Assembly: GCA_025642075.2 (NCBI GenBank)
Contig: JAODUO010000425.1
Coordinates: forward strand, 372,001 to 436,000
Source: Ridgeia piscesae
Taxonomy: Eukaryota > Annelida > Polychaeta > Sabellida > Siboglinidae
Length of the DNA stretch: 64,000 nucleotides
Reading direction: 5' to 3'
This document shows, piece by piece, positions 1-64,000 of the stretch. The notes beneath the pieces are model-generated. The model was given only the letters and a program-made list of their open reading frames with translations, was not told where the DNA came from and ran no database searches. Position numbers and translations under genes: made by a program. Positions within the stretch are counted from its first letter, which is position 1; every line of letters starts with the position of its first letter.

Positions 1-330
1 TTGGCAGCTAAAATGTATGGCTACATTTGTCTCACAGGAAGTAGGAAATTTGTTCGTTCAGTATTTATTTGGGGGCAGGATAGTGCGCTAAAATGGCTTT
101 ATTTTAGAGTAATTAGCTGTGGAATTAATAAGGGGCTTGCATTAAAATGCTCACTATTACCCCTTTCAACACTGTTTCATGGTATCTATTATGGACATAT
201 TGAAAGATTGATGATTTTGCTGATTGATTCCACCAAGAACCCACTTTCGACATTTTGAGGGCATGCTGACTAATTACGCCCTGGCGCTGATCGCGGATCT
301 GCGACAAGCGCCTGGTTTTGGCGTGCCGCG
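1..330. other. Unique intronic sequence, no exon seen
   Basis: No open frame with family resemblance and no convincing splice pair is visible. The stretch lies upstream of the first recognisable kinase exon, so it is probably intron of that gene. Confidence 0.5.
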
Positions 331-1602
331 TCACATATGTATGTGACCTGAGAAGATAATGTGTACATGACCTGAGGAGATAATGTGTACGTAACCTGAG
401 GGGATAATGTGTACATGACCCGAGGAGATAATGTGTACATGACCTGAGGAAATAATGTGTACGTGATCTGAGGAGATAATGTGTACGTGACCTGAGGAGA
501 TAATGTGTATATGACCCGAGGAGATAATGTGTACGTGATCTGAGGAGATAATGTGTACGTGACCTGAGGAGATAATGTGTATGTGACCTGAGGAGATAAT
601 GTGTACGTGACCTGAGGAGATAATGTGTACATGACCTGAGGAGATAATGTGTACGTGACCTGAGGAGATAATGTATACATGACCTGAGGAGATAATGTGT
701 ACATGACCTGAGGGGATAATGTGTACATGACCTGAGGAGATAATGTGTACATGACCCGAGAGGATAATGTGTACGTGATCTGAGGAGATAATGTGTACAT
801 GACCTGAAGACATAATGTGTATGTGACCTGAGGAGATAATGTGTACATGACCTGAGGAGATAATGTGTACGTGACCTGAGGAGATAATGTGTACGTGACC
901 TGAGGAGATAATGTGTACATGACCTGAGGAGATAATGTGTACGTGACCTGAGGAGATAATGTGTACATGACCTGAGGAGATAATGTGTACATGACCCGAG
1001 GAGATAATGTGTACGTGATCTGAGGAGATAATGTGTACATGACCTGAGGAGATAATGTGTACGTGACCTGAGGAGATAATGTGTACGTGACCTGAGGAGA
1101 TAATGTGTACGTGACCTGATGAGATAATGTGTACGTGACCTGAAGACATAATGTGTACGTGACCTGAGGAGATAATGTGTACATGACCTGAGGAGATAAT
1201 GTGTACATGACCTGAGGAGATAATGTGTACGTGACCTGAGGAGATAATGTGTACATGACCTGAGGAGATAATGTGTACATGACCTGAGGGGATAATGTGT
1301 ACATGACCTGAGGAGATAATGTGTACATGACCCGAGAGGATAATGTGTACGTGATCTGAGGGATAATGTGTACATGACCTGAAGAATAATGTGTATGACC
1401 GAGGAGATAATGTGTACGTGACCTGAGGAGATAATGTGTACTGACCTGAGGAGATAATGTGTACGTGACCTGAGAGATAATGTGTACATGACCTGAAGAT
1501 AATGTGTATGTGACCTGAGGAGATAATGTGTACGTGACCTGAGGAGATAATGTGTACATGACCTGAGGAGATAATGTGTACATGACCTGAGGAGATAATG
1601 TG
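331..1602. repeat. 24-bp minisatellite
   Basis: About 52 copies of a 24-bp unit with core GAGGAGATAATGTGTAC. Single-base variants recur, and a block beginning near 707 recurs near 1284, where it is full of one-base deletions (1330-1510). It ends about 28 bases before the acceptor of the first visible kinase exon. Long open frames on the minus strand here come from the 24-bp periodicity and are not genes. Confidence 0.95.
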
Positions 1603-1629
1603 GTGTCACTTTGTTTTGTCTTTGTTCAG

Positions 1630-1781
1630 CTGGGCCTAGACAGGGCAGTGCCAGTGGGGTGCTGCCAGATTTACTGCCCCCTCAGTTGCCCCCTCGTGCC
1701 CCCACAGACACAGGGGGCAGCCAGCGCCCCCAGGACACAGGGGGCAACCAGCACCCCCAGGATAAGAGTAACTCAGACGAG
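1630..1781 (+). CDS. MAP4K4: Kinase gene, visible exon 1: proline-rich linker
   Basis: Acceptor is a T-rich tract ending TTTGTTCAG and the donor is GACGAG|GTGAGT. The exon starts with two bases of a split codon and ends in phase 0. It encodes a low-complexity linker with [13 protein letters not shown], then two DTGG-type repeats rich in Q and P, ending KSNSDE. An LPDLL-like motif followed by Pro is typical of the linker between the kinase and CNH domains of TNIK/MINK proteins. Low complexity makes this less certain than the CNH exons. Confidence 0.7.
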
Positions 1782-4700
1782 GTGAGTTGTAGAACACTGT
1801 AATCATTGACCAGTGTTACCGCCTGGCAGCATTACATATGTCAGCATTGCATCTGTCAGCATTACACCTGTAAATATTACACTTGTCGTCGACATTTCAC
1901 CTACCAGCATTGCCCCTGTCAGCATTACAACTGTCAGCTTTTCATTTGTCAGTGTGGACCTGTCAGCATTATACCTGTCAAAGATTTATGGGTCAGTCGT
2001 ACACTGCCAGTGACACACCAGAGATGCACCCGTTGCAGAATCCCCAGGCAGTGATACACCAGTGATACACCTGCAGGTAATAGACCAGTCAGTGATACAC
2101 CAGTGGTACACCTGTTGCAGTATCGTCAGGCTGTGGGAAAGGCAGGACTGAGAAAGAACTGCTCTACGCGTTCCTTCCAAGCGTTTGGCTTCGGGGCAAA
2201 GAAGGACATTTCATCATCGTCTCTTCCCCCCCAGGGGGCACCCCAGCAGTGGGGCGGCGATGGTGACACGTCACGTGACATGTCACATGACACACTGACG
2301 CATGCTGGCCTTGCGAGTCTGCCTCGACGCGGCTCACACATCAACGTCAACATCACACCTTCGACACTGGAGAGCGACACTCCAGAGATACGCAAGTACA
2401 AAAAACGGTTCAACGCTGACATCCTCTGTGCTGCCCTCTGGGGTGAGTTTGGTTTAACTCTTCACTGAGCTGTTGAACTTTTTTAACATATCCAAATGTG
2501 ATTTTTACCTGTTAGTTGTAGTGTTTCAAAAGCATCACACACTGAATTTAAACTACATGACTCAGTACATGACTTTATCAGTACCTCAATGGATGATTTT
2601 ACCAGTACATGACCAGTACATGAATTTATTGGTACATAATTTTACCAGTACATGAATTTACCAGTACATGGCTTTACCAATACGTGACTTTATCAGTACA
2701 TTACTTCACCAGAACATGACTTTATCAGTACATGAATTAATCAGTACATGATTTCCAGTACATGAATTTATCAGTACATGACTTTATCAGTACGTGACTT
2801 TACCAGTACATGACTTTACCTGTACATGACTTTATCAGAAATTACTTTACCAGTACAGGACTGTATCAGTACATGATCAATATTTGAACTTGTGAGCCCC
2901 ACCGCCCCAAACACCAGAAGTCAGGAGTTGCCAGAACACTGATGAATCACCCACTGCTTAAAACATGTCACCTGTTGTCTTGTTGTTGTCATGTTCTTGT
3001 CATATTGCAGGTGTCAATCTCCTGATTGGCACGGACAGTGGCCTCATGCTGCTGGACAGGAGTGGACAGGGCAAAGGTCAGTATGTCACATTACATGTAG
3101 TGGACATTGCCCAATTAAAGTTTTCTTAGATTGTGTTCCATCTACAAATAGGACATTCAAAGTGGACAGTGATGTAGGTGTGTCACAATAGTCATATCAG
3201 TCTCAGTCTCACTCATACTTAGTCTCACTCACGCTCAAGTCTCACTCACACTCAGTCTCACTCACATTCAGTCTCACTCACCTAGTCTCACACACACCCA
3301 GTCTCACTCAGTCTTATGTACACTCAGTCTCACTCACACTTAGTCTCACTCACATTCAATCCCACTCACACCTAGTCTCACTCAATCTTATACACACTCA
3401 ATCTGAATTAAAAATAGTCTCAGTCACACCCAATCTCACTCAGTCTCACTCACACCCTGTCTCACACCCAGTCTCACTCCCAGTCTCACTCACACTCAGT
3501 CTCACACCCAGTCTCACTCACACTCAGTCTCACACCCAGTCTCACACCCAGTCTCACTCCCCTCAGTCTCACACCCAGTCTCACTCACACCCAGTCTCAC
3601 ACCCAGTTTCATTCACACCCAGTCTCACACCCAGTCTCACTCACACCCAGTCTCACACCCAGTCTCACTCACACCCAGTCTCACACCCAGTCTCATTCAC
3701 ACCCAGTCTCACACCCAGTCTCACACCCAGTCTCACACCCAGTCTCACTCACACTCAGTCTCACACCCAGTCTCATCTCACACCCAGTCTCACACCCATC
3801 TCTCACACCCAGTCTCACTCACACCAGTCTCACACCCAGTCTCATCTCACACCCAGTCTCACTCACACCCAGTCTCACTCACACCCAGTCTCACACCCAG
3901 TCTTCACACCCAGTCTCACACCCAGTCTCACACCCAGTCTCACTCACACCCAGTCTCACACCCAGTCTCATTCACACCCAGTCTCACACCCAGTCTCTCA
4001 CACCCAGTCTCACACCCAGTCTCACTCACACTCAGTCTCACACCCAGTCTCATTCACACCCAGTCTCACACCCAGTCTCACTCACACTCAGTCTCACACC
4101 CAGTCTCATTCACACCCAGTCTCACACCCAGTCTCACTCACACCCAGTCTCACACCCAGTCTCACACCCAGTCTCACACCCAGTCTCACACCCAGTCTCA
4201 CACCCAGTCTCACACCCAGTCTCACTCACACTAGTCTCACACCCAGTCTCATTCACACCCAGTCTCACACCCAGTCTCACTCACACCCAGTCTCACACCC
4301 AGTCTCACACACCAGTCTCACACCCAGTCTCACTCACACACAGTCTCACACCCAGTCTCACACCCAGTCTCACTCACACCCAGTCTCCCACACTCAGTCT
4401 CACACCCAGTCTCACACCCAGTCTCACTCACACCAGTCTCACTACCCAGTCTCACTCACACACAGTCTCACACCCAGTCTCACACCCAGTCTCACTCACA
4501 CTCAGTCTCACTCACACACAGTCTCACTCACACTCAGTCTCACACCCAGTCTCACACCCAGTCTCACTCACACTCAGTCTCACACCCAGTCTCACTCACA
4601 CCCAGTCTCACTCACACTCAGTCTCACACCCAGTCTACACACTCAGTCTCACTCACACACAGTCTCACTCACACTCAGTCCTACTCACCACTTGCAGAAT

Positions 4701-6108
4701 TACAAAAAGAGTTGTCATAAAGTTGTCAGCCATGATGTGTTAGTTGTTTGTCTGATTTAGACATTTACTGTGACACGTATATCTCTGATTTGTGAGTGTC
4801 CAATGTGACCAGTGACCGCTGACCCAATGTGACAAGTTACCTCTGACTTGTGTTCATCAATTACATGTGTTCTGTGATCTCTGATCATTGTGTATCCTGT
4901 GATCTCTGAACCATATGCGTCAAGCACTCTGACTGATTTGCATCCCTGTGTGTGTCCAGTGTACCAGTTGATCTCGCGCCGGAGGTTCCAGCAGATGGAT
5001 GTGTTGGAGGGTCAGAACATCCTCATCACCATCTCAGGCAGGAAGCACAAGGTGCGAGTCTACTATCTCTCCTGGCTCAAGACCAAGATCTTCAAGACAG
5101 AGGGGGTGAGTCCACTCGCTGGAACAGCTCCTGAAAATAGAGTAGTCCTTGGCAGAGGGGATGAGTCCATTCAATGGAACAGCTGATAATAGAGTAGTTC
5201 TTGGCAGAGGGGGTGAGTCCATTCACTGGAACAGCTGATAATAGAGTAGTTCTTGGCAGAGGGGGTGAGTCCATTCACTGGAACAGTGCCTTGTAGAGCG
5301 GTAGTTATTGACAGCGGGGGTGAGTCCACTTGCTGGAACAGCACTTTGTATAGAACTAGTTCTTGGCAGTGGGGTGAGTCCATTCACTGGAACAGCACCT
5401 TGTACAGTGGTAGTTATTGACAGAGGAAGTGAGTCCACATGCCTGTTCTAGCTCGCTGACATTTCCTTGAACCAGGCCATAGTTTTTATTAATGGGCCAT
5501 GTTTGAATCTGAAATTTAAATAGAGCATATTTTGAAAATGTTTTGAATGGGATTGTTTGAATATTTGTTTATCTTAATACATGCAGGAGGTGTTATGTTG
5601 ACAGACAGAGAAACGCAATGGGTGGACCAATGTGGGCGACCTGGAGGGATGTGTTCACTTCAAGATAGGTGAGTGAACTCTTAGAGGGATGTGTTCACTT
5701 CAAGGTAGGTGAGTGAACTCGTAGAGGGATGTGTTCACTTCAAGATAGGTGGGTGAACTCACATGGATTTCTTTAAGAAAGATGAGTGAACTCACAGACG
5801 CACAGGGATGTGTTCACTTCAAGATAGGTACATTAACTTAGACATATGTAGATGTGTCCACTTGTAGTGTGAGTATCCACTGTAGAGAGGTGTCCACTGT
5901 AACAAGGTTCAGTGTTGTGTGTATTCATATAGATGTCTCACAGACGAATGTTTGGTGTTGATTTGTGTGTTGCGAGGTTCATTGTATCAAGGTTCGTTAC
6001 TGTTATGTGCCTATTTTAGAGAGGTGTTCACAGTTGCAGGATGTACCTGTATATAGTAGTTGGTATGTGCTGTAGAGAAGTGTCAGTTGTAGCAGGCAAT
6101 GTTGGTGC

Positions 6109-6159
<51 letters not shown>

Positions 6160-9100
6160 CGCGTGTGTGTGTGGTGTGTGTGTTGGTATGTGTGTGTTGG
6201 TATGTGTGTGTGGTGTGTGTTGGTATGTGTTGGTATGTGTGTGTTGGCGTGAGTGTGTGTGAGTGTGTTATAAAGAAGTGGTCACTGTAGCAGGGTGTGT
6301 GTTGCAGTCAAGTATGAGCGCATCAAGTTCCTGGTGGTGGGACTGAAGGACAGCATTGAGATCTACGCGTGGGCCCCAAAGCCCTACCACAAGTTCATGG
6401 CCTTCAAGGTGATCACTGTGATTACAGCGATCTCTGTAATCACTGCAATCACTGTGAATTACTGATCACAAACTACTACACACTGTGCAGTGATCACAAT
6501 TCAGTCATTACAGTGCAGAAATATCAAGACAAGTTCAGTGATCACGAACCATTGATCACAATACAATTCAGCAATCACAATATATTGAATACAATCCTGC
6601 GATCACAGTGTAGTGATATTAACTTAATGATATCAGTTCAGTGATCACATTACAATAATCACAGTACAGTGATAGCAATTCGTTGGTCAGGAATCAGTGG
6701 TCATAGTTCAGTGGTGACAATGAATTTATCCAGCAGGTCACGGTTTTTACTACATTGAGGCCCAATTCAAGCTTTGCCAGCAACATTGATAACTGTTAGA
6801 CCTGACTACAGGTGACTTACATTACTGCTGTGACACAGTGTCTCCGTGTATGTGACACTTTAACAACTTTCCCTTAAGTTTTTGTCATAAAAATAATCTT
6901 CTGAAACCAGACTGTCAACAAAATATATGACAAAAATCACGTGTGCAGGCAGCCATTTTATTGATTGCTTGACGGAGTTTGCTAAGCAGCCTGAATACAT
7001 CAATTCGGGGATCACAGTGAGACATGACGACAACCAATAATGACTGACACGTGACGTCATGTACGTCAAGTGACGTGTCACTCTTGTTGCAGGCCTTCAG
7101 CAGTCTTGAGGAGAAACCACTGCTGGTGGACCTCACTGTGGAGGATGGTCAGAGGTTAAAGGTCATCTATGGGTCGGACCACGGCTTCCACGCCATTGAC
7201 CTTGATACATCGCAAGTGTTTGACATCTACATTCCTAGTCAAGTGAGTAGACATGATTATGTTCCTAGTCAAGTTAATAGACATGATTACATTCCCAGTC
7301 AAATGAGTAGACATGACTGTTTTCCCAGTCAAGTGAGTACATATGATTATGTTCCCAATCAAGTGAATAAATATGATTAAGTCTTATTAGTAGACATGGT
7401 TACGTTTCCAGTCAAGTGAATAGACATGATTACATTCCTAGTCAAGTTAGTAGACATAATCATGTTCCTAGTTAAGTGAGTAGTCATGATTATGTTCCCA
7501 GTCATGTGAGTACACATGATTACGTTCCTAGCCAAGTGAATACACATGATTACATTCCCAGTCATGTGAGTACACATGATTACATTCCCAGTCATGTGAG
7601 TACACATGATTACGTTCCCAGTCAAGTGAGTAGACATGATTACATTCCCACTCATGTGAGTACACATGATTACATTCCCAGTCATGTGAGTACACATGAT
7701 TACATTCCCAGTCATGTGAGTACACGTGATTACATTCCCAGTCATGTGAGTATACATGATTACATTCCCAGTCATGTGAGTACACATGATTACATTCCCA
7801 GTCATGTGAGTACACATGATTACGTTCCTAGCCAAGTGAATACACATGATTACATTCCCAGTCATGTGAGTACACATGATTACATTCCCAGTCATGTGAG
7901 TACACATGATTACGTTCCCAGTCAAGTGAGTAGACATGATTACATTCCCACTCATGTGAGTACACATGATTACATTCCCAGTCATGTGAGTACACATGAT
8001 TACATTCCCAGTCATGTGAGTACACGTGATTACATTCCCAGTCATGTGAGTATACATGATTACATTCCCAGTCATGTGAGTACCCATGATTACATTCCCA
8101 GTCATGTGAGTACACATGATTACGTTCCTAGCCAAGTGAATACACATGATTACATTCCCAGTCATGTGAGTACACATGATTACATTCCCAGTCATGTGAG
8201 TACACATGATTACGTTCCCAGTCAAGTGTAGATGTTACATCCCATCATGGAGTACACATGATTACATTCCCAGTCATGTGAGTACACATGATTACATTCC
8301 CAGTCATGTGAGTACACGTGATTACATTCCCAGTCATGTGAGTATACATGATTACATTCCCAGTCATGTGAGTACCCATGATTACATTCCCAGTCATGTG
8401 AGTACACATGATTACGTTCCCAGTCAAGTGAGTAGACATGATTACGTTCCCAGTCAAGTGAGTAGACATGATTATGTTCTCAGTCAATAAACATGATTAT
8501 GTTCCTAGTCAAGTGAGTGAGTACAACTTAGTAGAACTTGGTAGGGTGGATTCAAAGTGAAAACCGAAGAACGATAACCTCCTGGCCACCACTGGCTCTA
8601 CAGAAGGTTGTAGGACGGTTGTACAGTGTCAACAGAGTGACACACTGTAGGATGGTTGTACAGTGTCAACAGAGTGACCCACTCTGTAGGATGGTTGTAC
8701 AGTGTCAACAGAGTGACACACTCTGTAGGACGGTTGTACAGTGTCAACAGAGTGACACACTCTGTAGGATGGTTGTACAGTGTCAACAGAGTGACACACT
8801 CTGTAGGATGGTTGTACAGTGTCAACAGAGTGACACACTCTGTAGGATGGTTCTACAGTGTCAACAGAGTGACTCACTCTGTAGGACGGTTGTACAGTGT
8901 CAACAGAGTGACACACTCTGTAGGATGGTTGTACAGTGTCAACAGAGTGACACACTGTAGGATGGTTGTACAGTGTCAACAGAGTGACACACTCTGTAGG
9001 ATGGTTGTACAGTGTCAACAGAGTGACTCACTCTGTAGGATGGTTGTACAGTGTCAACAGAGTGACACACTGTAGGATGGTTGTACAGTGTCAACAGAGT

Positions 9101-12100
9101 GACACACTCTGTAGGATGGTTGTACAGTGTCAACAGAGTGACTCACTCTGTAGGATGGTTGTACAGTGTCAACAGAGTGACACACTCTGTAGGATGGTTG
9201 TACAGTGTCAACAGAGTGACTCACTCTGTAGGATAGTTGTACCGTGTCAACAGAGTGACACACTCTGTAGGATGGTTGTACAGTGTCAACAGAGTGACTC
9301 ACTCTGTAGGATGGTTGTACAGTGTCAACAGAGTGACACACTCTGTAGGACGGTTCTACCGTGTCAACAGAGTGACTCACTCTGTAGGATGGTTGTACAG
9401 TGTCAACAGAGTGACACACTCTGTAGGACGGTTGTACAGTGTCAACAGAGTGACTCACTCTGTAGGACGGTTGTATCATGTCAATAGAGTGACACACTCT
9501 GTAGGACAGTTGTACAGTGTCAACAGAGTGACTCACTCTGTAGGACGGTTGTACAGTGTCAACAGAGTGACACACTCTGTAGGACGGTTGTACAGTGTCA
9601 ACAGAGTGACTCACTCTGTAGGACGGTTGTACAGTGTCAACAGAGTGACTCACTCTGTAGGATGGTTGTACAGTGTCAACAGAGTGACTCACTCTGTAGG
9701 ATGGTTGTACAGTGTCAACAGAGTGACACACTCTGTAGGATGGTTGTACAGTGTCAACAGAGTGACACACTCTGTAGGAGGTTGTACATGTCAACAGAGT
9801 GACACACTCTGTAGGACGGTTGTACCATGTCAACAGAGTGACACACTCTGTAGGACGGTTGTATCATGTCAACAGAGTGACACACTCTGTGGGACGGTTG
9901 TACCGTGTCAACGGAGTGACACACTCTGTAGGACGGTTGTACAGTGTCTAGATGACCATCTGTGGACGTTTACTGTGTCAACATGATAACTTTAAGACAG
10001 GTTGTATCATTAACAGAGTAGACACTTCATAAAACGGATAGGTAAACTGTGGTTCATAGACAAGTAAACAGTAGTTCATAGACAGGTGACCTGTGGTTCA
10101 TAGACAAGTAAACTGTGGTTCATAGACAGTTAACGTGGTCAGACAGAGTAAACTAGTTCATAGACGAGTTAACAGTGTTCAAGACAGAGTAACACTGTGT
10201 TCAAGACAGGTAAACTGTGGTCATAGAGAGTAAACTGTTCACAGTAAATGTTAAGGTAACTGTGGTTCACATGTCAACAGGTGACAACTGTGGTTCATAG
10301 ACGTGTAAACGTGTTCAAGACAGAGTAAACTGTGGTTCATAGACAGGTAAATGTATCATAGACAAGTAACTGTGGCCATAGACAGGTAGGACTTGGTTCA
10401 TAGACAGGTAAACGAGTTCATAGACAAGTAACTGTGGTTCATAGACAGGTAACAGCTGACATTCATAGATGGTAAACTGTGTCCAGACAGGTAAACATGT
10501 TCATAGACGAGTAAACAGTAGTTCATAGACAGATAACCTGTGGTTCACAGAAGGTAAACTGTGGTTCATAGACGAGTAAACAGTAGTTCACTAGACAGGT
10601 GACTGTGGTTCATAGACAAGTAAACTGTGGTTCATAGACAGGTAAACTGTGGTCCATAGACAGGTAAACTGTGGTTCATAGACAGGTAAACTGTAGTTCA
10701 TAGACAGGTAAACTGTGGTTCATAGACATGTAAACTGAGATTCATAGACAGGTAAACTGTGGTCCATAGACAGGTAAACAATAGTTCATAGACGAGTAAA
10801 CAGTAGTTCATAGACAGATAACCTGTGGTTCATAGACAGGTAAACTGTGGTTCATAGATGAGTAAACTGTTCACAGACAGGTAAACTGTGGTTCATAGAC
10901 AGGTAAACTGTGGTTCATAGACAGGTAAACTGTAGTTCATAGACAGGTAAACTGTGGTTCATAGACAGGTAAACAGTGGTTCATAGACAGGTAAACTGTC
11001 TGTTATGTGACAGACAGAGATATTAGATACAGGTTAAATGGATGGGCTAGTTCATGTCTTTTTCATCACCTGTAATGACATAGAATGGAATAATAAAATA
11101 AACATTACAGTGTTAATTTAATGAAGTATTAACACAATTTTAGCAGATGACTGTTTTACAGAACTAGTACAATATCAGTTTTAACTTTCAGTTTTATCAA
11201 CCTAATGTAATACCACATGCCTTTAAGAAGATGTACAATTAACAAATTGTGATCAAATTAGAATATCATTATGTGATGACGAGTATATTAAACAGTGGCT
11301 TTGTTGCTGTGGTTTATGTGTGATTGCTCAAGTTTTGTATTTGCTACTTTCATCTGCGTTGACGTAATCTCCCCTGGTGGCAATCTTCTGCAACGTGCGT
11401 GGATCATAGTTTAGGCAGCAGGTATATGCTTTAATCACTCAGCATGTGTGTGCTGTCCTCAACGCTGACTCCCATTCGTTTCACCCATTCCTCTGTCCCC
11501 AGTTGTCTGTATTCAGGGGCACTGTCCCCAGCTCCCTCTCCGCAGTCCATCCCCAGTCCCCTCCTCTCTGTCCCTGGTCCCTCTATCCCCAGTTTCTCAG
11601 TCTCTCTGCCCTCATCCCTTCACCCTTAAATTCCAACACGACAGTTCCTCTCCTCCAAAATCCTTCTGTCTAACTGTCTCTGTCCTGCCATGTTCACTGT
11701 GTCAAATCATCTGTCACCAGTCCCTCTGTCCTCACTTCACTATCCCCAGTCTCTCCCCCAAGTGTTCTGCACCCTGTCCCCAACCCTTCAACCCCCGTCT
11801 CCTGCCCACATACCTCCTGTTACCTGTCACTCTCACCCCAGTCCTCTATCTCCCGTCTGACTGTCTCCAGTCCTCTGTTACCTGTCACTCTCACTCCAGT
11901 CCTCTATCTCCCGTCTGACTGTCTCCAGTCCACTGTTACCTGTCACTCTCACCCCAGTCCTCTATCTCCCGTCTGACTGTCTCCTGTCCACTGTTACCTG
12001 TCACTCTCACCCCAGTCCTCTATCTCCCGTCTGACTGTCTCCAGTCCACTGTTACCTGTCACTCTCACCCCAGTCCTCTATCTCCCGTCTGACTGTCTCC

Positions 12101-15100
12101 TGTCCACTGTTACCTGTCACTCTCACCCCAGTCCTCTATCTCCCGTCTGACTGTCTCCAGTCCACTGTTACCTGTCACTCTCACCCCAGTCCTCTATCTC
12201 CCGTCTGACTGTCTCCAGTCCACTGTTACCTGTCACTCTCACTCCAGTCCTCTATCTCCCGTCTGACTGTCTCCAGTCCACTGTTACCTGTCACTCTCAC
12301 TCCAGTCCTCTATCTCCCGTCTGACTGTCTCCTGTCCACTGTTACCTGTCACTCTCACCCCAGTCCTCTATCTCCCGTCTGACTGTCTCCTGTCCACTGT
12401 TACCTGTCACTCTCACCCCAGTCCTCTATCTCCCGTCTGACTGTCTCCTGTCCACTGTTACCTGTCACTCTCACTCCAGTCCTCTATCTCCCGTCTGACT
12501 GTCTCCAGTCCACTGTTACCTGTCACTCTCACTCCAGTCCTCTATCTCCCGTCTGACTGTCTCCAGTCCACTGTTACCTGTCACTCTCACTCCAGTCCTC
12601 TATCTCCCGTCTGACTGTCTCCAGTCCACTGTTACCTGTCACTCTCACTCCAGTCCTCTATCTCCCGTCTGACTGTCTCCAGTCCACTGTTACCTGTCAC
12701 TCTCACTCCAGTCCTCTATCTCCCGTCTGACTGTCTCCAGTCCACTGTTACCTGTCACTCTCACCCCAGTCCTCTATCTCCCGTCTGACTGTCTCCAGTC
12801 CACTGTTACCTGTCACTCTCACCCCAGTCCTCTATCTCCCGTCTGACTGTCTCCAGTCCACTGTTACCTGTCACTCTCACTCCAGTCCTCTATCTCCCGT
12901 CTGACTGTCTCCAGTCCACTGTTACCTGTCACTCTCACTCCAGTCCTCTATCTCCCGTCTGACTGTCTCCAGTCCACTGTTACCTGTCACTCTCACCCCA
13001 GTCCTCTATCTCCCGTCTGACTGTCTCCAGTCCACTGTTACCTGTCACTCTCACTCCAGTCCTCTATCTCCCGTCTGACTGTCTCCAGTCCACTGTTACC
13101 TGTCACTCTCACCCCAGTCCTCTATCTCCCGTCTGACTGTCTCCGTCCACTGTTACCTGTCACTCTCACCCCAGTCCTCTATCTCCCGTCTGACTGTCTC
13201 CAGTCCACTGTTACCTGTCACTCTCACCCCAGTCCTCTATCTCCCGTCTGACTGTCTCCGTCCACTGTTACCTGTCACTCTCACCCCAGTCCTCTATCTC
13301 CCGTCTGACTGTCTCCAGTCCACTGTTACCTGTCACTCTCACCCAGTCCTCTATCTCCCGTCTGACTGTCTCCAGTCCACTGTTACCTGTCACTCTCACC
13401 CCAGTCCTCTATCTCCCGTCTGACTGTCTCCAGTCCACTGTTACCTGTCACTCTCACCCCAGTCCTCTATCTCCCGTCTGACTGTCTCCAGTCCACTGTT
13501 ACCTGTCACTCTCACCCCAGTCCTCTATCTCCCGTCTGACTGTCTCCAGTCCACTGTTACCTGTCACTCTCACTCCAGTCCTCTATCTCCCGTCTGACTG
13601 TCTCCAGTCCACTGTTACCTGTCACTCTCACCCCAGTCCTCTATCTCCCGTCTGACTGCCTCCAGTCCACTGTTACCTGTCACTCTCACTCCAGTCATCT
13701 ATCTCCCGTCTGACTGTCTCCAGTCCACTGTTACCTGTCACTCTCACCCCAGTCCTCTATCTCCCGTCTGACTGTCTCCAGTCCAATGTTACCTGTCACT
13801 CTCACTCCAGTCCTCTATCTCCCGTCTGACTGTCTCCAGTCCACTGTTACCTGTCACTCTCACCCCAGTGCTCTATCTCCCGTCTGACTGTCTCCAGTCC
13901 ACTGTTACCTGTCACTCTCACTCCAGTCCTCTATCTCCCGTCTGACTGTCTCCAGTCCACTGTCACTTGACCATATCTCCCCAGACCTTCTGTTATATTT
14001 ATTTATGTATCTCTTAAGTTGACAGTATTTTTTCCCCTCAGTTTTATCAGTGTCCTGCACCAGCTGTTGTCCTTAGTTGCACTTGCACACTACACAGCCA
14101 TGACTGACAACTACACAGCCACAGCCAAGACTGACAACTACACAGCCAAGACTGACAACTACACAGCCACGACTGACTACACAGCCATGACTGACAACTA
14201 CACAGCCACGACGGACAATTACATAGCCACCCCTGAAAACAACATAACAACGACCGACAACTAAACAAGGCATGACCAACAACTATACAGCCATGACTGA
14301 CAATTACACAGCCATGATTGACAATTACACAGCCATGATTGACAATTACACAGCCATGACTGACAATTACACAGCCATGATTGACAACTACACAGCCATG
14401 ACTGACAACTACACAGCCACGACTGACAACTACACAGCCACGACTGACAACTACACAGCCACAACTGACAACTACTCAGCCACGACTGACAACTACACAG
14501 CCACGACTGACAACTACACAGCCACGACTGACAACTACACAGCCACGACTGACAACTACACAGCCACGACTGACAACTACATAGCCATGACTGACAACTA
14601 CACAGCCATGACTGACAACTACACAGCCACGACTGACAACTACATAGCCACAACTGACAACTACACAGCCATCACTGACAACTACACAGCCATGACTGAC
14701 AACTACACAGCCATGACTGACAACTACACAGCCATAACTGACAACTACACAGCCACGACTGACAACTACATAGCCATAAATGACAACTACACAGCCACGA
14801 CTGACAACTACACAGCCACGACTGACAACTACACAGCCACGACTGACAACTACACAGCCACGACTGACAACTACACAGCCACGACTGCAACTACACAGCC
14901 ACGACTGACAACTACACAGCCATGACTGACAACTACACAGCCACGACTGACAACTACACAGCCATAACTGACAACTACACAGCCACGACTGACAACTACA
15001 CAGCCACGACTGACAACTACACAGCCATGACTGACAACTACACAGCCATGACTGACAACTACACAGCCATGACTGACAACTACACAGCCATAACTGACAA

Positions 15101-18100
15101 CTACACAGCCATGACTGACAACTACACAGCCATAAATGACAACTACACAGCCACGACTGCCAACTACACAGCCACGACTGACAACTACACAGCCATGACT
15201 GACAACTACACAGCCATGACTGACAACTACACAGCCACGACTGACAATTACACATTCATGATTGACAACTACACAGCCTTGACTGACAATTACACAGCCA
15301 CGATTGACAACTTGTCCACTCAGTAACTCAAGGCAGTGAAAGGTGATTTATCAGTAAATGTAATTATGATGTAAGCAGACGTCCTTAATTTTGTGACAAT
15401 GTGTTCAAAGTTGTCTTCAAAGTTGCTGTTTTCATACACGAAACTAATGCTATGTTTTGTGTTACGTTTATATTTCAGTTGAGTACGGTGCACTCCAGTG
15501 ATGGTAGTCAACTATCTAGTAGCCAACAACTGCTAGCTTTGTTCTAGTTTTATTGTTGTCACATTATGTTCCCATTATGTTCACATTATGTACACATTAT
15601 GTTCACATTACGTTCACATTATGTACACATTATGTTCACATTACGTTCAGTTGGACTGGACTGATTGAAACTGTACGCACAAGAAATGTGTCCTGTCAAC
15701 TTCTTACAGCAGCATGTAGCACTACACTGTGTCCTCTACTTCACATAGCCATTGTCATCACACTGATAAGTATCATGGTTCCTATCATCATGGTGACAGC
15801 CATCATGGTATCTGTCATCATGGTGACAGGCATCATGGTTTCTATTGTCATGGTGACAGGCATCATGGTTTCTGTCATCCTGGTGACAGGCATCATGGTT
15901 TCTATTGTCATGGTGACAGGCATCATGGTTTTTGTCGTCCTGGTGACAGGCATCATGGTTTCTATTGTCATGGTGACAGGCATCATGGTTTCTATTGTCA
16001 TGGTGACAGGCATCATGGTTTCTATTGTCATGGTGACAGGCATCACGATTCCTGTCATCAAGGTGACAGTCGTCATGGTGACACTGCTCACAGTTGCTGA
16101 CTGGTTGTTGTGACTCTGTTAAGTTTCAGTTGTATTTTAAATCATAAAATTATTATATGTACCATAACATTATTAAAATTTTAAATGAGACACATTCACA
16201 TAAGTAGTTGCTCACTCACATGTACATACACACACACGCACATATGCATGTACGTGCACACATAAATGTATATGCATGAGGTGTGTGACCGTGCTGCTAC
16301 ATGAGGTGTGTGACAGTACTGCTACATGAGGTGTGTGATAGCGCTGCTACATGAGGTGTGTGACAGCGCTGCTACATGAGGTGTGTGACAGCGCTGCTAC
16401 ATGAGGTGACAGTGCTGCTACATGAGGTGACAGCGCTGCTACATGAGGTGTGTGACAGCGCTGCTACATGAGGTGACAGTACTGCTACATGAGGTGTGTG
16501 ACAGTGCTGCTACATGAGGTGTGTGACAGTACTGCTACATGAGGTGACAGTGCTGCTACATGAGGTATGTGACAGTACTGCTACATGAGGTGTGTGACAG
16601 TACTGCTACATGAGGTGTGTGACAGTGACTGCTACATGAGGTGTGTGACAGTACTGCTACATGAGGTGTGTGACAGTGCTGCTACATGAGGTGTGTGACA
16701 GTACTGCTACATGAGGTGTGTGACAGTACTGCTACATGAGGTGTGTGACAGTGCTGCTACATGAGGTGTGTGACAGTACTGCTACATGAGGTGTGTGACA
16801 GTACTGCTACATGAGGTGTGTGACAGTGCTGCTACATGAGGTGTGTGACAGCGCTGCTACATGAGGTGTGTGACAGTGCTGCTACATGAGGTGTGACAGT
16901 ACTGCTACATGAGGTGTGTGACAGTGCTGCTACATGAGGTGTGTGACAGTACTGCTACATGAGGTGTGTGACAGTACTGCTACATGAGGTGTGTGACAGT
17001 GCTGCTACATGAGGTATGTGACAGTAACTGCTACATGAGGTGTGACAGTGTTGCTACATGAGGTGTGTGACAGTGCTGCTACATGAGGTTGTGACAGTAC
17101 TGCTACATGAGGTGTGTGACAGTGACTGCTACATGAGGTGTGTTACAGTGCTGCTACATGAGGTGTGACAGTCCTGCTACATGAGGTGTGTGACAGTCCT
17201 GCTACATGAGGTGTGACAGTCTGCTACATGAGGTGTGTGACAACGTAAGCTACATGAGGTTGTGACAGTACTGCTACATGAGGTGTGTGACAGTACTGCT
17301 ACATGAGGTGACAGTACTGCTACATGAGGTGTGTGACAGTACTGCTACATGAGGTGTGTGACAGTACTGCTACATGAGGTGTGTGACAGTGCTGCTACAT
17401 GAGGTGTGTGACAGAGCTACAGAGGACAGTGCTGTACATGAGGTGTGTGACTACAGACCGCTACAGGGTGTGTGACAGTAGCTACAGAGCGTGACAAGGA
17501 CACTGGTGTGTGGACTACAGACACGGGACAGGGTGTGTGGACTACAGACACGGGACAGGGTGTGTGGACTACAGACACGGGACAGGGTGTGTGGACTACA
17601 GACACGGGACAGGGTGTGTGGACTACAGACACGGGACAGGGTGTGTGGACTACAGACACGGGACAGGGTGTGTGGACTACAGACACATGGAAAACAGGAG
17701 GGTGTGTGGACTACAGACATGGGACAGTGTGTGTGGACTACAGACACGGGACAGTGTGTGTGGACTAAAGACACGGGACAGTGTGTGTGGACTACAGACA
17801 CGGGACAGGGTGTGTGGACTACAGACACGGGACAGGGTGTGTGGACTACAGACACGGGACAGTGTGTGTGGACTACAGACACGGGACAGTGTGTGTGGAC
17901 TACAGACACGGGACAGTGTGTGTGGACTACTAGACATGGGACAGTGTGTGTATGGACTACAGACACAGGACAGGGTTGGGGTGTGTGTGGCTCAGACAGG
18001 GACAGTGTGTGGACTACAGACACGAAGTGTGTGTGGACTACAACATGGGACAGTTTCTCTCTCCTATTGTCTTGTCTTCACACATGACTTCTCTCTCCCA

Positions 18101-21100
18101 ATGTCTTGTCTTCACACATGACTTCCCTCTCCTAGTGTCTTGTCTTCACACATGACTTCTCTCTCCCATTGTCTTGTCTTCACACATGACTTCTCTCTCC
18201 CATTGTCTTGTCTTCACACATGACTTCCCTCTCCTATTGTCTTGTCTTCACACATGACTTCTCTCTCCCATTGTATTATCTTCACATATGACTTCTTTCT
18301 CCTATTGTCTTGTCTTCACACATGACTTCTCTCTCCCATTGTCTTGTCTTCACACATGACTTCTTTCTCCTATTGTCTTGTCTTCACATATGACTTCTTT
18401 CTCCTATTGTCTCGTCTTCACACATGACTTCTCTCTCCCATTGTCTTGTCTTCACACATGACTTCTCTCTCCCATTGTCTTGTCTTCACACATGACTTCT
18501 CTCTCCTATTGTCTTGTCTTCACACATGACTTCTCTCTCCCATTGTCTTGTCTTCACACATGACTTCTTTCTCCTATTGTCTTGTCTTCACACATGACTT
18601 CTTTCTCCTATTGTCTCGTCTTCACACATGACTTCTCTCTCTCCCAATGTCGAGGTTGTATATCACTTAGCCTATGGACTTTGGTTGTTACTGCAGTGGT
18701 TGGTGTCATGAGCTGTTTGTGTTTGTCCAGATGAAGGTGTCTATGTGAACACGTACGGCAAGATCACCAAGAACGTTGTGCTCCAGTGGGGTGAACAACC
18801 CACCTCTGTAGGTGAGTCCCCCTTGTCTTGTGTGTGTGTTGTGGGCACTCCCCCCGATGGAACCAAACATGTATGTATCCCATCCGTGTGAGGGCGCTGT
18901 ATGTTGGAAAACAAGATCAGATCTGGTAGCTCTGTACAGCCTACGTCACCTGTCAGATCACCTTGTGCTGTATGTACAGCCTACGTCAACTGTCAGATCA
19001 CCTTGTGCTGTATGTACAGCCTACGTCCACCTTCAGATCACCTTGTGTTTTATGTACAGCCTACGTCAACTGTCAGATCACCTTGTGTTGTATGTACAGC
19101 CTACGTCAACTGTCAGATCACTTTGTGCTGTATGTACAGCCTACGTCCACCTTCAGATCACCTTGTGTTTTATGTACAGCCTACGTCAACTGTCAGATCA
19201 CCTTGTGTTTTATGTACAGCCTACGTCAACTGTCAGATCACCTTGTGTTTTATGTACAGCCTATGTCAACTGTCAGATCACCTTGTGCTGTATGTACAGC
19301 CTACGTCACCTGTCAGATCACCTTGTGCTGTATGTACAGCCTGTGTCCACTGTCAGATCACCTTGTGTTGTATGTACAGCCTACGTCAACTGTCAGATCA
19401 CCTTGTGTTTTATGTACAGCCTATGTCAACTGTCAGATCACCTTGTGTTGTATGAACAACCTGTGTCAACTGTCAGATCACCTTGTGCTGTATGTACAGC
19501 CTACGTCACCTGTCAGATCACCTTGTGTTGTATGTACAGCCTATGTCAACTGTCAGATCACCTTGTGCTGTATGTACAGCCTGTGTCCACTGTCAGATCA
19601 CCTTGTGTTGTATGTACAGCCTACGTCATGTCAGATCACCTTGTGTGTATGTAAGCCTAGTCAACTGTCAGATCACCTTGTGTTATGTCAGCTGTCACGT
19701 AGATCACCTTGTGTGTATGTAGCCTACGTCACTGTAGATCACCTTGTGCTGTATGTACAGCTGTCATTCAGATCACCTTGTTTGTATGTACAGCCTAGTC
19801 AACTGTCAGATCACCTTGTGTTGTATGCCTACGTCACCTGTCAGATCACCTTGTGTGTATGTCAGCCTAGTCAATATAGATCACCTTGTGTTGTATGTAG
19901 CCTACGTCACCTGTCAGATCACCTTGTGTGTATTACAGCCTGCACGCAGATCACCTGTTGGTAGTACAGCTACGTCTTCAGATCACCTTGTGCTGTATGT
20001 ACAGCCTACGTCACCTGTCAGATCACCTTGTGCTGTATGTACAGCCTACGTCAACTGTCAGATCACCTTGTGCTGTATGTACAGCCTACGTCACCTTCAG
20101 ATCACCTTGTGTTTATGTACAGCCTACGTCAACTGTCAGATCACCTTGTGTTGTATGTACAGCCTACGTCAACTGTCAGATCACCTTGTGCTGTATGTAC
20201 AGCCTACGTCCACCTGTCAGATCACCTTGTGTTGTATGTACAGCCTACGTCAACTGTCAGATCACCTTGTGTTTTATGTACAGCCTACGTCAACTGTCAG
20301 ATCACCTTGTGTTTTATGTACAGCCTATGTCAACTGTCAGATCACCTTGTGCTGTATGTACAGCCTACGTCACCTGTCAGATCACCTTGTGCTGTATGTA
20401 CAGCCTGTGTCCACTGTCAGATCACCTTGTGTTGTATGTACAGCCTACGTCAACTGTCAGATCACCTTGTGTTTTATGTACAGCCTATGTCAACTGTCAG
20501 ATCACCTTGTGTTGTATGAACAACCTGTGTCAACTGTCAGATCACCTTGTGCTGTATGTACAGCCTACGTCACCTGTCAGATCACCTTGTGTTGTATGTA
20601 CAGCCTATGTCAACTGTCAGATCACCTTGTGCTGTATGTACAGCCTATGTCCACTGTCAGATCACCTTGTGTTGTATGTACAGCCTACGTCAACTGTCAG
20701 ATCACCTTGTGCTGTATGTACAGCCTGTGTCCACTGTCAGATCACCTTGTGTTTTATGTACAGCCTATGTCAACTGTCAGATCACCTTGTGTTGTATGTA
20801 TGGCCTACGTCAACTGTCAGATCACCTTGTGCTGTATGTACAGCCTACGTCAATTATCAGATCACCTTGTGTTGTATGTACAACCTGTGTCCACTGTCAG
20901 ATCACCTTGTGTTGTATGTACAACCTACGTCAACTGTCAGATCACCTTGTGTGGTATGTACAGCCTACGTCAACTATCAGATCACCTTGTGTTGTATGTA
21001 CAGCCTACGTCACCTGTCAGATCACCTTGTGTTGTATGTACAGCCTACGTCAATTATCAGATCACCTTGTGTTGTATGTACAGCCTACGTCACCTGTCAG

Positions 21101-23579
21101 ATCACCTTGTGTTGTATGTACAGCCTACGTCAATTTCAGATCACCTTGTGTTGTATGTACAGCCTACGTCACCTGTCAGATCACCTTGCTGCTGTATGTA
21201 CAGCCTACGTCAACTGTCAGATCACCTTGTGTTGTATGTACAGCCTACGTCAACTGTCAGATCACCTTGTGTTGTATGTACAGCCTACGTCACCTGTCAG
21301 ATCACCTTGTGCTGTATGTACAGCCTACGTCACCTGTCAGATCACCTTGTGCTGTATGTACAGCCTACGTCACCTGTCAGATCACCTTGTGTTGTATGTA
21401 CAGCCTACGTCAACTGTCAGATCACCTTGTGTTGTATGTACAGCCTATGTCAACTGTCAGATCACCTTGTGCTGTATGTACAGCCTGTGTCCACTGTCAG
21501 ATCACCTTGTGTTGTATGTACAACCTATGTCCACTGTCAGATCACCTTGTGTTGTATGTACAGCCTACGTCAACTGTCAGATCACCTTGTGTTGTATGTA
21601 CAGCCTACGTCAACTGTCAGATCACCTTGTGTTGTATGTACAGCCTACGTCCACCTTCAGATCACCTTGTGTTGTATGTACAGCCTATGTCAACTGTCAG
21701 ATCACCTTGTGTTGTATGTACACCCTACGTCCTCTGTCAGATCAACTTGTGTTGTATGTACAGCCTACGTCAACTGTCAGATCACCTTGTGTTGTATGTA
21801 CAGCCTACGTCTAGTCAGATCACCTTGTGTGGTATGTACAGCCTACGTCAACTGTCAGATCACCTTGTGCTGTATGTACAGCCTACGTCCACCTTCAGAT
21901 CACCTTGTGTTGTATGTACAGCCTACGTCCACCTTCAGATCACCTTGTGTTGTATGTACAGCCTACGTCACCTGTCAGATCACCTTGTGTTTTATGTACA
22001 GCCTATGTCAACTGTCAGATCACCTTGTGTTGTATGTACAGCCTACGTCCTCTGTCAGATCACCTTGTGTTGTATGTACAGCCTATGTCAACTGTCAGAT
22101 CACCTTGTGTTGTATGTACACCCTACGTCAACTGTCAGATCACCTTGTGTTGTATGTACAGCCTACGTCAACTGTCAAATCACCTTGTGCTGTATGTACA
22201 GCCTACGTCAACTGTCAGATCACCTTGTGTTGTATGTACAACCTACGTCCACTGTCAGATCACCTTGTGTTGTATGTACAGCTTACGTCAACTGTCAGAT
22301 CACCTTGTGTTTTATGTACAACCTACGTCAACTGCCAGATCACCTTGTCTTGTATTTCAGCCTACACCAGCCTTATATTGTGTTTCAGCCTACATCAGCA
22401 CTGGTCAGATCATGGGCTGGGGTCACAAGGCCATAGAGATACGGTCAGTGACCACTGGTCACCTGGACGGTGTCTTTATGCACAAGAAGGCTCAGCGACT
22501 AAAGTTCCTTTGTGAGAGAAATGACAAGGTGAGTGAATGAGTGAACTGATTAGTGAGAGTAATTATAAGGTGGGTGAATTAGTCAAATGAGGTGTGTGGA
22601 TGAGTAAAATGAAAAGGTTGGTGGATGTGTGAAATAAGGTGAACACATGAGTGAAATAAAGTGGGTGAGTGAATGAAATAAGGTGGGTGTGTGAATGAAA
22701 TAAGGTGGGTGAGTGAGTGAAATAAGGTGGGTGAGTGAGTGAAATAAGGTGGGTGAGTGAGGGAAATAAGATGGGTGAGTGAGTGAAATAAGGTGGGTGA
22801 GTGAGTGAAATAAGGTGGGTGAGTGAGGGAAATAAGGTGGGTGAGTGAAATAAGTTCCTCTGTGTTTCACATGTTCCTCTGTGTTCCACACGTTCCTCTG
22901 TGTTCCACATGTTCCTCTGTATTCCACATGTTCCTCTGTGTTCCACATGTTCCTCTATATTCCACATGTTCCTCTATATTCCACATGTTCCTCTGTATTC
23001 CACATGTTCCTCTGTATTCCACATGTTCCTCTGTGTTCCACATGTTCCTCTGTATTCCACATGTTCCTCTGTGTTCCACATGTTCCTCTGTGTTCCACAT
23101 GTTCCTCTGTGTTCCACATGTTCCTCTGTGTTCCACATGTTCCTCTGTATTCCACAAGTTCCTCTGTGTTCCACATATTCCTCTATGTTCCACATGTTCC
23201 TCTATATTCCACATGTTCCTCTGTGTTCCACATGTTCCTCTATATTCCACATGTTCCTCTGTGTTCCACATGTTCCTCTGTATTCCACAAGTTCCTCTAT
23301 ATTCCGCATGTTCCTCTGTATTCCACAAGTTCCTCTGTGTTCCACATGTTCCTCTGTGTTCCACATGTTCCTCTGTGTTTCACATGTTCCTGTGTTCCAC
23401 AAGTTCCTCTGTGTTCCACATGTTCCTCTGTGTTCCACATGTTCCTCTGTGTCCCACATGTTCCTCTGTGTTCCACATGTTCCTCTATGTTCCAGGTGTT
23501 CTTCTCGTCCATCCGCTCTGGCTCGTCATGTCAGATCTACTTCATGACACTCAACAAACCGGGCCTGCTCAACTGGTGA
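1630..23579 (+). CDS. MAP4K4: Misshapen/NIK-type Ste20 kinase (MAP4K4/TNIK/MINK1 family), C-terminal part with CNH domain
   Basis: Seen: ten exons in order, 1630-1781, 2121-2442, 3011-3076, 4960-5105, 5605-5668, 6308-6408, 7093-7242, 18731-18811, 22389-22528 and 23496-23579. All have AG/GT borders, and phases match at every join except exon 7 to exon 8. Translation gives a proline-rich linker, the [13 protein letters not shown] block that leads into the CNH domain, then [95 protein letters not shown] and a terminal [13 protein letters not shown] before TGA. Known: in this family the CNH domain binds small GTPases such as Rap2 and the kinase signals to JNK and the cytoskeleton. The N-terminal kinase domain would lie left of the window. 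Invertebrates usually have one such gene, so I cannot assign it to one vertebrate paralogue. Odd: an exon for the LLVCYE-type CNH segment is not found between 7243 and 18730. Every intron longer than about 500 bases holds tandem arrays. Confidence 0.9.
1790..2115. repeat. Short degenerate repeats (CATTACACCTGTCAG; GATACACCAGT)
   Basis: Two neighbouring degenerate families: units of about 19 bp with CAGCATTACACCTGT (1833-1985), then units of about 12-20 bp with GTGATACACCAGT (2010-2112). They fill the small intron between the first two visible exons. Confidence 0.8.
2121..2442 (+). CDS. MAP4K4: Kinase gene, visible exon 2: linker into CNH domain
   Basis: The donor side is firm: GCCCTCTGGG|GTGAGT joins in phase to the next exon to read ALWGVNLL. 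The 3' part encodes [19 protein letters not shown], a signature leading into the CNH domain of this family, preceded by [11 protein letters not shown] placed the start at the CTGTTGCAG acceptor because it is phase-compatible with the previous exon; a later acceptor after a C-rich tract near 2232 is possible. Confidence 0.8.
2555..2885. repeat. 17-bp minisatellite, degenerate (CAGTACATGACTTTA)
   Basis: About 20 variable copies of a unit of about 17 bp, lying in the intron between visible exons 2 and 3. Confidence 0.85.
3011..3076 (+). CDS. MAP4K4: Kinase gene, visible exon 3: CNH domain start
   Basis: A 66-nt exon with acceptor CATATTGCAG and donor GGCAAAG|GTCAGT. It encodes [21 protein letters not shown], the first blade of the CNH beta-propeller. 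Split codons at both ends fit the neighbours. Confidence 0.93.
3190..4690. repeat. 12/16-bp minisatellite (CAGTCTCACACC, CAGTCTCACTCACACC)
   Basis: Interspersed 12-bp and 16-bp versions of a CAGTCTCAC unit, well over 100 copies, filling most of the intron between visible exons 3 and 4. The strand is pyrimidine-rich with many CAG triplets. Confidence 0.95.
4960..5105 (+). CDS. MAP4K4: Kinase gene, visible exon 4: CNH domain
   Basis: Acceptor TGTGTGTCCAG; donor AGAGGGG|GTGAGTCC. Encodes [19 protein letters not shown] followed by [20 protein letters not shown], a highly conserved CNH stretch. Two leading bases complete a GTG codon with the previous exon. Its last bases and donor are the template of the array that follows. 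Confidence 0.95.
5098..5440. repeat. Donor-phased minisatellite, about 54 bp, 6-7 copies
   Basis: Each unit carries GGCAGAGGGGGTGAGTCC or a close variant, matching the end of visible exon 4 (ACAGAGGGG) plus its GTGAGTCC donor. The first copy is the real exon edge and the array runs into the intron. Confidence 0.85.
5605..5668 (+). CDS. MAP4K4: Kinase gene, visible exon 5: CNH domain
   Basis: A 64-nt exon, acceptor TTATGTTGACAG, donor AAGATAG|GTGAGT. Encodes [20 protein letters not shown] then I, matching the conserved [13 protein letters not shown] motif of the family. It starts in phase 0 and leaves one base, which the next exon completes to a Val codon. Confidence 0.92.
5640..5835. repeat. 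Donor-phased minisatellite, about 46 bp, 4 copies
   Basis: Units carry GAGGGATGTGTTCACTTCAA followed by GATAGGTGAGTG: 28 nt of exon 5 plus its donor. Copies occur at about 5646, 5690, 5736 and 5807, with the last one interrupted. Confidence 0.85.
6100..6275. repeat. (GT)n microsatellite with GTTGGTAT variants
   Basis: About 175 bases of TG dinucleotide repeats with interspersed GTTGGTATG and CGCG. It lies about 30 bases before the next acceptor. Confidence 0.95.
6308..6408 (+). CDS. MAP4K4: Kinase gene, visible exon 6: CNH domain
   Basis: Acceptor GTGTTGCAG; donor TTCAAG|GTGATC. Encodes [13 protein letters not shown], then [18 protein letters not shown] and AFK, the most diagnostic block of MAP4K4/TNIK/MINK1 CNH domains. 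Confidence 0.95.
6405..6720. repeat. Degenerate GATCACAGT repeats after exon 6 donor
   Basis: About 17 loosely spaced copies of ATCACAGTNCAGTG-type words. They begin at the donor (AAGGTGATCACTGTG), so they may be an old, decayed donor-phased array. Confidence 0.6.
7093..7242 (+). CDS. MAP4K4: Kinase gene, visible exon 7: CNH domain
   Basis: A 150-nt exon, phase 0 at both ends; acceptor CTTGTTGCAG, donor CCTAGTCAA|GTGAGT. Encodes [40 protein letters not shown] and [10 protein letters not shown]. Joining it straight to the next visible exon shifts the frame and meets a stop after five codons, so a further exon is required. Confidence 0.94.
7226..8522. repeat. Donor-phased 30-bp minisatellite with 300-bp higher-order repeat
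   Basis: About 43 units of 30 bp, each with CCNAGTCAAGTGAGTA or CATGTGAGTA: the last 15 nt of exon 7 (ATTCCTAGTCAA region) plus its donor. From about 7516 a ten-unit block recurs every 300 bp (7516, 7816, 8116). An interruption at about 8226-8255 breaks the third block. All plus-strand units are open in one frame. Confidence 0.95.
8600..9955. repeat. 39-bp minisatellite with an 8-bp hairpin in each unit
   Basis: About 34 units containing ACAGAGTGACACACTCTGT, an inverted repeat (ACAGAGTG / CACTCTGT) with a 3-base loop. A minority of units lack two bases (CACTGT). Some copies carry GACTCACTC instead, which keeps the stem. Confidence 0.95.
10005..11000. repeat. 22-bp minisatellite (GTTCATAGACAGGTAAACTG)
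   Basis: About 45 units. The first half (10130-10520) is rich in one-base deletions and the second half is clean. Units contain CAGGTAAAC, a donor-like word, but no exon with this end was identified. Confidence 0.9.
11001..11450. other. Unique A/T-rich intronic sequence
   Basis: No coding frame, splice pair or repeat recognised. I searched it for the missing CNH exon without success. Confidence 0.5.
11480..11870. repeat. Degenerate TCCCCAGTCCCTC repeats
   Basis: Pyrimidine-rich degenerate units of CTGTCCCCAGTCC that lead into the regular 58-bp array; probably its decayed edge. Confidence 0.7.
11871..13968. repeat. 58-bp minisatellite, about 36 copies
   Basis: Highly regular units with GTCCACTGTTACCTGTCACT and CCTCTATCTCCCGTCTGACT. 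Variation is mostly CACCCC/CACTCC and CCAGTCC/CCTGTCC at fixed sites, pointing to recent amplification. Confidence 0.97.
14085..15312. repeat. 21-bp minisatellite (ACAGCCACGACTGACAACTA)
   Basis: About 58 units. The length is a multiple of three, so all forward and some reverse frames stay open for hundreds of codons; this is periodicity, not a gene. Confidence 0.97.
15560..15650. repeat. 12-bp repeat (CACATTATGTTC)
   Basis: Eight imperfect copies of a 12-bp unit alternating TATGTT, TACGTT and TATGTA. Confidence 0.85.
15762..16088. repeat. 30-bp minisatellite (TGTCATGGTGACAGGCATCA)
   Basis: About ten units. Each holds GTCATGGTGAC, a short near-palindrome. Flanks at 15313-15560 and 16089-16270 are unique and non-coding. 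Confidence 0.93.
16270..17470. repeat. 25-bp minisatellite (CTGCTACATGAGGTGTGTGA)
   Basis: About 47 units alternating GTACT, GTGCT and GCGCT. The stretch 17030-17260 carries many small indels. Some units are 20 bp because one GTGTG is absent. Confidence 0.95.
17500..18050. repeat. 26-bp minisatellite (GTGTGGACTACAGACACGGG)
   Basis: About 20 units directly abutting the previous 25-bp array. A hybrid junction at 17450-17500 mixes words from both families. Confidence 0.95.
18050..18645. repeat. 34-bp minisatellite (TCTTGTCTTCACACATGACT)
   Basis: About 17 pyrimidine-rich units ending about 85 bases before the acceptor of visible exon 8. Confidence 0.95.
18731..18811 (+). CDS. MAP4K4: Kinase gene, visible exon 8: CNH domain
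   Basis: Acceptor GTTTGTCCAG, donor TCTGTAG|GTGAGT. Encodes, after two bases of a split codon, [19 protein letters not shown] and GEQPTSV. One trailing base makes an Ala codon with the next exon. It needs a preceding exon that leaves one base, which exon 7 does not. Confidence 0.94.
18935..22380. repeat. Acceptor-phased 40-bp minisatellite, about 86 copies
   Basis: Each unit reads TATGTACAG then CCTACGTCAACTGTCAGATC. It matches the acceptor and first 24 nt of the next exon (TTTCAG, CCTACATCAGCACTGGTCAG). A second copy with its own TTTCAG lies 28 bases before the true acceptor. A block at 18940-19640 recurs 1,064 bases on, across a noisy patch (19640-19985). None of the three forward frames has regular stops, giving a spurious 923-codon ORF. 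Confidence 0.96.
22389..22528 (+). CDS. MAP4K4: Kinase gene, visible exon 9: CNH domain
   Basis: Acceptor TGTGTTTCAG, donor GACAAG|GTGAGT. Encodes [39 protein letters not shown] and FLCERNDK, matching the end of the CNH domain. Both of its edges are copied into flanking arrays. Confidence 0.95.
22529..22855. repeat. Donor-phased 22-bp minisatellite
   Basis: About 13 units of GTGGGTGAGTGAGTGAAATA. The first copy after the exon (about 22550-22575) reads GTGAGAGTAATTATAAGGTG, close to the exon end GTGAGAGAAATGACAAG plus donor. This shows the array arose from the junction. Confidence 0.9.
22856..23495. repeat. Acceptor-phased 19-bp minisatellite
   Basis: About 33 units of TTCCTCTGTGTTCCACATG, matching the last-exon junction TATGTTCCAG, GTGTTCTTCT. 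Most units carry CCACATG in place of CCAGGTG, so the AG is lost; a few have CCACAAG. It abuts the donor-phased array, so the whole 967-base intron is these two arrays. Confidence 0.9.
23496..23579 (+). CDS. MAP4K4: Kinase gene, last exon
   Basis: Acceptor CTATGTTCCAG. Encodes [20 protein letters not shown] and KPGLLNW, then TGA. The closing YFMTLN....W matches the C-terminus of MAP4K4/TNIK proteins, so the gene ends here. Confidence 0.95.
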   Translation: MFFSSIRSGSSCQIYFMTLNKPGLLNW

Positions 23580-24149
23580 CACGTCACTAACTGACGCATC
23601 ACTAAACTGACACACATCACTACACTAGTTATGCATTGATGTGTCATTAGACTGGTGACTCACAGACGCATCACTAAAGTGACATTGATGACACATTGTT
23701 CAGCTGTGTCACTAAGATGACACATTAAATTGTGTCACTAAACATATGACTGTGGTGCTACTGGAGTGTCACTCCAGACACATTCTGTTGGGAAGGAAAC
23801 AGAAAGTGACTTTTGCCAAATACACACGGCCTCCTGTGTACGGGAGTCCTGTGTCCTGACAGTGACCTGACGCCGGACAAAAGTCTGACATAGGACTGTA
23901 ATCATACTTAGGACTGATCTGATTTAGGACAGCTGTTTGACATAGGATGGCAATCTGACTTAGTAAGTAAAAGGATCTGACGTGGGACAATGACGTGTTG
24001 TAACTCATAAGAGAGTCACTGGTGACACCAGTGACACTGACATTGACAGTGTGACGCTTCGTTTAATGCTTAGTGCTTGCGTTTGTGTTGCAACTGTGTG
24101 TGTGAATCTCAACCAACACTGACTGTGACAGCACCAGGGCAGGAATAGA

Positions 24150-24640
24150 GCACGACTCATACAGGGAGGGAGTCATACAGGGAGGGAGGCATACAGGGAG
24201 GGAGGCATACAGTGAGGGAGGCATACAGGAAGGGAGTCATACAGGGAGGGAGGCATACAGGGAGGGAGGCATACAGGGAGGGAGTCATACAGGGAGGGAG
24301 GCATACAGGAAGGGAGTCATACAGGGAGGGAGGCATACAGGGAGGGAGGCATACAGGGAGGGAGGCATACAGGGAGGGATGCATACAGGGAGGGAGTCAT
24401 ACAGGGAGGGAGGCATACAGGGAGGGAGGGAGGCATACAGGGAGGGAGGAAGGCATACAGGGAGGGAGGCATACAGGGAGGGAGTCGTGCAGTCACATAG
24501 AGAAGGAATTATACAGGGATATAGGGATGGAATCATAGCTACAGGGAAAGTGGGTCACACAGAGAGGGAGTCATACAATGAGGGGGTCATACAGAGAGGG
24601 AGTCATACAATGAGGGGGACATACAGAAGATAGAGGGAAT
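24150..24640. repeat. 16-bp minisatellite (CATACAGGGAGGGAGG)
   Basis: About 29 purine-rich units on the plus strand. The GGGAGGGAGG runs make G-rich secondary structure possible. Confidence 0.95.
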
Positions 24641-24654
24641 CATACAGAAAACCA

Positions 24655-24840
24655 TTGTAGCAATGATATCATTGTGACATTGTTGAAGCGGTGACATTGT
24701 TGTAGTGGTGACATCATTCTAGTGGTGACATCATTGTAGCGGTGACATCGTTGTAGTGGTGACATCATTGTAGCGGTGACATCATTCTAGTGGTGACATC
24801 ATTGTAGTGGTGACATCATTGTAACGGTGAAGCAGTTATA
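24655..24840. repeat. 17-bp minisatellite (GTAGTGGTGACATCATT)
   Basis: About ten imperfect units, then decayed copies to about 24890. Confidence 0.85.
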
Positions 24841-25308
24841 GTGGTGACACTGTTTACCGGTGATACCAGTGCTACAGTGGTGACACTTGTGTTGACATCC
24901 TTCTACAGACTGTTCACTGTGACAGTTTGCTAGCTGTAACTATTTACACACTAGGTGTAATCAAATACATGTGGTGTAATCAGTCATGTATTGGTGTAAT
25001 CCACTACTTGTTGGAGTATTCTTGTGTGTATTGATGTAATTTTACATGAGAAAGTCTTAGTTTGGCAAATGCTGTCAAAACAGTTTTTTAATCGCATTTA
25101 TTCATCTTTTGACCTGTGGGTTGACCTGTGTTGACCCATAACACAGGATTGACCTGTCTTTATACTGCTGTGTCATTGTCGTGTGAGAATGTGCCTAGTC
25201 AGAGAGTTGACACATAAAGTTTTGTCAACATTTTCACATCTGTGTTCATGCATGCGCAATACTCAATAATATTCTATGTAACTGTAACTTATTACCGCTG
25301 TTTGTACA

Positions 25309-25314
25309 AATAAA
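25309..25314 (+). terminator. Candidate poly(A) signal AATAAA
   Basis: First clean AATAAA downstream of the kinase stop in otherwise unique sequence. No transcript evidence is available. Confidence 0.3.
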
Positions 25315-25534
25315 CCCATTTTGTTACTCCGGGGTCATTGTTACTCATCGGGGGGTCATCTTCTGCCTTGGAGTGGACTGTGCAGACAAACTAGCTGCAC
25401 TGTCAAACAAATGGATTCTTCTGAAGGTTTTTCCTCTTGAACAAGGAAGGTAAAAACCTGAATATGTAAATTATTAATGTCCTCCACACAACGTCCTCCT
25501 CCGTCTGTCATCATGCGAGTTTACGGTGTTAACT

Positions 25535-26885
25535 CACTTAAACATTTTGTCCTGCTCCACTTGTGAATGTGTCAAGTTAATTCACATACACACACAGTCC
25601 TGTTCCACCAGTGGATGTGTAAGTTTACTGTAATTACTGACACTTTCAATACTACACCTGTAAATGTGTAAATTTGCTATGTTAATTCACGTACACAAAG
25701 TGTAAAGCGCTTCGAGTAATCCTGAGGATTGGATACCTTTTTATGTACACTTTATCTTGCTCCACCACTAGATGTTAAGTTTACTGTGTTAACTCACCAA
25801 CACACTTTGTCCTGCTCCACCACTAGATGTTAAGTTTATTGTGTTAACTCACCAACACACTTTGTCCTGCTCCACCACTAGATGTTAAGTTTACTGTGTT
25901 AACTCACCAACACACTTTGTCCTGCTCCACCACTAGATGTTAAGTTTATTGTGTTAACTCACCAACACACTTTGTCCTGCTCCACCACTAGATGTTAAGT
26001 TTACTGTGTTAACTCACCAACACACTTTGTCCTGCTCCACCACTAGATGTTAAGTTTACTGTGTTAACTCACCAACACACTTTGTCCTGCTCCACCACTA
26101 GATGTTAAGTTTACTGTGTTAACTCACATACACACTTTGTCCTGCTCCACCACTTAATGTTAAGTTTACTGTGTTAACTCACATACACACTTTGTCCTGC
26201 TCCACCACTTAATGTTAAGTTTACTGTGTAAACTCGCATATACACTTTGTCCTGCTCCACCACTGGTGGTGTTAAGTTTACTGTGTAAACTCGCATATAC
26301 ACTTTGTCCTGCTCCACCACTGGTAGATGTTAAGTTTACTGTGTTAACTCACAACACACTTTGTCCTGCTCCACCACTTAATGTTAAGTTTACTGTGTAA
26401 ACTCGCATATACACTTTGTCCTGCTCCACCACTAGATGTTAAGTTTACTGTGTTAACTCACCAACACACTGTCCTGCTCCACCACTAGATGTTAAGTTTA
26501 CTGTGTTAACTCACATACACACTTTGTCCTGCTCCACCACTTAATGTTAAGTTTACTGTGTAAACTCGCATATACACTTTGTCCTGCTCCACCACTGATG
26601 TTAAGTTTATTGTGTTAACTCACCAACACACTTTGTCCTGCTCCACCACTGGCAGTGTTAAGTTTACTGTGTTAACTCACACAGTTTGTCCTACTCCACC
26701 ACTGGCGGTGTTAAGTTTACTGTGTTAACTCACATACACAGTTTGTCCTGCTCTACCACTGGAAGTGTTAAGTTTACTGTGTTAACTCACATACACAGTT
26801 TGTCCTACTCCACCACTGGAAGTGTAAGTTTACCGTGTTAACTCACACACTGTCCTGCTCCACCAGTTGGTGTGTAAGTTTATTC
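25535..26885. repeat. 55-bp minisatellite
   Basis: About 22 units with TTTGTCCTGCTCCACCACTA and GTTAAGTTTACTGTGTTAAC. The central part (25750-26200) is uniform and the edges have decayed. It lies between the convergent kinase and glycosyltransferase genes. A minus-strand AATAAA (26879-26884) could serve the glycosyltransferase mRNA. Confidence 0.95.
25698..25748. mobile_element. Possible L2/SINE 3'-end fragment
   Basis: GTAAAGCGCTTCGAGTAATC followed by CTGAGGATTGGATACCTTTT resembles the AAGCGCTTTGAG...-type 3' ends shared by many L2-like LINEs and SINEs. It is short, so weakly supported. Confidence 0.25.
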
Positions 26886-26929
26886 TTTCGTGTTAGAAGT
26901 AAACATGAATTTTCAATTAAATGTCTGAA

Positions 26930-27440
26930 ATTAATGACTTGACTGGACCATTAGTAAATTATTTGATTATATCATTAAAGTCAAATACTTGATTAGATCA
27001 TTAATCAATGACTTGATTGGATCATTAATCAATGAGTGATGACCTGACTGGACCACTCGTAAATGACATGATTGGATTATTAGTCAATGACTTGATTGAA
27101 TCATTGGTCAATGAGTTGACCGACTCACTAGCAAATGACTTGATTGCATCATTAGCCATGCAATGACTTGAATGGATCATTAATCTATGACTTGATTGGT
27201 TCATTAGTGAATGACTTGATTGGATCACCGGTCAATGACTTGATTGGATCATTGGTCAATGACTTGATTGGATCATTAGTTAATGATTTGATTGAATCAT
27301 TAATTAATGACTTGATTGAATCATTAGTTAATGATTTGATTGAATCATTAATCAATGACTTGATTGAATCATTAGTTAATGATTTGATTGAATCATTAAT
27401 CAATGACTTGATTGAACCATTAATCAATGACTTGATACTA
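26930..27440. repeat. 20/24-bp minisatellite (GACTTGATTGAATCATTAAT)
   Basis: About 22 units with near-palindromic TTGATTGAATCATTAATCAA. It ends about 55 bases from the stop codon of the minus-strand glycosyltransferase, so it lies in its 3' UTR or just beyond. Confidence 0.9.
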
Positions 27441-27496
27441 CACCTCTGAGAACATACAAAAGGACCTATGAGATGCAACAAATCGACACATCAGAC

Positions 27497-27884
27497 CTAT
27501 CGGAATGGTCCAAACTTGAGCTTCGGCGTATAGCAGGTGTGGGTGGGTGGCGTGCTGTGGGTGGGTGTGGTGTTGAAGTGGCGTGCTATGAGACGTGCGA
27601 TGTCAGTGACAGAGTCTTGCGGCCGACTCATGAAGCCAGGCATGTTCCAGTAGGTGTGCTGCCAGTGGTGGTCAGCGACCGCCTCAGGGTCAAGGACATT
27701 CACAAACTTGCTGTCCACCAGGTGGCGACACACGTGCTGTGCATCCGTGCTGAGGCCAGTTGTATTCACACAAGACTTCTTCAAGTACGGCAACTGCATC
27801 GGGTCAAACCGCATGCTGAAGTACACAGGGGGCAGCACTGACACACTGTCTTCAGAAGGACGCTGTGATGATGCATTCAGGTAC
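27497..27884 (-). CDS. GT32 gene exon 3 (C-terminal)
   Basis: Acceptor on the minus strand is CTGTCCCCAG before GTACCTGAATG. Encodes [19 protein letters not shown], then [17 protein letters not shown], and [13 protein letters not shown]. An H-x-x-x-x-W block near the C-terminus is typical of GT32. Two N-glycosylation sequons (NAS, NTT) are seen. It ends at the stop at 27497-27499. Confidence 0.9.
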
Positions 27885-30800
27885 CTGGGGACAGACCATT
27901 ATTATATTCAATTGTTTGTGGGTGTAGATCAGTTATATTCAAATCACAGTTACATATCCTGGTTCATGGATACAGATGACAGTTATATTTACTAATTCAT
28001 GGGGCCAGATCACAGTTATGTTTACTTATTCATGGGTGTAGATCAGTTATATGTACTTGTTCATGGGTGTAGATCACAGTTATATTTACTAATTCACGGG
28101 GACAGATCACAGTTATGTTTATTTGTTCATGGGTGTAGATCAGTTACATGTACTTGTTCATGGGTGTAGATCACAGTTATATTTACAAATTCATGGGTAC
28201 AGATCAGTTATATTTAATTGTTAATAGGTACAGTTCACAGTTATATTTACTTGTTCATGGGTGTAGATCATAGTTATATTTACTTGATCATGGGTAGTAT
28301 TGGGTACAGATCGCAGTTATATTTAGTTATTCATGGGGACAGATCACAGTTATATTTACTTGTTCATGGATACAAATCAGTTATGTTTACTTGTTCATGG
28401 ATATAGACCACATTTATATTTATTTGTTCAAGGGTACAGATCAATTATATTCACTTGTTCATTGGTACAGATCACAACTATATTCACTTGTTTGTGAGTA
28501 GAGATCGGTTATATTCACTTGTTCATGGGTACAGATCAATTATATTTACTTGTTCATGGGTACAGATCACAGTTATATTCACTGGTTCATAGATACAGAT
28601 CACAGTTATATTTACTTGTTCATGGGTACAGATCAATTATAGTCACTTGTTCATGGGTGTAGATCATAATTATATTTACTTGATCATGGGTAGTACTGGG
28701 TACAGATCACAGTTATATTTACTTGTTCATGGGTACAGATCACAGTTATGTTTACATGTGCATGGGTACAGATCACAGTTATGTTTACTTGTTCATGGGT
28801 ACAGATCACAGTTATATTGACTTGTTCATGGGTACATATCAGTTATATTGTCTTGTCCATGGGTACAGATCACAGTTATATTCATTTGTTCATAGGTACA
28901 GATCACAATTATATTTACTTGTTTATGGGTACATATCAGTTATATTTACTTGTTCATGGGAACAGACCACAGTTATATTCACTTGTTCGTTGGTACAGAT
29001 CAGTTATAGTTACATATTAATTGATACAGATCAGTTACACTTACTTGTTCATTGGTACAGATCACACCTACATTCACTTATTCATGAGTAGAGATCAGTT
29101 ATATTCACTTGTTCATTGGTACAGATCTATAATATTCACTTGTTCATTGATACAGATCACAGTTATATTTCTGATTCATGGATACAGATCATGGTTATGT
29201 TTCATGGTTCATGGGTACAAAACGTGGTTATGTTTCTTGGTTCATGGGTACAGATCACAGTTATATTTCTGATTCATGGCTACAGATCATGGTTACGTTT
29301 CTTGGTTCATGGGTACAAATCATGGTTATGTTTGTTGGTTCATGGGTACAAATCATGGTTATGTTTCTTGGTTCATGGGTACAAATCGTGGTTATGTTTC
29401 TTGGTTCATGGGTACAAATCATGGTCATGTTTCTTGGTTCATGGGTACAGATCACAGTTATATTTCTGATTCATGGCTACAGATCATGGTTACGTTTCTT
29501 GGTTCATTGGTACAAATCATGGTTATGTTTCTTGGTTCATGGGTACAGATCATGGTTATGTTTCTTGGTTCATGGGTACAAATCATGGTTATGTTTCTTG
29601 GTTCATGGGTACAAATCATGGTTATGTTTCTTGGTTCATGGGTACAAATCTGGTTATGTTTCTTGGTTCATGGGTACAAATCATGGTTATGTTTCTTGGT
29701 TCATGGGTACAAATCATGGTTATGTTTCTTGGTTCATGGGTACAAATCATGGTTATGTTTCTTGGTTCATGGGTACAAATCATGGTTATGTTTCTTGGTT
29801 CATGGGTACAAATCATGGTTATGTTTCTTGGTTCATGGGTACAAATCATGGTTATGTTTCTTGGTTCATGGGTACAAATCATGGTTATGTTTCTTGGTTC
29901 ATGGCTACAGATCATGGTTACGTTTCTTGGTTCATTGGTACAAATCATGGTTATGTTTCTTGGTTCATGGGTACAAATCATGGTTATGTTTCTTGGTTCA
30001 TGGGTACAAATCATGGTCATGTTTCTTGGTTCATGGGTACAAATCATGGTCATGTTTCTTGGTTCATGGGTACAGATCACAGTTATATTTCTGATTCATG
30101 GCTACAGATCATGGTTACGTTTCTTGGTTCATGGGTACAAATCATGGTTATGTTTCTTGGTTCATGGGTACAAATCATGGTCATGTTTCTTGGTTCATGG
30201 GTACAGATCACAGTTATATTTCTGATTCATGGCTACAGATCATGGTTATGTTTCTTGGTTCATGGGTACAAATCATGGTTATGTTTCTTGGTTCATGGGT
30301 ACAAATCATGGTTATGTTTCTTGGTTCATGGGTACAAATCATGGTTATGTTTCTTGGTTCATGGGTACAAATCATGGTTATGTTTCTTGGTTCATGGGTA
30401 CAAATCATGGTTATGTTTCTTGGTTCATGGGTACAAATCACAGTTATATTTCTGATTCATGGCTACAGATCATGGTTACGTTTCTTGGTTCATTGGTACA
30501 AATCATGGTTATGTTTCTTGGTTCATGGGTACAGATCATGGTTATGTTTCTTGGTTCATGGGTACAGATCATGGTTATGTTTCTTGGTTCATGGGTACAA
30601 ATCGTGGTTATGTTTCTTGGTTCATGGGTACAAATCATGGTTATGTTTCTTGGTTCATGGGTACAAATCATGGTTATGTTTCTTGGTTCATGGGTACAAA
30701 TCATGGTTATGTTTGTTGGTTCATGGGTACAAATCATGGTTATGTTTCTTGGTTCATGGGTACAAATCGTGGTTATGTTTCTTGGTTCATGGGTACAAAT

Positions 30801-33800
30801 CATGGTTATGTTTCTTGGTTCATGGGTACAAATCACAGTTATATTTCTGATTCATGGCTACAGATCATGGTTACGTTTCTTGGTTCATTGGTACAAATCA
30901 TGGTCATGTTTCTTGGTTCATTGGTACAAATCATGGTTATGTTTCTTGGTTCATGGGTACAAATCGTGGTTATGTTTCTTGGTTCATGGGTACAAATCAT
31001 GGTTATGTTTCTTGGTTCATGGGTACAAATCATGGTTATGTTTCTTGGTTCATGGGTACAAATCATGGTTATGTTTCTTGGTTCATGGGTACAAATCATG
31101 GTTATGTTTCTTGGTTCATTGGTACAAATCATGGTTATGTTTCTTGGTTCATTGGTACAAATCATGGTTATGTTTCTTGGTTCATGGGTACAAATCGTGG
31201 TTATGTTTCTTGGTTCATGGGTACAGATCACAGTTATATTTCTGATTCATGGCTACAGATCATGGTTACGTTTCTTGGTTCATGGGTACAAATCGTGGTT
31301 ATGTTTCTTGGTTCATGGGTACAAATCATGGTTATGTTTCTTGGTTCATGGGTACAAATCATGGTTATGTTTCTTGGTTCATGGGTACAAATCATGGTTA
31401 TGTTTCTTGGTTCATGGGTACAAATCATGGTTATGTTTCTTGGTTCATGGGTACAGATCACAGTTATATTTCTGATTCATGGCTACAGATCATGGTTACG
31501 TTTCTTGGTTCATGGGTACAAATCATGGTTACGTTTCTTGGTTCATGGGTACAAATCATGGTTATGTTTCTTAGTTCATGGGTACAAATCGTGGTTATGT
31601 TTCTTGGTTCATGGGTACAGATCACAGTTATATTTCTGATTCATGGCTACAGATCATGGTTATGTTTCTTGGTTCATGGGTACAAATCGTGGTTATGTTT
31701 CTTGGTTCATGGGTACAAATCATGGTTATGTTTCTTGGTTCATGGGTACAAATCATGGTTATGTTTCTTGGTTCATGGGTACAGATCACAGTTATATTTC
31801 TGATTCATGGCTACAGATCATGGTTACGTTTCTTGGTTCATGGGTACAAATCATGGTTATGTTTCTTGGTTCATGGGTACAAATCATGGTTATGTTTCTT
31901 GGTTCATGGGTACAAATCATGGTTATGTTTCTTGGTTCATGGGTACAAATCATGGTTATGTTTCTTGGTTCATGGGTACAGATCAGTTATATTTCTGATT
32001 CATGGCTACAGATCATGGTTACGTTTCTTGGTTCATGGGTACAAATCATGGTTATGTTTCTTGGTTCATGGGTACAGATCACAGTTATATTTCTGATTCA
32101 TGGCTACAGATCATGGTTATGTTTCTTAGTTCATGGGTACAAATCGTGGTTATGTTTCTTGGTTCATGGGTACAGATCACAGTTATATTTCTGATTCATG
32201 GCTACAGATCATGGTTACGTTTCTTGGATTACATGTGTACGTCAGGTACATCTGGTTATGTTTCTTGGTTCATGGGTACAAATCATGGTTATGTTTCTTG
32301 GTTCATGGGTACAAATCATGGTTATGTTTCTTGGTTCATGGGTACAAATCATGGTTATGTTTCTTGGTTCATGGGTACAGATCACAGTTATATTTCTGAT
32401 TCATGGCTACAGATCATGGTTACGTTTCTTGGTTCATGGGTACAAATCGTGGTTATGTTTCTTGGTTCATGGGTACAGATCACAGTTATATTTCTGATTC
32501 ATGGCTACAGATCATGGTTACGTTTCTTGGTTCATGGGTACAAATCATGGTTATGTTTCTTAGTTCATGGGTACAAATCGTGGTTATGTTTCTTGGTTCA
32601 TGGGTACAGATCACAGTTATATTTCTGATTCATGGCTACAGATCATGGTTACGTTTCTTGGTTCATGGGTACAAATCGTGGTTATGTTTCTTGGTTCATG
32701 GGTACAAATCATGGTTATGTTTCTTGGTTCATGGGTACAAATCATGGTTATGTTTCTTGGTTCATGGGTACAAATCATGGTTATGTTTCTTGGTTCATGG
32801 GTACAAATCATGGTTATGTTTCTTGGTTCATGGGTACAGATCAGTTATATTTACGCTTTCATGGGTACAGGTCACAGAAGAGATCACAGATACATTTTAT
32901 GATTGATGGCATGAGACGATAGGTCGTACATAATGAGCAACAAACCTAGTCACTTACGGTGGTCTCCCTTCTTTAGGTCTGTGCAACCAATGTTCCCACA
33001 TTTGAAAAGCTATTTAAATATTAAACAACCAAAGTACAAAGTATTTGTACTTCTAAACCGATGACAGGAAATAGTGGTCTGTACCCACCTGCGGAGGACC
33101 CTGTCAATGAGGAACGGACCGGTCTGATCAAGAACGTTGCCGTCATTCCCTTTCACCTTCTGGACCGGCAGCTCCCGTATGACGTCAAGGAAGTAGGGGT
33201 GGCCAGGACGACACCCCATGAGACAGTTGATGACATTGGCTGGCGATGCACGGTGCTGCACCACATACGTGTGGGCGTGGTTCTCCTCCGTCAGCACGCA
33301 CGTGTGGGGCAGAACAACCGCATCCATGGGGCGCACACACTCCATGTCAAGGTCAGCATACAGCCCCCCGTGGGTGTACAACACAAAGTACCTTGCACAA
33401 ACAGACACTCCATGTCAAGGTCAGCAAACAACCCCCGTGGGTGTACAACACAAAGTACCTTGTACAAACAGACACTCCATGTCATGGTCTGCATACAGCC
33501 CCCTGTGGGTGTACAACACAAAGTACCTCGTACAAACACACACTCCATGTCAAGGTCAGCATTCAGCCCCCTGTGGGTGTACACCACAAAGTACCTTGTA
33601 CAAACACACACTTCATGTCAAGGTCAGCATACAGCCCCCTGTGGGTGTACAACACAAAGTACCTTGTACAAACACACACTTCATGTCAAGGTCAGCATAC
33701 AGCCCCCTGTGGGTGTACACCACAAAGTACCTTGTACAAACACACACTTCATGTCAAGGTCTGCATACAGCCCCTCCCCCTCCGTGCGTTAGAGAGATGC

Positions 33801-34096
33801 ACTAGTGAAAGAGATAAATATATATGTACAACATGAATGGATTCGTTAGAGAGGTGCATTAGTGAAAGAGATAAATATATATGTACAACATGAATGGATG
33901 CGTTAGAGAGGTGCACTAGTGAAAGAGATAAATATATATTTACAACATGAATGGATGTGTTAGAGAGGTGCACTAGTGAAAGAGACAAATATATATGTAC
34001 ACTATGAATGGATGCATTAGAGGTGCACTAGTGAAAGAGATAGATATATATGTACAACATGATTGGATACATTAGAGAGGTGCACTAGTGAAAGAG

Positions 34097-34148
<52 letters not shown>

Positions 34149-34495
34149 GTGTGTATGTAATACTATGTATAACATGGATGGATACATCAGAGAGGTGCAC
34201 TAGTGAAAGAGATAAATATATATGTACAACATGAATGGATGCGTTAGAGAGGTGCATTAGTGAAAGAGATAAATATATATGTACAACATGAATGGATGCG
34301 TTAGAGAGGTGCACTAGTGAAAGAGATAAATATATATTTACAACATGAACAGATGTGTTAGAGAGGTGCACTAGTGAAAGAGATAAATATATATATATAG
34401 TACACTATGAATGGATGCATTAGAGGTGCACTAGTGAAAGAGATAGATATATATGTACAATATGATTGGATACATTAGAGAGGTGCACTAGTGAA

Positions 34496-34550
<55 letters not shown>

Positions 34551-34612
34551 AGGTGTGTATGTAATACTATGTATAACATGATGGATACATCAGAGAGGTG
34601 CACTAGTGAAAG

Positions 34613-34679
<67 letters not shown>

Positions 34680-34941
34680 TGGATGACATTAGAGAGGTGC
34701 ACTAGTGAAAGAGATAAATATATATGTACAACATGATTGGATACATCAGAGAGGTGCACTAGTGAAAGAGATAAATATATATGTACAACATGATTGGATA
34801 CATCAGAGAGGTGCACTAGTGAAAGAGATAAATATATATGTACAACATGATTGGATACATCAGAGAGGTGCACTAGTGAAAGAGATAAATATATATGTAC
34901 AACATGATTGGATACATCAGAGAGGTGCACTAGTGAAAGAG

Positions 34942-35012
<71 letters not shown>

Positions 35013-35226
35013 AACATGAATGGATACATCAGAGAGGTGCACTAGTGAGAGATAAATATATATGTACAACATGAATGGATACGTTAGAGAGGTGCACTAG
35101 TGAAAGAGATATATATATATGTACAACATGAATGGATACATTAGAGAGGTGCACTAGTGAAAGAGATAAATATATATGTACAACATGATTGGATACATTA
35201 GAGAGGTGCACTAGTGAAGGAGATAA

Positions 35227-35293
<67 letters not shown>

Positions 35294-36548
35294 TATATGT
35301 ACATAATGAATGGATGTTAGAGAGGTGCACTAATGAAAGAGATAAATATATATGTACAACATGATTGGATGCATCAGAGAGGTGCACTAGTGAAAGAGAT
35401 AAATATATATGTACAACATGATTGGATACATTAGAGAGGTGCACTAGTGAGAGATAAATATATATGTACAACATGAATGGATACGTTAGAGAGGTGCACT
35501 AGTGAAAGAGATATATATATATGTACAACATGAATGGATACATTAGAGAGGTGCACTAGTGAAAGAGATAAATATATATGTACAACATGATTGGATACAT
35601 TAGAGAGGTGCACTAGTGAGAGATAAATATATATGTACAACATGAATGGATACGTTAGAGAGGTGCACTAGTGAAAGAGATATATATATATATGTACAAC
35701 ATGAATGGATACATTAGAGAGGTGCACTAGTGAAAGAGATAAATATATATGTACAACATGAATGGATACGTTAGAGAGATGCACTAGTGAAAGAGATATA
35801 TATATGTACAACATGAATGGATACATTAGAGAGGTGCACTGGTGAAAGAGATAAATATATATGTACAACATGAATGGATTCGTTAGAGAGGTGCACTAGT
35901 GAAAGATATATATATATATGTACAACATGAATGGATACATTAGAGAGGTGCACTAGTGAAAGAGATAAATATATATGTACAACATGAATGGATACGTTAG
36001 AGAGATGCACTAGTGAAAGAGATATATATATGTACAACATGAATGGATACATTAGAGAGGTGCACTGGTGAAAGAGATAAATATATATGTACAACATGAA
36101 TGGATTCGTTAGAGAGGTGCACTAGTGAAAGAGATAAATATAGGTGTACACACCTCATGATGTCGGCGCGGTTGATGTTGTGATGGTAACTGTCGTACAG
36201 ACCCAAGTAGGCAGGGAAGTGATGTTGCATGAAGCAGTGGATGTCAGCATCCGTCCAGAACCAGTATTCCCAGGAGGGGTTCTGTGCCATCCACGACCGC
36301 ACCCACGGGGTGAACTGAGAGGGGATCGTGCCCTCCGCCCACGTCTGGTGGATAATCCTGGGGATGGCAGGGTGTGTGGGTAAGTCACCCAGTTTAGGGG
36401 TTTGTGTTGTACCTTCTACTCCCAGAGGCGGTCTAGCTACGGCCAACTGTGGTGATGTGGGCAGCATCTGTCGCCATAGCAACACCAGTCCGAAGACAAG
36501 TGTCATCAATGCCATAAGTCGATTCAATGTGATACGAGACGACATCAC
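27497..36548 (-). CDS. GT32-family glycosyltransferase, type II membrane protein, complete CDS (361 aa)
   Basis: Seen: three exons, 36548-36154, 33391-33089 and 27884-27497, with matching phases (AG|G at both joins), giving 361 residues. Residues 11-25 ([15 protein letters not shown]) form a single signal-anchor after a short basic tail, typical of a Golgi type II enzyme. IPRIIHQTW (63-71) and [15 protein letters not shown] lead to the DXD motif D145-L146-D147 (YADLDMEC), the metal/nucleotide-sugar site. Known: this pattern is the Gly_transf_sug/OCH1-like GT32 family. Donor and acceptor sugars cannot be told from sequence; the alpha-1,4-galactosyltransferase and mannosyltransferase branches share the motifs. 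Odd: intron 1 consists of two arrays. One of them copies the start of exon 2, DXD motif included. Intron 2 is nearly all 33-bp array. Confidence 0.9.
27890..32880. repeat. 33-bp minisatellite, about 150 copies, in GT32 intron 2
   Basis: Core GGTTCATGGGTACAAATCAT then GGTTATGTTTCTT. The part at 27890-29150 is degenerate; 29150-32830 is nearly uniform. A diagnostic variant with GATTCATGGCTACAGATCAT recurs at irregular multiples of the unit, including two 395-bp steps (30435, 30830, 31225). A foreign 25-base piece interrupts at about 32229. The edge near exon 3 resembles the acceptor (TCTGGCCCCATGAAT versus TCTGTCCCCAGGTACCTGAAT), so it may be junction-derived. Long ORFs here are periodicity artefacts. 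Confidence 0.97.
33089..33391 (-). CDS. GT32 gene exon 2 (catalytic DXD exon)
   Basis: Minus-strand acceptor TTGTGCAAG, donor CTCCGCAG|GTGGGT. Encodes [18 protein letters not shown], then [19 protein letters not shown], and [17 protein letters not shown]. The DXD sits 13 residues from the start. The first 50 or so nt plus the acceptor are copied upstream. Confidence 0.93.
33392..33780. repeat. Acceptor-phased 68-bp array copying exon 2 start of the GT32 gene
   Basis: Five full units plus a partial one (junction copies at 33458, 33526, 33594, 33662, 33730; spacing 67, 68, 68, 68, 68). On the minus strand each unit has GTACAAG then GTACTTTGTGTTGTACACCC and further exon-like sequence through GACCTTGACATG, so it includes the DXD codons. 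Copies differ from the exon by a few substitutions. None is an extra exon with matching donors. Confidence 0.95.
33781..36140. repeat. 57-bp minisatellite with embedded (AT)n expansions
   Basis: About 40 units with GGTGCACTAGTGAAAGAGAT and ATATATGTACAACATGAATG. Five units have the ATATAT stretch expanded to long (AT)n at about 34106, 34496, 34616, 34947 and 35226. The copy nearest exon 1 merges into its donor (minus strand: ATCATGAG, GTGTGTACACC, TATATTTATC), so the array may be donor-phased. Confidence 0.95.
36154..36548 (-). CDS. GT32 gene exon 1 (signal anchor and N-terminal domain)
   Basis: Start ATG at 36548, with a second in-frame ATG three bases on. The donor is ATGAG|GTGTGT. Encodes the cytoplasmic tail, membrane anchor, a Pro-rich stem (about 26-62), then IPRIIHQTW and [11 protein letters not shown]. 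It ends NINRADIM plus two bases of a split Arg codon. Confidence 0.9.
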
Positions 36549-36599
36549 GTACAGAGTGCAGCAGTCTCATAAGATATCCGTTGTCATGACAATGGCAAC

Positions 36600-37450
36600 T
36601 GAAAGATAATCAAACAGTCCTTCACAAGTTTTGTTATTTTTTTGCAATATAATTTTCAACTGTCTGTGATAGTTCATTAGTCACTATGGCAATGGGCGTG
36701 GTTCTGCACTATTTATTAAAATATTAATAACTTCAGGTTAGACAACTTTGATTCAACTATTTCATAAAAGCTCACATCTAATGTAATGAAGTCGGTTTCC
36801 TTTTTACATGTAAATTTACTATAACATTTTTATCACATATAAAACACCTGTGGCCAGTTTCATAAAGGGCACTTAAAGAAAGCATTTCACAAACAGCACG
36901 TTTGTGTAAACACCGCTTTGCTTATTGAAAATATGTGTCATTTTTAACACGATCATATCTTAGGCGTAGAACTAGGAAGTCTTAGCTGCTTCATGAAACC
37001 AGCCTCTGGTTCAGGGGTGTATGTCGTATGGTTCTTTGTTTCTTATATTTCGTACATGCTCATGAATGGTGTTTTATCTCCAGCTAGAACAACATCTGCA
37101 CGTAACACAACACCCAGGTACTGCTGCTGATCTTTATACATTTGCTAAATCTGTCACACATTCTTTCCAATTCATTCAAGCAAAATGTTGCAAAAGGTTG
37201 TTTTGAGTGAAGTCAAAATGTTTGTGTTCTATCTATGCCTTGTCAACTGTTCACCTTTCATGTGAAAGTGTGTGTGAGCACTCAGTGTAACCAAATACAC
37301 AAGGTGTGTGAGAACAAACAACATTAGAGCAACATGAATCTTGGCTTGCACCATATGTTCTGGTCCCATATTCAGCTGTGCCCAGATTTGGCAAGAATCT
37401 ACCAAATTTGTGACCATAATGGTAGCAGGCCAGAATTCTCCGTTGTCACC
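36600..37450. other. 5' flank of the GT32 gene, unique sequence plus a MITE
   Basis: Mostly A/T-rich unique DNA. It would hold the minus-strand promoter but I see no clear TATA or initiator. A small inverted-repeat element lies within. ORFs here look random. Confidence 0.4.
36852..37004. mobile_element. 153-bp MITE with imperfect terminal inverted repeats
   Basis: Left end GGCCAGTTTCATAAAG, right end CTTCATGAAACCAGCC, inverted with two mismatches. The size and lack of coding content fit a non-autonomous DNA transposon. No clear target duplication is seen. Confidence 0.6.
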
Positions 37451-37457
37451 AGACATG

Positions 37458-37612
37458 AGGGGTTAAATACATTTGTATTTGAAAGTATTTAAATACTTTT
37501 TTCTAAGTATTTGATGTTTAGGAATAAAAAAAAGTGTATTTAAATACTTTCCGAAAGTATTTGATTTTTCATTTTTTTGATACTTTCAAATACTTTTTTC
37601 AAATACATTGTC
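37458..37612. mobile_element. hAT-like A/T-rich terminus (TATTTAAATACTTT repeats)
   Basis: Starts GGGGTTAAATACATTTG and then has clustered copies of AAGTATTTAAATACTTT in both orientations, a subterminal pattern seen in many hAT elements. The other end was not identified. Confidence 0.35.
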
Positions 37613-37839
37613 AGTATCAACATTTCTGTTTCAGGATCACGTGTAATGCCTGCCAAACTGATTACCTTCACTGCAACTTCACCCAACAGTGCTAATGGGG
37701 AATTTTCTGGAGCTACATGTACATGAAATTGTACATTAAAATGCAACGGTACGTCAGAGCAGGTAAAAGTGGACACTGTACGTGCTTGTGTGCTACTCAG
37801 TTGACAGCTACTCAACATGCAACCGGAAGTCTAACGGGA

Positions 37840-38690
37840 AATGCGTCTGCATCGCATCGGTTCAACTCGGCGTAATATTTTGTCGGTAGAGAAGAATCGG
37901 TGAAATGTGTTGGTCGCTTCGGTGGCCTAATCGAGCATTACCGCGCATCGACGACTAAATTTTTAGTCTAGAACGATTCTTATCGCAAGATCCATTTAGG
38001 ATCTTAATTCCTCTTTGGAATTCTTTAAAATTAATAAAGTAAACAGCTATACATGCGTATCTAGTATATTTATCTGAAAATATTTTAACGCGGTTGAAAT
38101 CTAGGTTATTGATAACAATTAACGTGCCAAGACGGGTGCTTTGCCACGCTCTGGGGGTGGCAACTGGACGGTCGTGGTAGTCTAGTACGTTACGTCATTC
38201 TACAACACGAAGTGTGTCAACCTCAAACAAACATTATTTTCTCATTACCAGAAAAAAATTCACTTAGTGGAACATTGATCGACATTTTCAATTTAGGGGG
38301 ATACACGTAGTTCATATTGTAACGTATTTATCGTAAAAAAAACATTACAACGAAAATACATACCGTTGAAAAGGTAATACTTTTATATTGGGCTTTTGAT
38401 GGTGTGCACGTAGTATGTTTTCAATGAACATTACTACCATATAATGGTAGTCTAAAACATTGGCAGATTATTGTACGTAATTAACGCGTACCTCGATTTC
38501 TGGCCGTCAACCTGTGGTAATATTGACAACAAACAAACTGCAATAACAGTTATGGTATGACACTGTTGGTTAGTATGACATGTTTATATTACCATGAAAA
38601 AGTCAATTGAAGTATACAGGGTGAAATATTGTCACTTTTTGAGGATCGATAATAACAAGTTTTCTTTAATCACTGCCGGTCACGTGTTAT
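37840..38690. other. Unique sequence before the LINE, with three consecutive stem-loops
   Basis: No coding frame. At 37953-38022 there are three perfect short hairpins, the last two adjacent: GACTAAATTTTTAGTC, AAGATCCATTTAGGATCTT and AATTCCTCTTTGGAATT. The rest is A/T-rich and shows nothing recognisable. Confidence 0.5.
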
Positions 38691-38694
38691 CGTA

Positions 38695-40179
38695 GTGAAA
38701 ATAAGAGATATGAAGGATAATAAATCACCTGGAGTGGATGGTATTCCTCCCAAATTACTATTGGAAATTGTAGAACAAATCAGCATACCGCTTGCAACAG
38801 TGTTCAATTTGTCATTAGAGGAGGGAATAGTTCCGTTAGATTGGAAAGAAGCAAACATTATACCATTATTTAAAAAAGGTTCGAGAAACAAGTCAGAGAA
38901 CTATAGACCAGTGAGTTTAACATCGGTGATTTGCAAACTATTAGAAAGACTAATTAAAGATCACCTGGTTGATTTTCTTGTTACAAATAAATTGATAAAC
39001 CCAACTCAACATGGGTTTTTAAAAGCGAGGTCATGCTTAACAAATATGTTATGTTTTTTGGAAGATGTCACAAAGTGGCTAGATGAGGGATCACCAGTAG
39101 ATATAATCTACTTAGATTTTAAAAAAGCCTTTGACAAAGTGCCACACCAACGACTACTACTTAAACTAAAGGCCCATGGCATAGGAAATGGAATGATCAA
39201 CTGGATAGAAAAATGGCTTATTGACAGAAGACAAAGAGTAGTAGTTGATGGGGAGGTTTCAAACTGGAAAGCGGTTTTGAGTGGAGTACCGCAGGGATCA
39301 GTACTGGGACCTATTTTATTCTTAATATATATCAATGATTTGGATGATGACATAACAAGCAAGGTGTTGAAGTTTGCGGACGACACAAAAGTGTTTAGGA
39401 AAATTAAAAGTGATGCAGATAGACAGCATTTACAAGATGATCTTAATAAGTTGATAGAATGGTCTGAGAAGTGGCAAATGCTGTTTAATTTTGGAAAGTG
39501 TAAGTGCCTTCACACAGGACATGGGAATGAAGATGCACAATATACAATGGGTGATACTGTACTAAATACTACCTTAAAGGAAAAGGACTTAGGGTTAACT
39601 ATTAGTGCTGACATGAAGGTATCAGAGCAGTGTGGAATTGCAGCAGCGAAGGGAAACCAAATTCTTGGATTAATTAGGCGAAATATAGTGTACAAAGAAA
39701 AAGAACTAATAATACCGCTGTATAAAACAATAGTTAGGCCTCACTTAGAATATTGTATACAAGCATGGAGGCCATATCGCAAGAAGGATATTGATATGCT
39801 AGAAAGAGTACAAAGGAGAGCAACCAAAATGATACCAAAACTCAGGAATATTAGTTATGAAATGCGTCTAAAAGAATGTGGTTTAACAACACTAGAAACC
39901 AGAAGATTGAGAGGAGATCAGATTGAGGTGTTTAAAATATTGAATGGATATGAAAATATTGACAGAAATATTTTTTTCACAGTCAAGGAAGAGAGGACTA
40001 GAGGACATGGAGTTACATTAGCAAAGAAGCAGTGTAGACTAGATATAAGAAAATTTTCATTTTCACAAAGAACAGTAAACGAATGGAACAGATTATCAGC
40101 TGATTGTGTAGGTGCTAGTAGTGTTAATATATTTAAAAATAAAATCGACATATACCTAAGAAGGGCGGGGTATACTTAG
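38695..40179 (+). CDS. Non-LTR retrotransposon reverse transcriptase (CR1/Jockey-like), intact 494-codon ORF
   Basis: An uninterrupted RT frame: KSPGVDGIPPKLL (block 0/1), LPLDW-like [78 protein letters not shown] and the catalytic FADDTK, then the thumb and a C-terminal WNRLSADCV tail. The AP endonuclease normally found upstream is absent, so the copy is 5'-truncated; the frame is closed by a TAG just upstream and the listed start is GTG. With RT frame and catalytic aspartates intact, the insertion is young. It is not a host gene. Confidence 0.92.
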   Translation: MKIRDMKDNKSPGVDGIPPKLLLEIVEQISIPLATVFNLSLEEGIVPLDWKEANIIPLFKKGSRNKSENYRPVSLTSVICKLLERLIKDHLVDFLVTNKLINPTQHGFLKARSCLTNMLCFLEDVTKWLDEGSPVDIIYLDFKKAFDKVPHQRLLLKLKAHGIGNGMINWIEKWLIDRRQRVVVDGEVSNWKAVLSGVPQGSVLGPILFLIYINDLDDDITSKVLKFADDTKVFRKIKSDADRQHLQDDLNKLIEWSEKWQMLFNFGKCKCLHTGHGNEDAQYTMGDTVLNTTLKEKDLGLTISADMKVSEQCGIAAAKGNQILGLIRRNIVYKEKELIIPLYKTIVRPHLEYCIQAWRPYRKKDIDMLERVQRRATKMIPKLRNISYEMRLKECGLTTLETRRLRGDQIEVFKILNGYENIDRNIFFTVKEERTRGHGVTLAKKQCRLDIRKFSFSQRTVNEWNRLSADCVGASSVNIFKNKIDIYLRRAGYT

Positions 40180-40257
40180 ATAGATAGGTTGGACTCTCGA
40201 TAAGCCAAATGGCTTCCTAGTCCACCTGCCATCTAGAGTTGAATCTCTAGGTGGCAA

Positions 40258-40291
40258 TCTTGTTAAATCTTGTTAAATCTTGTTAAATCAT
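40258..40291 (+). repeat. LINE 3' tail, (TCTTGTTAAA)3
   Basis: Three tandem 10-bp units end the element; they are probably the template end recognised by the RT. Confidence 0.75.
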
Positions 40292-40295
40292 TAAT

Positions 40296-40557
40296 TGTAT
40301 CCAACGATATATCATAATTAAGTTTAACTTTATTAATCAATAAGGTGAAGGTAACATTTAAACAAAATGAACCCAGATTTTTCGCTGTCAAGGGGGGTAG
40401 CGTTCCTTCTTCTTCTTTGCCTTTTCCCACTAGGTGTGGTCAGCGGCCCGAATTCTTGATTTCCAGAATGCTATGGGCATCATCCTGGGCATCATCCGGG
40501 GTGATCCGCGTTCCAAATTCCAATAAGGCGTCGATTAGTTAATATACACTGTATATA

Positions 40558-40631
<74 letters not shown>

Positions 40632-41070
40632 GTGTGTGTATATATATATATGTGCGTCACGTTATAAGATTATATATATATATGTTATAGTGCTACCGTA
40701 ATAAAAGTAAGCGAAATCATTTACAGATTATTAAACATGCATTCAATCGCATGCAGCTGTCTGTTTAAATATTTGATCATTTGTTTTCGCACTGTATCAT
40801 ATGAAACGAGTGAAAAATGCTTTATACAACCAGGCCCCAGGGTTGCCTACACGAGCAAGCTTACGGACATATTATATCTCAGGAGACCCAATACATAGAT
40901 CCTTAGCTGTCTGACTTGCATTTGAATTTTTATTTGGTGTCATGTGCCGCGTGGATTTCCAACCATACATTTTCTGAAATCAATAATTTAATTCTTGCAG
41001 TAGAACATCTTTCTCGACTGTCCTATATATACTATCTCTTTTATAAAACTGTACAAAGTTACTATTTTCA
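40296..41070. other. Unique flank with GT and TA microsatellites
   Basis: About 80 bases of (GT)n at 40561-40640, then short (TA)n stretches to 40685. The remainder is A/T-rich and non-coding. Confidence 0.7.
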
Positions 41071-41074
41071 AGCA

Positions 41075-44000
41075 CATGGTGAGGTCAGTTACATAACTTA
41101 TGTGGGACATTGTGACGTCAGTTACATAACTTATGTGGGACATGGTGAGGTCAGTTACATAACTTATGTGGGACATGGTGACGTCAGTTACATAACTAAT
41201 GGGGGCATGGTGAGGTCAGTTATATAACTTATGGAGGACATGGTGAGGTCAGTTATATAACTTATGGAGGACATGGTGAGGTCAGTTACATAACTAATGG
41301 GGGCATGGTGAGGTTAATTACATAACTTATGGGGACATGGTGAGGTCAGTTACATAACTTATGGGGGACATGGTGAGGTCAGTTACATAACTTATGGAGG
41401 ACATGGTGAGGTCAGTTATATAACTTATGCGGGACATGGTGAGGTCAATTACATAACTCATGGGGGACTTGGTGAGGTCAATTACATAACTAATGGGGGC
41501 ATGGTGAGGTCAGCTACATAACTTATGGGGTATATGGTGAAGTCAATTACATAACTTATGGAGGACACAGTGAGGTCAGTTGCATAACTTATGGAGGACA
41601 TGGTGAGGTCAGTTACATAACTTATGGAGGTCACGGTGAGGTCAGCTACATAACTTATGGGGGACATGGTGAGGTCAGTTACATAACTAATGGGGGCATG
41701 GTGAGGTAATTACATAACTTATGGGGACATGGTGAGGTCAGTTACATAACTTATGGGGACATGGTGAGGTCAGTTACATAACTTATGGAGGACATGGTGA
41801 GGTCAGTTATATAACTTATGGGGACATGGTGAGGTCAATTACATAACTTATGGGGACTGGTGAGGTCAATTACATAACTTATGGGGGCATGGTGAGGTCA
41901 GTACATAACTTATGGGGAATGGTGAGGTCAATTACATAACTTATGGGGACAGGTGAGGTCATTACATAACTTATGGAGGACATGGTGAGGTCAGTACATA
42001 ACTTATGGAGGCAGGTGAGGTCATTACATAACTTATGGGGACATGGTGAGGTCAGTTACATAACTTATGGGGGCATGGTGAAGTCATTACATAACTTATG
42101 GAGGCAGGTGAGGTCAATTACATAACTTATGGAGGACATGGTGAGGTCAGTACATAACTTATGGGGGCATGGTGAGGTCAATTACATAACTTATGGGGAC
42201 AGTGAGGTCATTACATAACTTATGGGGACATGGTGAGGTCAATTACATAACTTATGGAGGCAGTGAGGTCAGTTACTAACTTATGGGGACATGGTGGGTC
42301 AATTACATAACTTATGGTGGACATGGTGAGGTCAATTACATAACTTATGGAGGATGGTGAGGTCAGTTACATAACTTATGGGGGACATGGTGAGGTCATT
42401 ACATAACTTATGGGGACATGGTGAGGTCATTAATAACTTATGGGGTCATGGTGAGGTCAGTTACATAACTTATGGAGGTCATGGTGAGGTCAATTACATA
42501 ACTTATGGAGGACACAGTGAGGTCAGTTACATAACTTATGGTGGGCATGGTGAGGTCAATTACATAACTTATGGGGGACATGGTGAGGTCAATTACATAA
42601 CTTATGGGGGACATGGTGAAGTCAATTACATAACTTATGGGGACAGGTGAGGTCATTACATAACTTATGGAGGACATGGTGAGGTCAATTACATAACTTA
42701 TGGTGGACATGGTGAGGTCAATTACATAACTTATGGAGGACATGGTGAGGTCAGTTACATAACTTATGGGGGACATGGTGAGGTCAGTTACATAACTTAT
42801 GGAGGACATGGTGAGGTCAATTAATAACTTATGAGGGACATGGTGAGGTCAGTTACATAACTAATGGGGGCATGGTGAGGTCAATTACATAACTTATGGG
42901 GGACATGGTGAAGTCAATTACATAACTTATGGAGGACACAGTGAGGTCAGTTACATAACTTATGGAGGTCATGGTGAGGTCAGCTACATAACTTATGGGG
43001 GACATGGTGAGGTCAATTACATAACTTATGGAGGACATGGTGAGGTCAATTACATAACTTATGGAGGACATGGTGAGGTCAGTTACATAACTTATGGGGG
43101 ACATGGTGAGGTCAGTTACATAACTTATGGGGAACATGGTGTGGTCAATTACATAACTTATGGTGGACATGGTGAGGTCAATTACATAACTTATGGAGGA
43201 CATGGTGAGGTCAGTTACATAACTTATGGGGACATGGTGAGGTCAGTTACATAACTTATGGAGGACATGGTGAGGTCAATTACATAACTTATGGTGGACA
43301 TGGTGAGGTCAATTACATAACTTATGGAGGACATGGTGAGGTCAATTACATAACTTATGGGGGACATGGTGAGGTCAATTACATAACTTATGGGGGACAT
43401 GGTGAAGTCAATTACATAACTTATGGAGGACACAGTGAGGTCAGTTACATAACTTATGGAGGACATGGTGAGGTCAGTTACATAACTTATGGTGGACATG
43501 GTGAGGTCAATTACATAACTTATGGAGGACATGGTGAGGTCAGTTACATAACTTATGGGGGACATGGTGAGGTCAGTTACATAACTTATGGGGACATGGT
43601 GAGGTCAATTAATAACTTAAAGGAGGAAAAAATGGGTGTAGGTCAGCTACATAACTTATGGGGGACATGGTGAGGTCAATTACATAACTTATGGAGGACA
43701 TGGTGAGGTCAATTACATAACTTATGGGGACATGGTGAGGTCATTACATAACTTATGGGGACATGGTGAGGTCATTACATAACTTATGGGGACAGGTGAG
43801 GTCAATTACATAACTTATGGAGGACATGGGGCTACATAACTTATGGGTGTGAGGTCAATTACATAACTTATGGAGGACAAGTGAGGTCAGTTACATAACT
43901 TATGGAGGACATGGTGAGGTCAGTTACATAACTTATGGGGACATGGTGAGGTCAATTACATAACTTATGGAGGACATGGTGAGGTCAGTTACATAACTTA

Positions 44001-45840
44001 TGGGGGACATGGTGAGGTCAGTTACATAACTTATGGAGGACATGGTGAGGTCAATTAATAACTTATGAGGGACATGGTGAGGTCAATTACATAACTAATG
44101 GGGGACATGATGAGGTCAGTACATAACTTATGGGGACATGGTGAGGTCAATTACATAACTTATGGGGACATGGTGAGGTCAATTACATAACTTATGGAGG
44201 ACATGGTGAGGTCAGTTACATAACTTATGGGGACATGGTGAGGTCAGTTACATAACTTATGGGGGACATGGTGAGGTCAATTACATAACTTATGGAGGAC
44301 ATGGTGAGGTCAGTTACATAACTTATGGAGGACATGGTGAGGTCAGTTACATAACTTATGGGGGACATGGTGAGGTCAGTTACATAACTTATGGGGACAT
44401 GGTGAGGTCAATTACATAACTTATGGAGGACATGGTGAGGTCAATTACATAACTTATGGAGGACATGGTGAGGTCAGTTACATAACTTATGGAGGACATG
44501 GTGAGGTCAGTTACATAACTTATGGGGGACATGGTGAGGTCAATTACATAACTTATGGGGGACATGGTGAGGTCAATTACATAACTTATGGGGACATGGT
44601 GAGGTCAATTACATAACTTATGGAGGACATGGTGAGGTCAGTTACATAACTTATGGGGACATGGTGAGGTCAATTACATAACTTATGGAGGACATGGTGA
44701 GGTCAAGTCTACATAACTTATGGGGGACATGGTGAGGTCAGTTACATAACTTATGGGGACATGGTGAGGTCAATTACATAACTTATGGGGACATGGTGAG
44801 GTCAATTACATAACTTATGGAGGACATGGTGAGGTCAGTTACATAACTTATGGAGGACATGGTGAGGTCAATTACATAACTTATGGAGGACATGGTGAGG
44901 TCAATTACATAACTTATGGGGACATGGTGAGGTCAATTACATAACTTATGGGGACATGGTGAGGTCAATTACATAACTTATGGGGACATGGTGAGGTCAA
45001 TTACATAACTTATGGAGGACAGTGAGGTCAGTATCATACATAACTTATGGAGGACATGGTGAGGTCAGTTACATAACTTATGGGGGACATGGTGAGGTCA
45101 GTTACATAACTTATGGTGGACATGGTGAGGTCAATTACATAACTTATGGAGGACACGGTGAGGTCAATTACATAACTTATGGAGGACATGGTGAGGTCAG
45201 TTACATAACTTATGGGGGACATGGTGAGGTCAATTACATAACTTATGGTGGACATGGTGAGGTCAATTACATAACTTATGGAGGACATGGTGAGGTCAGT
45301 TACATAACTTATGGAGGACATGGTGAGGTCAGTTACATAACTTATGGGGGACATGGTGAGGTCAATTACATAACTTATGGAGGACATGGTGAGGTCAATT
45401 ACATAACTTATGGAGGACATGGTGAGGTCAGTTACATAACTTATGGGGGACATGGTGAGGTCAATTACATAACTTATGGGGACATGGTGAGGTCAATTAC
45501 ATAACTTATGGGGGACATGGTGAGGTCAATTACATAACTTATGGGGGCATGGTGAGGTCAGTTACATAACTTATGGGGGACATGGTGAGGTCAATTACAT
45601 AACATGTGACATGGGGAGGTCAATTACATAACTTATGGGTGGGGAGGTCAGTTACATAACTTATGGGGACATGGTGAGGTCAATTACATAACTTATGGAG
45701 GACATGGTGAGGTCAATTACATAACTTATGGAGGACATGGTGAGGTCAATTACATAACTTATGGAGGACATGGTGAGGTCAGTTACATAACTTATGGGGA
45801 CATGGTGAGGTCAGTTACATAACTTTTGGGGGCATTTGGT
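41075..45840. repeat. 33-bp minisatellite, about 145 copies
   Basis: Core ACATGGTGAGGTCAGTTACA then TAACTTATGGAGG. Variants GTCAATTAC/GTCAGTTAC and GGGGGAC/GGAGGAC alternate. Stretches 41860-42440 and 43590-43870 are dense in one- to three-base deletions. It lies between the LINE and the PPP1R35-like gene, outside any recognised intron. Confidence 0.97.
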
Positions 45841-45962
45841 GAGGTTTTTAATTAAAATTAACATTTTGGATGTACATGTGATGACAGTTCATAATGATGG
45901 GGGAAAAATCAGATAGGTCATTAAAAGGTTAAAGGTAAGGAAAAATTTCTATCAAAAAATTT
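45841..45962. repeat. Interruption that copies the array's own right flank
   Basis: GTTCATAATGATGGGGGAAA ... CTATCAAAAAATTTAG matches, with gaps, 46529-46626 (GTTCATCATGATGAGGGCGA ... GCTATCAAAAAATTTAG), the unique DNA just beyond the array's right end. So the array end plus flank is present twice. Confidence 0.65.
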
Positions 45963-46435
45963 AGGACATGGTGAGGTCATTACATAACTTAATGGGTCAT
46001 ATGAGGTCATTACATAACTTATGGGGGACATGGTAGAGTATTCTATTTGAGACATGTAGGTCAACATAACTTATGGAGGTTATGGTGAGGTCAGCTACAT
46101 AACTTATGGGGGACATGGTGAGGTCAATTACATAACTTATGGAGGACATGGGGAGGTCAATTACATAACTTATGGAGGACATGGTGAGGTCAGTTACATA
46201 ACTTATGGGGACATGGTGAGGTCAATTACATAACTTATGGAGGAACATGGTGAGGTCAGTTACATAACTTATGGGGGACATGGTGAGGTCAATTACATAA
46301 CTTATGGTGGACATGGTGAGGTCAGTTACATAACTTATGGAGGTCATGGTGAGGTCAGTTACATAACTTATGGAGGACATGGTGAGGTCAGTTACATAAC
46401 TTATGAGGGACATGGTGTGGTCAGTCATGAGTACC
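45963..46435. repeat. Second block of the 33-bp minisatellite
   Basis: About 14 further units of the same 33-bp family. The first few are strongly decayed and the last are clean. Confidence 0.93.
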
Positions 46436-46439
46436 GGAG

Positions 46440-46855
46440 CTTGGACAAGGGCTTGGCATAGCTACCTGTAAATGTTTCTATCATGATAACATCCCTGAAT
46501 CATATGTAGTTATGTACATTTTATTGACATTTGTTCATCATGATGAGGGCGAAAACATCACAGATACGTGTACATTGAAAAGGGTTAATGAGACTAAGAA
46601 AAAGAAACTTGCTATCAAAAAATTTAGAACTATAAAGGTGTGCAAAGACGATTCTCTCTCAGCAACTAATTCTTCAATTCTTGTTCTTATATATTTTATA
46701 TACAATATTTACATGCCCACATGCGTGGGTCTTGAATTGGTTTATGATGTTATTTATTTCTAAAATGTATTTGATCAACATAAATTAAATAGTGGTTCTG
46801 TGATATGTTTGAAATCAAATTGGTACTAGACTAAGTCACCATGGCTCGGAAGTAT
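46440..46855. other. Unique sequence, probable 3' flank of the PPP1R35-like gene
   Basis: No coding frame. A minus-strand AATAAA (46753-46758) could be its poly(A) signal. Confidence 0.35.
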
Positions 46856-47090
46856 GGACGTGTTTGATGACACAGTAAGTCACCAGGACACCCAGGCAGT
46901 TTGATGACACAGTAAGTCACCAGGAGATCCAGGCATGGACGTGTTTGATGATGCACTTAGTCACCAGGATTCCCAGACACGGATGTGTTAGATGGAGCAC
47001 TAAGTAACCAGGACTCCCAGACACAGACGTGTTTGATGGCTCACTAAGTCACCAGGACTCCCAGGCACGGACGTGTTTGATGACGTCGAA
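46855..47090. repeat. Tandem copies of the PPP1R35-like 3' coding end
   Basis: Five to six units of about 55-60 bp. On the minus strand each holds ATCAAACACGTCCGTGCCTG then GGAGTCCTGGTGACTTAGT: the last codons (IKHVRAWESW), the TGA stop and a few 3' UTR bases. The real gene end is the first copy in transcript order, and decay increases away from the gene. Confidence 0.85.
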
Positions 47091-47222
47091 GGCACACGTG
47101 ACGTCGACCGTGCGGAGCTGACCCTGGAGGGAAGGGAGCGCCTCGAGGGACACACTGGGTGACTCCTGCTGCCCCACTTCTCCTAACATGTCAAGGATGT
47201 CAGGGTCACGACCTCCAAACTC
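47049..47222 (-). CDS. PPP1R35: PPP1R35-like gene exon 3
   Basis: Minus-strand acceptor GTGTTTTGCAG. Encodes EFGGRDPDILDMLGEVGQQ, SLEALPSLQGQL, and FDVIKHVRAWESW, then TGA. Its end is duplicated downstream in several decayed copies. Confidence 0.8.
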   Translation of the reverse strand, partial: EFGGRDPDILDMLGEVGQQESPSVSLEALPSLQGQLRTVDVTCAFDVIKHVRAWESW

Positions 47223-50200
47223 CTGCAAAACACGCAATTATTACATTAGTATATTTATTTTATAAAATTGGTAAAACTAATTTAAAAAAAAATCTTTCAC
47301 AAATAATATGTAGGCTGATAAGTAAATGTTTTACCTCTCAAAAAAACTTTTTTTCCATATATTTCAGCTGTCTCTCACAGCCTTCTTCAATGGACTGAAT
47401 TTCATGGTCATGTCACATGACATGGGGAAATTCAGTCCGCTGAAGAAGGCTGTGAGAGACAGCTGAAATATATGGAAAAAGAAGAAAAAGTATTTTTGAG
47501 ATGTAAAACATTTACTTTTTAACAATGATCCAAGAAATTGGATCATTACATTCGAATAATATGTATGCTACATTTTTAATTGTATTTCATTCGTACCATG
47601 TGACTTATTATTATTTGTATTGCTTGCTTTTTAATATTGTGTGTTTTGAAATAAATTGAATTGAATAGGCTACATTAAATAAATATAAAGTGTATTTTAA
47701 TAAACATAATAATCATATATTTATTTAATGTACATGGGCTCTATTTTAATGGTATTCCATTCCATTACTCCCAGATTTTGCAATGGATTACCAGATTCCA
47801 CACAATGGGGATCTGGGCAGATTATCTCGAGTGCTAGTCAAGCCCGGTTTTCATTTTTTTTTAGCAACTTGATTGATTTGTTCTTAGTACTGCAGTCACC
47901 CATTAGTACCAGTTGATATTGTCATACTTTAGTACTATGTACAGTCACCCATTAGTACCAGTTGATATTGTCATACTTTAGTACTATGTACAGTCACCCA
48001 TTAGTACCAGTTGATATTGTCATACTTTAGTACTATGTACAGTCACCCATTAGTACCAGTTGATATTGTCATACTTTAGTACTATGTACAGTCACCCATT
48101 AGTACCAGTTGATATTGTCATACTTTAGTACTATGTACAGTCACCCATTAGTACCAGTTGATATTGTCATACTTTAGTACTATGTACAGTCACCCATTAG
48201 TACCAGTTGATATTGTCATACTTTAGTACTATGTACAGTCACCCATTAGTACCAGTTGATATTGTCATACTTTAGTACTATGTACAGTCACCCATTAGTA
48301 CCAGTTGATATTGTCATACTTTAGTACTATGTGCAGTCACCCATTAGTACCAGTTGATATTGTCATACTTTAGTACTATGTACAGTCACCCATTAGTACC
48401 AGTTGATATTGTCATACTTTAGTACTATGTACAGTCACCCATTAGTACCAGTTGATATTGTCATACTTTAGTACTATGTACAGTCACCCATTAGTACCAG
48501 TTGATATTGTCATACTTTAGTACTATGTACAGTCACCCATTAGTACCAGTTGATATTGTCATACTTTAGTACTATGTACAGTCACCCATTAGTACCAGTT
48601 GATATTGTCATACTTTAGTACTATGTACAGTCACCCATTAGTACCAGTTGATATTGTCATACTTTAGTACTATGTACAGTCACCCATTAGTACCAGTTGA
48701 TATTGTCATACTTTAGTACTATGTACAGTCACCCATTAGTACCAGTTGATATTGTCATACTTTAGTACTATGTACAGTCACCCATTAGTACCAGTTGATA
48801 TTGTCATACTTTAGTACTATGTACAGTCACCCATTAGTACCAGTTGATATTGTCATACTTTAGTACTATGTACAGTCACCCATTAGTACCAGTTGATATT
48901 GTCATACTTTAGTACTATGTACAGTCACCCATTAGTACCAGTTGATATTGTCATACTTTAGTACTATGTACAGTCACCCATTAGTACCAGTTGATATTGT
49001 CATACTTTAGTACTATGTACAGTCACCCATTAGTACCAGTTGATATTGTCATACTTTAGTACTATGTACAGTCACCCATTAGTACTAGTTGATATTGTCA
49101 TACTTTAGTATATACCCCATTAGTACCAATGAATACTTTTACCTCTGTCTGGAGCCCCCTGGCAGGGTGTGGGGGCTTCACCCTGGCTGTTGTCATCTCT
49201 GCCACTGTCTTCACAAGTTCGTCCTCGCATACGTCCACACTGAGCAGGTTGACAAACTGTCTGCCACCCTCCGCATTCACCCTCGCACACGCCTGTCAAC
49301 ATAAACACACTGTCATGTCAGCAGAGGACACTACAGTACAGACAAATCCACACCTGTCAACATAAACACACTGTCATGTGACTCATATCAGCAGACGACA
49401 CTAAAGTACAGACAAGTCACATTTGTCAATATAAAGTCATAAACACATCATCTTGTATTTTCTGGGAAAATTCAGCCATGCTGCAATTAATGCACAATGT
49501 AATTATTACACAAATATCCACCACTGTCTAGAGTGTAGTTCTCTCTCATACAGCTGAGAGAACTGGAGTAATGTAGCACATGGGGTCAAATACGTTGAAA
49601 TGTATTTAAATACAAATACTCTTGAGAGACTCCAATACAAATACAATTCTAAATACTTTTAAATGCAAAGTATTTAAATACAAATATATTGAAAGTATTT
49701 CAAATATTTTTCAAATGCTTTTCTTTTTTCAGGATGTATTACTGTGTAAAGAAAAGAAAAGCAAATTATGTATCGAGACATCTGGTTTATAACCATAATT
49801 AGTGTTTTGCTCATATGATGACAGGCAGACCAGTGCTAGGGAGTCTTGTTATTGCTAACTACATCACATGGTAGTTAGCAATGACAACATAATCTGTTGT
49901 TTATTATGTTAAGCCAGGTGGTCTATAATAAAATGCTTATGTTGCCCCCAGAAGAGACAATGCTAGGATCTTGTGAAGAAATGCAATAGCCTGTTGTCAT
50001 CTAGGAGCCTGACTAAAGAATAAAGGGGATATTGATATATGGTCACTGTCAGGTGCTAATCCATCTTCTGGCTCAGAGCAAACAACAGTTGTAGTCACTG
50101 CCTGTGCAATGGGGCAATGGGGGACACCTGCTGTCAACTGTCTTCTTCAGTAATTAGCACAGTTGGGTAATTTAGGAAAAGTATTTAAATACAAATTCTT

Positions 50201-51681
50201 TTAATTCCTAAGGATGAAATACAAATACTTTAAAAACAAGTATTTAAATACTTTCAAAAACAAATACAAATGTTTTTTGACCATACAAACTTGCCCAAGA
50301 TTTGGCTGGGCTGCACAAAATCCAAACCTATAAATAATATGTACATGTACATCTATGCATAAATATAAGCCACAGAGAACGACAAATACAAGCCAAACAA
50401 TGGCTAAAAAAACTTGTTTCAATGTCTCAGGCAACATAATCTGCTCCTTTACTAGGGTAAATGTGGTTGTAGGCTCGCCTAAAGCTATCAACTTGCAAAA
50501 TCCATTTTCTTGTAAGTACCAGTAGTGTATATTGAATACTTGAACCGTAGTTAGAAGGTCAGCAGTGAAGACGTCACATGACAAGCCACACTTTAAATCT
50601 TGTTTTTTTAAACCTGAATTTGATGGATTGTCATTGTCTACATTTCTGTCACCGCATATTTTTTTTATCATCGCATATATACAGTGAGAACTGAATGTTG
50701 TCCTGTATGTACAGCTAAGAAAAATAATGACATAGTTACACTTACAATTACATGAGGACATGTACACTGTTGTCTTATACAAGTAATCTGTCCTATATGA
50801 TATATTCTGTCCTATGTAATATTGTCACACTGACAAACCTTTTCTGTGATGTCACTTCTCAGCCGTGCGGACGAGGCGAGTTTCTTGCGAAGGGCAAGGT
50901 CAACATTGAGGTCATTCACCTGGAGCTGTCGTAGTTCTGTTGTCACCCATCGGGAGGAGTTCAACCCGGGCTTCGCAAGCCATGCATCGCTTTCCTCAAA
51001 CTCTGCCCCCAACATGGTTAACTTCATGTCATGTGACTGCCCACTTTCTAATGTTGACCCTATGTCAGAAGACCTAACATGCAGTGCTGCCCCTTGTGGC
51101 AATGTTTCCTCATCACTTTTGCTGATCACTGATTGTGAACGCACACTTCCTGAGTTTGCAACATCTTGTTCAAAGTCAGATGCCAATATTGAGATTGGCC
51201 CCAGACTTTCATCCAGTAGACCAACCTCTGGACGCATCTCAGCTGTGATATCATGTCCACCAAGTGATGATTCACTGGCATCCACAGCCTTGTGGACATC
51301 CATGTTGGACCCAGTGTGTCCACCGGGTGAGTTCTCATCTGACCTTCGCCGGACCTCCACTAGGGGGTTGAACCGGACAGACTTGGCACTGGTCAGAAGT
51401 CTTGAACCGGTCAACGGTTTTTCCGGAGTGACACAGAGACTGGGGTCAGCACCCCACATTATCTCTGTGGGTGCACGGACAGAAGTTGGCACAGGCTTCT
51501 CTGTGACGGGGAAGGCTTCTCTGCTTTCACACAGGTCACCCCCCTGTGTACCAGGTGGACCGTTCCATTGGCCCAAGTCAGTGAATTGTGGGTCGGCACA
51601 GTCCATTGTTAATGTGAGGGGTGGCTGGAATGTATGTGTGAAGTCAACACTCCTAGGCCAAGGTGCCTGGGCCATGGCCAT
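47049..51681 (-). CDS. PPP1R35: PPP1R35-like protein phosphatase 1 regulatory subunit, complete CDS (388 aa)
   Basis: Seen: three exons, 51681-50839, 49292-49143 and 47222-47049, all phase 0, total 388 residues. KSVRF at residues 100-104 is a canonical RVxF-type PP1 docking motif. The middle (about 110-240) is acidic, Ser-rich and probably disordered. The C-terminal 130 residues (NVDLALRKKL, VNAEGGRQFVNLLSVDV, CEDELVKTV, SLEALPSLQGQL, FDVIKHVRAWE) follow the pattern of the PPP1R35 C-terminal domain: paired with a docking motif, LVSL-V-DEL and a closing F-D-x...R-x-W-E. Known: PPP1R35 binds PP1 and is needed for centriole elongation. Vertebrate proteins are about 250 aa; this one is longer in the disordered part. 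The family call rests on remembered pattern, not a search. I chose ATG 51681 (A at -3, G at +4); an in-frame TAG lies upstream. Confidence 0.65.
47321..47516. repeat. 196-bp near-perfect hairpin (foldback element)
   Basis: Arms of about 83-90 bases: left AGTAAATGTTTTACCTCTCA ... GGACTGAATTTC; right is its reverse complement with about four substitutions and one small gap. The loop (about 24 bases) itself contains GTCATGTCACATGAC. It sits in PPP1R35-like intron 2. It could be a MITE or a young foldback duplication. Confidence 0.9.
47520..47925. other. PPP1R35: Unique A/T-rich intron sequence
   Basis: Nothing recognised beyond A/T-rich DNA between the hairpin and the 49-bp array. Confidence 0.5.
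47925..49115. repeat. 49-bp minisatellite, about 24 nearly identical copies
   Basis: Unit with GTACAGTCACCCATTAGTAC then CAGTTGATATTGTCATACTT. Almost no variation between copies, unlike every other array here. It starts about 27 bases into intron 2 of the PPP1R35-like gene (minus orientation) and does not include exon sequence. Regular like a CRISPR but without spacers. Confidence 0.97.
49143..49292 (-). CDS. PPP1R35: PPP1R35-like gene exon 2
   Basis: Minus-strand acceptor ATGTTGACAG, donor ACAGAG|GTAAAA; 50 codons. Encodes ACARVNAEGGRQFVNLLSV, DVCEDELVKTVAEMTTA, RVKPPHPARGLQTE, the best family-like stretch. Confidence 0.85.
49581..50285. mobile_element. Possible non-autonomous hAT-like element (about 0.7 kb)
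   Basis: Both ends are packed with TATTTAAATAC / AAATACTTT words (49590-49725 and 50170-50280). The left end GGGGTCAAATACG resembles the left end of the piece at 37458, and the right end contains TTTGACC, roughly inverted. The core (49730-50160) has no coding capacity. No 8-bp target duplication was found, so the call is tentative. It lies in PPP1R35-like intron 1. Confidence 0.35.
50286..50838. other. PPP1R35: Unique intron 1 sequence of the PPP1R35-like gene
   Basis: A/T-rich, no recognised feature. A 193-codon minus-strand ORF that spans it into the A/T repeats has no family-like motif. Confidence 0.5.
50839..51681 (-). CDS. PPP1R35: PPP1R35-like gene exon 1 (PP1-docking, disordered)
   Basis: 281 codons, donor ACAGAAAAG|GTTTGT (a weak GT donor). 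Contains SAKSVRFNPLVEV, then acidic Ser/Glu-rich sequence, ending ALRKKLASSARLRSDITEK. A minus-strand acceptor near 51819 (TTTGTTTCAG) suggests a 5' UTR intron. Confidence 0.75.
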
Positions 51682-51819
51682 CTTGGTGGCTGATGATGTC
51701 ACTTCAGTGGTGACACTGTCACCTCTCTAGGTCAGTGTCAACACTACTGACTTATGACAACCCACTGGTGTCTGGTCTACCGAGTTCCAGTCAAAGACTC
51801 CTTCAGTTCTCAGTGCTGC

Positions 51820-52875
51820 TGAAACAAAGAATTAGAAAACACTGTGAAGTGATGAAGTGATAGCAGATGAAGTGATCCCTGCCAGAAGTGATGCATCAAT
51901 TCAACAGTGACACACCTTTTGTGGCATGCACACGCACACACCCACCCACCCACCCACCCACCCACCCACCCACCCACACCCACTCTAGAATCTATTCACC
52001 TGACAATTTCTGTTATTTGATATTAACAGTCATAAAAAGGGTATTTGTAAACTGTGTATAAATGGTGCATCTTTGGCAAAAGATTTCATAAATGCCATAA
52101 TCTCAGTGCCAATGTTAAAAAAACATCAACTATAAGACCAGCCATTAAAGTAGTTCAATTAGTAACACTATATTTTATGCACTCTCCTATTTAATGATTT
52201 GCAGGGAGACATGGCTAAGACATGTCCCTTCCTGGAACTCAAACCCAATTTACAAATACATTTTGGCAACCATTAACACCAAATGACGGAGAATGCAACC
52301 CTGAAGCCCACGAATGTGATCGTGTTAAATGTCGGTCCAACCTCAAACCAGGACGTAAAAGAACCACTGATGAAAGCAAGCACCCTGGCAGTGACCACCT
52401 TCAGACAGTGCCAGCATAGAAACATTGGCTTGATAACGTTTAAAAAAAGACCAACCAGATTATATAGTTGAATGAAATCTCACAGATCATAACATTGTAA
52501 CCACAATACAAATGGATAGACTAGTCAGTTAATAGTTCATTTGAGTGTTAGAAACAACTAGACTAACCAGTGCCAATTATGTCCCATAAGAAACCTGAGA
52601 CTGGACCATAACCAGGTACAGGACGATGTCTTGTCTTGGTCGGTCAATGGGTACAATGGTTAACCGGTAATGACTTTCATACCATCGCCTTAGAGGAGAT
52701 TAATATGATTGAGATTTACAAGACACTAACAGGAAAATATGATTCTACTGTTACATCAAATTGTGTTACATCACGGGAAAAGGATTAAAAAATGAGAAGG
52801 CACAACATAAAAATATTTAAATATAGATGCCAAATAAAAATATTACAAAAACATTAATTTCATACACTGAAGCAC
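51820..52875. other. Unique sequence upstream of the PPP1R35-like gene
   Basis: Probably a 5' UTR intron or intergenic. Contains a (CCCA)n run at 51936-51976. No coding frame is supported. Confidence 0.45.
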
Positions 52876-52879
52876 TGAC

Positions 52880-55828
52880 GTATGGACCAGTCTCAGTCAC
52901 ACTGTGTGGCTATGACATATGGGCCAGTCTCCCTCAGTCACACTGTGTGGCTATGACGTATGGAGCAGTCTCCCTCAGTCACACTGTGTGGCTATGACGT
53001 ATGGAGCAGTCTCCCTCAGTCACACTGTGTGGCTACGACGTATGGAGCATTCTCCCTCAGTCACACTGTGTGGCTATGACATATGGACCAGTCTCCCTCA
53101 GTCACACTGTGTGGCTATGACATATGGAGCAGTCTCCCTCAGTCACACTGTGTGGCTATGACATATGGACCAGTCTCCCTCAGTCACACTGTGTGGCTAT
53201 GACATATGGAGCAGTCTCCCTCAGTCACAGTGTGTGGCTATGACATATGGAGCAGTCTCCCTCAGTCACACTGGTGGATGATTCAGTCAGCTATGACATA
53301 TGGAGCAGTCTCCCTCAGTCACACTGTGTGGCTATGACATATGGAGCAGTCTCCCTCAGTCACACTGTGTGGCTATGACGTATGGACCAGTCTCCCTCAG
53401 TCACACTGTGTGGCTACTGACGTATGGACCAGTCTCCCTCAGTCACACTGTGTGGCTATGACGTATGGAGCAGTCTCCCTCAGTCACACTGTGTGGCTAC
53501 GACATATGGACCAGTCTCCCTCAGTCACACTGTGTGGCTATGACATATGGAGCCAGTCTCCCTCAGTCACACTGTGTGGCTATGACATATGGACCAGTCT
53601 CCCTCAGTCACACTGTGTGGCTATGACATATGGACCAGTCTCCCTCAGTCACACTGTGTGGCTATGACATATGGACCAGTCTCCCTCAGTCACACTGTGT
53701 GGCTATGACATATGGACCAGTCTCCCTCAGTCACACTGTGTGGCTATGACATATGGACCAGTCTCCCTCAGTCACACTGTGTGGCTATGACTATGGAGCA
53801 GTCTCCCTCAGTCACACTGTGTGGCTATGACGTATGGAGCAGTCTCCCTCAGTCACACTGTGTGGCTACGACGTATGGACCAGTCTCCCTCAGTCACACT
53901 GTGTGGCTAGACGTATGGACCAGTCTCCCTCAGTCACACTGTGTGGCTAGACGTATGGACAGTCTCCCTCAGTCACATGTGTGGCGACTATGGACCGTCT
54001 CCCTCAGTCACACTGTGTGGCTACGACGTATGGAGCAGTCTCCCTCAGTCACACTGTGTGGCTATGACGTATGGAGCAGTCTCCCTCAGTCACACTGTGT
54101 GGCTACGACGTATGGAGCAGTCTCCCTCAGTCACACTGTGTGGCTACGACGTATGGACCAGTCTCCCTCAGTCACACTGTGTGGCTATGACGTATGGAGC
54201 AGTCTCCCTCAGTCACACTGTGTGGCTACGACGTATGGACCAGTCTCCCTCAGTCACACTGTGTGGCTATGACATATGGAGCAGTCTCCCTCAGTCACAC
54301 TGTGTGGCTACGACATATGGACCAGTCTCCCTCAGTCACACTGTGTGGCTATGACGTATGGAGCAGTCTCCCTCAGTCACACTGTGTGGCTATGACGTAT
54401 GGAGCAGTCTCCCTCAGTCACACTGTGTGGCTACGACGTATGGAGCAGTCTCCCTCAGTCACACTGTGTGGCTACGACGTATGGAGCAGTCTCCCTCAGT
54501 CACACTGTGTGGCTATGACGTATGGAGCAGTCTCCCTCAGTCACACTGTGTGGCTACGACATATGGACCAGTCTCCCTCAGTCACACTGTGTGGCTATGA
54601 CGTATGGAGCAGTCTCCCTCAGTCACACTGTGTGGCTATGACGTATGGACCAGTCTCCCTCAGTCACACTGTGTGGCTATGACATATGGACCAGTCTCCC
54701 TCAGTCACACTGTGTGGCTATGACGTATGGAGCAGTCTCCCTCAGTCACACTGTGTGGCTATGACGTATGGACCAGTCTCCCTCAGTCACACTGTGTGGC
54801 TATGACGTATGGAGCAGTCTCCCTCAGTCACACTGTGTGGCTATGACGTATGGAGCAGTCTCCCTCAGTCACACTGTGTGGCTACGACGTATGGAGCAGT
54901 CTCCCTCAGTCACACTGTTTGGCTACGACGTATGGAGCAGTCTCCCTCAGTCACACTGTGTGGCTACGACGTATGGAGCAGTCTCCCTCAGTCACACTGT
55001 GTGGCTATGACATATGGACCAGTCTCCCTCAGTCACACTGTGTGGCTACGACGTATGGAGCAGTCTCCCTCAGTCACACTGTGTGGCTATGACATATGGA
55101 GCAGTCTCCCTCAGTCACACTGTGTGGCTACGACGTATGGAGCAGTCTCCCTCAGTCACACTGTTTGGCTATGACATATGGAGCAGTCTCCCTCAGTCAC
55201 ACTGTGTGGCTACGACGTATGGAGCAGTCTCCCTCAGTCACACTGTGTGGCTATGACGTATGGAGCAGTCTCCCTCAGTCACACTGTGTGGCTACGACGT
55301 ATGGAGCAGTCTCCCTCAGTCACACTGTGTGGCTACGACGTATGGAGCAGTCTCCCTCAGTCACACTGTGTGGCTACGACGTATGGAGCAGTCTCCCTCA
55401 GTCACACTGTGTGGCTATGACGTATGGAGCAGTCTCCCTCAGTCACACTGTGTGGCTACGACATATGGAGCAGTCTCCCTCAGTCACACTGTGTGGCTAC
55501 GACGTATGGACCAGTCTCCCTCAGTCACACTGTGTGGCTACGACGTATGGAGCAGTCTCCCTCAGTCACACTGTGTGGCTACGACGTATGGAGCAGTCTC
55601 CCTCAGTCACACTGTGTGGCTACGACGTATGGAGCAGTCTCCCTCAGTCACACTGTGTGGCTACGACGTATGGAGCAGTCTCCCTCAGTCACACTGTGTG
55701 GCTATGACGTATGGAGCAGTCTCCCTCAGTCACACTGTGTGGCTACAACGTATGGAGCAGTCTCCCTCAGTCACACTGTGTGGCTACGACGTATGGAGCA
55801 GTCTCCCTCAGTCACACTGTGTGGCTAA
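52880..55828. repeat. 41-bp minisatellite, about 72 copies
   Basis: Unit CAGTCTCCCTCAGTCACACT then GTGTGGCTACGACGTATGGAG. Variants GAGCAG/GACCAG, CTATGA/CTACGA and ACATATGG/ACGTATGG alternate. The patch 53880-54010 has clustered small deletions. It separates the divergent PPP1R35-like and EBPL genes. Three open forward frames give spurious ORFs. Confidence 0.97.
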
Positions 55829-56724
55829 CGCTTCACTGCTCCAGTCATTTGAGGTAACAATTGACAAATTATGGAAAAAACAATCCTATAAAACTTACTA
55901 TACTGTGCACATCATCTCTGTTATGGGTTGTGTGTTTTGTTGTCAAATTCAGATGTGTATGCAGAGTCTGAACAAAAGTTAAATGTTAGTAAAAAATGTC
56001 CCATGAACTTTATGTTCCAAGTCACATATATGTCCTAGACGATTTGTTGTAAGTTAACTTTCAAGCTTTTATGTTAGTTTTTGCGTTTATGATTGAATAT
56101 TAGCCCTAATGTTGGTACATTTTGTGGAACATATAGTCACTTGCGCTTTTTTTACCAGAATTTTTTGGGACATAAGTGACTTGGGATATAAGCGACTTGC
56201 CATGATTGGGACGGATCATAACGACGTCTATATTAATATTATAACTGTTTATTTTAAAACAACTGGCACACGTCAAGACAAGAGGCAGGAAATGCGGTAA
56301 CCGGAAATGCTTATATCAGTAGATCACAACATAAAACATTATAGAAAATTAGGCACCGGTAACACAAGAAACATTTAACACGCTGAACAAAGCGTCCCAC
56401 TCAAGTAACACAACCAACACTAGCGCCAACTTACGAAGTCCGACTTCAATTCAACTTGCTTCGACTTGTTCAAACTTACTGAGTTTTGAAACAGCATTTC
56501 TCTTCTAATGCTACTCTAGCCACAGTATTTTGTTCTATGCAATGATTTAATCTTGTGTAGATTATCTTCCTTTTGAAAATTCATATGCAGTGTGCATGTT
56601 ACAAATATTTAGCCCTTAATATAACAAATTGACAGTAAGCGTAAACAAAAATCGACTCCCTGGTTTGCCAACTGGACGATTAGCCCTCTAGCGGACAATT
56701 CAGTCTCGCACGCACACCCGTGAG
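55829..56724. other. EBPL: Unique 5' flank of EBPL
   Basis: A/T-rich with a more GC-rich end (56640-56724) just before the start codon, plausibly a TATA-less promoter shared with the divergent neighbour. No core element can be pinpointed. Confidence 0.4.
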
Positions 56725-56907
56725 ATGGCGCTCAGCACCAATATGGAGCCGATATTTACCGTAGCATTATTAGGATCGGTCGTTTTCACGGCGGTTGCGG
56801 CTATAATAAGCGTGTGTTTAGCTAGGTGGCTCGGAAAACAATGTTCGTCGGGCGATAAACTGACGATATCGTGGCTGTTGTGGGACTGCATTGTCCACTG
56901 CAGTCTG
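56725..56907 (+). CDS. EBPL: EBPL exon 1
   Basis: 61 codons from ATG to CAGTCTG|GTAAGC. Encodes the first transmembrane helix ([20 protein letters not shown]) and [13 protein letters not shown] second in-frame ATG is at codon 7. Confidence 0.92.
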
Positions 56908-59900
56908 GTAAGCACAAAAAGCTTGAGCGATAATTGAGTCATTGACTAAACTGATATCTCCATTGACATCATAAAAGGGGTACATGTAGTGGGAGTTGGA
57001 TGATTCGGCCCAACACAGATTCGGCCCATTAGGCCGAATCGTCCGTTTCTGTTCTGCAATCGTCAAAGTTCGGCCTATTTGCGCTCGCATGGGCCGAATC
57101 AACCGTATCTGCAACAAGTGCAAGTTCTGGTGCTTCATCAAACCAAGAAGAACTGAGGGAATGGGAGTCTCTCCACTCAAAAATACTGGGAAACTCATTA
57201 CAGACCCCAAAGAACAAGCCCAGCTTCTCAATAACCAATTTTGTTCTGTGTTCAGTCCCAGAGATACTGTTACTGCTGAGGAGTTTAAACTACGTTGCCC
57301 CACAAAACCAGGCCTTCCTGAATACCTTCAGAAGGCATTTGATACGGTAAATCATAAGATTATGCTTCAAAAACTGGAAGCAATAGGACTTCATGAATCT
57401 GCTATAGCCTGGTTTAAATCATATTTATATGGACGTCAACGGATCAGTTGAAATCGGTGAAGCGATCTCTAATCCGATGACTGTCACATGTGGTGTCCCA
57501 CAAGGTTCAATTCTGGGACCGTTATTATTTCTAATATATATTAATGATATTTACACAGCTGTTCGCTGCAAACTACTTTTGTATGCTGATGGTTCAGCCC
57601 TTTTAGTCTCGGGTAAAGACACCAAACTGATTCAAGAAAGTCTTTCTTCAGAACTCAAGGTAGCCAGAGACTGGTTAATCAATAACAAATTGTCCCTCCA
57701 TCTAGGGAAAACGGAGTCAATTCTATTTGGGTCGAAACGTAAACTTAACACCTGTAGTTCCATCCAGGTGAGATGTGCTGGTACAACATTGGCAAGTCAA
57801 ACCCATGTTAAATATCTAGGCATAGACCTAGATCAGTCATTAACTGGAGAAAGAGTGGCTGACAAGATAATTTGTAAATCAAATGCCAAATTAAAATTGT
57901 TGTATAGACATACAAAAAATATCAACATGAAAACAAAAAAAACTTCTTACCACAGCATTAATACAATGCCATTTTGACTATGCATGTTCATCATGGTTCT
58001 CTGGTTTAACCAAGAAATATAAATCCAGACTTCAGTGTACTCAGAACAAGGTAATCCGTTTCATCTTAAATGCACCAGCCAGAACCCACATCGGTTTGAG
58101 AGAGTTTAGACTGGTGAATATGCTACCAGTGAAGTTACGAGTTAAATAACTCAAATTGAACCTTGTTTACAATGTCATAAATGATAAAGCACCGAAGTAT
58201 ATGTCAAATTTGATAAATGTAGCATGTAAGCAGCATGGCATAAATACAAGATCTAGTGTTATGTCTCTTCGAGTGCCGTATGTTAAATCACTTGGGCAAA
58301 CCTCCTTTTACTGCACAGGAATTCATGCCTGGAACGATTTTCCATACAAAGTGTTCAGAACATGAGGCAATTTAAATGTCTACTGAAGCAGTTTTTGTTC
58401 AGTTGTCTTAATGATCAGGAAGCCAGCTCATTTATTTATTAGTAATCATAATTGATGACGTAATTTTTATTTTTTATTATTTATTAGATTTATTTATGCT
58501 TTTTTGTAATAAATAACAAGGTTTTACAAAGTGTTTCTAATCAGGAGATACTTCCATACTTTTTTATATTGTAATTATCAATGTCATTTACATATATTAG
58601 TAATTATTTATAACACTTAATTATTATGGTTGTTTTAGTATGTTATATTTGTCATTTCTGTCAATGTCTGTCATGTGTACGTCAAGGACCACAATGGAAA
58701 TAAGTGCGTGCACTTTTTGTGTTATCAGAATATTTAAATGTACCTTGTATTTATATATTATGCATATGTGTACAATGTTTTACATTTTATATTAAATAAA
58801 TCAATCAATCAAAAGTACACAGACTGCAAAAACATCAACATTACTGAAGAAGGGGTGAAGAAACTGCTTCTAAACTTAGACCCTAACAAAACCTGTGGTC
58901 CTGACAGGATCTCACGAAGGCTCCTGAAGATAGTTGCAGAAGAAGTCACACCAGCCCTTACCTTGCTCTTCCGAAACTCCTACCAGACTGGAACATTGCC
59001 ACTCGACTGGAAATTAGCCCATATCAAGTCTATCTTCAAGAAGGAAGAACGATACAAGGCAGAAAACTACCGCCCCATCTCACTCACATGCATAGCCTGC
59101 AAGGTGATGGAGCACATCATCGCCAGTCACATCATGTCACACCTAGAGAAGAACAGCATTCTCTGCCCAGAGCAGCATGGCTTCTGATGCGGATGGTCCT
59201 GTGAGACACAACTTCTGGGGTATGTGGATGAAACAAGCGAAGAGCTGGAGAGGGGAAACCAGGAGGACATCATTGTCCTTGACTTTGAAAAAGCATTCGA
59301 CAAGGTGAGCCATACCCTCCTAGTTCACAAACTGTGTCGCTATGGCATCGGAGGTCGACTTAATGCATGGATTGACAGCTTTCTCGAGAACAGACAGCAG
59401 GCTGTAGTGGTTGGGGGAGAGAGATCAAACTTCATGCCTGTGGACTCGGGAGTCCCCCAGGGATCAGTCGTTGGCCCGTGTCTCTTCCTTCTGTACATCA
59501 ATGACCTACCCATAGACATTGAATCAAAAATCTGACTGTTTGCTGATGACACCTTGTGCAGTAACACCATTAAACACAAAGAGGACCAGAAAAAGCTGCA
59601 AAAAGATCTTGATTCCCTCACCACATGGGAGAAACAGTGGTCCATGAGCTTCCATCCACAGAAATGCTACACGTTGAGTATCACCCGAAAGAAAGAAAAA
59701 ATTGTACCGTCATACCACCTACATAGACACAACCTGCAAAACGTCAGCACAGCAAAATACCTTGGCGTAAACATACAGGACAACCTGAATTGGGGACTCC
59801 ACATAGACACCATCACCAATAAGGCGAACAAGACACTCGGCTTCCTCAGAAGAAACCTAAAAATCGGAAACAAGAAAAGAAAACAAAAGAAACAGCATAT

Positions 59901-62900
59901 AAAGCCTTTGTCCGCCCAATCCTGGAGTACTCGGCCACTGTCTGGGACCCACACCCTGCAAACAACATAAAAACAATAGAAAAAGTCCAACGCCGTGCAG
60001 CAAGATGGGTTACAAATAGACACCTCCAGACATCCTGCGTCAACTCCATCATCGACTCTCTTGCCTGGCCCACACTCCAACAACGCCGTAAAAAAGCTCG
60101 ACTTGAAATGTTTTACAAATTTAACCAACACATCATCACCATTGATTCTGAATACCTACCACAGCCAACAGAAACCAGACCAAGCCACAGAAAGAACAAC
60201 ACACACAGCTACAATATCCCCTACTGCAGGACACAGTACAGACAGATGTCATTCTTCCCCCGGACCATCCCTGAATGGAACAGCCTGCCCCAGGAAATAG
60301 TGGCAGCCAAGTCCCTGGACTTTTAAGTCCAGGCTTGCTGCTCACCTGTAAACAGACATACCACCCCTCCCCTTCCCCCTCCCCTCTTATTTCTTATGTC
60401 TACTACCCCCCATCTACTATGCCACACACCCTTTCACTACATTTCAGAAGTGTCTACTGCAACCTCCACAAATCACATGGGAATGGGCCGAATCGTCCGT
60501 CCTGCCTGTGAAGCGACCTGTAATCTGATGATATTTCTTATTTTCTTATTATTGTTTTTACTACACAATAATTGTTGAGTATTATTCAGAAAATTATCAA
60601 TCTTACTTTTGCTGTGTAACAATCTTTTGTATACAATATCAGTGTGTGATAATATTTACGAAGTGGATATTCTTCCGGCAGCCATAACCTGATATCGGCC
60701 GGCTAATCTTCCATGATTTTAGTTGCGCATGTGCCGTGGTCGTGACCCTTGAGTGCATGAGTACTGAACCAGTCACCGGCAAAACGAGTTCATTGGTGTT
60801 GTAGTCAGTGATAAATTTTCCTCTTTTGGTGTTTTATCCGAGAAGTTATAGGCACATTTGCGTGATTCAACTTGTCTTTGTGTTCACAGGAAGCCTTGTT
60901 TCTCACCGTGTCTGGGTTCACAAGAAACCTTGTTTCTCACGTTGTCTTTGTGTTCACAGGAAGCCTTGTTTCTCACGTTGTCTTTGTGTTCACAGGAAGC
61001 CTTGTTTCTCACCGTGTCTGGGTTCACAAGAAACCTTGTTTCTCACGTTGTCTTTGTGTTCACAGGAAGCCTTGTTTCTCACATTGTCTTTGTGTTCACA
61101 GGAAGCCTTGTTTCTCACCGTGTCTGGGTTCACAAGAAACCTTGTTTCTCACGTTGTCTTTGTGTTCACAGGAAGCTTTGTTTCTCACGTTGTCTTTGTG
61201 TTCACAGGAAGCCTTGTTTCTCACCGTGTCTGGGTTCACAAGAAACCTTGTTTCTCACGTTGTCTTTGTGTTCACAGGAAGCCTTGTTTCTCACATTGTC
61301 TTTGTGTTCACAGGAAGCCTTGTTTCTCACATTGTCTTTGTGTTCACAGGAAGCCTTGTTTCTCACATTGTCTTTGTGTTCACAGGAAGCCTTGTTTCTC
61401 ACGTTGTCTTTGTGTTCACAGGAAGCCTTGTTTCTCACGTTGTCTTTGTGTTCACAGGAAGCCTTGTTTCTCACGTTGTCTTTGTGTTCACAGGAAGCCT
61501 TGTTTCTCACGTTGTCTTTGTGTTCACAGGAAGCCTTGTTTCTCACGTTGTCTTTGTGTTCACAGGAAGCCTTGTTTCTCATTGTGTCCCTCTCTGGTAC
61601 AGTGCAGGACTCGACCCACTGGACACTGGCCACTTGTAAGTCCATCCACTTCTTCCTCTTGCTCCCTTGTGAGATGGGGTCCTTTCACTTGCTCACTTGT
61701 GGGGTGAGGTTCTTCCCTTTACTCTCTTGTGGGATTGATTCCTTCCCCTGGCTCCCTTGTAGGATGGGGTCCTTCCCCTTGCTCATTTGATGGTTGGAGT
61801 CTTTTTATTGTTTGCAAACTCCTGTCCTCATTCTATGACCAACCGCTGTCAACCTTTGGGGTTAATTTGTGTAACTCTTAGATGACGTGATGGTGTCTGC
61901 GTTATGTGACGACAGATTTGAGTGTAATGTGACAGTGTGGTATCACACGGTAACAAATGTGTCAGTGTGGTGTGATAAAATGACAGATGTGGCAGTTTGG
62001 TGTCAAAAAATGACAGACGCGACATGTGATGTCATAAAACATTATAACATAATATTGAGGTCTGTCACAGGGAGGGAGTATGGTAAGGCAGACAAGCGAT
62101 TCCTCGTCTCTGACCCAACCATCGTTTCCATGGCGATGCCGACTGTGGCCGTGTGCGGACCACTGTGTGTCGCACTCATCTACTCCATCATCCGACAGTG
62201 CGCCTACAGACACTGGCTACAGGTGGCGCTGTGTGTCTGTGAACTATATGGAGGTCAGTCGATTTAATCCACCACTAGATGTCCCCACAAGTATCATTTA
62301 AGTTCATTTGTCACGCTGTGCTCTTTTGATAAAGAAAAGTTACGGTTGTTGAAGGTTTGTGTGAAAAGGATTGTTTTGAAATATTAAACTATTGTATGCA
62401 TTTTTTTATTATTCCATAACTAAACAAAATTCATGTAATTCTATGTCTGCATTTAATTACAAATGTGTTATAACCCTAACAACATATATAAATTCATGTG
62501 TACACGGAAATTATCTGTCAATTTCACATTTGTAGGCTAAAAATTGTGTAGTTACAGTCAAAGCACCATAGAAAAATAGTAAACTCCTATGAAATTACTA
62601 ACAAATATTACTTTTCTGTGCCTGAAACTATAACCACTAAACATTAGTGGCAAACTGTGCAGTTTGCATACCCCGTTGCCCCACCCTCCCCCACCCACCC
62701 TGGTTATATCCTGTAGCTATGTCAGCACACACAATAATATTTACTGAACTGCTTAGATGGGTCAATTATTTATTGTATTTGAGACTGCGAATGAAGGAAC
62801 TTGTACTAATGACAGACTAGACAACAACAGATGCGACAGGTCACAAAAAGATGGTCTTTCTCTGTAATGAGAAACTTCATTCTGTAATATTTAATGTATA

Positions 62901-63302
62901 ATGTAAATTATATATATATTTGCAATTTGTTTACATTTTTGATTTGTTGTCTGTCGTATTAGATACTTCAATGGGACAAATTGGGACTTTTTAGGCAGCA
63001 GGGGTTTACAAAAATAATGGTAGATTTACTATAATTGTTTCTCATTATTCCCATCTCTCTCGCCACACACAGGGTGGATGACCTTCTGCCCCGAGCTATT
63101 GACCGGTGGTCACAACCTCGCCACAGACAACCCCCTCTACTTCTGGTTCTACGTCGTCTTCTTCAACGGCCTATGGGTGGCAGCACCTGCCATGCTGCTG
63201 CATCAGTCGTGGACCCGATGTAGTGTCAGTCACACACCGCCATCTAGTGACAACGGATTCACTGCGGTCATCCAGCGACGACCCCACATGAAGGGTGACT
63301 GA
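56725..63302 (+). CDS. EBPL: EBPL, emopamil-binding protein-like (EXPERA fold), complete CDS (221 aa)
   Basis: Seen: four exons, 56725-56907, 61566-61635, 62071-62253 and 63073-63302; all phases fit, total 221 residues (human EBPL about 206). Four hydrophobic segments: about 8-34, 103-125, 132-150 and 166-190. H58 and E62 (VHCSLEA) match the conserved H-x-x-x-E. REYGKAD (86-92), DPTIVS (99-104), FLQ-like [13 protein letters not shown] and FFNGLW (N177) match EBPL closely. Known: EBP is the ER delta8-delta7 sterol isomerase; human EBPL keeps the fold but was reported to lack that activity. Odd: the position of EBP's second catalytic Glu (ME-TIT) reads SMAMPT here, so Glu is missing, supporting a non-isomerase role. 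Intron 1 carries nested LINEs and an array that copies the exon 2 acceptor in frame. Confidence 0.93.
57089..57106 (+). repeat. Left copy of probable LINE target-site duplication
   Basis: ATGGGCCGAATCAACCGT, directly followed by the start of LINE coding sequence; matches 60483-60500 at 16 of 18 positions. A third related word lies at 57031-57045 (GGCCGAATCGTCCGT), beside the inverted repeat GATTCGGCC/GGCCGAATC at 57018-57040. Confidence 0.6.
57107..60482 (+). mobile_element. Outer CR1/Jockey-like LINE, decayed, split by a nested LINE
   Basis: Left part (57107-57329) encodes the pre-RT block [13 protein letters not shown] ... [14 protein letters not shown]. The RT continues at 58812 with [89 protein letters not shown], then [13 protein letters not shown]. 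Stop codons occur after QHGF and before LFADDT, and there is a frameshift near 59875. It cannot make protein. Confidence 0.85.
57330..58811 (+). mobile_element. Inner LINE inserted in the outer LINE, decayed and 5'-truncated
   Basis: Begins inside its RT ([19 protein letters not shown]), continues [19 protein letters not shown], then [15 protein letters not shown] where the catalytic YADD is YADG. Frameshifts occur near 57447 and 57940, and a stop near 58147. The C-terminal part has [18 protein letters not shown] and GIHAWNDFP. It ends in an AATAAATCAATCAATC tail (58793-58810). A different family from the outer element. Confidence 0.85.
60483..60500 (+). repeat. Right copy of probable LINE target-site duplication
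   Basis: ATGGGCCGAATCGTCCGT after about 155 nt of LINE 3' UTR; pairs with 57089-57106. Confidence 0.6.
60872..61590. repeat. EBPL: Acceptor-phased 36-bp array copying the EBPL exon 2 start
   Basis: About 20 units. Each full unit has TTTGTGTTCACAG then GAAGCCTTGTTTCTCAC, matching the real exon 2 junction. Older units alternate with a variant of about 34 bp (GGTTCACAAGAAACCTTG). The last eight upstream junctions (61278, 61314, 61350, 61386, 61422, 61458, 61494, 61530) are exactly 36 bp apart and in frame with the real one at 61566. Confidence 0.97.
61566..61635 (+). CDS. EBPL: EBPL exon 2
   Basis: Acceptor TGTGTTCACAG, donor GCCACTT|GTAAGT. Encodes [19 protein letters not shown] and TLAT plus one base; corresponds to the EGPFVYLSL...-type segment of EBPL. 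The trailing T joins GG of exon 3 to give W of WREYGKAD. The preceding array units use the same reading frame. Confidence 0.9.
61636..62070. other. EBPL: EBPL intron 2
   Basis: Begins with four loose CTTGCTCCCTTGTGGGATGG-type words (61660-61790), then unique sequence with GTGGTGTGATAAAATGACAG-like pieces. No exon is needed by phase. Confidence 0.7.
62071..62253 (+). CDS. EBPL: EBPL exon 3
   Basis: Acceptor GTCTGTCACAG, donor TATGGAG|GTCAGT. Encodes [19 protein letters not shown], the second transmembrane segment and [16 protein letters not shown]. Confidence 0.95.
62254..63072. other. EBPL: EBPL intron 3, unique sequence
   Basis: A/T-rich, no repeats or exons recognised. It is the only long intron in the window without a tandem array. 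Confidence 0.7.
63073..63302 (+). CDS. EBPL: EBPL exon 4
   Basis: Acceptor GCCACACACAG. Encodes [39 protein letters not shown] and a basic tail ending RRPHMKGD before TGA. FFNGLW holds the conserved Asn of the family. Confidence 0.95.
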
Positions 63303-64000
63303 CCAATGGTCAAGACTCATTCGGTTCTTCAAGGCCTGGCGAGCGAGTCAGTGGCCCCAGTGTCAATCTGTGGCCCCACAATAAATGTGGCCAAGGAGTC
63401 AGTCAGTGGCCCAGGGAGTCACAGGCAGTGGCCCAGAATCATTCAGTGGCCCAGGAAGTCAGTCAGTGGCCCAGAAGTCATTCAGTGGCCTGTGGTGAAC
63501 AGCCCGTCACCCGTCATTGCTACAGAGTGGTCAGTACCTACCGAGAGATGTTTTGGTCTATTAGCTTTAACTTGGGTCATTCCTCCATCAATAATGACTG
63601 CTCCCAGTATGACTGGGCGGCAAGGTCTGGCCCACTGACTGTGTGTGCCACAATCAACGTGTTGTTTGTCCAGCGACACTGTTTCTGTAATATTTTGTTT
63701 ACGTGACATACTCTCGTTGCATATTGCTGTTTATAAATGTCATTAAAAAAAATTAACTTGTTCATGGAATCATACACTAATACTGTATGTCATCATATCT
63801 TCACTTGGCATGTGATCTTGCCCTAAAATGGTAACTATTATATTGATAAACTATTGATTTCTGAAGTTACCTGCACGTCATAATAGTATATTTGACCAGC
63901 GAGTATGATACACGCTGGTCACATTTATTATTTTTTTAATAAAAACATCACAGTACCTGTACTTTAACTGGCAATTGTAGGGCAGTCAAATAAAGTTGCT
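63303..64000 (+). other. EBPL: EBPL 3' UTR and flank
   Basis: Opens with irregular CAGTGGCCCAGGAAGTCAGT repeats (63340-63495), then unique sequence. AATAAA occurs at 63938-63943 and 63989-63994; either could be the poly(A) signal. Confidence 0.5.
63340..63495. repeat. Irregular CAGTGGCCC repeats in the EBPL 3' UTR
   Basis: About seven copies of GTCAGTGGCCC(A/C)-type words at uneven spacing. Confidence 0.7.

Follow-up and report, generated by a model that had tools for sequence, protein, structure and literature searches.

The window, by which is meant the whole 64,000-nucleotide stretch of DNA analysed here, contains four genes that were modelled from sequence alone, with exon edges picked by reading frame and a GT or AG obligatory. 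On the plus strand lies a kinase gene (1630..23579; 10 exons modelled), which we take to be of the MAP4K4/TNIK type; its CNH-domain end matches Pfam CNH at E 1.8e-56, and a search of the PDB returned no match at E 0.001. Judging from human kinases, a further CNH-domain stretch would presumably lie between 7242 and 18731. No such exon was found in the corresponding intron (7243-18730), either in six unique stretches read by eye or in a scan with peptides of the domain; the intron consists mostly of arrays, and the gap would reflect a missing exon or a fault of assembly. The minus strand carries a GT32-type glycosyltransferase gene (27500..36566; Pfam Gly_transf_sug, E 9.9e-19) of three exons with approximate outer ends, as well as two exons of an unnamed gene (47053..49292), which has no Pfam match at E 0.001 and no PDB match at E 1. 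An EBP-like (EBPL) gene of four exons (56725..63302, plus strand; Pfam EXPERA, E 6.7e-26) completes the set. The four models provide 33 exon edges, composed of 16 donors and 17 acceptors, each of which was located once, at its own place. An Rfam search of the window returned no match at the gathering score.

Other features of the window were noted alongside these genes. Long reverse-transcriptase-like open frames, of the non-LTR element type as judged by eye, occupy 38656-40176 and 57408-60323, the second group being situated in EBPL intron 1. A 304-residue open frame at 50815-51726 (minus strand) has no Pfam match at E 0.001, and the plus strand is open there too. Within the intron of the unnamed gene, inverted copies of one sequence were seen by eye near each other at 47350-47480, and perhaps represent a small palindromic element.

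Tandem repeats are the dominant component of this DNA. Tandem Repeats Finder reported 87 rows for the window, which were merged by hand into 47 arrays with units of at least 10 bp, microsatellites being omitted. These arrays cover 39086 of the 64000 bases (61% of the window); their share of bases is 72.8% in introns, 7.7% in exons and 50.9% elsewhere. One of them, a 27-bp array of 2.4 copies at 1698-1762, lies within a coding exon of the kinase gene, which shows that arrays do not grow in introns alone; its unit length is divisible by 3. Another, with a unit of 15-16 bp (23577-23614), begins at the kinase stop codon and extends into the 3' UTR; this edge is under constraint and involves no splice site.

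Tandem arrays that span exon edges

At nine of the 33 modelled junctions, about a quarter, an array takes in 8 nt or more of the exon. Donors (5/16) and acceptors (4/17) are affected alike. Eight of these junctions had been named in a first-pass annotation of the same DNA, which proposed that the repeated unit is the exon edge together with its splice site, and all eight are confirmed to the base, with a unit that holds both elements in every case. Six belong to the kinase gene (plus strand). Its donor 5105 is the phase point of a 52-bp array (5098..5437) with 8 exon nt in the unit, and donor 5668 that of a 40-bp array (5644..5760; 25 exon nt) from which degenerate copies continue to about 5835. 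A 30-bp array of 42.5 copies (7228..8486; 15 exon nt) is phased on donor 7242. Acceptor 22389 is included in a 28-bp two-copy duplication (22343..22399; 11 exon nt), and diverged copies of the same edge constitute a 40-bp array of 87 copies (18933..22365), a link that the earlier annotation did not contain. A 41-bp duplication (17 exon nt) and a 22-bp array, together spanning 22512..22848, are phased on donor 22528, and a 19-bp array of 34 copies (22854..23505; 10 exon nt) is phased on acceptor 23496 of the last exon. The remaining two are the acceptor of GT32 exon 2 at 33391 (minus strand), with a 68-bp array (33334..33774) whose 58 exon nt include the codons of the DXD stretch, and the acceptor of EBPL exon 2 at 61566 (plus strand), with a 36-bp array (60872..61581; 16 exon nt). 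The ninth junction, overlooked previously, is donor 47053 (minus strand) of the unnamed gene, on which a 44-bp array (46862..47085; 33 exon nt) is phased. The eight junctions named earlier fall in three genes and not in the four originally claimed; the added donor belongs to a fourth. Unit lengths across the junction arrays, as given by Tandem Repeats Finder, range from 19 to 68 bp.

The relation of each junction to its own intron was measured with a 24-mer, taken as 12 nt either side of the junction and searched in that intron, against two nulls, one being the highest score among 40 stretches from other introns and the other the highest among 40 shuffled versions of the query. Ten of the 33 junction 24-mers exceeded both nulls, these being the nine array junctions and acceptor 4960. 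Among 434 control tests with 24-mers from exon interiors only five were positive, four of which lie inside the GT32 exon 2 array, which runs 58 nt deep. Acceptor 4960 was rejected as the site of a spanning array: its copy belongs to a two-copy repeat (4800-4847) situated 112 nt upstream (exon extension P 0.014).

Three more repeats adjoin a junction without a visible exon part. The first is a 57-bp array (33785..36150, minus strand) that meets GT32 exon 1 donor 36154 from the intron side. This donor and the GT32 exon 3 acceptor had been listed as probable members of the group, and both failed the 24-mer test as spanning arrays. At the donor, the array begins 3-4 nt within the intron and the 24-mer score was 6 against a null mean of 7.4; an exon extension with P 0.02 was discounted owing to the AT-rich, low-complexity sequence of the compared copy. 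At the acceptor, the array is 58 nt away, the score was 8 against a null mean of 7.3, and the match crossing the junction is weak at best (shuffle P 0.02). A comparison of unit with junction finds in both cases a resemblance to the intron side. The second repeat is an 18-bp array (6411..6462, plus strand) beginning 3 nt past kinase donor 6408, where a decayed spanning array was considered and rejected after seven copies were checked (exon extension P 0.19 to 1). The third, a degenerate repeat whose unit, as judged by eye, measures roughly 61 nt (49293..49420, minus strand; far end approximate), ends on the AG of unnamed-gene acceptor 49292; its exon extension has P 0.19, and it was undetected by Tandem Repeats Finder.

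The arrays were said to have unrelated sequences, and the units of different arrays do appear mostly dissimilar when compared with one another. This holds in part only, since at least six of 45 unit pairs have a shuffle P of 0.03 or less where about 1.4 would be expected. Among the six lowest are a pair formed by two arrays at one junction and a between-gene pair that was unmatched in 100 shuffles. The likeness may be due in part to the common splice consensus.

Direction of copying and the fate of the splice-site copies

All nine arrays share a simple architecture, in that each copies its own junction and spreads intronward, with the true edge of the exon forming its terminal copy; the earlier view of local origin with a terminal exon holds throughout. 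At two edges the direction of copying can be approached through solved relatives. The copied edge of GT32 exon 2 aligns through the DXD stretch with the mannosyltransferase 9n3s (E 1.2e-9), and the first residue of EBPL exon 2, a Glu, pairs with a Glu of the isomerase 6oht (E 1.4e-18). Both exon edges are old, coding and conserved, so that the array derives from the exon, and copying at these two edges ran from exon into intron. At 23496, 22389 and 7242 the inner copies of the array have common differences from the true edge. Six arrays had enough copies for a comparison with distance, and in all six a copy's identity to the true edge shows no trend with how far away it lies (P 0.16 to 1). Together, these observations are consistent with inner copies that have been homogenised while the edge was kept apart, as has been described for a globin mirage minisatellite (PMC3087553). 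In the EBPL and GT32 arrays the inner consensus is close to the true edge, and these arrays would be either younger or less drifted.

The same differences bear on whether the arrays are products of assembly. The kinase intron lacks the expected CNH stretch and, being rich in repeats, may be imperfectly assembled, and the copy numbers of the arrays may be wrong. The copies nonetheless differ mutually, the units differ among arrays and the terminal copies carry fixed differences, so an artefact is given almost no credence. A model of the Rogers type, which the globin paper put forward for mirages, would instead make the arrays remnants of intron birth, with introns originating from coding AG/GT segments that were duplicated in tandem (PMC3087553). 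Junction copies inside introns are the starting point of that model as the paper presents it, and are what is seen here. Several introns, however, carry extra arrays of a different unit, so that arrays need no intron birth, and this origin is considered highly improbable.

The copied splice sites, found by alignment and referred to here as decoys, are for the most part intact. GT stands at the phased place in 65/71 decoy donors, and AG in 82/128 decoy acceptors, or in 82/94 once the array at 23496 is set aside. AG is present in 62/70 decoys of acceptor 22389 and in 0/34 of acceptor 23496, where the decoy consensus is AC. The splice dinucleotide is not generally lost in inner copies. Scored against a nine-base donor consensus, five arrays contain 40 decoy GT sites that equal or surpass their own true donor; the 7242 array contributes 30 of these and the 22528 array none. 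Two of the nine units, those at 7242 (30 bp) and EBPL (36 bp), are divisible by 3, and in both the reading frame stays open: 45 codons can be read on past donor 7242, and 714 nt upstream of EBPL exon 2. Use of an inner site at either place would insert repeats into the protein.

These features could suggest that selection retains the arrays, either with the extra sites as decoys that tune splicing or with in-frame units as peptide repeats, and the many intact GT and AG dinucleotides and the two open frames are what would favour such a function. The conservation data argue otherwise. The dinucleotide columns are better conserved than others in 8/9 arrays, each time by less than 1 SD of columns, and the order is reversed in EBPL; this is not read as a sign of selection. 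The entire 23496 array does without AG, and two units in nine divisible by 3 is chance level at most. A functional role for the arrays is accordingly regarded as very unlikely.

Exon borders and the placement of founders

The first-pass annotation took the arrays to imply a recurring process acting at exon/intron borders. Such a process, whether through R-loop repair or replication trouble or through steps in nucleosome occupancy or base composition, would seed duplications preferentially at these sites. The three repeats that adjoin further junctions could be counted in its favour. Splice factors bind RNA, and splice-site-bound DNA, one of the causes suggested, is therefore unlikely. Measured across all junctions, the share with own-intron repeats was 15-17/33 at +40 to +60, 10/33 at the junction itself, 3/33 at -20 and 0/27 at -60. 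This profile has no peak at the junction; it counts all copies, founders and later ones, which inflates it inside the intron, and so cannot by itself exclude a hot spot. Nor is there a preferred register. The exon share of the unit ranges from 0.15 to 0.85 with a mean of 0.52, compatible with a uniform distribution (KS P 0.40, n=9), and nine values leave room for a mild preference. Donors and acceptors alike are affected, and arrays occur also in non-genic DNA and, in one instance, starting at a stop codon. Arrays occupy 61% of the window, and the border-directed process that was proposed is not shown.

Evidence in its favour comes from a founder null, in which each array contributes one founder that is dropped at a random position of the collapsed ancestral intron, independently of the others and with overlap allowed. 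The length of that intron was assumed to equal the sum of its non-array bases and a single unit for every array. The analysis covered the 15 introns with two known ends, and thus 30 junctions; donor 47053 and acceptors 1630 and 49292, whose introns have one known end, were excluded. In the base model, 8/30 junctions were straddled against 3.2 expected (P 0.0028), and with a 4-nt limit the expectation was 3.8 (P 0.012). Over a rerun and seven variants P ranged from 0.0003 to 0.026, with 0.020-0.026 when the non-array length was halved. Omitting two introns almost without non-array sequence left five straddled junctions against 1.59 expected (P 0.0115). The null hinges on the assumed ancestral intron lengths, and all border statistics derive from one 64-kb stretch chosen for displaying the pattern. 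A modest excess of duplication at borders is possible, not shown, and a process directed at borders as the source of the arrays is judged rather unlikely. Its furthest form would hold that exon borders are true tandem-duplication hot spots, seeding 2-3 times as often as other intron sequence of equal length, and also that the in-frame copies at EBPL exon 2 and donor 7242 are spliced into proteins of variable length; this combination is unlikely.

The reading that we favour, with a probability of roughly 0.72, is that the junction arrays are "mirage" minisatellites that grew from chance founders spanning borders in a genome prone to tandem duplication. Short tandem duplications would arise and expand readily throughout such a genome, and some founder segments would happen to lie across the edge of an exon. 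Such a segment may then be multiplied by slippage or unequal exchange, and selection would retain only those expansions that place new copies on the intron side and leave one intact terminal exon edge. That the arrays always extend into the intron would be the expected residue of such selection against broken exons. The demands of coding and splicing would pin the terminal copy, and the remaining copies would homogenise together and drift away from it. Splicing presumably takes place at the terminal copy, with the look-alike intronic sites presumably ignored by the cell. Two observations weigh on this account: random founder placement by itself is somewhat too weak, with about three straddles expected and eight seen, and the likeness of some units across genes exceeds that of shuffled sequence.

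Comparison with known junction minisatellites

Adh3 was reportedly the subject of work by Canestro et al. in 2002, which both amphioxus papers on mirages cite. Where selection holds an exon edge fixed, a minisatellite's founder stays readable, as it does in few other places. If the density seen here were genome-wide, this genome would lend itself to studying how the spliceosome selects a single site when dozens of nearly identical ones lie close by, and how introns grow by copying their own edges. Among the literature matches listed there was no genome-wide census of mirage minisatellites, which does not disprove that one exists.

Tandem repeats at exon-intron boundaries have also been described in human segmental-duplication genes, where the units are likewise of minisatellite length and can shift splice-site choice and gene structure (PMC2812944). 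In that account they concern recent primate paralogues, and for most of the intron changes a transcript with the repeat retained in the exon is known as well. In Caenorhabditis elegans, CeRep25B and similar intronic minisatellites are statistically tied to splicing decisions near alternative exons (PMC4039745). That resemblance is limited in that CeRep25B, as reported there, is one repeat family present at several genes and not a set of local junction copies.

The closest parallel is found in amphioxus, for which the first-pass annotation had mentioned similar junction minisatellites; these are indeed in print as mirages of Adh3, the globins BflGb6 and BflGb9, PGBD5 and troponin C (PMC3087553, PMC3902484). 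Their published units measure 10-72 bp in Adh3 and 150-160 bp in the globins (PMC3087553). As these papers describe them, mirages consist of tandem copies across borders, at donors as well as acceptors, with varied unit length, with AG or GT in many copies and with the genuine edge closing the cluster. Further traits associated with mirages are a cephalochordate host, undisturbed regular splicing, and array lengths that are unstable from one haplotype to another or in somatic cells. The arrays of the present window likewise have border-spanning copies at both kinds of border, units of variable length and AG or GT in many though not all copies, and the kind is thus already known from the amphioxus mirages (PMC3087553, PMC3902484). 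What sets the present case apart from those accounts is scale and measurement: the amphioxus mirages were reported gene by gene at a few loci, whereas nine of 33 junctions carry them in one 64-kb stretch here, in arrays of up to 87 copies and with both the repeat background and a null measured.
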